This document shows, one piece after another, positions 1-64,000 of a DNA stretch of 64,000 bases. The stretch is from Amylostereum areolatum (lineage: Eukaryota > Basidiomycota > Agaricomycetes > Russulales > Stereaceae), in the NCBI GenBank assembly GCA_012932865.1, contig SAXG01000024.1, positions 248,001 to 312,000 of the forward strand. Direction: 5' to 3'. The translations under genes were made by a program, and so were the position numbers. Positions within the stretch are counted from its first letter, which is position 1. Each line of letters starts with the position of its first letter. The notes beneath the pieces were generated by a model. That model saw only the letters and a list, made by a program, of their open reading frames with translations. It ran no database searches and was not told where the DNA came from.

Positions 1-2
1 AG

Positions 3-2252
3 CGCAAGGGCCTGCAGCCGCACATGGTGAAGGCCGCCTTCATCGGGTATCCGGAGGGGTACAAAGGCTGGAAGTTCTGGGACCCTATAGCGAAGAAGGT
101 CATCATTTGCGAGCGCGCCGACTTTGATGAGCGCGATTTCCCTCGCTCCAGGCTCAACAAGCCGCTCCTGCCCTCGCCTTCCGCTCCCCTCTTCCCTCCT
201 CCGCCTCCATCGGAGCCTGCTCCCTCTCAGCCGGTGCTGGATGCCGGGGGAGACGACGACTCGTCCTCTGCTGAGCAAGACGAGCCTGATCTGCCTCCAG
301 CTCCGCCTGCTGATGAGCATGATCAGGATGCGGCCGATCCCGCTCCTGCGCCGCCTGCAGCCGATCCTGCACCTCCCTCTCCACATGCGGGTCCTTCGCG
401 GCCTGCTCCTCGAGGGAGGAAGCGCGCCGCCTCGCCCACCGGTCCTCTGCGCCGTAGCACGCGCGACGCCGTGGTCAAGGCGCGATCGAACAGCTGGCAG
501 CCTCAACCAGTGCCCTCCAAGGCGAAAGTGCGCGAGCCGCTTCCTGCAGTCGAATCCGACGAGGAGGACGATGCTCACAGCGACTCTCCTGAGCCGTGGG
601 CGAATGACGACGTCTACTCTGCGCAGGAGACGCCTGAGGCCGCCTTTGCCATCCACACCGCGTTGGAGACTGCCCTTCTATCCGCAGACGGCGAGCCGCT
701 CTCCTACAGGCAGGCTATGCAGCGTCCAGACGCGGAGATGTGGCTTGCAGCGTGCAGAGAGGAGCTCGACGCGCATGCAGCCAATGGCACCTGGTCTATC
801 GCTTCCCTTCCCCCTGGCGCGCACGCCGTCGCATCGCGCTGGGTCTTCAAGGTCAAGCGCAAGGAGGACGGCTCCATCGAGCGCTACAAGGCGCGCGTCG
901 TCGCGAAGGGCTTTGCCCAGCGTCCTGGCTTCGACTACTTCGAGACCTTCGCTCCCACTGCCAAGTTCCAGGCCATCCGCACTGTCCTCGCCCTCGCCGC
1001 CGTCGAGGATCTCCACCTGCGCTCCATCGACATCTCCCATGCCTTCATCAATGGCGACCTCGATGCGGAGGTCTACATGAAGCAGCCTGAAGGCTTCGAG
1101 GAGGGTCCTCCTGGCGCGGTCTGCAAGCTGCAGAAGTCGATCTACGGCCTCAAGCAGGCCGCTCGCCTGTGGAAGATCAAGCTGATGGAGGTCCTGTGCG
1201 ACAAGATGGGATTCCGCTGCATCTACAGCGACGCGTCAATCTACGTGCTCCAGCGCGACGCTGTGCGCGTTCTCCTCCCTGTCTTCGTCGACGACGGCAC
1301 CCTGGCGTCGAATTCGGAGCCTGTTCTCGACGAGATCATCGCCACTCTTCGCACGCACTTCAAGCTGCGAGACCTCGGCCCCACCTCCTTCCTCCTTGGC
1401 ATCCACATCACTCGAGACCGCTCCCTTCGCACCCTCTTCCTCTCCCAGCGCCAGTACATCATCGACACGCTTGCGCGCTACAATCACGCCGACTGCCACC
1501 CTGTCACCACGCCTATGCTTCCTGGCTCGCGTCTGACGAAGGCCATGTCGCCCCAGAACGCTTCTGAGCGCGAATTCATGCAAAAGGTGCCCTATGGCAG
1601 CGCCGTCGGCTCCCTGCTCTACATCGCGACTGCGACCCGTCCAGACATCGCCTACACTGTCTCCAATCTCTGCCGCTTCATTTCGGACCCAGGTCCTCAG
1701 CATTGGCGCGCCGTCCAGCATCTGTTCAAGTACCTCCAGGGCACGAAGGACTTGAAGCTCGTGTACAGGCCGACCGACGACTCCGAGCTGTTCACCACCT
1801 TCACAGACTCGGACCACGGCGGAAACGTCGACAATGGCCGCTCCACAGGCGGGTATCTCGTCCGCATTGGTTCTGGCGCTGTCAGCTGGAGCTCTCGCCT
1901 CCAATCGCTCGTCGCACAGTCGACGACCGAGGCGGAGTACATTGCTGCCGTCGAGGCTGGCAAGGAGATCGTCTGGATGCGCAACCTGCTCTCTGAGTTT
2001 GGCTACACAGTCGAGGGCGCTTCGCTCCTGTACTCGGACAATCAGTCGTCTATCAACGTCTCAAAGAATCCCGAGCATCATGGACGCATGAAGCACCTCG
2101 ACCTGCGCTTCTACTGGCTGCGAGACGAAGTGGAGGCCGGCCGGATTGTTCTCAAGTTTGTGGGGACAAACGAGATGCCGGCCGACATCCTGACGAAGGC
2201 GCTGCCTCGTGAGCGCGTTGTGCGCTGCAGGGAGATGATGGGACTCGAGTAG
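3..2252 (+). CDS. copia-A1 Pol polyprotein, 3' part (integrase end, RT, RNase H), cut by window edge
   Basis: This is the C-terminal 750 residues of a Ty1/copia polyprotein; the reading frame is open from base 3, so the true start lies left of the window. It begins in the integrase C-terminal region, passes a Pro/Asp/Glu-rich linker (about 150-800), then the RVT_2 reverse transcriptase. The first RT aspartate lies in SIDISHAF, and the catalytic pair is in FVDD instead of the usual YVDD. RNase H follows, with TDSDHGG, an STTEAEY block and a SDNQS motif. No stop or frameshift interrupts it, so this half could be functional. Its sequence is nearly the same as copia-A2 at 7140-7930 and 8160-8928, so both belong to one family. 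Confidence 0.93.
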   Translation, partial: RKGLQPHMVKAAFIGYPEGYKGWKFWDPIAKKVIICERADFDERDFPRSRLNKPLLPSPSAPLFPPPPPSEPAPSQPVLDAGGDDDSSSAEQDEPDLPPAPPADEHDQDAADPAPAPPAADPAPPSPHAGPSRPAPRGRKRAASPTGPLRRSTRDAVVKARSNSWQPQPVPSKAKVREPLPAVESDEEDDAHSDSPEPWANDDVYSAQETPEAAFAIHTALETALLSADGEPLSYRQAMQRPDAEMWLAACREELDAHAANGTWSIASLPPGAHAVASRWVFKVKRKEDGSIERYKARVVAKGFAQRPGFDYFETFAPTAKFQAIRTVLALAAVEDLHLRSIDISHAFINGDLDAEVYMKQPEGFEEGPPGAVCKLQKSIYGLKQAARLWKIKLMEVLCDKMGFRCIYSDASIYVLQRDAVRVLLPVFVDDGTLASNSEPVLDEIIATLRTHFKLRDLGPTSFLLGIHITRDRSLRTLFLSQRQYIIDTLARYNHADCHPVTTPMLPGSRLTKAMSPQNASEREFMQKVPYGSAVGSLLYIATATRPDIAYTVSNLCRFISDPGPQHWRAVQHLFKYLQGTKDLKLVYRPTDDSELFTTFTDSDHGGNVDNGRSTGGYLVRIGSGAVSWSSRLQSLVAQSTTEAEYIAAVEAGKEIVWMRNLLSEFGYTVEGASLLYSDNQSSINVSKNPEHHGRMKHLDLRFYWLRDEVEAGRIVLKFVGTNEMPADILTKALPRERVVRCREMMGLE

Positions 2253-2257
2253 GCGTC

Positions 2258-2271
2258 TCATCACGGGGGAG
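2258..2271 (+). other. polypurine tract of copia-A1
   Basis: A purine-rich run ending in ACGGGGGAG directly precedes the LTR, where plus-strand DNA synthesis of an LTR element starts. The same tract precedes the A2 LTR at 8948. Confidence 0.7.
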
Positions 2272-2722
2272 TGTTGAAGATATTCGTTTATGTCTGATTT
2301 CTACGCCTTTATTCTGTTCTATCTCCCTTCTATTCGCGTCTATTCCGCTCCATTCACCCTATTATCATCTAATTCCACGTCTATACCCTCACATGCCCTC
2401 TCCACTTCACCCACTGTTCGCTATTGTACTGTACTTACTGTAGTTCAGCCTGAGCTAGCTTCCCTAGCTTCAGTTTCGAGTTAGTTACCGCTTTAGGTCG
2501 ATTCTCGGCTTATTCCGAGTTTCCTCCCACGCTCCATGGCCTCTACCTGCAGCCACACGCGTCTGCTCCTCCTCAGTCGCTCATTCTGTGCTGCAGGTAT
2601 GCCCTTTGCTCGTTTCTGTCTTGTTTCTCAGTCGCTCATTCTGTGCTGCAGCAATCCACTGTTTGTGTCAGTTCTGAGCGTCCCTAGCTAGTTGGCTAGC
2701 CCCTTCAACTGCGACTTCAACA
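2272..2722 (+). repeat. 3' LTR of copia-A1
   Basis: The 451-bp LTR starts TGTTGAAG and ends CTTCAACA, a perfect 8-bp terminal inverted repeat. It contains two copies of a 22-bp sequence (AGTCGCTCATTC...) 55 bp apart. It is highly similar to the LTRs at 3949 and 8948. The matching 5' LTR lies outside the window, so the target duplication cannot be checked; the five bases after it are ATATG. Confidence 0.93.
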
Positions 2723-3381
2723 ATATGTGTGTGTGGCTCAGAGGTTACAAACGCACTTGATTGGCATCAAGGGCATACCTTGTTGTTGTCGAATTGGCTG
2801 GGCTCGGGCTTCCTGATTGTCGGCTGCTGGTATGGCGTCAGGTTGGCTAGGCGTGACGGTGTGTCGACAGAGGGGACATCTTCCAAGCTGCTTACCACAC
2901 TCTCACATTCCGCAATCATGATCAAGGACGGCATCGAGCCATGACAAGCAAGACAGAGAGGTGGGGGCAACCGAGTCAATAGGCTTGGGTGTCGGTGACG
3001 TGAGCTGAGTTGTGTCATCGTCATGAGCACGTATGGGCTCAGGCAGTGTTGAGTTGTCCATGCTGTTGGTGTCTTTATCCTTGAAGAATAGGGGTAGCAG
3101 AGAGGCGGCCAACACGTTGACAGAGGCGGCTTCTTGGTCTTCAGGAGACGGGGGGGCCTTGCAGGGTGCCATTAACAGCGAAAGAGATCTTGATGTCGAC
3201 GAGGTCCTCCATGCCGAGTGGTGAGAGAGCGCCGCCATCGTCCGAGCTGAACGAACGTCGTTAGAGGATGTGTCAGTGGTGGAGAGGAGGAGAGGGGACT
3301 TGGAGGCGGAGTCTGTTTTCGAAGTGTTGGAGGTGTTGGAGGTGTCGGAGTCGACTTCATTGCACCAGCAGACGTAGGTGC
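2723..3381. other. spacer between copia-A1 and the TRIM, no recognised gene
   Basis: The minus strand is open for about 110 codons (3238 to 2903) with a Ser/Pro-rich composition and no motif I recognise. It may be a piece of a host or element gene or chance. No terminal repeat was seen. Confidence 0.4.
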
Positions 3382-3590
3382 TGTTGAAAACACAGAGGGA
3401 CCTTCAGTCATAAAGTGAAACACAAAGTGGACTGGCCGGGGATTGAACCCAGGACCTCCCATATTCTAGAAGGGTGCTCTAACCAACTGAGCTACCTGTC
3501 CGATAGTGGGAACAGGTTGGTAGTTGATATAGAGAATATCACCGAGCTCTGATTGTGTGCAACAGGCCAGGGCTTAGCCTTATTTCAACA
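3382..3590 (-). repeat. TRIM 3' LTR
   Basis: 209-bp repeat bounded by TGTTGAAA and TTTTCAACA read on the minus strand. It contains the tRNA-like gene at 3428-3501. It is the same length as the isolated copy at 7940-8148. Confidence 0.8.
3428..3501 (-). tRNA. tRNA-like gene inside TRIM LTR (copy 1)
   Basis: 74 nt fold as a class I cloverleaf. The acceptor stem GGACAGG pairs with CCAGTCC apart from one A-A mismatch, with discriminator A. The D arm is GCTC/GAGC with loop AGTTGGTTA, the T arm CTGGG/CCCGG with loop TTCAATC, and the anticodon stem CCCTT/ATGGG has one T-T mismatch. A-box and B-box promoter sequences are intact. The loop CTAGAAT would read AGA (Ser) in the normal register, but the short variable loop excludes a serine tRNA, so identity is undefined. 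It may be a Pol III promoter module rather than a working tRNA. Confidence 0.75.
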
Positions 3591-3675
3591 CACCCCCGTA
3601 AGACCAGGCCTGATGTGATCTTAGGCACTCGCCACTTGTGCCCAACAGTAATCATGAAGGCGGGTGCTGCTACCA

Positions 3676-3882
3676 TGTTGAAAACACAGAGGGACCTGGT
3701 CTTAAAGTGAAACACAAAGTGGACTGGCCGGGGATTGAACCCAGGACCTCCCATATTCTAGAAGGGTGCTCTAACCAACTGAGCTACCTGTCCGATAGTG
3801 TGGACAGGTTGGTAGTTGATATAGAGGATATCACTGAGCTCTGATTGTGTGCAACAGGCCAGGGATTAGCCTTATTTCAAAT
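3676..3882 (-). repeat. TRIM 5' LTR
   Basis: Second copy of the tRNA-bearing repeat. It differs from 3382-3590 by several substitutions and a 2-bp indel, all outside the tRNA-like part. Its outer end is degenerate. Confidence 0.78.
3720..3793 (-). tRNA. tRNA-like gene inside TRIM LTR (copy 2)
   Basis: Identical over all 74 nt to the copies at 3428-3501 and 8029-8102, although the surrounding LTR sequence has diverged. Same cloverleaf and same ambiguous AGA loop. Confidence 0.75.
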
Positions 3883-3948
3883 CCCGTCAGTTCTCGGCAC
3901 CACCCCGCATCTGCCAGCATGTCAAGACAGTCGCCTCCGTCCCCCCCC

Positions 3949-4389
3949 TGTTGAAGATATTCATTTATGTCTGATTTCTACGCCTTTATTCCGTTCTATC
4001 TCCGTTCTATTTACTTCTATTCCGCTCCATTCACCCTCTTATCGTCTCATTCCGCGTCTATGCCCTCTCCACTTCACCCACTGTACCCATTTGTACTGTA
4101 CTTACTGTAGTTCAGCCTGAGCTAGCTTCCCTAGCTTCAGTTTCGAGTTAGTTACCGCTTTAGGGCGATTCTCGGCTTATTCCGAGTTTCCTCCCACGCT
4201 CCATGGCCTCTACCTGCAGCCACACGCGTCTGCTCCTCCTCAGTCGCTCATTCTGTGCTGCAGGTATGCCCTTTGCTCGTTTCTGTCTTGTTTCTTAGTC
4301 GCTCATTCTGTGCTGCAGCAATCCACTGTTTGTGTCAGTTCTGAGCGTCCCTAGCAAGTTGGCTAGCCCCTTCCACTGCGACTTCAACA
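3949..4389 (+). repeat. 5' LTR of copia-A2
   Basis: 441 bp, TGTTGAAG...CTTCAACA. Contains the 22-bp direct repeat pair with a 55-bp period that is single in the 3' LTR at 8948-9343. Confidence 0.93.
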
Positions 4390-4402
4390 GTTATGGGCCC
4401 TG
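4390..4402 (+). other. primer-binding site of copia-A2 (internal initiator-Met tRNA)
   Basis: GTTATGGGCCCTG starts at the base after the LTR. It is complementary to the anticodon stem-loop of initiator methionine tRNA (GGGCCCATAAC, including CAU), not to a tRNA 3' end. Drosophila copia and yeast Ty5 are known to prime from this internal site with a cleaved half tRNA. The same PBS follows the copia-B LTR at 45786. Confidence 0.85.
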
Positions 4403-5071
4403 CGCTCTAGCCAACACCTATCGCTTTTATCTCGCCTCACAGCACCCCCCTCGCCTCGTCCTTCTACACACCAGCCCTCGAGTTTCAAGTCGAACGACCC
4501 ATCCGTCGCCTCCCAACGCCATCCCCATCCTCCAGGGCGCGCATTTCGCAACATCAAGCGCGCACGCAACGCCCCTTCATCCGTTTGCCTCGCCCTTGCA
4601 TATTCCGCACCTACTACTCCCTATCCAACTTCGTGCCAAGCCCCAAGGCCGTCGCTTTTGTCGTTGCGCCTCCACAGCCTGCGACGCTTCCTCCTCCTCC
4701 TCCCACCAACATCAAAGGCGTCCTCAGCGCCCCTTCGACCGTTTGCTACCTCGCTTCGCGTCAGCCCTCCCTACCACCCTACCTATCCCCTCGCCAAACG
4801 CGGTAGCCGTCGCTCAAGCCGTTCGCCCTCAGGAGCTCGTTGTTTGCAGGAGGCTGTTTGGAGAAATTTTCACCTTGGGATCGGACGAGTGTAGCTCCCC
4901 ATCGCGTTGTGCTATCGGTACGCGCTCTTCAGGCCTCCATCTAGACCATCCACCCTCCCCATCGCCGTCGTAACCGTCCCCATCGCCCTATCCCTTCGCC
5001 CTCGGCGCCCCCTCGAACCTCTGCTCGTCCAAATCCTCGCTTTTGGCGCATATCCTCTCCAATTCCCCATT
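4403..5071 (+). other. copia-A2 untranslated leader
   Basis: C/T-rich leader between the PBS and the gag start. The gag frame is open upstream to an ATG at 4907, but that stretch has no Gag-like sequence; I prefer the ATG at 5072, where the conserved N-terminus begins. The leader is also open in another frame (4332-4973), Pro/Ser-rich and without motifs. Confidence 0.55.
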
Positions 5072-7939
5072 ATGTCCGACTCTATCCCCAAAATCGACGC
5101 TCTTACCGGTCAAAACTACAAGGACTGGTCGAACGAGGTCCTGGCCTGGCTCCAGACCAAGGGCTGGGACGCTGTAGTGCTGGGGGAGACGTCCAAGCCG
5201 GCGGATACTGCTGCTGCCGCCCTCAAGGAGTACACCTCGATCTGCTCCAAGGCTGGGGGTGCGATTTACCTCCTCATCTCCAAGGACCAGCGAGGCCCTG
5301 TGGACGACCTTAGGCGCGACGCCCCTGCTATGTGGACGAAGCTCGAGGCGCTGCACGTCAAGAAGGCGCCTGGCGCGCGCTTCAACGCGTATGACGACCT
5401 CTTCAATGTCCGCAAGAAGGAGGACGAATCCCTGCTCGCTATGGCGACGCGAGTCGACGATGCTATGCGTCGCATTCGTTCCCTTCGCCCTGCGTCTCTC
5501 ACCCTCGAGGAGCTCGACAAGGAGCTCACCACCATGGCGTACATCCGCGCCCTGCCCTCGGAGTACTCCTCCTTCGTCTCCTCCCTCCTCCTGCTCGAGA
5601 AGCTCGACCCCGACAGCGTCAAGGACGCGTTTGTGCGCGAGGAGACCAACAGGGAGCGCAACCCCGAGTTCTTCAAGCCGGACGCCTCGTCTGCGCTCAG
5701 TGCGTCGTCCTCTGGCGCGCCTGGCAAGGCCAAGGGGCAGTCCTCGCGTCCACGTCTCACTTGCGCGTTCTGCAAGAAGAGCGGGCACGAGGAGAAGACC
5801 TGCTACCAGAAGCAGATCAAGGATCTGCGCGCTCGCCTTGGGGACAAGGCCAACGCCGCGTCCTCGTCGTCTGACGGCTTCAATCCTGCTGGCGAACACG
5901 CTGGCAGCGCTGCATCCGCAAGTGTCGCTCCTTCCGACCCCCTCTCGCCGCTGCAGCTCGATGCTGACGTCGATTGGAATGCAGACACCGGCGCCACGTC
6001 TCATATGACCCCGCATCGCCACTTCTTCACCTCCTACCGTCCCCTTCGCACGCCCATTCGCCTCGCAGACGGAAAGACGGTGTACAGTGCAGGAGTCGGC
6101 TCAGTGGTGTTCAATCCGGTTGTAGCAGGAAAGGCGCAGGGCGCCGTCGAGTTTACTAGAGTCCTCCATGTTCCCCATCTTCGCAATAATCTCCTCTCTG
6201 TCCTCTACCTTGCGAAGCATAAGGCGTTCGTCGTCACCATCAAGGGGAGCCGCGTCTCCTTCGCTAAGGACGGCGCTGTGTGGTTCACTGCAACGATCAA
6301 CGACGCGAACACCGCCTATCTCGATGGTTCCACCTCTACAGCGTCGCACTACGCCCTATCCGCCGCGCTCGCCGCCTCTACGCCGCTCGACGCGTCCCTA
6401 TGGCACCGCCGCCTGGCTCACTTCAACCACGCTGGCCTCCAGCGCATAGTGCGGGAGAACCTCGTCACTGGTCTCGTCTTCAACTCGTTAGAGAAGCCCG
6501 ACCCTATCTGCGAGCCCTGCCTCGCTGGCAAGATGCATGCCGACCCGTTCCCCTCCTCTACCACCGTCTACACAAAGCGCCTGGCCCTCGTCCACTCCGA
6601 CCTGCACGGTCCGCTTCCAGTCCGCACCGCCTCTGGCTATCGCTACTGGGTCCTCTACATCGACGCAGCCTCGCGTTTCTACGCCGTCTACCTGCTTCGC
6701 AAGAAGTCGGACCAGTACGAAGCGTTCAAGGACTTCAAAGCGTGGGCCGAGAAGCAGACAGGCGAGAAGCTGCTCGCGCTGCAGGACGACAAGGGGGGCG
6801 AATACATGGGTCGCAACATGGACGAGTTCTGCTCGCTGCACGGGATCGAGCGCCGTCATACGACGCGCAATCGCCCCCAGCAGAATGGGGTGGCGGAGCG
6901 CGCGAATCGCACCATTGAGGAGGGTGTCACTGCGATGCTTGCGGAGTCCGGCCTGCCTGCGTCTTTCTGGGGAGAAGCGCTCAGTGCCTACATCCACGTC
7001 CGCAATCGCCTTCCCACCGCCGCTATCAAGGCGCACACCACGCCCTTCGAGCTCTGGCACGGGTCCAAGCCGGATGTGAGTCGTCTGCGCGTGTGGGGAT
7101 GCACCGCATACGTCCACGTCCAGCGCGACAAGCGCAAGGGCCTGCAGCCGCACATGGTGAAGGCCGCCTTCATCGGGTACCCCGAGGGGTACAAAGGCTG
7201 GAAGTTCTGGGACCCTATAGCGAAGAAGGTCATCATTTGCGAGTGTGCCAACTTTGACGAGCGCGATTTCCCTCGCTCCAGGCTGAACAAGCCGCTCCTG
7301 CCCTCGCCTTCCGCTCCCCTCTTCCCTCCTCCGCCTCCATCGGAGCCCGCTCCCTCTCAGCCGGCGCTGGATGCCGGGGGAGACGACGACTCGTCCTCTG
7401 CTGAGCAAGACGAGCCTGTTCAGCCTCCAGCTCCGCCTGCTGATGAGCACGAGCATGATGTCGATCAGGATGCGGCCGATCCCGCTCCTGCGCCGCCTGC
7501 AGCCGATCCTGCACCTCCCTCTCCACATGCGGGTCCTTCGCGGCCTGCTCCTCGAGGGAGGAAGCGCGCCGCTTCGCCCACCGGTCCTCTGCGCCGTAGC
7601 ACGCGCGACGCCGTGGTCAAGGCGCGATCGAATAGCTGGCAGCCTCAGCCAGTGCCCTCCAAGGCAAAAGTGCGCGAGCCGCTTCCTGCAGTCGAATCCG
7701 ACGAGGAGGACGATGTTCACAGCGACTCTCCTGAGCCATGGGCAAATGACGACGTCTACTTCGCGCGGGAGACGCCTGAGGCCGCCTTTGCCATCCATAC
7801 CGCCCTCGAGACCGCCCTGCTATCCGCAGACGGCGAGCCGCTCTCCTACAGGCAGGCTATGCAGCGTCCGGACGCGGAGATGTGGCTTGCAGCGTGCAGA
7901 GAAGAGCTCGATGCACATGCAGCCAACGGCACCTGGGCT
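5072..7939 (+). pseudogene. copia-A2 Gag-protease-integrase polyprotein, truncated before RT
   Basis: One frame encodes a UBN2-type Gag (residues about 1-190), a CCHC knuckle CAFCKKSGHEEKTC (about 230), a protease with ADTGATSH, the GAG-pre-integrase with LWHRRLAH and CEPC, and the integrase with HSDLHGP, DDKGGEY and GVAERANR as the D-D-E triad. After the Pro/Asp-rich linker the frame enters the RT N-terminus (HAANGTW) and stops within two codons at the inserted LTR. Gag and Pol are fused, as usual for copia in fungi. It is otherwise undamaged. Compared with A1, bases matching 798-1452 of A1 are lost at the insertion. Confidence 0.9.
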
Positions 7940-8148
7940 TGTTGAAATAAGGCTAAGCCCTGGCCTGTTGCACACAATCAGAGCTCGGTGATGTCCTCTA
8001 TATCAACTACCAACCTGTTCCCACTATCGGACAGGTAGCTCAGTTGGTTAGAGCACCCTTCTAGAATATGGGAGGTCCTGGGTTCAATCCCCGGCCAGTC
8101 CACTTTGTGTTTCACTTTATGACTGAAGGTCCCTCTGTGTTTTCAACA
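7940..8148 (+). repeat. solo tRNA-bearing TRIM LTR replacing the RT core of copia-A2
   Basis: 209 bp, TGTTGAAA...TTTTCAACA, opposite in orientation to the TRIM at 3382-3882. The flanks (GGGCT and AGTAC) do not form a target duplication and correspond to points about 655 bp apart in copia-A1. A simple insertion would leave contiguous flanks, so it probably arose by recombination between two copies that deleted the sequence between them. Confidence 0.85.
8029..8102 (+). tRNA. tRNA-like gene inside solo TRIM LTR (copy 3)
   Basis: Third 74-nt copy, identical to the other two. Starts GGACAGG and ends CCAGTCC plus A; B box GGTTCAATCCC. No encoded CCA. Undefined identity as described for copy 1. 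Confidence 0.75.
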
Positions 8149-8928
8149 AGTACATCGTCGACACACGACTGCCACCCTGTCACGACGCCTATGCTTCCTG
8201 GCTCGCGTCTGACGAAGGCGATGTCGCCCCAGAACGCGTCTGAGCGCGAATTCATGCAGAAGGTGCCCTATGGCAGCGCCGTCGGCTCCCTGCTCTACAT
8301 CGCGACTGCCACGCGTCCAGACATCGCCTACACCGTCTCCAACCTCTGCCGCTTCATCTCGGACCCAGGTCCTCAGGATTGGCGCGCCGTCCAGCATCTG
8401 TTCAAGTACCTCCAGGGTACGAAGGACTTGAAGCTTGTATACAGGCCGACCGGCGACTCCGAGCTGTTCACCACGTTCACGGACTCGGACCACGGCGGAA
8501 ACGTCGACAATGGCCGCTCCACAGGCGGGTATCTCGTCCGCATCGGTTCTGGCGCCGTCAGCTGGAGCTCTCGCCTCCAATCGCTTGTCGCACAGTCGAC
8601 GACCGAGGCGGAGTACATCGCTGCCGTCGAGGCTGGCAAGGAGATCGTCTGGATGCGCAACCTGCTCTCTGAGTTTGGTTACACAGTCGAGGGCGCTTCG
8701 CTCCTGTACTCGGACAACCAGTCGTCCATCAACGTCTCGAAGAACCCCGAGCATCATGGGCGCATGAAACACCTCGACTTGCGCTTCTACTGGCTGCGAG
8801 ACGAAGTGGAGGCCGGCCGGATTGTTCTCAAGTTTGTGGGGACAAACGAGATGCCGGCCGACATCCTGACGAAGGCGCTGCCTCGGGAGCGCGTTGTGCG
8901 CTGCAGGGAGATGATGGGACTCGAGTAG
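8149..8928 (+). pseudogene. copia-A2 RT end and RNase H
   Basis: Resumes copia Pol just before CHPVTTPM and continues to the stop at 8928. About 20 bp are missing relative to A1 (after GTCGACAC). The RNase H part is intact, with TDSDHGG, STTEAEY and SDNQS. It has no start of its own and lies in a different context from the upstream ORF, so it is not expressed as an active polyprotein. Confidence 0.88.
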
Positions 8929-8947
8929 GCGTCTCATCACGGGGGAG

Positions 8948-9343
8948 TGTTGAAGATATTCATTTATGACTGATTTCTACGCCTTTATTCTGTTCTATCT
9001 CCCTTCTATTCGCGTCTATTCCGCTCCATTCACCCTGTTATCGTCTCATTCCGCGTCTATACCCTCACATGCCCTCTCCACTTCACCTACTGTACCCATT
9101 TGTACTGTACTTACTGTAGTTCAGCCTGAGCTAGCTTCCGTAGCTTCAGTTTCGAGTTAGTTACCGCTTTTGGTTGATTCTCCGCTTATTCCGAGTTTCC
9201 TCCCACGCTCCGTGGCCTCTACCTGCAGCCACACGCGTCTGCTCCTCCTCAGTCGCTCATTCTGTGCTGCAGCAATCCACTGTTTGTGTCAGTTCTGAGC
9301 GTCCCTAGCTAGTTGGCTAGCCCCTTCCACTGCGACTTCAACA
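8948..9343 (+). repeat. 3' LTR of copia-A2
   Basis: 396 bp, TGTTGAAG...CTTCAACA, preceded by the polypurine tract ACGGGGGAG. Lacks exactly one 55-bp period of the internal direct repeat present at 4200-4330 and at 2540-2660, and has about 10 bp elsewhere that the 5' LTR lacks. Confidence 0.92.
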
Positions 9344-12300
9344 ATGAGGAGGGAGACGGGAGGAGAGAACTTGCATACCAAGATTCATATTCATGTCGTG
9401 GCTCTGATTGCCATGGGCGGCCTGGTCTTCACGAGACAGGTCTGGAGGAAAGGTATACAGTGGATTTGAAGTGAAATGGGCGACATTATTCCCACTTGAG
9501 TTGGCGAGGAGATGCCTTTCCATTGGGGGGAGGGGAGGGGGACAATGTTTGGGAGAACATAGTGGATGTGGACAAGAGAGAAAGAGGGGGCTGCGATTTT
9601 GGGCTGCATCCGCGCGTTGGTCGAGTTTGTTCGGTGACCGGGGAGCGGCGCGCCGACCGAAGACAAAAGTCAGCCATATCTACCTATACACAGTGAGAGA
9701 AATCTATACATTTTGATAATGTGCACACGCTCAGAGAAACTTACAAAATGCAAGTGTTCCTGGTGCATACTACTGCAACCACGCTATGGATGGCATCACC
9801 CCAAACCTCGCCCAAAACGGATGTGGGAAGTATACTGGGTATCTGCGGTGTCCCCCAGACCACGTCGATTGCAGGTGCGTGTTGGGCCTGCATGTTGTGT
9901 ATGTCTGAGCAGTAATAGACTGCTGGGATAGGCATACCAATGACGGATATAGTCCACCTCAATATCAGTACTTCGATTTAGGAGACACTGAAACGCAAGA
10001 GGGCTCTTACCGTTCGCATTCCCGCAGTTTTTCACCTCCACCCGATGTGTCTCCAAAAGAACACGAGGAAATGATGCCTAGACATATGGATGACGCCAGT
10101 AAGAAACCATAATTCCTCCAATGATGGAATACTCACGGATGTAGGCGTCGGCGAAGGCGCGACATCGCCATCGGAGGTACACATGTCTTCCTCCCAGGAT
10201 ATCTGCTGTCCCGAGTGCCTAGTGATGCAGGCAGAGCGTGAGCATTGGCATGATGCTCTGCAAGTATCACAAGAACAAGGAACTCACCTTGAGATGGAAC
10301 TTCGTTGATCCGTAGTAGAACAAGAGGAGTTAGCGGGACTTTGTGGCCAGCTGCTCATCCGGGAGGCCGCCCTTGAACAACTTTGTATATCAATGGGCTG
10401 CGAGGATGTTGACGAGGCGTTGGAGATGCTAGAGGTTGATAGTATTCTTGAGGGACGTGCAGATACAGTGTAGTGTAGTAGACGCCGCTGCCGGAGGTCT
10501 TTGTCAGTGTCGCGTCAGCACCGTGAAAAGCAGAATGAACTCACAGCAGCCAAGTTTTTGCCAGTTCACTAGTTTTATGAGGGTGTCTGCACACTGGATT
10601 GAATGTCAGGTGAAGAGGTGATCATGGATGGGAAGGATGTTGGTCGAGTCTCGCACGGCCGCGTGGCCTTCGAACCCATCATGGCATCATGGCCGCAAAT
10701 GGTTCTCACAGGCGCCTGTAGCGCAATCCTGTTGGTGGCACACTTCGACATGTCACACTATGCTGAATCTTCGACCATATATTTCGACGACGTGCGCGTT
10801 GTCAGTCGCGAGTGGTATGTGGGCTGCCAGTGCTGCTGGCATGCATTCAATGATGTCGCGGGACTCAGGGATTTGGTTCCGGGGGCTTATGTAATCCACG
10901 TGAACACGTCGGAAGGGCATGTCGGAAATCCGGTTTCTGACGTCGTGCTTGTCGCTCGCGACGAATGCAGAGGACGTAGGACACGCTTGTAAGGGCCCCC
11001 ATAGCGAGCCCTCTACCACCACGAGGCCATTGAATGGCTGATGATGGGTGGGTAGCTGTCTCATGTCCTTTGGCACTCGCCTCAAACGACGAGCTCACCG
11101 CCCAACCCAACCCTTGGTGGTCCAATACCGTCCAAAAGAGCTGGTAAGTTGTCACTGCACCAGACTATCTGTCGGGCACCACTGACTTTGCGCGTAGAAT
11201 ATGTGACTCAACATTCCATACACATTCTGTCGGCCACCTGGCACGCGCTCGTTGTGCCCCCTCCCTGGACTCCCTCAAACTGCTCCGCTTTCACTTACTG
11301 CACTCGCGCCGAGCGTTCTCTGCCCGCCTGGAGAGTTGATGGCGCCCTTTACGTGCTGCTGTGGCGACTTCCCTTCCATGAAGGAGTTGCGGTCTTCGGG
11401 ATCGGTGACGCACACCCGAGCAGACTTTGTCAAGCGCTCGTGGGTCTGGGGATACTCCTCGCAGCATAGAGGGTCTTGTCCAGCGCTGTGCCCAAGACGA
11501 CAGGTGTAATGCATGTGCAGCGACACAGTACGCTGGTTTTGTTCTTTTTGCTGTCGGCCGCCACTGACTTCGTGTCCAGAATGCGCAATGCGACACGACA
11601 ACTCGTCTCCAAACGATGATCTCGCCGTCCTTGCCAGTCAACCAACCGATGCATCATAAGCCCACCACCAAAAACACCATTGAACGCACTCTTACCATAC
11701 ATCGGAGCCAGTACGTTTTCACTTTTCCCGGATCGGACTTCAAACACTGACTTTGCGCGCAGGATATTCACTTGAATGCACCCCCATCGCCTCCATCCTC
11801 ACCCTGCGACCCATGTCCAGCCCTCTATCTTGTGCGTTCGCGAACCTTCACGGCCTCTCTTTACTTCCTCGCCCTCCTCCTTTCCCGGCGAGTGCATGCC
11901 GTTCCCTCCTCGCTGCCGCGGCATCTCCTCTGCAATGAAGGTGTAGCTGTCTTCGGGATCGGAGACGCACACCCGAGCAGCTTTCCTAAGGACCGATCGG
12001 CTGGGGCGACTCCTCGCAAGGCCTAGCCGAATAAGATAGGACGAGGAAGCATCCCAGATGCAGAGGGACGAGCTCAAAGCGGGAGCACGACGGAGAGTAC
12101 ACACGCGCGCGCAGGGTTTACCTTGCCGCAAGAACGTCGAGGATGGCGGACGAATGGCGTTGAGTATGTCGATGTCTTCAATGTCACCCGTCCTCGCTCT
12201 CTCCATGCGCCCCTGCCCTCGTTTGGGTGGCTCTCGACGGGGGGGCAGCCATCCCATATTATCTGACTCCCCCCTCGAACGACTGCAAAACCTCCCCCCC

Positions 12301-12528
12301 TTACGACACGATTGTACCCCCGGCACGTGAAACTTTGGCTGAAGGACGACTGGGGCGTGCGCGCGCGCGTCGTGACTGGCATCAGACTGCTCCTTGCGGG
12401 GAAAGTGTTCCAGGAGCCTCGATCTCGCGCGCAAGGGTACAACTGGTCGATGCTAATTTAAATACAATCACAATGTATTCCCCCTTGCAATGCAAAAACA
12501 TACACCAGTATAACTGCCGGTGACTTGT
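9344..12528. other. 3.2-kb stretch without a recognised gene
   Basis: Short open stretches and plausible splice signals occur on the plus strand near 9990-10310 (a Cys-containing, coiled-coil-like segment around CCPECLVMQAERE) and 10600-10990, but I could not join them into a convincing gene. The minus strand is open over 12434-11799. A diverged duplication is listed separately. The stretch may belong to the CACTA element next to it; I found no terminal repeat to show this. Confidence 0.4.
11340..12060. repeat. diverged tandem duplication, period about 540 bp
   Basis: The segments 11376-11440 and 11934-11990 share a run beginning ATGAAGG and containing CTTCGGGATCGG and GACGCACACCCGAGCAG. On the minus strand both encode a similar peptide (ARVCVSDPED and ARVCVTDPED). 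The repeats also share the preceding CACTGACTTTGCGCG (11180 and 11747). Function unknown. Confidence 0.6.
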
Positions 12529-15500
12529 CTATTCCTCATCATCATCATCATCCCCTCCTCCTCCCATAAAGATGATGTCCAGTCCAGGTTTATCCAGCAA
12601 GAAATACCGGTGGCCGACAAGAGATCCCCTCGCACGCTCAAGGGCATCTGTGTGGCTGAGGATGTCGTACGGCACCATTGCCGCAAGAGAAGAGATGTTC
12701 TTCACATCTATGACTGCGAGGGCTCCGTCACCTTGGTACACACTCGCCCATACTGCACCATAGGATGCGGAAAGTCGTGCAGTATCAGGCTTTTCATACA
12801 GCGATATGAGAGCAACTGTGTGGGTGGTTCCCTCAGGCTTGTGTGTGGTCCGAATGCGCAAGCGAAAGTAGAACTGAACCTCGCCGATGTCCCATTGCCC
12901 ATCGCGACAGATCTGCACCATGGTTAGCCTTCCTAATAAGACGGTACAATGTCTATGAGCCTTACCTTGACATTACGAGTGATTCGGATTTGCGACAACG
13001 GCTTCAACTTCTCCTTCCAAGCTGACCTGGGTTTGAGACCGTTCGGGAGCTGTAGGCGGGCCCAACGCGTCACAGATGGCACCCATGTATCCATGCACTC
13101 TCCTTCTACCTCCTGCACATAGCGACGGATGCTCTCCGCCTCGCATGGTCGGACATCGCGAGAACAGGTATCCTTGGCGCGTAGGAGAACATATCCGTCG
13201 CCGACGGCCACAGCCCCTCAAGGAAGCCCAGTTGGTGATGGTTCTGGTGCAATGTCCGGAGCCATGACTTTGAGGACATTCACCTGAGCTCGTCGGAGAC
13301 CACGCTGGGATAAGTTTGCATATGGGTTTGAAGGCTGCTTAACTTCCTGTCCAAGGTTCCCAATCGTTCATTCCATCGGCCACTGTGATAACAGGCCTAG
13401 AGGCCCACAATGCATTGTCTCGGGAGCTGCATGAGGGGTTTGGTGTACGCTTGGACAGCAAAAGTGGAGACGGTCCACCCGACGCTGGTAATACAGGGTC
13501 TCGAAATCCTCCGAGAATTGAATGAGTGCCTTGTGTGCCACAACAAGTTCCACCTTCATGTTTTTTTTCTGATGGAGTAGACGGATGCCGAAGACCAACT
13601 GACAGAAGTTTTTCCAGTACTTCTCAGGGAGGATGGCCTCCAAGAGAGCGGGGAAGAATCCAAATACAAGGAGAAGGAACTCCCAAGCTTTATAACCACT
13701 ATTGATTTTTTCTACAGGGTTGCGCGGGGGTCGATCGAAACAGCCAGGGAGGTAAGCCGCTGCTAGCTGTATAAAACGACCAAGGTCCTTCCATATGTCT
13801 CCAGTCAAAATGAACCATGGCCAATCTGCTTTGCTGTCGGTTGGCTCGCACTCGATGGTTCCACAAAACAGACCGATCATGAGATTAGTCAGGTTTAGCA
13901 AGACAAGGTGCATGAGATCGGCCGGAAAGGCGGCTGGGATCCCAAGAAAATGTGGTAGACCAGTGAAGATACTCGATTTTGCTATTCCGGTTGCAAGTCG
14001 GCGTTGCCTGTATTCAGCTGGAGTGCATGATGCAGCAACATACGCGACATTGGCCTTATACCTGAGAATGTACACCTGTCAGTTTCATCAACCCCGGCAA
14101 ATCCTGAGTACATCGCACCTGCTAGTACACTTGTCCGACGATATTGAAGGTAGCGCACGCAACAATATATCATCATGATCAGACCCAGGTACTGCATAGT
14201 TCTCTGGCTTCAGACAGGCAGGATAATACTGCGGTCGCCCGTCTTTGTGACGTCCAGGCATAGGACAGTAGAAGCGGCATCCGTATCAACCGCTGTGGCC
14301 AACCATGCCATCGAGCAGAGCCATTGCGGGAGTGTCGGCTGTCGCAAACACAAAAAAGGGACTGTCCATAATCACTGTGTCCCGAGCAGCGTCTCACACA
14401 TGGAGACCTTCTCGCTGAAGCGCGGAGAGGTGGAAGAGACCAGGGAAGAGGAAGGAATCTAAGTTCTTGGGCTTGCTGGGACCAGGAATAAATCCACCGG
14501 GAAGGACGTGAACCTTCTGGTAGCGGCTATCTGGTGAGATGCTCAGTAAGATCCATATATAGATCCACGTATCCGAGACTTTGTTCTTGTACAGCTGTGC
14601 GCCATCTATAGACATTATGAGGACGGTGTCGTCCGGCTGGATAACGCCCTTGATAACCGCTTCGAGCATATCGTGGCCATGGTAGACATCTTTGTAGACG
14701 TCGATCTGTATTTGTCCATTTTCATCTACGTTCTTGCAGATTTCGGCCATTTGTGTTGCCCCATATTGCATCGCTTGCGCAGATTCAGGAGACCACTGAC
14801 GAGCTTGTAATTGGGGCCCCAAAGGAATGGTGTGGAACTCTTGCCGTGCAACTTTCAGCTGCCCTCAACTTGATGCGAGCTTGTCTGGGTTGTAGCACGG
14901 CTGGTTACAAAGAGGGCACATCTCCATATCCTTGAAAGGCCCAGTAAAGGCCAAGCACAAATTGATACACATGTCGTGCACAATCGGCACAACTCCGCTA
15001 ATTTCTGCAATCCGCCGCTTGACCTGGTCGTGTGACAGTATCTCCGAGCCATTGAAACACCGCTGAGTTGCCCCGCGTACTCGGTCGTATGTCTCCTGCG
15101 AGGTGTTGGTGATAGCTAAGAAGACTTCAATGGAATAACGGAGCATCTTGTCTTCGACGTTCGGCGGCTCCTGAGCAGGATTCCTAAGTCGGTCAATGAT
15201 CTCGGGGTCGGATATCGATTCTTCCAATGTTGCCGTGCCCAGGTGCTTGATAAACGCGTCGGTCCACACTATGTCGTGCACAGTTGAAGGCGAGTTTTCG
15301 GCTGTCGTACAGTGCACGTCGGGAGCGAGTAGCGTGCCCTGGGGAGTGGCAGCCTCGCCTGCTGGGGTACCCTCGACCATCGGGTGGATTACTGTCTCTT
15401 CTGCGTCCTCTTGTGCAAGATCTTCAATACTTCCAGGGTCTGGGATATCCTTCAAACTGTGTACACCTGACACCAATGGCCTTTCTCGAGATGATGCTGG

Positions 15501-15974
15501 TTCTTGATCATGCAACAAGTCTAGAGGCGGTGGTGACGGTGGTGACATGTTCAAATCTGGTCGTGGTGATGATGGTACGGGGGAGGGTCTGGATGCTTGC
15601 AGTATATTGTCGGATGGAAAAGAGGATGCTATTATATTCTGCGGTGATGGAGGTAGGGGCAGGAAGTCATCTGCATATGTATGTACTCCCTGCATCGAGA
15701 CCGTTAACCCAGTATGCACAGGATATATGTGTCGGATCTGACTGACCTCGGGCACAGATGGTGTGGCTTCCACTTGCTGCTGTTTTGACCGTCCCGCCTC
15801 CTCCATTCCCTCAACTTCTGCACGCTTTCTTCCCACCACCTTCTGTATGGGCACCGAGGACTCGTGAAGTCCATATCTTGCGATAGCATGGTGATCATAC
15901 ATGCTCCGTGAAGCCTCTTTGCCACCGCCGCAATAAACAGTGCAAGTGCACAAGATCTTGCCGTTCCGACTCAT
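12529..15974 (-). pseudogene. Tnp2-type (CACTA) transposase, decayed
   Basis: Read leftward from an ATG at 15974: a short Cys-containing N-terminus, a Pro/Ser-rich region, a CPLCNQPCYNP cysteine motif, KVARQEFHTIPLGPQ, SIDGAQLYKNK, the conserved LPGGFIPGPSKPKN, VGHSG...YGCRFYC, FPADLMHLV, and a C-terminal GDGYVLLRA region and VIDVK block ending in an acidic tail. This is the order of basidiomycete Tnp2 proteins of En/Spm (CACTA) elements. Introns lie near 14075-14130 and about 12930-12960. In-frame TGA codons occur at 14865, 14394, 14286, 13368 and 13218; at least three sit where Arg or Trp is expected. It is therefore inactive. I did not find CACTA-like ends. Confidence 0.85.
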
Positions 15975-16153
15975 GGTATAAGTGAAGATCTAATGTGGGC
16001 CGCAAATAGACAGATGGGGAGCCTGAGAGCAAGTGAAGCGGTGTAGAGGACAAGAGTTGCAAGCAAATGATCGTAATGCTGCACGCAAACAAAGTCGGAT
16101 TTAGCACCGTGCTGCATCATCTGTATATGCTTTTGATGCTAAGTATCGCGCTA

Positions 16154-16320
16154 TCACACAGGCAGTCGTGCCATGGTCTTTGATCGAGCTGAAGGCAAGG
16201 ACAACAATGCTGTCGCTTTTGATCTCGATGGCGCAATCGTCATAGATGACCCCGGGTGTACGTCCATGGAGCAGTTGCTCTCGCCAGTTAGCGATAACCC
16301 GGATATTGGACCCCATGGTG
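16154..16320 (-). pseudogene. 3' fragment of a gene interrupted by the giant element (tentative)
   Basis: The minus strand just outside the left inverted repeat is open for about 55 codons of Ser/Thr/Pro-rich sequence (around GPISGLSLTGES) to a TGA at 16154. The 5' part would be at 44047-44209. The join and the reading frame across it are inferred only; without a clear target duplication the exact fusion point is unknown. A second frame is also open to 16101. Confidence 0.3.
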
Positions 16321-16403
16321 CACCAAAGTCCATCGTACACGGTGAGCGGACACGCAGAATCACCGATCGTCACGGGCTAGCGGACGTCGGCCGACACCGC
16401 CTA
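16321..16403 (+). repeat. left terminal inverted repeat of the giant element
   Basis: Begins CACCAAAGTCC; contains CGTACACGGTGAGCGGAC and GTCACGGGCTAGCGGACGTC. Pairs with 43964-44046. The outer limit could be a few bases further in (CACGGTGAGCGG). Confidence 0.75.
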
Positions 16404-17443
16404 GGTTTCCGGCGAGACCCCAGGCGGTGTGGGGTCAGCCGACGCGGGCCTCGCCAGCGGCCTAATAGCGATTTTGTCACAGGTCGGCCCACGATTGGTG
16501 GTATCGGGGCGGCCGATGCATGACCTCCCGACGAGGGTATCCCGCTCTGTTTGGAGTCGGCTGACGCATACACCACATCGGGTGGGCTCATACGCAGGGG
16601 ACGGGGGGTTGCTGGGTGGGATCCCCCGCGCCAGCGGGGAAATTTTTGCCCTTTTTCACAATATATACACCCAGATTTGGCCTCAAATATTACACCGGGC
16701 ATGTGCACTCCTCGCCGGGGGGGATTCCCCGCGCCAGCAGCGAAAAATTTGCCCTTTTTCACAATATATACGCCCAGAATTTTACTCAAATATCACATCC
16801 AGCACCCTCACCCCTTACCGGGCGGATGGTGGTTGGGGCGGTGACATGCCCGGTGGAATTCCGCGCGCCAGCGGGGAAATGTTGGCCTTTTTTCACGATA
16901 TATATACGTCCAGATTTGTACTCAAGTATCACACCGAGCACATGTACCCTTCGCCAGGCAGAACTCCCCCCGCTGACGGCGAATCTCTTGCATTTTTTGA
17001 CCATATATCCGGCCAGACTTGCACCCAAATATGATATCGAGCACCTCCCCCCTTCGCCGGGAGGGTGGCCGTCCCCGGTTGGAACTTCCCTTCGCCAACG
17101 TGGGGAAATCCGACTAGTCATTCCCGGCAAGGTAGATTTGGGCTTTCGCTGTGCAAGGGGAGGCGACTTGCTTTCTTGGTGCAGAGTTGCTTGCCTGTTC
17201 TATATATTCATCCTTTCGCCGAGTTACCACTGTGGCTCGCCGCTGGACAACCCCTCTCTGGAGACGGTATCATCTGACCGGAAGGACATCACATTGTGTT
17301 CAATCTTCTATCGCCAAGTGGCTAGGCCCACTCGCCGGCTGCCACAGGCCTGTCTCACTCGCCGCCCAGACTATGCCTGTTCACTGAAGACCATCACATG
17401 GACTCACACACCGTGGTTCCTATTTGAATACACGCAATTCTTC
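16404..17443. repeat. left subterminal region with diverged ~100-135 bp tandem repeats
   Basis: Four copies of a unit starting CGCGCCAGCGGGGAAA, followed by a T-rich block, TTTTTCACAATATATAC and CTCAAATATCACA, start near 16627, 16728, 16862 and 16969. Copies have diverged by substitutions and indels. The remainder to 17443 is Cys/His-poor noncoding-looking sequence with scattered CTCGCCG motifs. Subterminal repeats of this kind often bind the transposase in DNA transposons. Confidence 0.7.
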
Positions 17444-18329
17444 TCAAACCGCTTCCACCTGCGCAAGGTCATTCCACCGCTGAGCCAACCTGGCGAGACC
17501 GTCAACAATCCTGGACCGCTCATGCACCATGTTCTCTTCCAACCCCCCTGCATGTGTGGCTACCACAGCCAGCCGCTCCCCCTGCTCTTTCATCCAGGCC
17601 TTCCAAGCCTTCCCCCCGTTGTTGCCAACGTCCTATCGAGACGTCAGATTGCCGGACAAGTCAGAGTTCACCGAAGGAACCCGACCTCGCCAAAAGCTGG
17701 TTCCAACCGCTGAACAGAGACTCACCTCGCCGAGCGCCATGTTGATGACCTGGGTGAAGGCCACCCGCACGTCATACTCCTGATTTTCCCGAATCCATGT
17801 CCACCAGGTCGGGAGATGGAGGGCGGGGGTGCTGTCCTCTGTGCTCCCCGCTCTGGCCGCGGTGGTGGGGATATCCGCCCACTCCCCCTCACCCTCATAG
17901 AAATAGAGGTAGACGGCGTGGACGGTGTCGGGGACGGTACAGCTGTACCCGCGCAGGCGACAAAGGCCAACGGCCATTATTGCCATGTCCTGGGAGATAT
18001 TAGAGGGGAGGAAACTTGACCGAGATACCCCCCCCCAAAATGACACTTACCAGCTCGAACTGAATAGAGGTTTTGACCCCTCTGAGGCCATCCCACTCCC
18101 AAGAGGAGATGAGATCCCCTGCATTATTAATGAATGCCTCAGGTCGGGTGAGATGGGCGGCGGCGCGGCGAATGCGCCAGTCGAAGACATCGATAAGGCT
18201 TTGAAGGAGCTCCGCATGCTCCATGTCATCCTGGGAAGTTTTGGCGAGACACTCTATTGCCTCGCCGGGGGACCACCGAGATGGCGTCGCTTGGCCGGAG
18301 CCGGACTGTGTAGAGGGGAACGAGGGCAT
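17444..18329 (-). CDS. hypothetical protein h1 (3 exons) in the giant element
   Basis: Three exons fit in phase: 18329-18051, 17989-17726 and 17632-17444, separated by introns of 61 and 93 bp with GTAAGT/CAG and GTGAGT/TAG borders. The product is 243 residues, starts MPSFPSTQSG and ends LAQVEAV. The middle contains an aromatic stretch (AVYLYFYEGEGEW) and WWTWIRENQEYDVR; the C-terminal part is helical and charged. I recognise no domain. No stop or frameshift is present, so it looks functional. It lies next to and diverges from h2, with about 240 bp between the starts, so they may share a promoter. Confidence 0.7.
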
Positions 18330-18572
18330 TGTCGCGGATGGTTAGGGATGATGGAAATATGAAAAAAAAGAAGACAACTAACATCAACCAGCCTTGTATC
18401 TATTGACACAATGACGGAAGAACTTTGCCAGCGGCACAGTGGACAAAACGGGTGAGTCCATTGTTCCCCGGGCCGGGGAGACCCGAACGGAATGATCTCC
18501 GAGCCATCGACGTGATGGAATCCCCCACCCTCTTTCTCTCTTCCCTTCATCTCACCCTCTCCTCCTCTCCTG

Positions 18573-19557
18573 ATGTCGCAGGACCAGCAAATTCAGGAGG
18601 CTGAGGAGCCATATGTGTGGGAGGAGCGTCCCATCTTCGAGGTCCTACCTTCGAACCACCCCCCCTCTTACCTCAACGGCACCGGCGAGCTTTACTACAC
18701 CACCGCATTTCTCCGCCCGGCGGCCCGCGCCGCCGCATCAATGTACATAATCTCGGCGGATGATCTATCCAGGGGGCTCCTCGCCGAAGCAGTGAGTTTA
18801 CCCTTCCCCCTAGATTTCCCCTGACCTTGTTTGTTCCGGCCAGAAATACATGGTCCGCCTGACCGGCCAGTATGCCATGCGGTACCGTGCGACCCTTCCC
18901 CCCAACCCCGACCTCCTCGCAATCTACGCCGTGCTCACCGGGAAGACGCGGCCACTAGACCAGGATGTCACCATCGGGGACCTGCTCCCCCTCTTACCCT
19001 TAGGCCCCGACTTTCCCATCGATGATCGCCCTCACCTGAACCAGTGGTGGGATGAGAGAGGAGTGGTGGAGCGGGGTGTCGAGTCTGCAGCGCTGGATGC
19101 GGTCGCTGTGTGGGAGGAGTGCGCAGTGAGTGCTATCTCCACATGATACAGTACACCGCTGACCTTTCTGCCTTTGCAGCCCCTCCATGTGGCCCTCACG
19201 CGCATACGCGCCATCAAGCGCGAAGTGGAAGACCAGCTGATGGAAGTGGACTCGGCGGCGCCCTCGCCAACAGTCCATCTCTTTGCGTCAGCGAGACTCG
19301 CCGACCTTGGCCCAACCGGGCAGGCCATTGTCCGTGGGCAAATGGAGGCTCTCGTTAGCGCGTGGAAGATGATTGAGAACATCCGCGACATCCACATCCA
19401 ACCGACCGCGCAGGCGATGGCGAGGAGAATGGACGCAACAGTTCGCCGACTGCGCCACATCGCCAAGATGGACGCCGTTGCAGTGGAACTGGGGCAACTG
19501 GGAGGGCAAGGCGGCGAATCGGCGGTAGTGGTGAGAGAGTCAGCAGGAGGGGCTTAG
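18573..19557 (+). CDS. hypothetical protein h2 (3 exons) in the giant element
   Basis: Exons 18573-18791, 18844-19125 and 19180-19557 join in phase 0 through introns of 52 and 54 bp with GTGAGT donors and CAG acceptors. The product is 292 residues, starting MSQDQQIQEAEE after a C/T-rich leader. It contains YAMRYRATLPPNPDLLA, and a helical C-terminal third with TRIRAIKREVEDQL and ARRMDATVRRLR that could form a coiled coil. No catalytic motif or membrane segment is seen. Intact. It converges on the KDZ transposase gene, whose stop is only 156 bp away. Confidence 0.72.
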
Positions 19558-19712
19558 AACGAGACTTCGGCAGGCTTCGGGTTTAGGATCATACCACGGC
19601 ACTGTATTTCTACCATCATTTTCTATCTTTCTTCTCCTAACCCTGGGATATATGTATTCTACACCCTCAAAAAGTACACAATGCATTCAGTGGTAAGCAC
19701 TAAGGTGTCCAG

Positions 19713-22700
19713 CTAGGGCTGGGGGTGAGGTGGAAGCTTGTCAAACTTGGCCTGAGTGTGCTCGCCGAGTCCCATCCACATTGCGACTTGTCGCCGAGCA
19801 AAACACGCCGCCCCCGGTCTTCCGGCCAGTGCTGTCGCTGCCGCTCTGTCCGTCCACTTCTCGGTGAATGTCTTGTAACCTCTACCGGTAACTTCCATCT
19901 CCAACTGGAGGATCTTCAGCTCTTCCGCTGTCCTGTTATACACCATCTTCGCCGAGAGCCAGTTCACCCTGTAGACTACGGCAAATTCAGCGGAGGGGAT
20001 CGCCGCAGAGTGGGTTCATACTCACAGTCGAGCAGTTGCAGGTTCTTTGTGGCATCTGATTCCACATTGATAGTCCAAAACCAGGCCAGCTTGGGCATCC
20101 GCTTGGAGGTATTGGCAGGATCGACGACGGCGGTGGTGACCTTGAGGTCGTTGTGGGTGAGCCGTTGATACCGTCCCCGAACAAAGGTACCTGTAGAGAG
20201 TGTAGGCCCCGCCGATAGGCGGATGGCTCCTGGGGAGCATGGAGGGCCTCGGTGAGTCCAGGGAGGTCCGGCGTACCGGAGGGGTAGGCTTGCCGCATGA
20301 TGATGTCGCCGGTGTCGTCATGAGTGACTGTTTCGCTCGCCGAACCATCGTCGGCAGTGGGTCTTGGCGGGGGAGTGAAGAGCTCGGTGTCGGCAGGCCA
20401 GCCAATGATGTTGAGGGTGTCGAGGGAAGTGTTGTAGATTCTGGTGGTGACTCGCATGTCATGGTCGATAGCGTTGAGCTCATCCCAGTCCCTGCCCTTG
20501 AGGCACTGAGAGTTCCTGACGTCGCAGATGTGGGTCTCGAAACGCCATGCCTTCGAACCTAGCGAGACGCGAATTTTGTGAAGGGACTCGTCGAGCACGG
20601 CGAGACGCATCTCCTGCTCCAGGCAAACGAGGTCGGCATTCTCTGGCTTGGATAGCCAGGTCTGGCCCATCATAGAGGGTAGGTAGATAGCCATCCGCTC
20701 AGGCTGAATGCCGACACCGCGTAGAAGCGGCGTAATGTCCTGCCAGTCGTTGTCAGCCTCGCCGAAGCGCTCAATCTCGGGGAGAGACGTGAGGAGGAAC
20801 GGATCGTCGTCGGCGGGGGGGCGAAGGTAGGTCATGGCCTCGGCTTGGAAATTGTCGACTTCCTTGAGGATGCGCTGACGCTTGCGGCCGAGCTCGCGAC
20901 TCTCTTCGGCATTCTGGGGCATTGCCCTGATCTCCACCTGGAGCTTGATCCTAAGACGTGCGGTGAGTCAGTTACCGAGCGAGGTTCGCCGTGCAGTTGC
21001 CGTACACTTGCCGGCCGACGATCGGCGTACTCACATGCTGCTCTGGATAGATATCCCCTTTGCCATCCATGTCCCTCTCCCCAAGATACCCTGGCCCTCC
21101 CGCTCCTCCTGCATTGTCAGTGTCTCCACCTGACTGACCGTGCGGCCTTTTTGTTGTGCGACTTCGAATATCAGCATCCTCTCGGGCTCGGTGTCCCTCG
21201 GGGCTTGGGCTTCCGCAGCCTCCTTCAGCCACTCTTCTTGCCGCCAGAGGGCGACCGTCTCAGATATTTTCAAGAGGGTGGCGGTACGCGCCTTGAGGTC
21301 GGCGAGCGTCTTGCGCCATTTCCTGCAGAGGGTATCACCTTCGGCGAGTGAGCCAGCGAGCGACGCCACAGCGGGAAAGGGCTCACCCATTCCGACCATC
21401 TTCTTCCAGTTGGAGTCATTCATGTGGCCGTCGATGGTCTCGGCCCTGGAGCCCAAGGTCATGCCACGAGTGCTGGTGCCGATCAAGTTCATGAAAGACC
21501 AGAGGGTCTCGAGGATCTCGCTGTCGATGAGGCCAATGCCGGGGATAAACATCGGCGAGAACTTCGCCGTGCAGTCATTGACATGGCCAAAGACGTGCCA
21601 TATTCCTATACCTTTGAGGAACTCCTTGAAGATGGGCATCTCGAGGAAGTCGCTGGCCTCGAATCTGTCCTTGAGGTAAACACCATACTGACACATGATG
21701 TCGTACATGAGCAGGACCCGCTGGATGCCGTCCATGTTGTGGTGCAGGGCATTGTGGACGATGTAGTCGATGTTCTTTTGCCTGAGCTCGGTGAGTAATC
21801 TCGCCAAGCACAGAGTGCACGGCGCTTACTTTTCCCCCTTCTGCAGGTCGGCGATGCACTTGGGTACCATGCAGCCATGCCGGGCGCAGCAGCAGGCGAC
21901 CACGCCGGTGACGTCGAGGTTTTGCTGATCAAGGTTGCCTTTGTTGCGTGCCCGGTGGTCATGGCATTCCGGCAGGTCCACCTTTCGGCGAGAAGGGTGA
22001 GCGGTCGCCGAGTGGGACTATGGGCGCCTTACCTCATTGATATCGAAGGCGAGATCCAGGGCCTCCCTGTAGGGGCCGGGGTCGACCATGAAGCCCGACC
22101 CAGGGAGAATGGGATGGTCACCGGCGGCACTTCTACTCGCGAGGTGCTGCAGGTGAAAGTTCCCGTCCAAAGCGAAGCACCTTGTATATTTCCAGCTGGA
22201 TCGGCAAGTTGGAGCGGCAAGAGATGGGGAGAGGGGTGCTACGCACTACTCTTCGTCGTCTTCCCAGCCCTCTGGGAGGTTAAACCCGACCTGCGGGCAG
22301 GCCACGCAGAACCACGCATGCTCGCCGGGGGTCGGCATTTCCCAATGGTCTTTGTGCGCCCCACCAAATTTGATGACATTCTGGATTATTTGCCACTGTC
22401 GTGACACACGCAGGAGCTCCTTGTACCTGGACTGCTCGGCGAGAGGTCGTTACGCCCGGATGCACTTGGCGAAGCCTGAGACTCACCTTGACCGTCGCCG
22501 GGAAAGCTATGTTGGTTGCCCGCTGAAGCCGTCTCATGATGGAGTTAGAGTTGCTCCTACATTTGAGGTTCTCGAGCATTGCGTCGTCGAGGAAGTTGTA
22601 GGTAAAGGCGGTGCGGGGCAAGGATTGGGTCGCCGGATACATCCGCATGTCGAGCAGCTGCTCGGTGACGAGGCTCGCGCTGTGACACTGACATGGCCTG

Positions 22701-23678
22701 ACGCCGATTTGATGGATGCCCGTTCTGTCGACCAGGACAAAGATCTTATTTCCGTACCTGTCTCGCTGAGGAATGCTGTCCTCCCCGGAGTACAGGTACG
22801 CTGGCTCGGCGTCGACACCGTCGCCGTCCCAATCGTCGTCTTCGTCGTCGACCTCTTCCACCATCTCCAGTGTGGTGTACGCACCCTCTGGAAGCGCAAT
22901 GTCAGGGCCATGGGGAGATGGCCAAGGCTGGCCATCCGGTCGGAGCGGGGACAGCGTCCCATCCAGTCCACGTGGGCAGCTGTCACGCCAAGTCTCATCG
23001 GGGATCTCAACCGGCGGCGCAGAGCCTCACCGAGGACGCTTCGGGGTCCACTCTGCATCTGCTGCTTCTGTTTCCTTCCTCATCCTGTCCAGTATGGGAT
23101 GACTATTCCCCGGGCTGTCCTCGTTGGCTGGTGCCTCGGTGTTGGGCGAGGTGAACTGGGGAATATTGGTGAAGATTGATAATCTGGCATGAATCTCACC
23201 GAGGGGATGTTCCGTCACCCGTTCAGCGAGTGAGGACGTGGATGGCCCGCCGAGAAGGGGAGAGACGACTCCCCCGGTTCCAATCCAAGATGGTCCTGGA
23301 CCTACCCTGACTCCCATGTAGGTGCCCAGGTGTCTGCGCCCTGCCCTATTGGCGGTGGTCGCCGGCTTGCACAGGGTGCCGACCATGACTGGCCAGTCCA
23401 GGTTGGGTGTCCGGTTGACCGTTATACCTTGGCGACGTTTCCGGCGAACCACCGCGATGACTTCCGCCGGCAGGGCTCTGCCCTTGCCTTTGTCAAGAGC
23501 ACTCGGAGGAGGTGGAGCATCTTGAGACTCTGAGCGCCCCGTCTCCCCTGCCCCTGGAAGTGGCGCATCCTCGCCGAGGCCACTTGGCGGGGGATCTGGA
23601 TTCTCGGTGAGATTGATTTTTGCCTCAAGGTCTGGTGTAGAGAATTCTGCAGGTGCTTCAGTTGTTGCTGTGGTTGCA

Positions 23679-23715
<37 letters not shown>

Positions 23716-24435
23716 CTGCTGCTGTTGCTGTTGCTGTTGTTGTTGCCGGACGTCCTCTCCGGATCGGAGAGGGGTTAAATGCATCGGCATCACAGCTCAG
23801 ACACGCCTCGCCGTGATGTCCGAGGGTAATGTAGACCCCTGCATCTCGAAGCCACGAGTCCTCCCAGAAGCCTGTCTTGTTCCACCACTGCACGCGGTGA
23901 AACGGAAGTCGCCGGTGCTCGTCGGCAAAGCAGGGCTCGCACATGTCTCGCCCCCAGAGACAGTCCTTGCATCACCATTCTGCACCGGCATTCACGCACC
24001 TTGCACACCGGCGACCCCCGATAGGAGCCTCGAGCTCCAGAATACGACAAGAGTAGTCATAGATATGAGGGGTCCAGGCATCCATGACCTGACCGGTAGT
24101 CTAGGGCTGTATTAGTACGATGCAAACACTCTCAGCAAGCTGCACACCTTGCCTACTCTCCTCAGCGGAAGGGCGTCCGGCGTGGGGTCGAAGTCGAGAT
24201 CCGGATTGTAATCCAGGTTCATTGGGGGACTCGGTGGCCGATCATCGAGCACAGGAGGGGCAAGACCCACCAGCATGGGCAGCCCGACGGCGGGGACAAC
24301 TTTTGGAATGGGATCAGATGGCCCTTCGCCGATATGTGTCTTGTACGTTGTGCGGTACCGCCCGTTTTTCCCCCGTCTCGCTACACGTTCGCCTTGAGCA
24401 TATCTGTGGTTTTTTTCCTTTACCATGTTATGCAA
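19713..24435 (-). CDS. KDZ transposase with CxC2 cysteine cluster (10 exons, one in-frame TGA)
   Basis: Ten exons all join in phase: 24435-24157, 24100-23031, 22979-22487, 22431-22247, 22195-22033, 21981-21830, 21781-21035, 20950-20277, 20190-20026, 19975-19713 (introns 48-86 bp), giving 1396 codons. After a variable N-terminus comes the CxC2 cluster associated with KDZ transposases (CARC, CKDC, MCEPC, then HRRLPFHRVQWWN and LGHHG). The core follows: GIHQIGVRPCQC, YPATQSLPRTAFT, ALDGNFHL, TGVVACCCARHGCM, LMYDIMCQYG, HVFGHVNDC, and a helical C-terminal domain. It cuts and moves the element in the nucleus. One TGA at 23974-23972 (codon 136, inside the cysteine cluster, between Trp and Cys-Lys) interrupts an otherwise intact frame. 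Skipping it as an intron would need a 34-bp intron and would remove conserved cysteines, so I read it as a nonsense mutation. Confidence 0.88.
23655..23755 (-). repeat. GCW/CAR trinucleotide microsatellite in the KDZ exon 2
   Basis: A run of GTT/GCT triplets on the plus strand, i.e. AAC/AGC on the minus strand. In the transposase frame it encodes an Ala/Thr tract between the cysteine cluster and the core, a region expected to tolerate length change. Confidence 0.85.
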
Positions 24436-24574
24436 CTATCTAGCGGGATGAGGGAAGAGGTGGGAGGCAGTGAAAAGATGCAGGGCAGGATAATGGGGGG
24501 GTGTGCAATTATCAAGATAGGTAAGCAAGATGCATACTATATACGGTGGTAGCATGATGTTACGTAATGTATGG

Positions 24575-24690
24575 TTACATTATAGAAGTCCCCACTCGGC
24601 GCGCTCGCCGCTCGCAGTACTTTTCGCTCGCCGTACTCATCGCTCGTCACACTCACCGCTCATCGCTCGCCACACTCACCGCTCACCGTA
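24575..24690. repeat. CGCTCGCC minisatellite between TET/JBP and KDZ genes
   Basis: Short imperfect repeats of CGCTCGCCGTACT and CACACTCACCGCTC occupy the space downstream of the dioxygenase stop (24676) and about 150 bp upstream of the KDZ start. They resemble the end motifs of the element (GGTGAGCGG). A regulatory or transposase-binding role is possible but not shown. Confidence 0.55.
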
Positions 24691-26032
24691 CCAGGAACGG
24701 TAGCGCTCAGGTAGCAGCTGAGATAGACTGCTCCACCCGGGGAAGACCACACCGAGATGGCGAAGTACGTTTCGCCGCATGTACCCCGCAATGCAAACCC
24801 TATTCTTCACGGTCGCCGAGACCATATGCAGCGTCGACGACCCACAGAACAGCGCCATGCTACCAGAGAGGTACTGGAATACCACACCGAACGTGGGCAG
24901 GCCGAGGGTGGTGTCGGCATCCCTGCCAAAGGTGGCGAGGTAGTCAAACCACGGGAAGTGGCTGCTCTGGGTGTCACGGTGAGCCGGGGTCTCCCTATTC
25001 ATGATCACCGAGATCACCGGCGTGATAAACGAGAACTGGGCGGCGAGAACCTCGTGCCCCGGGCACTCGGCGAGCTTCAGTAGGACCTGCCGCCCCGCCT
25101 CGAACATATCGGTGTGAGCAATGGCGAGTACGGCGCTGATGATCACGCCGTTCTCAGACATTGTCCCAATAAATTCCTGGCAGCACGGCATGTGTAAGTG
25201 CTTTGAGACGTGCAAATGCTCGTGGGCCTTCTGCGGGACTCCAACACAGTCACCAATGAGCTCTCCGACGAGGTACACGGCAAGATGCCAATCACCTCAT
25301 GACCCTGGGCGAACCAGCCCGGCGAGAGCTCCACTTGTTCGGTGTTGACCCTATCGTCTGGGCCAGGTTCGTTGTACCAGACGCCATCCGACCGCCATTT
25401 GTCGCTGCGAATGATGGTGGTGTGAATTGGCGGAGCCTGCAGCGCTGCGTCCATAATCCCGACCCAGTCTATCACCTCTGCCTGCAGACCGGGGAGTGTT
25501 CACGTCAGCGGGATGTGCTAACCGGTGAGAAGTGTGGCCGGTCGCGACCCCGGAGGACTTACCTGCAGCTCGGGAGACAGTATCTGGGGTAGATACCAAG
25601 TCAGGAGCCTGTCAATGGGGTCGATGATGACGGCGGGGTCGCAGATGGCGAGGGGCGGGTCGAAGGGGGGAAACTGGAGCTTCATGTCCATCTCCTTGAC
25701 CAGCTCCCCACCGTCCTGCCCTCCATGAAGCAGGTCATTGTGGTGCTCCATGACCCAGGGAATCTGGACTGAGCGGGGAGGTTTCAGCAGGGCTCGGTGT
25801 GGGTGCATCTGGACTTACTCGGATTCAGGATGGCGAGCGACATCACAACCGCCATTCTCCTGATCTCGGTGACCGTGCGCAGCAATAGGAGCGGCGAAGG
25901 AGGCAGAACCGGGGGTGGCGGCGAGCCCAGGTGAGCTGCAAGCTCGAGTTTGTAGCAGTCACGCATGAGTGCCGCCGCCGCATCCATAAGATCCAGTGCC
26001 CGCGCTGCATTGAAGAGGTTTCCTGATGCCAT
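24676..26032 (-). CDS. TET/JBP-family 2-oxoglutarate/Fe(II) dioxygenase (4 exons)
   Basis: Exons 26032-25819, 25768-25563, 25481-25296 and 25230-24676 join in phase (introns 50, 81 and 65 bp), giving 386 residues from MASGNLF. The C-terminal half has the double-stranded beta-helix signature of TET/JBP proteins: MNRETPAHRDTQSS with the iron ligands H286 and D288, then a PTFGVVFQY strand, then LHMVSA with the distal His (about H337), and RVCIAGYMRR with the Arg (about R346) that would bind 2-oxoglutarate. The family oxidises 5-methylcytosine or thymine in DNA. It lies head-to-tail upstream of the KDZ transposase, as known for basidiomycete KDZ elements. The reading frame is intact. Substrate is inferred from family only; start could also be 8 or more codons upstream. 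Confidence 0.85.
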
Positions 26033-26800
26033 AGGTGACCGGTGAGTGAAAGACATACAGCGAGAGGGGAAAGGTGGACGGGGTGAAGAAGAGTGACAAG
26101 TGAAGCAAATGAATGGCAGCATTTGCCGCCCATGTTTGTTGTCGTTTGTGCGTGTTGGCCCTGTAGCTGAGATCAAACCATAAATGCCCCAGTATAGCGG
26201 ACAGTACAGGCTGCAGAAAATTGGGACAATTTGAGGACAGCAGAGGCCATGTATGAAGCTGGAGGGGAACGAAACAGTGAGTCGAGTGCAGTGTTACAAT
26301 GCAATCCGCGTTCTGCTTGACGCGTCTGCAGGATCATACTTTCCTCTACAACTTAACCACCTGCCTGGATCTCCACACCTCCCTTTATCACTGTAAGTAT
26401 AAATTTATGTCAGTTATCCACCTAATCTAACCCTCCCGGTGATGTTGTTGACACTCCGGCAAGTTAGAGACTCATTTCTCGATCTCGCCGAGCGTTGCTG
26501 TGCAAGAAATGGTAAATCCAGAGAAACATCGAGGCCGGATGCCTCGCCCACTGCTGGGATGTTAGATCTCGGGGGATCGAAATGTCACCAGGTGCCCTAT
26601 AGCATTGCCATACTCCGATGTATAATTGGTGTATGTGATGATGGTGCATATTGAAGGAGATGAGGATGCGGGGTAGATGCCAGGAAACTGAACATGCAAA
26701 CAGCTGCGCGAGTTCGTTTGGCAGTCTGGATGTTCCCACCTGCTCCACCATCCTCTCTCCTTGTGTTCATCTCACGACATATATCTCATTTTCTCCCCCC
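26033..26800. other. intergenic region between divergent genes
   Basis: Separates the starts of the dioxygenase gene (leftward) and gene h3 (rightward). C/T-rich tracts precede the h3 ATG. No ORF with coding character was seen. Probably holds both promoters. Confidence 0.5.
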
Positions 26801-29800
26801 ATGGCGCACGCGGTTGCCATCCACAACGACCTCCACAAGCCGACCCTCTCGCCACAAGAGGTCATCGGCCTGAAGGATCACATTCACAAGTACGCCGAGC
26901 TCACAGGCGATGCAAGGCAGACCTTTGTCAAGGCCAAATTCAAGGAGCTCTGAATGGCGAGGTACCCTGACTAGAACTGGCAGGCTGAAGACCCCTCCTA
27001 CGAGGACAATCAAGAGTTTCATGATGTTTTAGGGGTGAGTGCTGGGTTGCCTTCTCGATTTCATTGCCTGACCACTCTGCAGACCATGACCGCCTTCTTC
27101 TTCAAACATGGCAAGGTCTACCTGCCTGCCGAGATCATCAAGTTTGGTTGGCGATGGACTGGGCAGGATGTGTTCAACAAGCTCATGCCAGACCAGGTTG
27201 CAGCAGTGCTCAATGAGGTCTCCCCTCCCCCCAAAGGCGAGACGGCGAAGCAGCGACAGGCAAGGCAGTTCATCGCCTGGCGAGGCGCCATCGCCCTTGC
27301 ATTTGGACGGTTGGAGACTGTGGATCAGGCTCTCCTTGAGGCAGAAGCCAAGCGGTGGAATGAGGAGGGGCCGCCGAAGGATGTCGTGCAAAAGTGAGCG
27401 TTTCCCGCCTCGCCGGTGTCCATCTAACCAGGCTATAGGAATGCAGGCAAGAAAATGGAGGCGGCAATGCTGTGGATGAGCAAGTGGGCGGCAAGGGAGT
27501 GCGGGTCATACATCCTGGCTCTCACTGTTGAGCCCAATTCCAACGGCAAGCTCGTCAGCTACAAGTATGTCATCTCCCCTCGCCACACCGTTCGCTCACC
27601 AACTCTGCCCTCACCTCTCGCCTCTCGCCGAACAGGTATGATCTGAGCAAGGACATTGGCCTGACCAAGAAAAAGTTCACTGACACTGTGTCGGTGACTG
27701 CATTGGGTAGTAGTCATCTCGACTTTGTGCAACAGGATCTAGGTGGGTTCAAAGTGAATTGCATTCGGTCCCCGCTGACTTCCCCAGACGACATGACTTC
27801 AAAGCCCGTAGAAAACACGCAGGTGGCGTGGCAAAGCAAGGAAAGCCCGCTGGTGATTGAGACGAGGGAAGGCAAGCTGTACTTTCCGACCCGGGAGTCC
27901 CGCCTCGCCTGGAAGACCCTGAAGCTCGAGGGGAAGAAGAACTACATGCGGCAGCTGTGGAAGGTGGCAATGGGTGAGCGGCATGCTCGTCGGCGGACAC
28001 GGCGAACTGACTTGCCACCAGGCCTGGTCTCGCCGGAGGCAGAAATCATGCCGGGGTGGGCGGATCTCGCCGAGAACATCCACAAGTATCTACCGCTCCA
28101 GTATCGGCAGTGGAAAAAGGAAGATGGCACGCCGTGGACCGATGGGCAGGTCATGGGCGATCCCAGCAAGATGGTCACCGAAGAGCTCAGTGTGGCATTC
28201 CGAGAGCTCCTTCCCCTGGAAGGTGACGTATTTTATTGCCTTGGATACCACAAGGCAGGGTCGGAGCCTATGAACAACCGAGCCTGGGTGTGCAATCCCA
28301 CCGAGGCCGAGGCAGCAAAGGTCGCCCTGCAGCAGGAGAAGCGCAATGAGATCAACACCGCTTGGCGAGCAAAGTACGCGGCGACACAGGTCGCCGCTCA
28401 GGGAGCCAAGGCCGGCACCGGTGATGGGATTCCAGGGAGCCTGGTGCCCACCGGCGGGGACAGGCACTGGCCAGGAAAGAGTCCCTCCGAGGTGGGGCCC
28501 CACTTCCTCGAACGCCTGAAGTACGCTCAGGCTCTCACCGGAAACGACACCAACCTCATTCGGGCGTACAGGGCCCTTCTCGGCATGCCGGTGAGTTGCC
28601 TGCGACAAGCCGACGACTTCTGCGAGGTCTGACATCGCTCGCCGCACAGGAATCAGATTACGACGACATGGTGCAGGAGGTCCTGGGCACGCCGCTCTGG
28701 GCCACCTGGCTGCTGAGTCGGCCATGGATGCCTGCCGAGGTCGCCGACCCCAGCGTGCAGGTGGAGATGACCTTCACTTGGATCGACAGCCAGCCCTGGA
28801 TGGCCGACATCGAGGGAGAGAGAAGGTACGCCGGGTTCAAGACCGCAGAGATGTTCCTGCTTGCCTCAGCAATATATTGCCACAACATGCATGCGGCGAG
28901 CACTCTCAGCAAGAAGGCCCCCCATTTCGCCGCGCCCGAATGGAAAAAGGAGATGTTCAGGTCAAAGCACGTGCCCTTCGCCGAGGGCATTCAAGAGCTG
29001 CACGCCATCTGGATAACATTCGCCGAGACACTCGAGCATATGGCAAAGCAGATGGTTTGGAAAGGACAGCCCCCGCTCTTTCTACAGGGCAAGTCTCAGG
29101 AGGACTATCTCGCCGGGCTCACCGATGAGCCCATCTTCCAGCAGGTTCTCGCCGAGGCGTCCGCACGGAAGGCGAGTCGCTTTCCGCTGACCCACCTGGA
29201 GTTCTCTGACACTCAGTAGGATTTCTACACGCCGGAGGAAGTCCTGGAAGAACGGTCCGCTGAGCTCGGCGAGTTGGGAAGCTGGACGTACCGCTGGGCT
29301 AGCCTGCCCCTTCAGATGCACCAGACCGGCGGAGCCACCTTCTTGCGCAAGTTCACCTGTGGCGATGCATGGCGGGTCGAAGGTCGTTATGGTGGGTGGG
29401 AGCTTGCCAGCCAGAGCCTATTGAGCTTGGGCATTTTTGCCCATGACTGTGGTCTCATCGCCAAGGCCAAAGCCGGTGGGCATCCCGCCGACGACACCCC
29501 CTACTAGGTCTTTGAGTGTTTCGAGTCCACCATTCCGAAGGACTCTGCGCTCAGCAAGCTGCGTCAGGGCTGGGAACTTATGCTCGCCGATCTCCGTTCC
29601 GCTGAGCCCCTCGCCGGGACCGCTCCTCCCGGTGAGAGATCCCTGGTGGACGTTGCCGGTCTTGTTGCCGGGGTTCGGCCAGCAACAAGAGACATTCCCC
29701 AGCTCAGCACACAGCTTCGGCGAGAGGCTCAGGCAAACGACCAGGTCAGGTCCAACTGGGAGGTGAGGAAGGCGACTCGGCGAGGCAGTGAAGAGGATGA

Positions 29801-30527
29801 TGGTGACGACCAGGCCACCGTTGAGGGAAGGCCCTCGGTTGAGCGAGGGAACGGCGACAGTGACAGAGAGGACGTCATGGTGCAGCCTCCTTCGCCGATC
29901 ATGCCGACCATGCACGAGCTGCTCACTGGAGCAGCAAATCCTTCGCCGGCGTTGGGGCCTCCGGCTGTCTCCTTTGCCTTGTTCCTCAACGCTCCGCCGC
30001 TGATTGCGCAGAGGGTGGCAGGTGCTGGCCCAATGGCAAAGAGGAAGAAAGCGCCTGCGAAACAAGGCATGGCGGTGGCGCCCAAAACGCCAAGGACAAA
30101 AAAAGGGGCGGCAGGGCGGAAGAGAAAAAGGGCGGTGACGTCAGATGAAGACACCGGCGAGGACACCGGTAAAGACACCAGTGAAGACGAAGACCCTGCC
30201 AAGGAGGATCCATTGCCTCGGCGACAGACTCGTGCTCGACGGAAGGCGGCCGATGACGTTGCGGAGCCGGAGGACCCTGCCGCCGGAGAGCCCGCCGACG
30301 CTGCCGCCGAAGCCACCGCTGAGCCCCCCGCTCCCAAACAACGTCGCCCGAAGGCAAGGATGGTTCCCATTCGCCGACGACCGCCCCAGCCATCCCCTGA
30401 GACGCAGGCCCCAGTTCCCTCACCCACCAAGGCTAAGCCCAAGCCCAAGCCTAAGCCCAAAGCTGTGCCTCCCTGCCAGCCACTGCCCACACCCGCCGAG
30501 GCCGGTCCAAGCGCAAGGCCTCGCTGA
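26801..30527 (+). pseudogene. large unknown cargo gene h3 with four in-frame stops
   Basis: From the ATG at 26801 a consistent frame runs through exons 26801-27034, 27083-27393, 27439-27564, 27636 onward (small introns near 27740, 27975 and 28591-28649) to 30527, encoding roughly 1,090 residues. The first half contains KHGKVYLPAEIIKFGWRW and FFPTRE-like aromatic, possibly enzymatic segments; the last 200 residues are Pro/Lys/Arg-rich with a KPKPKPKPK tract, as in nuclear DNA-binding tails. I do not recognise the family. Stops interrupt it at 26951 (TGA), 26972 (TAG), 29217 (TAG) and 29505 (TAG), with the same frame continuing after each, and all can be explained by one transition. It may be a KDZ accessory protein. 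Confidence 0.65.
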
Positions 30528-31020
30528 GCCCTCCCCTACCCAGGAAGAGAACTCGGCGAGGTTGAGCGGGTGAGGCCTCGTTCCCCCTTGCATGTAATAC
30601 GTAGTTGCTTCTGCCTTCACTCGCCGAGTACCTCATTAGCATTTGTATACTGTAATATACTCTCACCGACGATCGGTGAAACACATGATCATATTGCTTT
30701 GAGGGAGACAATATCTTCTCGCCGTCAATCGGTGAAAGATCTGATCATACCCTGACTTGAGGGAGAGGATATGTTCCGAGTATGATTCATATACTATAAT
30801 ATATTCTCGCCGGCGACCGGTGAAACACCTCGCCGACAATCGGTGAAACAGGAGATCCTACTCTGCTCGCACAGCACCCTCTTATTTTGGCGAACACCCA
30901 TGTATTGAACATTTTTTAAATAAATAATCATTTTTAATAAATACAGCAGGGGGCAGGAGGGCAGGAGAAGGGGGAGTGTCAGGGGAGTTTGGGACAACAA
31001 TGGGTCAATATGCAAAAAAA
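30528..31020. other. intergenic region with hairpin array and A/T-rich stretch
   Basis: Lies between the converging ends of h3 and h4. It contains the hairpin repeats at 30661-30850 and an A/T-rich segment (30905-30950). No gene. Confidence 0.6.
30661..30852. repeat. array of four CTCGCCGAN3TCGGTGA hairpins
   Basis: Copies begin near 30661, 30717, 30805 and 30829. The first has perfect 7-bp arms TCACCGA and TCGGTGA around a 3-nt loop; the others vary by one or two bases and end in GGTGAAACA or GGTGAAAGA. Between copies 1 and 2 TGATCATA and GAGGGAGA are also repeated. They could act as transcription ends of the two converging genes or as protein-binding sites. Confidence 0.7.
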
Positions 31021-31882
31021 CTACTCGTTAAATGATGCCTCCTCAATCGTTTGCTGGGTGTCTGCGGTCGCTGAGGCTAACCCATAAGCTCTGTTGACGG
31101 CGTCCATAGCGGCGGTGAGTGCCTTGGCCGCTGAGTCCCACACGGCGAGCTGGCCGGCGAGCTCATACGCTTCCCGCATAATCTCCTCCCGCTGCCACCG
31201 GCTCTCCTCGTTCAGCATCGCCTCCGCACCTCGTGGCAGGGGGGGAGCATGGCCCCCTGTCCCCTCCAAGAATGTGAGCCAACTATTCAAGTCGGCGGTC
31301 TCTGCTCGGCGAGAAGTTAGCAAGCGGGGAGTCTCACCACCAAGGCCTTACCAGGATAGCGCACAAGGTGGCCGACCTCGTCAACGAGCGGGGAGGTGTG
31401 TACGGCAACAGCTGAGGCTTCCCCTATACGAAGGCAAAGAAAGGGGATGAGAGATGGGCCGCTCCCGACGAAGACAGCTCGCCGCGTACCTCGTTCGTAG
31501 GGCCGGCGGGGAAGGCGTTCCACCACCCGGTGAACCACATTGTCGCGGGGACTGTACTCCTGATGGAGCTCCAGATCCCAAAATCGGATGGGACGGATAG
31601 GGGGGCGCTCTGGATTGAAGGGTGGGTGAGCTGGGAGGCCATGGGCGATGGTGTCAGTTGGGGCGGTGACGCCTGCTTGATCATCTGCAGTCATTGAGTC
31701 GGCGATATCCTGGGTGCCAGCGGTCACAGTGAGGAGATCGGCGATGGATGGCTGAACATCCATGTCAATCTCTCGGCCCTTTCCTTTCTCCTGGGCTGCA
31801 GGACGGAGGGCGCTGATCGTGTGGTGCTCGCGGAGTTCGTCGCTCTTGCTCTCCACCTCCTTGCCGCTCCCCTCGCCCTCGC
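31021..31882 (-). pseudogene. 3' part of cargo gene h4, cut by gypsy-1
   Basis: From the gypsy border leftward the frame runs through 31490, then exons 31423-31352 and 31301-31021, joined in phase across introns of 66 and 50 bp. It continues the reading frame that ends at 37856 when the gypsy element and one copy of its 5-bp duplication are removed. The product part is acidic and Ser-rich at first, then has an amphipathic helical C-terminus (NEESRWQREEIMREAYELAG) suggestive of a coiled coil. No known domain. Confidence 0.65.
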
Positions 31883-32302
31883 TGTCAGAAACGCAGTTTA
31901 TGAGACCAATGAATCGCCTAAGTCGCGACGATGGGAGGAGCGAGAAGAAAATAGATTCGAGAGTGCCGGGGTCTAGGGTAGTGCAACGTGCGCTACAGTA
32001 CCGTATGACGAGATGGACAGTCTAGGGAAAAGGGAAGAGAAACACTGTCCTTATATACAAGTGGGAACGATGGTGCGATGCAATGCAATAGTGGTGCGAG
32101 CGGGGGGAACAATAGGAAAGGAGTCATGGGGCGGAGGACAAAGGTCCGGAGCAGTGATGTCATAGATAAGGATGCAGAACCCCGCTCGGGAGTCCGGGCA
32201 ATGACGTCGTTGAAGCATGTGATGCAAGGGAAAGTCATGTGCCGTGACACGTCGTGTGTACGAGGTCTGCAAACGAAGAGAGAAATGGAGCGATCCATGA
32301 CA
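31883..32302 (-). repeat. gypsy-1 3' LTR
   Basis: TGTCA...TGACA, 420 bp. A TATA box (GTATATAAGG) is on the minus strand near 32060. The polypurine tract AAAGGGGGGGTAA (minus strand, 32315-32303) borders it. The pol frame runs 68 bp into this LTR before its stop at 32235. Confidence 0.95.
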
Positions 32303-35300
32303 TTACCCCCCCTTTAAGATGCGCTTTCGCCTGGAGCGCGATGTTATCTGCAAGGGTAGATGCGAGAAAATCGTCAAAGGAGATGCCGAGGGAACGCACA
32401 GGGCGGGGTGCGTTTGGATGGCGTTTGTGGAAGGCGTCGATCATGTCGGTGACCTTTGAGAGCGAGGAGCGAGGGAGCCAGGTATTCTCGGAGTCAGGAT
32501 AGCCTGCCCACTTGACGAGGTATTGTATGCCTTTCTTGTTGCGGGTCGGCTTCGAGTCGATGGTGTCTTCAACGTCATATTCTTCTTCGTCATCAACGAG
32601 GTCAGGCGGCGGTTGTTCATAGTTTGGACCATGTGCCGTTGTCTCTTTGTACGCGGTGAGCAGCGAAGCATGGAAGACTGGGTGGATTCTCCACGTCTTC
32701 GGCAGCTTCAGGCGGTAGTTCACTGGGCTAATGACGTCAACGATCTCGAAGGGTCCAAATCGTTTGGCAGCAAGCTTAGCTTTCGGCCTCGTCGTCTTCA
32801 GGTTTTTGCCTTCGAGCCAGACCTTGTCTCCAACGGCGAACAGTGTCGATTTGCTGATCGTGTCACCATTGTAGTGCTTCATTAAGTCAGATGCGAGGGC
32901 AAGGCTGGCTTTGATCTCTTGTCGGACTTCTTCAAGTTGACGGAGGCGTTCTTCAACTGCAGGGACCTTTGAGGACGGGTTTACGGATGGGTACATCTTG
33001 GGGAGGAAGCCGTAGAGGACTTCAAAGGGAGCCTTTCCAGTAGCTGCGTGGGTGCGAGAGTTGTGAGAAAACTCGAAGAAGGGCAACCACTTCACCCAGT
33101 CGTCTTGACGGTAGTTGCAGAATACTCGCAGAAATTGCTCGAGGTTCTGGTTCTCGCGTTCGGTTTGGCCGTCTGTCTGTGGGTGATACGCTGTGCTGAG
33201 GGCGGACTTGATCCTGAGCTTCTCGTTGAGTGTACGCATCACCTGTCCAAATTGGGGTCCACGATCCGAGATGATCTTGTCTGCTAAGCCGTAGTGTCGG
33301 TATACCTTATCGAAGAGAATGTCGGCCGTGCCATCGCTGGTGATCTTCGTTGTACATGGGGTGGTAACCACCATCTTGGTGAGGCGATCGACCACGACAT
33401 TGACGGCGTTATAGCCTTCGCAGTCAGGGAGTTTGACAATGAAGTCGGTGGAGATGACGCCAAATGGTCGATCGGGTACTTCGTTTGGGATCATGTCGAC
33501 GTGGGGTCGGCTGCTCTGTGTCTTCATCGACTGGCAGGTTGCGCATCCTGCTACAAAGTCGCGGACAAAGACAAACATGCCAGGCCACCGATATTCACGA
33601 CTCACAAGCTCGTAAGTCTTGAAGCGACCGGGGTGTCCAGCCAGGGGCGATTCATGGTACATTTTGACAATGTCGCGTCGCAACTCGTCATCTGCAGGGA
33701 CATATACCTTTCCTCTAAACAGGACCAGGCCTTCTTCGTAGTTCCACTCTTGAAGGTTCTTGACGAGTGTACGTGGTCCGTTTCGTAAGATGGCGTCCAG
33801 GGCTTGAACGACCTCGATGTCCTTGGTTTTGCAGTCGCGGATACGTCGTCGGAGTTCGACATCACCGAGGGAGGTTACTGCTCCTGGCCTTGTTGCGCGT
33901 ACTTGGAAGTACTTGGGGTCAAGCAAGACGTGCTCCTTGTTGTCGTTTTCAACACCATCCTTGTGATCGGGTCGTCGAGACATTGGATCCGGGCGGTGGG
34001 AAATTCCTGGTTTATGAACAAGCGAGAAGTCAAATCGAGTGAGGAATAGAGCCCAACGTGCCTGTCGGCGGCTCAGCTTCTGTGCCGTCTTGAAGTGCTC
34101 CAGGTTCTTGTGATCTGTCTAGATTTCGATGGTGTCGGGGGCGCCTTCGAGGTAGTGGCGCCAGGCTTCAAGCGCACGGATGATCGCAAGTAGCTCCTTG
34201 TCGTAGATGTCGTAGTTCTGTTCCGGTTCCGAGAGGGCCTTGGACAGATATGCCACTGGATGCCAGTGACCGTCGTCGCCTTTCTGCGAGAGTATACCTC
34301 CAGTAGCAAAGTCCGAGGCATCGACTTCAACGAGGTAAGGCTTCTTTGGGTCAGGCATGACCAAGACGGGGGAGGAAGTAAACGCAGCTTTCAGTGCGTC
34401 AAACGCAGTTTGGCAGTCCGTCGACCAGTCCCATGTGCAGTCCTTCTTTGTCAGGTCAAATAGGGGTCGTGCAACCTTGGAGAAGTCCTTGATGAAACAT
34501 CGGTAGAAGTTGCCAAAGCCGAGGAAGGATTGCACATCTTTGACCGTTCGTGGTGTCGGCCAGTCCTGAATACCTGCTACCTTGACGGGGTCCATAGCGA
34601 TCGTGTCGTGCGAGATGATGAGTCCAAGGTATTCGACAGAGTCTTGTTCAAAGACGCATTTCTCCGGTTTGAGGAAGAGGTCATTGTCTTGCAAACGCTG
34701 CAGAACCTGCCGCACTATGGCACGGTGTTCGTCCATGGTGCGAGTGAACACCAAGATGTCGTCCATGTAGATGATGACCTTGCCCGAGTCGATGAGATCC
34801 TTGAACAGTTCATTCATCATTGCCTGAAACGTCGCAGGGGAGTTCATAAGCCCGAAAAACATCACCGTAGGTTCAAAGAGACTGCGGTTCATCTTGAACG
34901 CAGCCTTCCACTCGTCGCCTTCCTTGATGCGGACGTTGTTGTAGCCCCAGCGAACATCCATCTTGGAGAAGATCTTTGCACCTTTGAGGCGGTCGACAAT
35001 TTCAGAGATCAGTGGCAAGGGGTATTCATTCTTGACAGTGCCCTTGTTTAATTCTCGATAGTCCTGTACGGGACGCAGCTTTCCATCCTTTTTCTTCACA
35101 AAGAAGAACGGACTCGCCTGAGGTGACTTCGATGGGCGGATATAGCCCTTCTTCAGGTGGTCGTCGAGGAAGGTGTCGAGTTCGATCTGTTCGGAAGGTG
35201 AGAGGGGGTAGATCTTGCACGGTTTGGGTTCAAAGCCGTCTTTCATGTCGATAGCATGGTCCCATGGTCGTCGGTCAGGAAGTCGCTCGGAGGTTTTTTT

Positions 35301-36206
35301 GTCGAATACAGGCGCGAAGTCGCGGTACGGCGGGGGAACTAAGTCTTCAAAGGTTTGCGGGCACGCGTTCTCTTTTGAATGCTCTGCAAGCTCCTGCGCT
35401 TTTGTAAAGCCCGCGCGGATGGGTATTGCATCTGGATTAGGACCATCAGTTTCAGGGAGGATTCCGGCGCGGCGTAGTCCATTGATCTCCCAGTCTCGGA
35501 ATACCATGGGCCGCTCGTCGTCGTCTTCAGTGAAGAGGCGTGTGGGTAGAGGGGAGCGATGGACCGTACGGACGCGAACACCTTTGACTCTGCGTGCAGG
35601 AATAACATAAGTGGGGACTGGGGTCCAGGACACATATGTCGGCTCTGGGAAGGGATCGTCCATGACGAGAGGTGTCCTCGGGGTTTTACCTGCTTCAACC
35701 TTACGCTGTGATTGGACCGATGATGGTTTCCGTGGCTTGGTTGCGAGGTTCGTCACAGGAGGTTTGGACAGAGTGCACGAGGGAGGGCAGCGGAGCATGT
35801 CAACACGGTCTCGTTGCCAGTCTATGGTGGGATTGTGCTCGTCGAGCCAGTCTGTTCCAAGGATCATGTCATGATCGCCGATGTCGGTGATGAAGAACTC
35901 AGCTTCTTCCTCATGGTACGCCTTTGAATCTTGCGAGTATATCCGGATCCGCTGGGTCGTTGTGTCGCGTACCCAGCCCATGATGTTCTCGGTGCCGTCC
36001 ACATTACGCACGGGGAACGGGTTTTCTAGTTTTCTTGTGGTAAGCTTCTTGCGTTCAACAAAGCTTCGGTTCAGGATAATTCGTTCTGCGCCGCTATCAA
36101 GCAGCGCGTCTGCATTGATTTCTCTTTTGATAACTCGTCCGATCAGCTTGACCTTGAGTGTGATCGATGGTGTTTGCCTGTTCTTGGTGACGGTAGACAG
36201 ATACAA
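32235..36206 (-). pseudogene. gypsy-1 Pol (protease, RT, RNase H, integrase, chromodomain), one stop
   Basis: Frame from 36206 leftward: protease ALLDSGAERI, reverse transcriptase with YMDDILVF, RNase H, integrase zinc region (HESPLAGHPG then CATCQSMK), catalytic triad in ISTDFIV, IISDRGPQF and HPQTDGQTERENQ, then a chromodomain (EYDVEDTID...YLVKWAGYPDSENTW) that would guide insertion to marked chromatin. The frame is complete apart from a TAG at 34119-34121 in RNase H, where TGG (Trp before TDHKNL) is expected. With a single transition as the only lesion, the copy was recently active. Confidence 0.92.
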
Positions 36207-36319
36207 ACACGGGGGATACGATTACTCACAGGTATGCATGGATGATAATACAGCGAAACGATTCGACGATGATACCAAAAGTCCTTTGCCTCCACCAGAC
36301 GACGCGACTGGGGGGCGTT

Positions 36320-37084
36320 TCAAAAATCCTGCGATTCCAGGATGTCCTTCAACAGCGCTACTGCCTGCTCCTTGCCTTCCGCGTCCAGATCCTTCAGCTG
36401 GCGAGTGATCACCGCGATGGTTTTGGACGGGTCGGGAGCTGCTTTCGCAGTGGGTGGAGCCGTGCTTGTCAGTGGGGGAGGGGCCTTGGACCCAGTCTCT
36501 ACTGCGCCCACCCGTCGCGCGCTCGAGTCGCGGTTGGGGCAGTCGCGAGAGACGTGACCGGCTTGTCGACACATGAAGCACTTGCCTTCGCGCATCATCT
36601 TTGCGCGCTCGTCGTCCGTCAGCTTTGCAGGGCGGGTCGAGGTGTTGGTGAAGGCGCCGACTCGGCGCGACGAGGAGTCGTTGGTTGAACCGTTCGAGGT
36701 GAGCGCGACAGCCCCCTTGGACTGACTGCTCTTCCTCTCCGGGATCTCTTCGAGCCACTGGTGGTTGATGCGGCGGGTGCGCTCCTTCCACTCCGCGAGC
36801 TTGGTGGGGAACGGGTACGACCGGGCCACCTGCTTGCCGAGGTCACGCTGAAGTCCCTTCTTGAAAAAGTGGATTAGCGCCTCGTCGTCGTACGCTGACA
36901 TGGTTGCCAGCATCTCAAACTCGGTGATAAAGTCAGTGACGTCCCAGGTGGTCATCGCGAGCTCGTTGATCTTACGCTGAGCCTCTATCTTCGGATCGAT
37001 GGGCACGAAGTCTTTGCCAAACCTCTCGAAGAGCTCTTTGTAGGAGTTATAGTGGAGTGTTGGGGGCGTGGAGGGTGAATTCAA
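36320..37084 (-). CDS. gypsy-1 Gag
   Basis: About 255 residues ending ILESQDF. It contains a retrotransposon gag core (FGKDFVPID...WDVTDFITEFEMLA) and one CCHC knuckle CFMCRQAGHVSRDC. The start is unclear: the open frame begins at a TTG at 37084, and the capsid N-terminus is short compared with related Gags, so upstream sequence may have been lost or is joined by frameshift. Pol begins about 110 bp further in another frame. Confidence 0.8.
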   Translation of the reverse strand: MNSPSTPPTLHYNSYKELFERFGKDFVPIDPKIEAQRKINELAMTTWDVTDFITEFEMLATMSAYDDEALIHFFKKGLQRDLGKQVARSYPFPTKLAEWKERTRRINHQWLEEIPERKSSQSKGAVALTSNGSTNDSSSRRVGAFTNTSTRPAKLTDDERAKMMREGKCFMCRQAGHVSRDCPNRDSSARRVGAVETGSKAPPPLTSTAPPTAKAAPDPSKTIAVITRQLKDLDAEGKEQAVALLKDILESQDF

Positions 37085-37435
37085 GGTGTTCGAGATCTAC
37101 GTTGATGCACGTAGTGATCCGGACGTATAGGGCGAGGACGATAGTACCGTGATCCTTGTGCCACCTCCACTCGAAGATGCGGAAGTTGAGGCCGTGCACG
37201 GTCCAGGGATCTTTCTTGCAGAGGTTCTGTACGGGGACGAGGCAGTTGACGGTGACGGCGTCGGACCAAGGGTAGGGGAGTGGTGCGTCGTCGCGGGGGG
37301 TGATCGGCTTTCCGTTGAATGGGAGGAAGACCGGTGCGTTCGGGAGGTCCGTGGTGGGAGTTTTTAACGTCGTAGAGACGGCAGAGGTAGATGGAGAGAG
37401 GGGTGCGAGGTAGGCGTAGGGGTAGACTGTCCAGG
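37085..37435 (-). other. gypsy-1 leader with an open frame of unknown origin
   Basis: Between the 5' LTR and gag the minus strand is open for over 100 codons (around FNGKPITPRDD and WTVHGLNFRIFEWRWHK), ending in a TAA shortly after entering gag sequence in a different frame. It does not look like Gag and I recognise no family. It could be an extra ORF or a capture. Confidence 0.4.
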
Positions 37436-37855
37436 TGTCAGAAACGCAGTTTATGAGACCGATGAATCGCCTAAGTCGCGACGATGGGAGGAGCGAGAAG
37501 AAAATAGATTCGAGAGTGCCGGGGTCTAGGGTAGTGCAACGTGCGCTACAGTACCGTATGACGAGATGGACAGTCTAGGGAAAAGGGAAGAGAAACACTG
37601 TCCTTATATACAAGTGGGAACGATGGTGCGATGCAATGCAATAGTGGTGCGAGCGGGGGGAACAATAGGAAAGGAGTCATGGGGCGGAGGACAAAGGTCC
37701 GGAGCAGTGATGTCATAGATAAGGATGCAGAACCCCGCTCGGGAGTCCGGGCAATGACGTCGTTGAAGCATGTGATGCAAGGGAAAGTCATGTGCCGTGA
37801 CACGTCGCGTGTACGAGGTCTGCAAACAAAGAGAGAAATGGAGCGATCCATGACA
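37436..37855 (-). repeat. gypsy-1 5' LTR
   Basis: 420 bp, TGTCA...TGACA, three differences from the 3' LTR, all transitions. The minus-strand TATA box lies near 37613. Confidence 0.95.
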
Positions 37856-38552
37856 CTCGCCTTCCTCGTTGTCCTCTTCATCGGTGACGTCTATGTCGTC
37901 GTTCAGCAAGCGCGGGCTGGGGTATCCTGGGGCATCCAAGGCGGCACTGACCGGAGAGTCAGGTGGGCTTGGTGTGAGGGGGGGGATCGACAAGTCGAAA
38001 GGTCGAGGCGGAAGAATGGGCGGCGGGGAAAGGACGGGCGGTGGGGAGTCGAGGAGACTAAAGGATAGGTCGGGTGCTCGGGAAGGGACAACTTCTCTCT
38101 CAGGGGAGAGATCGAGGGACAAGTTTGGAAGCTGGCGAGAAAGGTTGACCAACTGAGGAGAGCTCACCACAGCGGGAGGAGGGGATGGGGCGGGGGTGCC
38201 AATGTCCAAGGTTAAGTCGACCATCCGTCGAAAAAGAGGTGGGGAGGGCGGCGGAGTGATGTCCATGTCTACGGCGAGATCAGCGGGATGGACGGCGCGC
38301 ACGCCTAGAAGCCATGGAACAGCGGGGGTGTCGCCCATGTTGATATCCTCATCGCCGAGGTCGAAACTGAGATCGGGCGCACGCGGCGGCATGACTCTGC
38401 GGCAAGAAAGTAAAATGGTGGGTACTAATGAAGGTCAGTTGATCCCGGGGGCCTGAGGGAGAAGACTCACTGGCCTGGAATTCAGGAGGAAGCTTTGATT
38501 CAACGTCGAAGAGAAGAGAGGGGGATGAAGGCACGTTGAGCGCCGTGAACAT
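37856..38552 (-). pseudogene. 5' part of cargo gene h4, cut by gypsy-1
   Basis: A first exon from an ATG at 38552 (or 38567) joins through a short intron (about 38393-38474) to an exon that includes MPPRAPDLSFDLGDED and ends at the gypsy border in NEEGE. It is Pro/Ser/Asp-rich with repeated PDLSF and NLSLDL motifs, typical of a disordered regulatory or adaptor protein. Removing the gypsy element restores an open frame into 31882. Function unknown. Confidence 0.62.
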
Positions 38553-38802
38553 ATGTCGGGGGGACAATAGAAAAGCGGACCTTAGTTCCGAGAAAGGGGA
38601 ACAATAGACTTACGGCGAGGTGACGCAATCGACGCGGGGAGATTAGATGTAGATCCGTTGGCGGGGGATCGCCACGAGGGACTTGCTGGTCGGAGTCTCA
38701 ACAACACGGCGAAGTTGACAGGATGCGACTTCTCGCCTTCGCCCACTTTAAACTACTCCGTCCAACTTCCCTCACGCGTCCTCGCCACTCCCGTCTCTCA
38801 CC

Positions 38803-41800
38803 ATGTCCGAAAATCTCCAAGCCAACCTCCGCGCCTTTCTGACCCCCCTTTCTGCCTCCCGCGCCGCTGCCGTCGCCGCCTGCTGCCCGTACCACGTCTT
38901 CACGGCGCTGCAAGGCAAGATGGCGTTGACACTCGCCGAGTACGCCCTTGCGCCGATGATGGACGAGCTGGTACGCTCCTCCGCCCTCCGCTCTCTGTCC
39001 CCCTTGCTCACTAGCAAAGCGTAGCGGATCGCGCGAGAGTTCGCCCCAAAGTCCGCCTTCTTTAGGTGGTTCCACCAAGCCATCGTCCAACCCGCCACCG
39101 CCGGCAGCCAAGTCAACATGGGTCACCTTGCCGACCTTTGGCGGAACTCCGCCTACCCCGGTGTCGTCCCGGAAGATGGAGGAGACCTTGGGCCGGAGGT
39201 CTGGTGGCCTGCGTATGGTGCGTCGCCTCCCCGCTTTCGCCGCACCTCGCTCTTACATGTCCGCCAGTGCACCTTCCGCTCGGCGTGTCGACCTCGACGT
39301 TTGCGGACCCTCCCCCCACCCTAGGCCCATCCACTGCCGTCCCCACCGCCATCCCCACCACCGTCCCCGCCGCCATCCCCGCCGCTGTCCCCGCCACCGT
39401 CCCGGTCCCTGCCTTCGCCCATTCCCCTCCACCCCTTTGCCCCGTCCCTCCCCCTCCCTCCCCAGCCACGCAGCCCCTACCCCCCGTCGACACACCCACG
39501 GAGGCCACAGGATCGGCGAAAACTCGGGGAGGGCGTGTCATCAAGAGCAAGAAGTATGTCGAAGTCATGGACGGCGACGACACTGACACGCCGTACGAGA
39601 TCCCGCCGCCCCCAAATGGAAAGAAGACGGCGAAGACGAAGGACAAGGCGGGCAAGGTCAAGACCGAGAAAAAGAAGAGTGGCGAAGACTGAGCCCCCGG
39701 CCAACGAGAGGACGCTGGTCCTCCCTCTCCTGCCGGGGAAGTACGCCCAGCTCACGAGGACCACGTGGGAGGAGGCCGACGCCCTCGACACCATGGAGCC
39801 CGCTCAGCAGTGGTCGAAATAGGCGCCTGATGCTGAGGCCTCGGAAGAGCAGGCACTCAGGATGGGGTTGCATCCCGCACACCCGACCACGCCTTGGGTA
39901 CGCCGTTCACCGTCCGTTTCCTCGTTTGGACTAACCTCCTCGCACAGGTCCATTGTGAGGGCTGCGTCGCCACCGGGCGAACTTGCTTCATGGGCGGGGT
40001 CGCCGGGCGGAAAAATGTGGCCTGTGTGCCCTGCTGGCACCTCAAAATGGGGTGCTCCCTCGCCAAGTTCGTCAATCACCTGGTGCCTTATGCGCCACAG
40101 GAGTGGTTCGGTGAGTCTGCCCCCCTCTTTTGTCCTTTCCTTCTTCACTAACATGTACCTAGCGAAAAATGTGCAGCAGGGCCCGGAGCCCCCACCTGTT
40201 CCCCTCCCCCCCATCCAGCATCTCCCCGCCCCCTGGTGGCCAATGCTGGCGATCTACATGACCCCGCGGCTGCGGTTCGAGCTCAGCGTGTGAGACGACA
40301 CTAGCGTCCAGTCGCCACCTGCGGACGATGGCTCTATCGTCGCTGGGGTGTGCGGCGCATCCACCATCCTCCGCCGAGGAGGCCAAGAGCGCGAGGGCCT
40401 TCCACCCCTCATCCCAATGCCCACCCGTCCCCAAGACTGCCGCGCCCCCATCCGCCATGAAGAGGCGGCCACGACGGATCTTGGCAGGCGGGCAACCGCT
40501 CGCCGGCCCATCCTCCATCATGCCAACAGGGAGGAAGATCCAAGTCCTCCTCAAGTCGGCGTCCCCGCCGGAGGCCGGGCCAGAGCTCGAGGCCATCACC
40601 AACGACCTGAGGGAGCTGTCCGTCGCCGAGGTTGACCCTCCCCAAGCCCCTTCCACCGTGGTCCCCGCTGCGGCTGCCGCTCAACGCCCCGCTCCCGCCG
40701 TCGCCGCCATAGATGTCGACAACGACGAGGAGCGCTCCCGCCCAGAGGGCGAAAGGGCGGTGTTGCGCAAGGCGAAGTCGCGCGAGCGGCAGGCGCCTGG
40801 TGTCTTCCAGCCCCGGAGCCCCCTACGTGCGTCGTGTCTCCCCCCGTGCTGCAATAGCTGACCTTTCTTTTTAGCATTGCCGCAGACCTTCCCTGCCCCT
40901 CCCCCTCCCCCCACCCAGGACCGAGTCGGCGGCGACTCCCTCAGCCGGCGAACATTCGGCGACCTCGAGCGGTCGCTGGACTTGTGCTTGGGGCTCGAGC
41001 GGTTGCGCGCGGACGCCGCGCACCAGGACGCCATGCGCCAAATTGCTGGTTTGCGCACAGCCGTCGAGGGTGTAGTCCCAGCCCTCATCGCCGCCCTCGA
41101 CAAGGGAGGGCTCCTCCCCACGCCGAGCTGGGGCCCGGTCGGTGACCTCACGCGCAAGATGACGCGGATGACCGCGTACATGGGTACCATCGCCCAAAGG
41201 ATGACGAACGTGGAGACAAGAGTCTTTGAGACTCTCCCTCTTCCCCCTCATATGGTGCCGTACGCCTTCGGCATGGAGCCCCCCCAGCAGGCGGCCTTCA
41301 ACCCTGGTCTCCCTCCCGCCATGCCCACCGTCCCTCCGGTCCCCCGCACCCCCAACCCTCGCCGCGGCTCGGTGGCATCCCAGGCTGGTCGGGCGGGTCC
41401 CTCTCAAGGCTATCGGGTGGTGTTCGCCGGCCATCAAGAGGCATTCATGGGCATCGGCGAGGCTCCGGACCTCGACGTGATCCATCAGATCGCGCTCGAC
41501 ATTCGGGGCAGAGCCAACTCAGCCGGCGTCGACTGGCAGGAGCTCCTGCATGAGCTTGGCACACCGTCGGTGAGCGGCGAGCGCATCCCTGGCGGCCATC
41601 GGCCCACCCCCTCCCCCTCCCTACATGACGGCACGCCCGCCATCAGCGCGATCTCCGCGCCAAGGGGCCAGGTTGTCCCCACCTGGCCGGACACTCTGCC
41701 TACCCTGCCTGGCCCCTCTCCCGCCCACGGCTTGGGGACGACCGGTGAGGTCTCCCCCTCCAAGCAGTCCCGCGCACGCCCGTCCACCTCCCCCGCCTCT

Positions 41801-42988
41801 CGTGCCCCTGCCCATCACGCCAACGGCTCGGGGGAGACCACCCCCACCCCGCCGGTCAAGCCCTCCGCAGTGAGGGCGACCTCGGTGATCTCAATCCGAG
41901 ACACCCCGTCACGGTCGCCCACTCCCCGGATGGCGTCCTCGACCCTCCTCAACCCTCCAGTCGGCGAGGAAGACATTGCGATGGAGGACGTCGAGCAGGG
42001 GGCAGAGGAGATGGAGATGGCGGACGATCCAGACGCCGATGAAGATGGAGGGGCTAGCCCCATTGCCGCCCTCGCCCCTGTTGCCGCCCCCGCCGCCTCC
42101 CCCGTCCCCGCCGCCGCCGCCGCCTCCCCCGCCAATGCCGCCGCCGCCTCCCCCGCCATCGCCTCCGCCGCTCCCGCATCTGCCTCCCCCGCCGCATCCG
42201 CCTCCCCTGCCGCATCCACCGCTCCCGCCACCACCGCTCCCGCGTCCGCCTCCCCCGCCGCCCCTTTCTTCCCCGCTGCCGTACGTCAAGCGGACAGTGC
42301 CCCCATGGCCGGCCCTTCTCGCAGTGTGCGCGTAGGAGGGCACGCTCGGCGCCGTGGTCCCTGGTCCACCGGCCACATCCTCTCTCTCGCACCCGGCGAC
42401 GTCGACACCGAGGAGGGCCAGACCCCCAGGCACTCCCCGCGGACCGCGCGCATCACCGTGCCAACCCCCTCCCTGCCCTGGTCCCCCATCTCGGCAGCAG
42501 CTCGAGACGCCGCCGAGGCTGTCGAGCTCGCCGCCTTCGACGAGGTGTGCGCTACGCGGGACAAGCGCAAGGACGCGGGCCCCGGCGACGACCTTGTCAC
42601 CCTCGACGCCGAAGCGGACACCGCCATGGCACGCTACAGGGCCGCTCGGCTCGCCATGTACGAGCTGAGTGAGGAGCACGCCGACCGCAAGGACGCCGAG
42701 CTGGAAGAGCCGGTGGCCCTCCCACCAGTCGAGGAGGCCGAGGAAGAGGCCGAGGAAGGCGAGGTAGTCGAGAGCGCGGCGTCGCTCAAGCGCAAGTCCG
42801 CCTTCGCTGGTGGCCCTCCCCCCAAGTCCGTGCGCACCAACGCCAGTGCCACTCGCCAGCATACTCGCAGTATGTCGGAGGCTCCCGCCAGTGGCTCGGT
42901 GGTTCGCGCTGCATCCGCCAAGCCGGCGAGCAGCGGGGGGCCCTCGAGGTCGACTGCCAAGCCGGCGAGCAAGGGCGGTAAGCGGTGA
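38803..42988 (+). pseudogene. cargo gene h5: cysteine-cluster protein with low-complexity tail, damaged
   Basis: Exons 38803-38970, 39025-39217 and 39268 onward join in phase; later exons include 39948-40110, 40163 onward and 40875-42988. Recognisable is a Zn2Cys6-like cluster (about 39954-40060: CEGC, TC, CVPC, GCS) of a kind common in basidiomycete element-borne proteins. The last 700 residues are Pro/Ala-rich, with an Ala-Ser-Pro tract (42060-42270) and a basic C-terminus. The frame shifts near 39685 and between 40294 and 40400, and stops occur at 39820 (TAG) and 40291 (TGA), so it seems inactive unless some gaps are introns I failed to see. It starts 250 bp from h4 in the opposite direction. 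Confidence 0.6.
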
Positions 42989-43963
42989 GCAGTGGGCGGT
43001 GGGCGGTGAGCGGTGGGCAGTGAGCGGTGGGCGCGCGCAGGTCGGTGTCGGCGAGGGGGATAGTGGGTAGTTTTTTGGGTTGTGGCTTGTAGTTTGGACT
43101 TCTGTTGGTTTGGTGCATTTGTTTCTTGGTTGATTTTTTCTTTTTGGGTTACATGGTTTTCTTGGGCGCTGTGAATAGTTTATTTTTGGTTGTATTTTGG
43201 TTTGTTTGAAATGATACATGTTTTCTTGAACCTCAAAGTCTGAATCCAAAGTGAAAGCATGAAGTCGTCTTGAAACTGTTGATGGTAAGTCTCGCCGGTC
43301 GGTCTCGCCGGTTAGTCTCACCGGTGCATCTCACTGGTGGGTGATGGACTTGCCGGCGGTGAAGCGCGTCGGCAACTCTCGCCGGTCCCACTCAGCGGTC
43401 ACAGTTTGTCATGCGTGGTGTACAGCGTCGAGAAGATCAGTGAGGTGGTGATTTGGAAATGTCGGATGTAGACGGGTAGAGAAATATATTTTCTTGAGAC
43501 TCAAGGGCTGAATAATAAGTCGACGTGTGAAGTCATCTCTGCAGCATTGATGGTGAGTATCGCCGGTCAGTTTTGGCGGTTAGTCTCGCCGGTGGGCTGG
43601 GGGATAAACTTGGCAGGGTTGAAGCTTGTGGGCGAGCATCGCCAGTCCCACTCAGCGGTCACAATTCGTCATACATGGTGAGGGATTTCCGGCGGGGAGT
43701 GGCCGGTGAGCATGGCCGGTGGGCTCTGGCGCTGGGTATGGCGGCGAGAACCCCTACACGTTCTGGACTGGGGAGGTATAGAGGTGTTGCTACCACGGCG
43801 GGGGGTGAGCAGGGTACGTAGGGAGCAGGGCGGGGGGTGAGCAGGGCGCTGAGCGTGGCCGGCGGGCCCTGCCGGTGGGTGTGGCAGCGAGAACCCCTGC
43901 AGTATAATAGGGCAGCGATTATCGTCGGCCGACCCCAGGGGCCTACCCCTGTCGTAACGGCTA
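42989..43963. repeat. right subterminal repeat region
   Basis: 42985-43030 has short repeats of GGTGAGCGGTGGGC. Two diverged copies of a unit of about 275 bp follow (near 43207-43433 and 43484-43700), each with TTTTCTTGA, a run of CTCGCCGGT motifs and CCCACTCAGCGGTCACA. A third short repeat (GTGGCCGGTGAGC to GCGAGAACCCCTRC) occurs at 43700-43765 and 43850-43905. No gene. Confidence 0.7.
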
Positions 43964-44046
43964 TAGGCGGCGTCGTCCGACGTCCGCTTGCCCGTGACAA
44001 TCGGCGAATGTAACCGTCCGCTCACCGTGTACGACGGAGTATGGTG
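43964..44046 (-). repeat. right terminal inverted repeat of the giant element
   Basis: Reverse complement begins CACCATACTCC and contains CGTACACGGTGAGCGGAC; pairs with 16321-16403. Confidence 0.75.
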
Positions 44047-44209
44047 AGGGCAATGTGTGGATATTGAAACAACTGAGAGAAGCCTGCGAGAGTGAGTTGG
44101 GGGAAAATTCGAAAGGATTGTAATGACTAACCATAGGCAAGACGGGAGTGTTGGGGGAGATCATGGGGGCCTCGGCCAGCGAGGCGGAAGAAAAGGAATC
44201 TTGAGACAT
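44047..44209 (-). pseudogene. 5' fragment of the gene interrupted by the giant element (tentative)
   Basis: An ATG at 44209 opens a Ser/Pro-rich frame (MSQDSFSSASL) that runs, perhaps with an intron starting GTTAGT, to the inverted repeat. A TATA box (GTATAAAGA on the minus strand, 44330-44338) lies about 120 bp upstream and is followed by a C/T-rich tract, as in basidiomycete promoters. The rest would be at 16154-16320. Confidence 0.35.
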
Positions 44210-45189
44210 AGTGGTTGGGAGAGATGAGAACAAGGACAAGTAGTCTGAAAGCGACGATAAGTACGAAAGCGCAGAAGGAAAAGTGAGAGAGGTGGTGAGA
44301 TGAGGCTCACTGTCGACAGATGCGGGGGTCTTTATACACTTTGTGCGTGCTGATGACCCTAACTCGCCTATGAAGGGGGAAAACCACAACAAAGAGGGAG
44401 TGAGGAAGAAGGCAGGGTGCGAGGGCGTCGAGCGTGCTGGGGCGGTCGGGAAGTGAGGGAGAAGCCGGCAACGAGCCGACTTTTGGAGGACTTGGGAGGG
44501 AACCTAATACGAGAGCCGAAGGTCGAGAGTGAGAAATGAGAACCTAGAGCCGAGGGTGACGATGGGGCAAAACCGATGATATTCCAAGGGTGAAGATGAG
44601 GGTGAGGACGTAGGTGGTGGTGGTACGCTGTCGAGTAAGTACGACTTGTACACGGAACGGACCCGAGTGCTGACTAAGCAAAACTCGGCTCAAAAGTCTA
44701 AAACATACTGGGGACGAGCCGGAACAAGGTTGAGAACTAAGTGAAGTAGGTAGAAAGTACAGTATAGGGTCTGTGAGGAAGCCTGCGTCAAAACCTAAGG
44801 GGTCTTTTGAGTAATGAAGCCAGGGGCGAGAACCTGGGGGTAGGTAGGTAGGAGCCAAGGTCATGTGACCCATGGAGCTGAAGCTGAAGCCGAAACTGAA
44901 GGAGCCGGGACAGGAGCCGAAGCACCCGAAGAAACCAAAGTGTCCAAAGGAGCCGAACTTGATCTCGGTACGGGCTCAGCGCGTGCGGGGCCCTATCAGC
45001 GCTAAAGATATCAGTGGCCCAGCTTGAATAGGCAGTGTGTGGCCATCAGCGGTGATGTTCTTGATGGATTGGTTATTGTCGGTGGCCAAACGAGGCGGAC
45101 GTGCCACCACTTTTGGGGGCCTTCATGGTGTGCAGGGTGTCCAATTTGTGTGCGACGGACTCTGCGTCGTGTAGGAGGTGACGGTAATG
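44210..45189. other. promoter and spacer right of the giant element
   Basis: Holds the TATA box described for the interrupted gene, then A/G-rich sequence with short imperfect repeats of GAAGCTGAAGCCGAA near 44875-44950. An open minus-strand stretch at 44873-44544 has no recognisable content. Confidence 0.45.
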
Positions 45190-45313
45190 TCACCGGTCTG
45201 CATGAGAGTCCGCAGGGTTAGTCAAAAAGAAACTAGAAGTGTTTGAACAGAGCATACCTGCAGAACTCATTGTGTCGACGCCATCATCTGGGTGGCAGCC
45301 TGTCGAGTTGTGG
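45190..45313 (-). pseudogene. C-terminal fragment of the MULE transposase gene, left of copia-B
   Basis: The frame that reaches the right border of copia-B at 51427 (ACAHDKNDAHH) continues here (NSTGCHPDDGVDTMSSA) when copia-B and one copy of the TGTG duplication are removed. A GT donor follows. Confidence 0.6.
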
Positions 45314-45785
45314 TGTTGAAGATAGTAATGCGGACGATCTCTAGCTTCAACTATATTATGTAATATGTGACGGAAAGGAACGGAAGGTTCTGGGAAGAAC
45401 CGGAACAATATGGAATCAGCTGTGTGAGGCTGTGCAGAGCATATGATTCTTACTGTACACTTTCACATGAAAGCTGTGGTGAATGACTGAACGCACTCTT
45501 GGTGCTGATTAATTATGCTACACTATGGCACCACTTTCTTATGGCTTTTATGATTGGCTCTTATGGCACAGCGGTTTGGGTATATAAGGCTCTCGTATTT
45601 CGTCCTGCCTCCTCACTCGAAGTATCCCTTTGACTGAGGTGAGCAAACCTTTATACCTTCTACTTATTTCTCTCTGGCTTACATACCTTACTGTAGCATC
45701 TCACTGACTTGCATAAGGTATAAGATATAACTTGAAGTATCTCTTCGACTGAGCGTCTCACTGACTTGCATAAGTCTGTTCAACA
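45314..45785 (+). repeat. 5' LTR of copia-B
   Basis: 472 bp. TATA box GGTATATAAGG near 45577. Similar to the 3' LTR with scattered substitutions, indicating an old insertion. Confidence 0.93.
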
Positions 45786-45800
45786 GGTTATGGGCCCTGG
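45786..45800 (+). other. primer-binding site of copia-B (internal initiator-Met tRNA)
   Basis: GGTTATGGGCCCTGG directly follows the LTR and is complementary to the anticodon arm of initiator Met-tRNA, as in Drosophila copia. Confidence 0.85.
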
Positions 45801-46555
45801 CCTATCTATCTATCCCTCAAGTCGTACAAAGTTCTTCAAAGGCGAGTAACATTCATTTGTCCCACTTGCTCCCCAATTTGCTTGGCTCCGGGCCTTGCAT
45901 TGTGTCCTCACCCTGAAGGGGTAACGTGAGCACAGTGAGGGAGCCCTGAAGCAGGCAGAAGCCATTGCGAGTCCTCTTATCCTCTGTCCCTCTGCACACT
46001 ACGATACAGTTTGGCCCATTAGGGGCATGGTCTTTTACTTACCCAGGTTGCGTGCAGGCGTTTCGTTCCCAACCACCCTGAAGACGTCTTAGGACGTGTA
46101 GTGTTGTAGCACCCTGAAACCAAGTGACCTCATTTGAGGACAAGTGACCTCATTTGAGGAAGCTGGCAGGAAGGGCCTCTGGTGATATTTGTGTCGTCGC
46201 TAAGCCAGTACATAATTACTATACTTAGGTAATTAGGCAAGGGCTAGGGGAGCCTAGCGTGATGCTATAGGTGCTTGTGAACGGTTAGCTGGTGCTCTTA
46301 TGTGCAGACCGGTTTAGATGTCCCAATCCAGAGGGAGGTAGTCAATCCACCCTGGAGCACCTGTTACAACTGCGCATCACATACTATAACTGTTCATACA
46401 AGTATTATAGGCGCGCATGGACGTCGAGGCAGAGCAGGAACCTTTGGGTTTCTGGTTTAGAGTACAGACACAGGGGATGGTTGCTGCCTCTTTGCAACTT
46501 TGGGGATCTGGGTCTGACCGCTCCTCAACCCAGATTATTGCCACCAAGACTTATC
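45801..46555 (+). other. copia-B leader
   Basis: Untranslated leader of about 755 bp. It contains a 20-bp tandem duplication (CAAGTGACCTCATTTGAGGA, 46119-46159). An ATG at 46292 is in frame with gag, but the intervening residues do not look like Gag. Confidence 0.55.
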
Positions 46556-47470
46556 ATGTCTTCAAACTCGCTCCCTTCTAGCTTCGTCAAACTTGATGCC
46601 ACGAACTGGAAATCCTGGTCGTGCAACATGCAGGACCTGCTGCAGAGCAGGAAACTGTGGCGTGTCGTCAATGGCCAGAAGCCTTGTCCCTCAACAAGCA
46701 CAGAGATCACTGGCTTCGAGAAGAAGAAGAAGGATGCGGAAGCCAAGGGTGAACTTACCATCCAAATTACATTGGCGTCCAAGTTAGAACTCTCCACTCT
46801 CTCTGGCAAAGACTACAATGAAGTCAGAGGAGACTGGGAAGACGATGATGATGCAGCCTTTGGTCTTCTCAAGCTTGCTTGCGTCACTGCTGTGTGCAGA
46901 AAGATAGAGTACTGCACATCGTCCTATGGCGCCTGGGAGGTCCTGGAGGGAATCTACTCCAAACCTGGCATCATGACCACATTCACCAGCTTCGATCTCT
47001 ACCAACAACATCGCCTCTTCGAGTCGGAACCCCTTCGTCCTCAAATTGACAAGATGACGGAGGAGTATAATGTCCTAGGCGATAATGGTCTTGGACTATC
47101 TGACATGTTCCACACCTTTGTCGTTCTCAAGGCTCTTCCTGACTCCTTCCAGGAGTTAGTTCCTGTCATCCTCAACTCCTTCCCTGACATCATCAAGGCG
47201 AATTCTGAAGACATCTTCATTCACATCATCGAGGAGGAGTCTCGTCACAAGGGTAAAGTCGCTACCCTCGCATTCTCCAAGGCAGGAGGAAAAGGAAAGG
47301 GAGGGGGATCCTCATCGTCGTCATCTGCGCAGAAGAAAAGCAACAAGGACCTCAAATGTTACTACTGCGACAAGCCTGGCCACAAAAAGGCTGAATGTCG
47401 CAAGCACAAGAAGGATGAGGAAGAGGCAAAGAAGAAAGGTGGAGGGGGCGGCGGCGGGAACCTACTGTAA
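46556..47470 (+). CDS. copia-B Gag
   Basis: About 304 residues from MSSNSLPSSF. It is a UBN2-type Gag (FVKLDATNWKSWSCNM, later EVLEGIYSKPG and LFESEPL) with one zinc knuckle CYYCDKPGHKKAEC near residue 270 and a Lys/Gly-rich tail. It packages the element RNA. The frame is intact while Pol is broken. Pol starts one frame back (-1) within about 50 bp of overlap at the Gly-rich tail; I see no standard slippery heptamer there. Confidence 0.88.
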   Translation: MSSNSLPSSFVKLDATNWKSWSCNMQDLLQSRKLWRVVNGQKPCPSTSTEITGFEKKKKDAEAKGELTIQITLASKLELSTLSGKDYNEVRGDWEDDDDAAFGLLKLACVTAVCRKIEYCTSSYGAWEVLEGIYSKPGIMTTFTSFDLYQQHRLFESEPLRPQIDKMTEEYNVLGDNGLGLSDMFHTFVVLKALPDSFQELVPVILNSFPDIIKANSEDIFIHIIEEESRHKGKVATLAFSKAGGKGKGGGSSSSSSAQKKSNKDLKCYYCDKPGHKKAECRKHKKDEEEAKKKGGGGGGGNLL

Positions 47471-50400
47471 ATACCTTGCAGGCATCTTCATCTTCGGACA
47501 CCAATGACGTGAAGGTTTCCTGGTATATTGCCTCTGGGCACACCTGTTGGATGTTGGATTCTGGCTGTTCACAACATGTAACCCCGCACCGAGGCGATTT
47601 CGAGTCGTACACACCGTTAAAGGACTCGCATCCAATAACACTCGGAAATGGCGGCCAGATGACCTATATAGGCATTGGCACAGTGCGCATGGTCTCTGTT
47701 GTTGAAGGGAAACAAATGGAGGTTACCCTGAACAAGGTCCTCCATGCCCCTCTCACTATGCACCGGTTCATTTTGGTCGGCATGCTTAAGGAACAGGGTT
47801 TCACCATCGAACTCCGTGGGTCTGGCAGATGCACCATTTCAAAGGGAGACACTACTGTGGGGCACATCACAAAGCAGGAAAATGTATACTTGGCGAAAGT
47901 GGAAAAGGTCAAAATAACTACGGCAGACATTATGCACCAACGATTTGGACATGTCTCTCATGGTACACTCACAAAGTTAACACCAGATGTTGTCAAAGGA
48001 GTGCATGTTGATCTAGCATCTCGTCCCTCTGATCACTGCCATGGTTGTCAGCTGGGAAAGTCAACACGTCAAACATTCCTGGTTTCAGAGAAACATGCTA
48101 TGCGGGTGCTGGGAAGGATTTATTCTGACCTAGGGGGACCCATGCATATAAAATCAATCCAAGGAAATACCTATATGGCTACGTTCCTCAACGATAGTTT
48201 GTCTTTTGGTGCTATCTAATATCTGAAGGCTAAAAGCGGTGAAAGTGTTCAAGCACTTCAGAGCATGGGCCAAAAATCAGACGGGTGAAAAGATAGGAAT
48301 TTTCCACTCCAATCACGGAGGGGAGTTCACTAGTCGGAAACTCGAGGATCAGTTCAAAGAACCGGGAATAGAACATCATATGTCTGTGCCATACATGCCA
48401 CAACTTAATAGACGAGCGGAACGATTCAATCATACGATCCTTGAAAAGGCAATGGCTATGCTTCACAATGCTAGCCTTAGCTTAGGATTCTGGCAGTTGT
48501 CCATATCTACAATCATACACCAACTCAGATCCAACAGTGGCACACTCCGCTTGAGCACTGGACAAAGGGAAAGGATATTCCCAATGCCACATATCTTAGG
48601 GTATTTGGTTGCGCTGCTAAGGCATTCATAGTCAAGGACAAATGTCACAAGCTACAAGAAAAGACATTCCCTGCGACGTTCATTGGCTATGAACCCGGTG
48701 CCAGTGGGTATCAGTTGTGGGTAAAGGAAAAGAGAACCATGGTCATTGCTGCCTATGGTGAGGTAGACTTTGACGAAACCTCTTTCTCGGCAAAACCAAG
48801 TTTGCCAGCTCCGGTTCAGCCGCCACCTGTTGTGCGTCTGGAAGATTTAGTTCCAGATGTCGAAATTCCTGAGAAGCATCGTCACGCTCGACCATCGGCA
48901 CCTACTCAAGCTGATCCTGGTCCTGCAGCAGACGAAGAAAAGAAAGACAGCGGTGAGGAAGAAGTTGAAACCCCACCATCCAAGCATGAAGAGGAAGAGG
49001 TCAAGGAGATGGAGTCTGTCATCTCTGACCTCACCACCCTTTCTCCATCCCCTTCACCACCACAAACTCCACTGCATACTCCTGCAGTGGGAGTTACACC
49101 GCTCCCACAAACTCCTCAAACTAGTCGGTACCACGATGCTCTAGCAAACCCCCCACATGCAGACTACTCCCCACCTTCGCATGAGCCTGTCACGCCTGAA
49201 CAAAGGCCGCGACGGAATCGTGCAGGTTTGAGCCCGCGCTACAATAATCCAGACAATGCGCATGGTACAGGGAGGTCTAGCCAGGTCGATGCAACTATGG
49301 GCAGACGAGGAGGTTGTCGTCATGTAATGGGAGGAATGCCTTTGCTTTTGGCTTTGCTAGATACAGCAGCATTGCCTGACCCACAGTCTTTTGGGGAAGC
49401 AATAGCATCGCATGAAGCGGCGCAGTGGAGGGAAGCGTGTCAATATGAGAAAAATGCGCTAGACAAAATGGGAACCTGGAGATTGGTGGACAGACCCAAG
49501 GATGTGAACATTATCACTTGCAAATGGGTCTTCAAGCGTAAATCAGACATGCTATTTTGTGCTCGCATGGTCGCTAGAGGCTTCAAACAGGAGTATGGCA
49601 AGGATTATACGGAAACCTTCAGCCCTGTTGCCTGGTTCGAAACAATTCATTTCTGCCTTGTGTTGGCTGCACAAGAAGATTGGGAAATACATGGCATGTA
49701 CATCAAGTCAGTGTTCCTGCATGGGCAACTGGAGGAAGAAATCTACATGGAGCAACCGGAAGGTTTCGTAGATCCTACACATCTGGAGAAAGTTGTCTTA
49801 CTACTGAAGGCCATCTATGGTCTTAAACAAGCTGCTAGGCAGTGGAACACAGTAATTGACGCACTCCTAAAGGAGTTGGGCTTTGTCCGTACTTATTCGG
49901 ACACAGGATTATACGTCTATCGTCGACAGGAGGGGAACACAGTCATCATTTTGATACTGTATGTCGACGACATGGCGTTAATGGGGAACTCGCTTAGCGA
50001 AATCAAGTGCATCAAAAGTGCCATCGCTAGTCGGTTTGAGATGACGGACCTAGGGGAATTGTCTTCTTTCCTTGGGATTTGAATCATTCGCGACAGAAAG
50101 CAGAAGACAATTGAGATAGATCAAAAGCGGAACATAGCAGAAATGCTTGCCCGTTTCAAGATGTCTGAAGCGAACCCCACTCGCACTCCCCTGCCATCCG
50201 GTATTGTCCTTGAAAAGGCAACCAAAGACGCAGACCCGCACACTAGGACGTACTACCAGTCTCTCATTGGTAGTCTCATGTACATCACCATTGGTTCTCG
50301 TCCAGACATTGCGTATGTGGTCACACGGCTGGCACAGTTCAGCTCAAATCCCACTTTGGCCCATCTGAAAGCGGTGAAGTACGTTCTGCGGTACATTGTT

Positions 50401-50928
50401 GGTACACAGGACTATCGCATTCGCTACAATGGCAAAGTGAAGAACAAGCTATTTGGTTTCTCTAATGCGGATTGGGCGGAGAATAGGGATAATCGTCACT
50501 CGACATCTGCATATGTCTTCATCTACTCCGGCGGTGCCATCGCCTGGATGTCAAAGAAGCAGAAGTCGATTTCCCATTCTACCCATGAAGCAGAGTACGT
50601 CGCAATGGCAGAAGCGGCAAAACAGATGGCTTTGTACAGGAACCTCTATCAAGAGATCGGCTACCCGAGTCAAGTGCCTTTTACCTTGTATGGTGACAAC
50701 CGGGACGCACTTATTAGTGCACAAAACCCTGTCACTGGTAAAAGTCTAAAGCACATTGATATTCATTGGCATTACATTCGGGAATGCATCGATGATGGAG
50801 TGGTTTCCTTGGTTCATGCCTCTTCAGTGGATATAGTGGCAGATGCTCTGACCAAGCCTGTCCCTTATGACACACATGTCCGTTTGAGTGGGAGGATGGG
50901 TTTAGTGGAAGTGAAGGAGAGTCGCTAG
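47471..50928 (+). pseudogene. copia-B Pol, broken by stops and frameshifts
   Basis: Protease LDSGCSQH, GAG-pre-integrase MHQRFGH and CHGCQLGK, then integrase. An in-frame TAA at 48217 and a nearby frameshift split the integrase; another shift lies near 48580. The second catalytic Asp is lost (HSNHGGEF). The RT keeps YVDD, but the first catalytic Asp is replaced (GMYIKSVF). A TGA at 50080 follows SSFLGI, where the frame continues. RNase H has SNADWA in place of the usual SDADWA. Together these show a long-dead polyprotein. Confidence 0.9.
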
Positions 50929-50954
50929 CTTTTGATCATCCCATTAAGTGGGAG

Positions 50955-51426
50955 TGTTGAAGATAGTAATGCAGACAATCTCTAGCTTCAACTATATTAT
51001 GTAATATGAGATGGAAAGGAACGGAAGGTTCTGGGAAGAACCAGAACAATATGGAATCGGCTGTGCGAGGCTGTGCGGAGCATGTGATTCTTACTATACG
51101 CTTTCACATGAAAGCTATGGTAGATGACTGAGCACACTCTTGGCGCTGATTAATTATGCTACACTATGGCACCACTTTCTTATGGCTTTTATGATTGGCT
51201 CTTATGGCACAGCGGTTTGGGTATATAAGGCTCTCGTATTTCATCCTGCCTCCTCACTCGAAGTATCCCTTTGACTGAGGTGAGCAAACCTTTATACCTT
51301 CTACTTATTTCTCTCTGGCTTACATACCTTACTGTAGCATCTCACTAACTTGGATAAGATATAATACATAACTCGAAGTATCCCTTCGACTAAGTGTCTC
51401 ACTGACTTGGATAAGTCTGTTCAACA
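50955..51426 (+). repeat. 3' LTR of copia-B
   Basis: 472 bp, TGTTGAAG...GTTCAACA, followed by TGTGA. Confidence 0.93.
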
Positions 51427-53485
51427 TGTGATGTGCGTCGTTCTTGTCATGCGCACAAGCCCACATTGTCTTACGAACATGGCCAGTCTTCTCGGCTTGA
51501 TTGATGTCATCCATAAGCAGGCTGACATCCTTGCCGATGCCCTGAGATGTGAAGCTCTTGAGCCAGAGCTTGCTAGTGTGTGGCTGCTTCAGCTGCTCAT
51601 GCAAAATGTCTGCGCCGCACTTGAGGTCGTTTGCATGCTTTGAGAGACCTCCAATGAGGTTTTCAACCTAAATAAAGTCAGCTACACCACTCTTGAAGAC
51701 ACGGCAGATGAGCACGCACCTCTTCGTCAGATCCGTCGTCGACCATGATGCCACCTCCAGGTATTTCAAAGTCTAACAAGTGTGTCGGATAGTTAGTACA
51801 AGCAGAGCACGGAAGCGTGTTCCTGGATAGATGGTTGTCCCCCTCCGTGATGCTTCCTCCATACGCATCGTCCGAGTATTCGATAACAGGGTTGGATTTG
51901 TCAATGAGAGCAGGATGTTGGTAGAGTGATAATGCACATCGGCGGATAACTTCGCGCCAAAAACGAATGGGAGGAAAGGGGATGGCTTGGACGAGGTGCT
52001 TGCAGATGTGATGTGCATTGTATTTTTGTGTCCTGCAGTTAAACGTCTATGTGTACACGTTGGTTTAGTACACCTTTTCACTTGTTAAAGCCATTCGGAG
52101 TTTCTTCCAGGCACTCTTGAAATATCTTTGATACGTTGTTATGGGCTTTGCACGACCGGCGCAGTGGTCATCTTCAAGAACCGTCCCTCAGTACAGGTAT
52201 GTTGGAAGAACCTGATCTACAAGAATCCAGACAAGTTGATCAATACGCGGATGGAGGAGGTGGTGGAGGTGATCATGCTTGAGTTGCCGCCAAAAATTCT
52301 CGACACCCATCGTAGTGCGTAACCGAGAGATGAGATCGGACGTTGAGCGTGCCCAGAGCTGCCACTGCTGGGGGCGATACCATTGGTTCCAGAAATACAC
52401 CCACATATCACAAAGGTTGCTGCGGTGACAGAAGAGATACATCTCGCGGGCGGTGCACTCACAAATAATGTCCGATGTAGGTGGCTGCTTTCCATTGTCG
52501 TGCTCGGGAAAGAGGGGGTGGAGACAGAAGTGGCGTGTGAACATGCGTAGAAGGGGCTTGCAGTGCTCGGCAGGGCAAAAGATGTAATCTTTGTCTCTTG
52601 AAACCTTCTCGTCGCTCTCAAACTCCCAGTCGGGAGCATCTTCCTCGTCAGTGGCATCACGGTCGAGCTCCTGATTGACCTGATCAAGAAGATCGCCGGC
52701 CTACGAATCCAAGCCCTCTGGGATATCTGTTTCATCTGGCGGTGTATCCACCTCAACACTGACATTGGAGTTGGGTGCAGTCACTCCAGGCGGTATGCAC
52801 AGCGGCAGGTGAATGATCAGGCGAGGTTTCGAGGGGATGGGAATGGGCTGGAGAACACCGTTCAGGACTATCTTGAGCTGTGGTAGTGGTTGCGGGGCAG
52901 GTAAATCCTGTAGTACTATAAGTATATCATTAGTTTTCGCTAAAACACTCGAGTGCACTCACTACATCATCCGCTGACTGACTTAGTGGCAGCCATTTTG
53001 GGTCAATCCAATGGTACACATCATGTGCTTGAGCGCCATCATAATGTTTAGGAGTTCAGCATAATACCTTTGCTTTCGGCCAGACCGCGCGACATGCATT
53101 GATTTTGGCCGGGTCCTTGTCAGTCAGTGTGAAGACCGGGCAGACGTTCTACTTATCATGTAGCCATTCTAGGACTGTCTTCAGGAGATGTTCCTTCACA
53201 CCATGTGTCGACTCATTGGCCTGAACCATGAGAGACCTAAGAGGGATCCCAGAACCATATGTCTTGCCGAGAACTGCATAGACTTCGAACCTAGAACCAT
53301 TTGTATTCCCTAACGTAATATAAATGAATACAAGGTACGGAAGTGACACATAAAAGACTCACATGCGGAATCCATAGATACCTTGTGAAAATGTTCTGCC
53401 CACTGTTTGAGCACATCTGGGAAGAGAAAGGCAAGGGTGGTTAAGCCGGGTTCATCTGGAAGTGGGACAACATCAACACAGTGCC
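51427..53485 (-). pseudogene. MULE transposase with SWIM zinc finger, decayed
   Basis: Read leftward from the gypsy-2 LTR border: PDEPGLTTLAFLFPD, then VSMDSACE with the first catalytic Asp, EVYAVLGKTYGSGIPL and QANESTHGVKEH, a TAG/TAA-type break at 53149, then TLTDKDPAKINA with the second acidic site. A long acidic linker follows, then TMGVENFWRQLKHDHLHH and the SWIM motif (CRTQKYNAHHICKH), then a helical C-terminus that continues beyond copia-B at 45313. These are the hallmarks of Agaricomycete Mutator-like transposases. Several frame changes may be introns or decay. The 5' end is cut by the gypsy-2 LTR. Confidence 0.75.
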
Positions 53486-53943
53486 TGTTAGCAACGACTA
53501 GTGCGACAGCACCAAGTTATGACACAGCTGACTAGAAGATGAGGATGATGGAGGGGAGCCGATCAGACATGGCAACAGACAGGGGAAGGCAAGCAAAGTC
53601 GGTAGGATTGACTAGCTCGAGATAAGGAATATGTACAGCAAGAGCGAGTCTTATATACACGAGAGGAGAGAGACTTAGGTAAGCAACCGATACACGGTGA
53701 TCAGTAAGCAGACCTAGTATAAGTAAGCAGTCGTATGTAAAAGAGCACAGCATGAGTCAGTATCGTACAGCATGAGTCAAGAGAAAGGAGTCAGACCCGG
53801 TCCGGGATGAGTCATGTGGGTCCAGGCAGGATATAGATGAACCGGGTCCGGGCTGAAGTGGAGCCGGACCGGTGATAAGCTGATAAGTCCTAAAGCATGT
53901 AACCAATGTAAAGTAAAAAGAAAATTATAGACCATTCATGACA
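53486..53943 (-). repeat. gypsy-2 3' LTR
   Basis: 458 bp; minus strand begins TGTCATGAATGG and its end is slightly degenerate (TAACA for TGACA). The TATA-like TTATATAC lies on it. It is preceded on the minus strand by a polypurine tract AAGGAAGGGGTGA. Inserted in MULE coding sequence. Confidence 0.85.
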
Positions 53944-55935
53944 TCACCCCTTCCTTAGATTCAATGTCCTCGTCATAATCAGATCCAGCTTCTTCCTCTG
54001 ACAGGAGTTCCCAACAATTAAGGCGTGCAGGTTTCGGGGCACCTGGATGTTGTCATGAATGGTCTATAATTTTCTTTTTACTTTACATTGGTTACACGCT
54101 TTAGGACTGATCGGCTTATCACCGGTCTAGCTCCACTTCGGCCCGGACCCGGTTCATCTATATCCTGCCTGGACCCACATGACTCATCCCGGACCGGGTC
54201 TGACTCCTTTCTCTTGACTCATGCTGTACGATACTGACTCATGCTGTGCTCTTTTACATATGACTGCTTACTTATACTAGGTCTGCTTACTGATCACCGT
54301 GTATCGGTTGCTTACCTAAGTCTCTCTCCTCTCGTGTATATAAGACTCGCTCTTGCTGTACATATTCCTTATCTCGAGCTAGTCAATCCTACCAACTTTA
54401 CTTGCTTTCCCTTGTCTGTCGCCATCTCTGATCGGCTCCCCTCCGTCATCCTCATCTTCTAGTCAGCTGTGTTGTAACTTGGTGCTGTTGCACTAGTCAT
54501 TGCTGACAGATGTTCACGGTGGAAGTTGTCGATACGTTTCTTGGCATTCTGGAGATTGACAAGAGGCTCCCAAGTATTGTCATTGTCTAGGTAGCCTTTC
54601 CATTTGACGAGGTACTTGAAGCCGCGACCAACCTTCTTGGAGTCTATAATCTTTTCGACATCATAGACTTCCTCTCCTTGGACCAGCTCTGGGGGTGGAG
54701 GTGCAGGTGCTTTCTGGTTGTCAAAGGTGGGGCTGTTGTGTGGAGATGGGAGGGACTTGTTGAAGACCGGGTGTTTCCGTGACCAGAATGCTGGGAGGTG
54801 AAGCTTGTAAGCCGATGCTCCGACTTTTTTCGAAAGGACTGAAGCACTTGTCGTCCAGCTTTTGCATAGGACATGCTGTTTTGATTACGGTTTGGCCATC
54901 TCTTGTTTTGGCTTCCAGCCAGACAAAGTCGCCGATTTTGTGATCTATTAGCTTGTCCTTCTTACGATCATAAAAGCACTTTTTATCGTCCTGTGCTGCC
55001 TTTAGCGCAGAATGTGCTTCTTCATAGATGTCTCGCATGCGTTGTGCAAACTCGTTCGCCGATGGGTTGTCTGTCTCACATTGCGGATTCGTCCCTAGGT
55101 AGAGTTCTCGACCATAGTTGGCAAAGTTGGGAGATATCCCAATCAAACTGTGGACCATGTTGTTGAGCGCGGTCATGGCAAGTGGAAGATAATGTGTCCA
55201 ATCATCCTGTCGTTGATTGACAAAGATGTGAAGGTAGTTTTCCATGGTCATGTTGGAGCGCTCAGTCTGTCCGTCCGTCTGAGGGTGGTATGCCGTGGAC
55301 GGGTTCCCTTCGATGCCCAACAGTTGGAATAATGCCGTGGTGAACTTGGATACAAACACGCTGCCACGGTCGCTGACAATCTTTCTCGGGATTCCATGAT
55401 AGGGGACCACTTTGCATAGGTACTCGAAGGCGAGTTCGTCCTCCGTTAGGTCTTTGGTCGTGGCACAGAACACCACCTGCTTGGTACCCATGCAGTTCAT
55501 ATTGCAGATAGCGTCCTTCCCATCCGAGACCGGGAGTGGCATGACAAAGTCAATGGATACATGCTCCCAAGGTGCTTGTGGTGGGTCATGGGAATGGAGC
55601 GGGGTGGCAATACAATCATGTCTAATCTTGGTACGTTGGCAGGTTTCACATCCTTCAACATATTTCCAGACATCGTCTCTGATGGCAGGCCACCAGTAGT
55701 TGCACGTGATGAGCTCGTGGGTCTTGTATCATCCTGGATGACCGACGAGTGGGCCATCATGATGAGCTTGGATGATGTCTTCATGGAGTCCTTTGTCTCT
55801 TGGGATATAGAGTCTGTGTTGCCAGGTGACCGTTCCGTCTGCGTGTTCCAGCCATCCCTTCACTTTGAGTGCTAAGGCGCGTTCTACTGCATGGTCTCGG
55901 AGTACTGTACCTTTACGACCATAAGTTCGTAATGG
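53944..55935 (-). pseudogene. gypsy-2 Pol fragment (integrase, chromodomain), 5'-truncated, with nested solo LTR
   Basis: From about 55935 leftward: integrase zinc region (CETCQRTK), VSIDFVMPLP, IVSDRGSVF and HPQTDGQTERSN as the triad, then a GPY-like segment (FVWLEAK) and a chromodomain part (YLVKWKGYLDNDNTWEP), ending in an acidic tail next to the 3' LTR. A TGA at 55729 falls where GHPGRYKT is expected, and a frameshift occurs near 54800. The coding tail is split by a solo LTR at 54051-54508; removing it with one GATGT restores the frame. Gag, protease and RT are missing. Confidence 0.85.
54051..54508 (+). repeat. solo LTR nested in gypsy-2, same family, opposite orientation
   Basis: 458 bp, TGTCA...TGACA, flanked by GATGT on both sides (a perfect target duplication). 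TATA box GTGTATATAAG near 54337. It is the inverted homologue of 53486-53943, from a separate insertion. Confidence 0.93.
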
Positions 55936-56040
55936 CTAATGGACCCCTCGCTAGGTGAACTTAGTGGTTGTTCAGCCACGCATAATGCGATGTATTTGAA
56001 CCTGAAAAGTGTTACATTTGGGTACTACCAAAATCATGTT
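55936..56040. other. short spacer between gypsy-2 and pogo gene
   Basis: About 100 bp with no feature seen. Confidence 0.4.
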
Positions 56041-56324
56041 TTAGTGCATAACAAAGTCCTTGTATACTGAATTGGCCGTCTTGCGCCGCTTTCCCCATCC
56101 CATAGCGGCTGGGTCAGGTATAATAACTTCACCAGGGTCCAAAGTCTTCACCAATCCTAATGCTGGGGGACCTGCCGAGTCAGGAGCAAGGAGCCGAGCC
56201 ATGAGATCGGCCGGCTCGTACATGCTGTCATCAAAGAGGTCCTCGTCTGGCGAGTTAAGGTTGACCTCCAAGTTGTTGACATCAGAAAGCTCATCCTCCT
56301 CGAAAGGACATTCCTCCTCGTTGA

Positions 56325-56833
56325 TGTTACAACTCCATTAAGGTATTCCATTTCCTGTTGCCTTATTAGGAAAGTCATCGCTAAACAACGGATTACGACT
56401 TTGCCCCAGCTCGTAACCGTCTCGACGACGCAGCCATGACTGTGCCCCAGCTCGTCACCGTCTCAACGACGCAGCCACGACTGTGCCCCAGCCGCCTCCC
56501 CGTAGATACTTGATACGACCGTTACCGAATGTACACATATTTACTCAGTCTCCTTTCCTATAAAAGGAGGCTCAATGAACGAGCTATTCCCCAGCTCGTT
56601 CTCTTTGTAAATACAGGACTGTTCTAATAAGAACCTCCTCTTAAGCATACTGAAGAGAACCTAAAGCAATTACCATCGAAAGCTCGCCTAAGTATTCCGC
56701 GAATACTTACTGCTTTGCTTATCGACTCTAACCTTCGCATAACCGAGACGTCTGGATCACCTGATCCCACTTCTCACATGTAAGAGTACTGTAGCCTGAG
56801 CCGCTTGTCACGTGATAAGGACTGTCCTTAACA
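56325..56833 (+). repeat. solo LTR inside the pogo transposase
   Basis: 509 bp, TGTTA...TAACA, flanked by GTTGA and GTTGG (4 of 5 identical). Removing it and one flank copy restores the transposase frame. It contains CCTATAAAAGG near 56570 as a TATA box, and an internal tandem repeat. Orientation is set by the TATA box. Confidence 0.82.
56395..56500 (+). repeat. ~43-bp tandem repeat within the solo LTR
   Basis: CGACTNTGCCCCAGCTCGT and ACCGTCTCRACGACGCAGCC recur about 2.5 times. Confidence 0.75.
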
Positions 56834-59310
56834 GTTGGCTGTCATGTTGATCCCACAGTTGGAAGCAACCTTGGCCCAGAGCTCAGGGTCGGTATGATTG
56901 AGATTGCACAGAATCTTGAGAGCCGCAGGGCTAGCGAGAGACTCAAACGAGAGGTCGAACCCATCTCGTATGATATATCATTCGAAAGCCTCATGATAAC
57001 ATCCCATTAGAATGTGTGAGGGCTACTAGGAATGAGAGCAGACACTTACCTTCTTGACGAGCTCCGGCTTGTTGATATCTTCCCAGGCATTCATGAACCA
57101 CGAAACTGATCGGTCCCAAAGTGTTTTGATACAAGTGTCTAGCCTGAACGTTTCAGGGTCTTCATCCTGTTCGAGGTGATCTAGAGTCTCCCGAACAATG
57201 TCGTTCAGCTGCGACTTTTTGATTGAAAGCTTGTAAGGTCGTTGGATTCCAACATCGCAAGGTTGAGCGAGACCTATCATCCCGCCAGGGATGTACCGAA
57301 GACAAATCCATGGCCACTTGTTGCTAATGAGCTTTCAAAACTCTTTGCTGCGATGGACTGACCATGCATCGAGTAGCACAACATACTCTTGATCCACGGG
57401 GTGGCCGAGAATCTCTTTCTGGCGACCAAAGTAAGGGACAATGATCTTCGCAAAGTACCACTCCATGAGCGGTAAGCTTGACCAGTAATTCTTTTTATTC
57501 ATGCAGAACGAAAAGCCAAGTTCTCAGGCACGATCTTGAGAGCCCGCATTCCGAGCAGGAAGGGAACACTTGGTACTACCCTTCATGATAACCTGGGTTG
57601 GAAGGACAGTGCCATCCGAAGCAACACCAATGACAGTGGTCCAGGCGCGTTTCTCTTCTTTTCCAGTGGTGCCAACTTGTTTGACATCCTCAGTTTCGAT
57701 GGCCCGCTTTGTAGGATCTGTGACAATGACTTGAGTTTGATCAAAGTTGACAAAAAGGGAGGGATGCATGATTCCAGTGTCACGAAAGATCAGCACCAGG
57801 CATAGGAACAACTCCCAGAGCTGCTGATTGGCATTGGCCAGTACCTTCTGAGCAGTGTGTGTCGATATTTGGAGAACCCATCTCATATTGGCATACAGGA
57901 ACTTCCGGATGTAGGCCTCGGAGCAGCAAAACTGACTTCCATCACCTGCAGTTGCCTCCAGGAGTTCTGGGGCGTGGTGTTGGACGTGTGCAAGCATAAT
58001 CCCATGAGCAGCATCAACTGAAATTGGGATTCCAGCCTGCCACAAAGTGACGAGCTAGTCAGTGATGAGGTTGACAAGGTTAGGATATGGTGACTGGAAA
58101 ACAGTGTAAGATATCAAGCACCAGGTAGTAGAGTAGAACAAAAGTGTATCAAGATACCACTCTGCGTGTTTTGTCCACCTGGTTTCACTCCTCCATGGTC
58201 CTTGACATGCTCGAGGACTTCGGACTTCCATCGTGGAAGGGAGTTTGAGGAACAATTGATCCACCGCCCCAAGACTTGCGGCGTGAGGGTAGAAAAATCC
58301 TTTTCATTTCAACACTTGAGGATCTTGACAATCTCGTTCGGGTGCAAGAGGGGCCCGGCCTCTTTACCTGCAGCCACGATCTGACCCCAGAGGAGACCGC
58401 TGGTCCAGTTTACTTTCTCCGCATGTGTATCTTCGTGCTTGGGCTTGTGCCCATGGGTATCTCTAGTGGCCCGCTAGTCGATCTTGAAGGTTCGGTAAGG
58501 TCGAGACCATTCAGCAATTGGAGAGGGAGACTCGGGCTCGCATTCAACGATGGACAAGGGTGGATTGTCTCTACCGAGAACCACATTGATTGACAAGACA
58601 TTGGCAGTGGCGACAGTCTAAGGGAAGAAGAATGAGATATGTGTGTGCCAGCACCACTGAAGGCAATCCATGTACCTTCTCTGACTTGTGTCGTGCTTGC
58701 AGTGCACATTGACGCTCACACCCCTGTGCGCAGACCCTGTCCTTCTTTTCGATCTGTCGTAGCTCTTCCCTTTGTAGAGCTAAGCGTCTCTTCTCGGATT
58801 CTTCTTCAAGGTGTTCCGCTTTGGTTGCAAGACGGTGCTCCTCTGCCTCTTGTTGCATCATTCATTGGACAAAGGAGTCGAGAGAAGGGGCTGGTTGAAC
58901 CAGACCGGAGAATATATTGTCGGCTAACACTGGGGATGCCGGAGGTGTGCACAACTGGGAAAAGGTCGATGGATGTCCCGTCTGAGGCCTGTGCGTGTCA
59001 CTGTCCCCCGAGTCTGAATCCTGCGCCCCCAGACTAAGTTGTGTGGCAGTTTGCATGCGGTGTGGGCACAGGTCGCCCTCAGACAGGTCGTTGTCATCAG
59101 AGAAGTTTGAGCACGTGGAATCGTTGTTGAAGTGATCGCAATCACCATCGTCGTAGATGTCAGTCACAATTGGGCCCATTGCAGCACATCGACCATCATG
59201 ACGTGTAAGAATGACATCGTCAGACAAACCAAAGTTGGCCTAGATAATGATAAGTCACATTGACCTGTAAGTAAGACAGTGTGAGCACAGAAGCAAGTTA
59301 TGGAACATAC

Positions 59311-60041
59311 CAGGGAGTAAAATACATTGCACTGTATAGTGAGGATCAGCGCGTACTCCATCCGCTCAAGTGCTTTGTCACTGCCTTGCCATGGATGTGT
59401 GTGACACCAAATTGCACGCTCAATCGTATTCCATGTTAAGTCACCACATGGGACAGTGTCATCCTGGTCGGAGTGTGGGAGTGCCTTCTACTGCGGAGGT
59501 TTGTCCTTTTGCAGAGCATGGAAGAAGTGCGTGAGGCCTTCCCGATCGTGAGGCTTCACTGCCCAGCGCAAGGAATCGCCGAATGCAGCCTCGTCCTTCT
59601 CGAAGTCAAGCCTTGCAGCACCATAGTGTTTTGAGATCCCGGAATGATGGGGGCAGATGATGATGTTGATACGGTGTTCTACAATGTCCTTTGCGAGTTT
59701 CCAGAAATATGCGAGGGGATCGCCATGAGGACCATGTTGTGGCTTGCTAAAATTGACCCAATCAACTTCGGCAGGGGGAAGGGTGAAGGGATAGTGGAAG
59801 TCCAGTGTTTCAATCTGAATATGAGAAAGGGAGGGATCTTTCTCGACCCAAGTACGGAACACAATCAAGACAGAGTCGAGGAGCGTTCTGGAAAGCATGG
59901 ATGGTGAGAAGAGGGGTGTCAAATGCTTGGATCGAAGGCCTATCTCGCGAACAAGGGGCACATTCCATCCGAGGACAGTAAACATGTTTTTTAGACTGTC
60001 TGGGACATGGGAGAGATGGGGAGGGCATTGTCGATTCGAAA
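59311..60041 (-). pseudogene. unknown coding fragment, 5'-truncated by gypsy-3
   Basis: The minus strand is open from the gypsy-3 border through DSLKNMFTVLGWNVPL, HYPFTLPPAEVDWVNF and HFFHALQKDKPPQ, a TAG at 59488 (CAG expected), and on to NVFYSL with a GTATGT donor at 59310. An acceptor CTAG near 59245 leads in the same phase to the start of the pogo frame at 59227, so this may be an upstream exon of that gene. I do not recognise the sequence. Confidence 0.45.
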
Positions 60042-60187
60042 TGTGACGACACGCGTCAATAGCCCCTATCTTTTTCCTCAAAGGGACTTACGCCCTTTTC
60101 ATTTTGTTACCACGGTGGAAGGACATTGTTTTGGACTGGGGATTATGGCTGGGTTGGTCACGTGACTAAGCACGTGTTTCTCTTCAC

Positions 60188-61097
60188 CTACCACCCTGCG
60201 GCCAATGGACAGACAGAGCGCATGAACAAGGAAGTCGAACAGCAACTGCGCATGTTCTGTAACCAAAGGCAGGATGATTGGGCAGATTTCCTGCCCACCG
60301 CCGAGTTCGTTATCAATTCACGCCTTAATGTGGCAACGGGACACACACCCTTTGAATTGATCTATGGATACACCCCGGACTTTACAGTTCCGGTCGGCGG
60401 AGGAACGCGCATGCTGAAGCTAGACCAGTACCTCCGCAAGCTGCGTGAAGCACGCGAAGACGCCAAAGCTACCATGCAACTCGATAAGGAGAACATGAAA
60501 AACTCCCGAGCTCCGGAACGGACTTGCCCTCACGAATTCAAAGTAGAGGATAAGGTCATGCTTGCATCGAAGAACATCTCGATCCACCAAGCGAGCCGTA
60601 AGCTAGGCCCGTGCCAACTCGGTCCTTACGAAGTGATGGAGCGGGTTGGTGATCTTGATTATCGACTCAAGCTTCCCCCACAGCTCAAAGTCCACAACAT
60701 CTTTCATGTGGACAAGCTCTTGCCATGGAAGGGCAACGAGGTTAATGGGCAACTGCCACCGCCGCCACCTCCGGTCGAAGTTGACGGAGAAGAGGAATAC
60801 GAGGTAGAGAAGATAATTGACAGCTGGATCTTCCGGCGTCAACTCCAATACCTGGTGCGGTGGAAGGGATACGGCCCGGGCGATAATAGCTGGGAACCGG
60901 CAAAAAACGTCAATGCGGAAGATGCCGTCCGGGACTTCTACGCACAGAATCCATCGGCCCCGCGAAAACTAAACGCCGCGCTCTTTGTGTCGCTGCCTTG
61001 GGGGTTAAGGGAAAACTTTACCGATGGCAATGGTACTGATTACGAATGGGAGACGGGTTGCCATACGGGCTTAGCCTGTCGGGTCGCCAGGCCTTAG
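60188..61097 (+). pseudogene. gypsy-3 Pol C-terminus (integrase end, chromodomain)
   Basis: Begins exactly at YHPAANGQTERMN, which contains the integrase Glu, and continues through LRMFCNQRQDDW, the GPY/F module (YEVMERVGDLDYRLKLP) and a chromodomain (EYEVEKIIDSW...YLVRWKGYGPGDNSWEP) to a TAG. The first two catalytic aspartates are deleted. An ATG at 60126 in LTR sequence happens to be in frame. Confidence 0.88.
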
Positions 61098-61108
61098 GAG
61101 GGGGGTAA

Positions 61109-61663
61109 TGTGACGACACGCGTCAATAGCCCCTATCTTTTTCCTCAAAGGGACTTACGCCCTTTTCATTTTGTTACCACGGTGGAAGGACATTGTTTTG
61201 GACTGGGGATTATGGCTGGGTTGGTCACGTGACTAAGCACGTGTTTCTCTTCACATGACGTATCACCTGATTTCGGACTTTGGAACTCCGCTTACACGCA
61301 CAGCATAGAATCAGCGCACAGGATTGGTAGAATACAATTACTGTACTTAGGATATTATGTGGGTCAAGGGGCTCTGAAGTGGGTCACCCTAGTAGTATAA
61401 AAGGAGTGCATGTAGCGAGCCTAGTCCTCATCTCGACCTCTTGGTCTTTGGACTAGGTAAGCAGTGTTTCTACTGTATCTTAGAACTGCGACTAATGCTA
61501 AACTTGGTCTTTGGACTAGTCGTTTGCAGTGCCTAAGTAGTGCCCCTGCGGCTTTGCACGCTGACCTGTGTAGTCGCGCTCGAGGAGGTTGACTTCGAGT
61601 TTCTTTCTTATTTTTGTTGTGTGTTGTTGTCGTTGTCGGCACGTGATCGACTCTGTCGTCACA
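61109..61663 (+). repeat. LTR shared by gypsy-3 and gypsy-4
   Basis: 555 bp with a 9-bp inverted terminal repeat TGTGACGAC...GTCGTCACA, preceded by the polypurine tract AGGAGGGGGGTAA. TATA-like TATAAAAGGAG near 61396. It ends the collapsed copy and begins the next. The end could also be at TAACA (61793), but the 9-bp inverted repeat favours 61663. Confidence 0.82.
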
Positions 61664-62359
61664 CTAGGTCGAGATCTCTCGCGCGCACCCTGCTCTGAAG
61701 GAGTAGCTTGTGCGACAAGTCGTTCCCTTCACGTTCAAGTCCCAGTTGAGCCCACTTCGCTTGTACGCGCATATTCACACAGATAGAGTAACATGTTCCG
61801 TACCACTCCGGGCGGCGTGTTTGTAGTGAAACCTTCGGGCAGATCTACGTGGCTACGCTTGTTTTTGCCTTACCACGGGCAGACCGAGTCGATTCTTGAA
61901 GTTGCACCTTTGGTGTAGGAGCTTGTGAAACGTGGCTTCGAACGGCAAAATTACTGGTTGCCGCTGCACCCTTGTGAGACGCTAGTCGGAACGTCCCCAC
62001 CAACAGGCCGAGGAGGCTGAGGAAATCAGGGGTAGATGAATCGTGAATCTGGGGATAAAGTGCCTGTGATAGGCGACGACTTTGGGAATCTTTTGGTTCA
62101 GAGTTTGCACTGCCGGGGCCAATCCCTTGATTAGGCCGACGAAAGTATCCCTGCTTAACCTTCCAACACGTTCCCTCGACCACCAGGACAAGCCGGTCCT
62201 GCGTACCTTAACCCAGACGAGTTCGATTCAGACGACGACCCACTCAATACCGATCTTATCGTCGACTTTGAACTTTGGGATCAACCCAGTGACTACCACT
62301 ATCAACCCGACAACTCCGATGCCCTCCTACTTCTCTTCGACGAGCTCCCACCGAACGAC
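61664..62359 (+). other. gypsy-4 leader
   Basis: About 700 bp between LTR and gag. The PBS directly after the LTR (CTAGGTCGAGATC) does not match a tRNA end I can name. Several open stretches lack motifs. Confidence 0.45.
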
Positions 62360-63652
62360 ATGGACACTGATCAGCTCCAATTGCTCCTCCAAGGTCTTGG
62401 TACCACGCTGGGGAGCCTCAATAACACGATGGCCAACATCAACACGGCGGTTGGCGACATCAACATCGCCATGGGAGATATCAATACGGCAATGAATGGT
62501 GTCAACACGGCGCTTGGCGCAAACAACGGCCTTCTGACAACAGCCAACCAGACAAATCAGGTGCTGGGAACCGTTCTCCAAATGATGACAAACAGCCAAG
62601 GCACGCTCGCGCACACCATTACCAACTTCAACCCGAACCCCGTAGGGCAGACCTCGGGGGGAGACAAGTCCGTGGTGCCCTCGCTGCCTAAGTTCAATGG
62701 CAAAGGAAAAGGACTGGAAGCTCACCACTTCCTGGCTGCCTACCAGAGCTGGGCAATGACAATGGGGACAAAGCTCAACGTCCTCAATGCCAACACCCAC
62801 CAATGGGAAATGGTGGACCGTCTGTGGATCCAGGTGGCCCTCAACTTCCTTATGGACAAGGCACGCACATGGGCGCTTCCCCACATCGAGGCCCTGAACG
62901 TAGGCAACACCCCTTTTGCCAACTGGGGTGTGTTCATCGACGACTTCAAATGGCGCTTCATGCCGATCAACGTCTCCTTGGTCGCAAAGGAAGCGATCAA
63001 GAAGCTCTTCCAAGGGGATATGGACATTCCCCACTACAAGGCCCGCTTTGACGAGCACACGGCGCAAACTGGCTGGTTGGACAATGACCTCCACAACAGG
63101 TTCTACGATAACCTATCGGACCGCGTAAAGGATGGACTCGTCAACGTCCAAGCCAACACCGATACGTTGGCGGATCTGGCCAAGTGGGCAACAGAAGTTG
63201 ATTGTCAGCAGCGCAACCGCCACGACGAGAAGCGTGGCAAGGGGAGTGAGCCCTCGCGCCCCTCCGGGCAGTCTTCGGCTTCGGCCGACCCAGATGCCAT
63301 GCAGGTCGACGCGACTGGCAACGGCAAGACCCTCATCTCCTATCGCAAGGAAATGCAGGGGAAGTGTTACGGGTGCGGGTCGAAAGACCACACCAAGGCA
63401 AACGGTGGGCATGAGCGCAACATCTGTCGCCACTGCAGCAAGACGGGCCATTGAACCAACGTCTGCATGGACCGATACCTGGGCAAGCCTCAGCTGAAGA
63501 CGGTTGCAGGCACATCGGACAGCGACGCTACGGTCTCATCCGGCTCGACCTCCTCAGCTCCGGACAGCACAGTAGCAGATCTGTTGCAGAAGTTAATGAG
63601 CCAGCAAGCGGAGCTGGCAAAGCAGATGGAGGCGCTTAAGGCGTCTTTTTAG
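62360..63652 (+). pseudogene. gypsy-4 Gag, one in-frame TGA
   Basis: Starts MDTDQLQLLLQGLG. Residues about 20-55 consist of at least four 7-residue repeats of the type INTAVGD, a likely coiled coil. A retrotransposon gag domain follows (FNGKGKGLEAHHFLAAYQSWA...WALPHIEAL), then two Cys motifs (CYGCGSKDH and CRHCSKTGH). A TGA at 63452 interrupts the second knuckle, where Arg (CGA) fits; the frame continues to 63652 with a helical tail. Otherwise intact. Confidence 0.85.
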
Positions 63653-64000
63653 AACAGACCCGTGCTAAAGCAGCTGCGGCCGGGTCGAGTGGTAAGCGCG
63701 GTACGGACTCCACGGTTTCTCCTACGGACTCTTGTAAAACTACACATGTTTCTTTTTCCTCTACGCCATTTTGTACGAATACAGACTACGATACGAAAAC
63801 AGAAAACACAAAAAAATCATCTACGCCTACGTCTTCCTGTTCCTCTTCTTCTCCTACGTCATCATCGGTTCCTACGGCTACGACTTATTTATCTGAATAT
63901 GAAAGCATTTCTTCTTGTACTATACCAGAAGTCCTCAAAGGAGGCAATCATTTACGTATTTATGTTTTGTTAAAAGGGAGAAACCGTACCGCGCGAGTGG
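63653..64000 (+). CDS. gypsy-4 Pol N-terminus (start of protease), runs off the window
   Basis: In the -1 frame relative to gag, the sequence from 63653 is open to the window end: a Ser/Thr-rich linker (TDSTVSPTDSCKTT), then LRIYVLLKGRNRTARV, the strand that precedes the protease LLDSGA motif in gypsy elements. No start codon is evident, so expression by frameshift near the gag stop (CTTTTTAG) is likely. Confidence 0.6.

Follow-up and report, generated by a model that had tools for sequence, protein, structure and literature searches.

The window, that is, the whole 64,000-nt stretch of Amylostereum areolatum DNA analysed here, contains a giant KDZ-class unit at positions 16309-44059, which is flanked by the 7-bp target site duplication (TSD) GATATTG. 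In our reading, this interval is a single giant Kyakuja-like KDZ insertion of about 21.8 kb that was later enlarged by an LTR retrotransposon; together with the roles proposed below for its genes, we give this reading a probability of about 0.9. The unit is best filed as a giant form of the TET-bearing KDZ elements, Kyakuja-like by its TSD.

Boundaries of the element and its target site

An 83-bp subterminal inverted repeat sits 12-13 bp inward of the true ends, at 16321-16403 (plus strand; recognised by the inverted match and by end-query matches) and at 43964-44046 (minus strand; recognised by the inverted match). Read as 16321-16403 against 44046-43964, the ungapped match comprises exactly 69 of 83 identical positions, reproducing the count first made from the sequence. 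A chance origin of the repeat is ruled out, since 60 rounds of shuffling both end regions (1.2 kb each) in dinucleotide blocks gave a best match of 46 of 83. The original prediction had taken 16321 and 44046 as the ends of the element; these positions hold as borders of the repeat, whereas the element itself ends at 16309 and 44059. The outer termini are GACCCCATGGTG on the left (16309-16320, plus strand) and AGGGCAATGTGTG on the right (44047-44059, minus strand), and these outermost 12-13 bp match each other poorly. Of the 19 end loci, 9 bear the left motif ACCCCATGGTGCACC and 10 the right one, which is slightly altered in C32 and C56b. Moreover, the direct repeats expected just inside both ends are present by repeat analysis at 16598-17068 and 43213-43901.

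The two copies of GATATTG occupy 16302-16308 and 44060-44066, the right one being defined by end-locus comparison; the left one stands as a single copy at the uninterrupted sites L053-L055 and as GATGTTG at L058. A duplication of 8 bp was considered and dropped, as 9 of 10 right ends have G for the eighth base, irrespective of the flank on the left. In C96/C9, C56a and C99 the base eighth from the left end differs from this G, and a TSD of 7 bp is therefore favoured over one of 8 bp.

Other copies and uninterrupted target sites

Searches of the genome's contigs with three end queries gave 17, 22 and 19 matches, which resolve into 19 distinct end loci (9 left and 10 right), each with one of the two outer motifs. 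Six pairs of ends lie on the same contig, and the agreement between their TSDs is 7/7 in C100 (the contig of the window copy), 7/7 in C149, 6/7 in C96, 5/7 in C56a, 4/7 in C117 and 2/7 in C32, so that a clear TSD is absent in two of the six pairs, C117 and C32. Across contigs, the left end on C9 agrees with the right end on C96 at 7/7 positions, and C9 is read as an allele of C96; the left end on C99 and the right end on C148 also agree at 7/7, a pairing that was spotted post hoc. The other two full-length copies, of 28.5 kb in C149 and 26.1 kb in C96, have the same ends at other sites, and seven genes are collinear in these two copies and the window, with identical order and orientation. Thus, as the original prediction required, at least two further loci with equivalent ends exist, and these have 7-bp TSDs. 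Uninterrupted targets are likewise present for the C100 and C149 insertions: the joined C100 flanks gave six matches, namely their own two flanks and four uninterrupted copies of 80-90% identity, and for the joined C149 flanks all 40 scored places (40 of 443 candidates, 4 of them checked) are uninterrupted. Taken at the level of sequence, these comparisons show insertion as a block into a repeated target with duplication of 7 bp; defined ends and a target duplication in a mobile unit, as the KDZ superfamily has them, are both found.

The interval of 27.7 kb had been regarded as one mobile unit in its entirety, and this stands for the block insertion, whereas about 5,970 bp of it do not belong to the element proper. 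They form a nested LTR retrotransposon at 31883-37855 (minus strand), whose LTRs (31883-32302 and 37436-37855) are 420 bp long and 99.3% identical. By sequence comparison, its own 5-bp target duplication, CTCGC, lies at 31878-31882 and 37856-37860. From its frames we take it to be Gypsy-like. It is a later insertion that splits the cargo gene D, and the size of the element proper is accordingly about 21.8 kb. In C149 the retrotransposon lies at a different place, inside the KDZ gene, while the C96 copy shows LTR-length matches only. Under the present models the C149 copy also has stops in genes A (one) and B (two), and in the C96 copy gene C is interrupted by two stops, while the frames of A, B and D appear broken; with gene D split in the window, no fully read copy is wholly intact. 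In addition, C137:185004-191308, which holds KDZ and TET genes only, was considered as a compact element and rejected: LTR sequence forms its left edge, and the right one enters sequence that is common to the C117 and C56 copies and absent from the window copy.

KDZ transposase and TET/JBP gene

The KDZ transposase gene, with a CxC2 cysteine cluster preceding the catalytic core, lies at 19713-24426 (minus strand), as judged from Pfam matches and conservation, its N-terminal exons being uncertain. In the trimmed spliced model, PF18758 is covered from 1 to 217 of 217 positions at 154.1 bits (cut-off 26.6), and the CxC2 domain PF18803 scores 62-64 bits (cut-off 27). The predicted transposase is thus confirmed in its KDZ domain; the ten exons proposed for it are not reproduced by our model, which has 17 pieces, some of them implausible micro-exons between 23752 and 23946. 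Candidate acidic residues are found in ALDGNF (22156-22173), YDIMCQY (21685-21705) and SEILETLW (within 21487-21522), and they presumably make up the catalytic triad.

The TET/JBP dioxygenase gene at 24676-25855 (minus strand; Pfam and CcTET alignment) has four exons and about 324 amino acids in the model. Its Pfam score is 35.1 bits on a single exon against a cut-off of 34.9, and 33.5 bits on the spliced model, slightly below the cut-off. Its similarity to CcTET of Coprinopsis cinerea (PDB 7vpn, 7w5p), an enzyme of known structure, reaches E=1.4e-17; compared by sequence, the metal-binding residues and the arginine align, although the overall similarity is weak and CcTET has 430 residues against 324 in the model. 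The putative active site comprises HRD (within 24970-24999), the distal His (within 24814-24840) and Arg (within 24772-24807), so the four-exon gene with H-x-D, distal His and Arg that had been read from the sequence is confirmed by both model and alignment. Furthermore, an Asp aligns with Asp337 of CcTET and a Ser with Gly331, and the motif is HxD, not HxE. The sequence features of AG-type enzymes (HxD, distal His, a retained Asp337, and Gly or Ser as residue 331) are hence found in the predicted protein, the residue numbers being those given in PMC12730594. For the TET core exon, a structure predicted from the single sequence had a mean pLDDT of 39.6 and was left unused.

Five further conserved genes

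Conservation in the C96 and C149 copies supports the five additional genes proposed within the element. Gene A (17444-18224, minus strand, about 206 amino acids) and gene B (18573-19557, plus strand, about 292 amino acids) each have three exons in the model. Gene C (26801-30573, plus strand) encodes 670 amino acids up to 29158, followed by a low-complexity tail, its 3' exons being uncertain. The 3' part of gene D lies at 31021-31694 and its 5' part, placed approximately by comparison with C149, at 37861-38434 (both minus strand); the two are contiguous in C149, at 22852-21515 of the oriented copy. Gene E (38803-42988, plus strand) has a conserved N-terminal part (38803-39212), a conserved block (40946-41221) and a long low-complexity tail, and its exon model is unreliable. 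Against Pfam, genes A-E gave nothing above the cut-off, the one match to gene D, at E 0.06, being below it; against PDB, genes B and C and the N-terminal part of E gave nothing below E 0.07. A single-sequence structure prediction for a stretch of gene C (mean pLDDT 35.1) was left unused. With 45 of 124 candidates scored, 53 matches were listed for the four genes other than C, all of them on eight contigs that bear ends of the family, and an E-like copy is found about 40 kb beyond the C96/C9 element.

Gene C adjoins the TET gene, divergently and at a fixed spacing. In a second KDZ family of the genome, a relative of gene C with 20-31% identity is likewise divergent beside TET. No match to gene C was found in eight other TET-KDZ neighbourhoods of the same genome, so that gene C is either dispensable for TET-bearing KDZ elements generally or too diverged there to be detected. 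A module for epigenetic self-regulation had been suggested as possible cargo; in narrowed form, the candidate for it is the pairing of TET with gene C, which two of the genome's KDZ families retain. For a separate match to gene C, at C117:1669162, the closest match to TET is about 105 kb away.

Selection and divergence between the copies

For the window copy compared with C96 and C149, respectively, dN/dS was 0.13 and 0.13 in gene A, 0.17 and 0.17 in gene B, 0.13 and 0.15 in the KDZ core (6 of the 17 model exons; single KDZ exons reach 0.58), 0.15 and 0.15 in TET, 0.17 and 0.15 in gene C, 0.20 and 0.18 in gene D, and 0.12 and 0.10 in the N-terminal part and 0.24 and 0.18 in the second block of gene E, all of these values being biased low because the exon models were picked, on the same alignments, by a score favouring synonymous differences. 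In an unplanned wrong-phase control with the same code, the ratio was 1.23-1.27 in KDZ and 2.8-5.1 in the second block of gene E.

Non-coding divergence is 7-8% near 24.5 kb and 12.5-13% near 26 kb, and it rises to 23-28% in the left outer stretches and 18-24% in the right ones. These steps suggest, as far as alignments tell, that the copies are mosaics, whose core and shell have been swapped between element lineages by recombination. Differing rates of mutation or selection, rather than recombination between lineages, could produce such steps too; the full-length alignment covers three copies only, and the far right stretch at 41.8-43.3 kb, being less diverged (9-13%), is an exception that contradicts a simple core-and-shell picture. 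However, the non-coding stretches show the same steps, and C96 and C149 differ little from each other (dS 0.03-0.13) in the same gene parts, so we regard an explanation by rates as unlikely. On the mosaic reading, it is conceivable, and we put it forward tentatively, that the unit is modular and multi-gene, and more than a simple transposon with one acquired enzyme: it would have an ancient co-inherited core of transposase, TET and, as TET partner, a gene C product that would direct or complete TET action on the element, and a lineage-specific shell of four proteins exchanged by recombination.

Relation to known elements and alternative explanations

TET+ Kyakuja DNA transposons occur in Agaricomycotina, according to the available part of Kojima 2025 (PMC12730594). 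Compared by description with that part of the source, the present element shares with them a KDZ transposase with a linked AG-type-like TET/JBP gene, the 7-bp TSD, the TG-3' end, HxD, Asp337 and a Ser at the Gly331 position, and differs in having five more conserved genes and a length of about 21.8 kb once the nested insert is subtracted. Where a CA 5' terminus is described for Kyakuja, 8 of 9 left ends here begin with GA and one with AA; where terminal inverted repeats (TIRs) are said to be absent from the L. bicolor families, this element has its 83-bp repeat, in subterminal position 12-13 bp inside the ends. KDZ1-3 of Cryptococcus neoformans, as presented in the available part of PMC12810828, are 9.2-11 kb long with TIRs of 139-241 bp and TSDs of 8 bp (KDZ1) or 4-8 bp (KDZ2, KDZ3). 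Like our element, they combine a short TSD and long inverted repeats with a KDZ transposase that bears a CxC cluster, which is CxC1 instead of CxC2; that part of the source mentions neither TET nor further genes for them.

Could the cargo be host genes or neighbouring elements caught between two unrelated end repeats, for example of short non-autonomous copies? Ends without genes do exist, as none of the seven genes was found between the ends of the C117 element, and 7 of the 19 end loci are without a right-type partner on their own contig. However, the same seven genes recur collinearly in C96 and C149 within equivalent ends, a single TSD brackets the block whose uninterrupted target exists elsewhere, and the matches listed for A, B, D and E, with 45 of 124 candidates scored, keep to end-bearing contigs; the collinear copies and empty sites rule out two unrelated end copies, and such an origin of the cargo seems to us scarcely credible. 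Membership in Zisupton or another KDZ branch is a more serious question, considering that long inverted repeats near the ends recall C. neoformans KDZ1-3 (PMC12810828) and that the L. bicolor Kyakuja, with CA..TG ends, is described without TIRs in the available part of PMC12730594. Nevertheless, the 7-bp TSD and TG-3' terminus, together with Asp337 and Gly/Ser331 as in the Kyakuja TET of that source, make a position outside Kyakuja rather doubtful.

A further alternative is that TET and gene C serve the host and are merely carried by the transposon. The available part of PMC12730594 states that in C. cinerea other transposons, too, are covered by oxidised methylcytosine and that function is without experimental validation, while arguing that a benefit to the host is probably not primary; here, TET and gene C lie inside the mobile unit in independent copies with low dN/dS, and a service to the host is in our judgement improbable. 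Under the preferred reading of one Kyakuja-like insertion, the KDZ transposase would recognise the subterminal inverted repeats and move the element by cut-and-paste. The predicted TET/JBP enzyme probably oxidises methylated DNA of the element and may thereby weaken host silencing, gene C probably encodes a protein that works together with TET or with the transposase, and the products of genes A, B, D and E probably have accessory roles in the element lineage.

TET-bearing fungal DNA transposons are already known; the matters at issue are whether TET acts alone and how large such units grow. For the former, the pairing of TET with gene C persists in two element families despite their strong sequence differences, and because the window copy offers base-exact ends, empty sites and gene C as a candidate TET partner, the use of TET by transposons against silencing becomes testable in one genome. 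For the latter, a KDZ transposon with a TSD and inverted repeats can attain about 22 kb, its own genes numbering seven. Starships, the giant cargo-bearing mobile units of Ascomycota, have a tyrosine recombinase captain; the element described here, likewise giant and cargo-bearing, instead has a KDZ transposase, a TSD and inverted repeats near both ends.

Boundaries and copies of the element

The stretch 16309-44059 of the window is a real, giant, multi-gene KDZ transposon bearing a TET/JBP dioxygenase gene, with the genes A, B, KDZ (the transposase), TET, C, D and E in this order. As the original prediction had it, positions 16321-16403 match 44046-43964 in inverted orientation and without gaps at 69 of 83 positions, and the best of 60 shuffled controls reached 46/83. 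In a search of the 57.13-Mb assembly, where the window is contig C100, 248001-312000, the left 83 bp had at least 17 matches, a 297-bp right end at least 22 and a 300-bp left end at least 19. These merged into 19 distinct end loci, left and right ends being told apart by the sequence immediately interior to the repeat. At every one of them, an outer motif of one of two kinds follows the 83 bp, ACCCCATGGTGCACC at nine left ends and GGGCAATGTGTG, with small variants, at ten right ends, and the element is therefore delimited as 16309-44059. The inverted repeat does lie at 16321 and 44046, but these positions are not the true termini as had been proposed, since the repeat is subterminal, 12 and 13 bp inside the element ends.

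Outside 16309 and 44059, the element is flanked by the 7-bp target site duplication (TSD) GATATTG. Among six end pairs lying on the same contig, the two TSD copies agree at 7/7 positions in the window copy (C100) and in C149, 6/7 in C96, 5/7 in C56a, 4/7 in C117 and 2/7 in C32, the handles naming contigs or copies of the same genome. Seven of the 19 end loci have no proper partner on their contig (C9, C99, C148, C1, C56b and two on C108). Matching spacings lead us to take C9 and C96 for two alleles, and the left side of C9 with the right side of C96 gives a TSD of 7/7; the same holds for the left side of C99 with the right side of C148, on separate contigs, a pairing noticed after the fact. 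When both flanks of the window copy were fused at a single GATATTG, six matches were obtained. Two of them are the flanks of the window copy itself; at the other four the sequence is uninterrupted (90, 89, 86 and 80% identity on C109, C150, C1 and C137), with GATATTG kept in three and GATGTTG in one. With the fused C149 flanks, all of the 40 places that were scored, out of 443 candidates, were uninterrupted at 92-94% identity, and four of them were checked base by base.

The copies on C96 (26.1 kb) and C149 (28.5 kb) align along the element and contain all seven genes in the order and orientation of the window copy. Together with the TSDs and the empty targets, they confirm one mobile unit with copies elsewhere, which inserted as a block and has a common gene set. 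The C56a copy (10.6 kb) has both ends, A and B but lacks the middle. Towards its right end it keeps ~0.9 kb, corresponding to window positions of about 42.75-43.68 kb, and on its left side ~5.7 kb match neither the window copy nor the C96 copy. In C117 the ends are present and the tested genes were not found at E 1e-3. Both C117 and C32 (L007, L039, L021, L041) have ends as in the element, with no clear TSD at either, and since they share flanks, they may be allelic or duplicated. An extra gene-E-like copy (C96:434648-437501, C9:22558-25279) is separated from the C96/C9 element by about 40 kb.

The predicted extent of 27.7 kb includes a nested LTR retrotransposon at 31883-37855 (LTRs 99.3% identical, CTCGC duplication), which does not belong to the element proper, so that the latter measures about 21.8 kb (27,751 - 5,973 - 5). 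The frames within it are presumably Gypsy-type gag-pol. It separates two parts of gene D that are joined in C149, where a 97% identical retrotransposon sits at a different place, within the KDZ gene. In C96, matches to it are of LTR length only, and gene D is interrupted by something other than the retrotransposon of the window.

Genes and selection

Exon models were built by a script scoring synonymous versus non-synonymous change against C96 and C149, plus GT-AG introns. They are plain for A, B and TET, and hold implausible micro-exons in KDZ (17 pieces), C and most of all E. The KDZ gene had been described as complete with ten exons; its Pfam KDZ match indeed spans the whole domain length (with a CxC2 match too), but the model of 17 pieces does not reproduce the ten exons. 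The TET protein aligns with CcTET, the TET of Coprinopsis cinerea (E=1.4e-17). Its HxD, His and Arg fall in register with those of CcTET, in agreement with the predicted TET/JBP-like dioxygenase with H-x-D, distal His and Arg. Against Pfam, the spliced TET model scored 33.5 bits and a single exon 35.1 (cut-off 34.9). The protein has Asp at the Asp337 place and Ser at the Gly331 place, the places named for 5mC and 6mA in PMC12730594. A-E, common to C96 and C149, gave no Pfam match above the cut-off; they are the five unknown genes of the prediction.

Between the window copy and C96 and C149, each of the eight gene parts examined had a dN/dS within 0.10-0.24, values biased low because exon models and test use the same alignment; the KDZ core comprises six of the 17 model exons, and single KDZ exons reach up to 0.58. 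A wrong-phase run of the same code gave 1.2-5.1. The comparison of C96 with C149 gave higher dN/dS, with gene B at 1.14 (dS 0.03) and the other seven parts at 0.19-0.41, which fits a weaker constraint on those copies.

Divergence along the element

The window copy is separated from C96 and C149 by a dS of 0.13-0.15 for the KDZ core, 0.29-0.31 for TET and C, and 0.64-1.41 for A, B, D and both parts of E. C96 versus C149 gave 0.03-0.13 over the same gene parts. Non-coding sequence has the same steps. With bins of 750 bp, divergence drops sharply on the left, from 19% at 19.3-20.06 kb to 5% at 20.06-20.8 kb, and changes gradually on the right. The simplest reading, short of proof, is that two element lineages with a common KDZ-TET-C core may have recombined; however, 41.8-43.3 kb is also low in divergence (9-13%), which counts against a simple core-and-shell picture.

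Gene C, TET and possible roles

Outside the family of the element, relatives of the window C in its own genome are weak and number eight, two of them having 37-38% identity and the remaining six 23-25%. With the six weakest left out, four of nine window-C loci have a divergent TET match at 1.62-1.63 kb; among the other five, C96 has TET beside C (tblastn) and four have no TET match on the contig. On C105, a C relative (21-29% to the window C, E 0.004-0.006, tblastn) adjoins divergently a TET gene 38% identical to that of the window. Used as query, this relative recovers the 3' part of the window C (31%, E 2e-8) and, besides copies of the window element's family, 14 loci by our grouping, of which seven have a divergent TET match 2.02-2.03 kb away and seven have none within 50 kb or on the contig. 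Since some of these loci are alleles of one another or arose by recent duplication (C75 and C102 have identical distances), they do not count as independent events. The 2.02-2.03 kb arrangement is that of a second TET-bearing KDZ family, on C75, C102, C96, C150, C137, C105 and C107. With each exon counted separately, the genome has 27 matches to TET/JBP and 155 to the KDZ domain. Eight of the 27 lie about 3 kb or less from a KDZ match (C14, C164, C134, C95, C128:660225, C158:13864, C161, C1:2742822), and no C match was among those listed there for the window C and C105-relative queries, which argues against C-TET as a general module.

In the mechanism we propose, KDZ would move the element by cut-and-paste, acting on the subterminal repeats, TET would be a counter-silencing enzyme with C as its possible partner, and A, B, D and E may be accessory proteins. 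In TSD and TET residues our element agrees with Kyakuja as described in PMC12730594, but the 5' end, inverted repeats and gene set differ. KDZ1-3 are given as 9.2-11 kb with TIRs of 139-241 bp in PMC12810828.

Surroundings of the element

To the right, a second LTR element spans 45313-51433, with 480-bp direct repeats (45313-45792 and 50954-51433) 93.75% identical. We take its frames to resemble Copia gag-pol. To the left, long frames on the reverse strand at 13368-15989 are transposase-like in look and presumably Plavaka-like; two of them, searched against Pfam, gave no match. Furthermore, there are a large near-perfect palindrome at 53485-54509 (arms ~460 bp, 95-96% identical), a 148-bp direct repeat at 60040-60187 and 61107-61254 (100% identical) and, at 1-9345, several repeat families of 92-99% identity, inverted units of ~207 bp among them.
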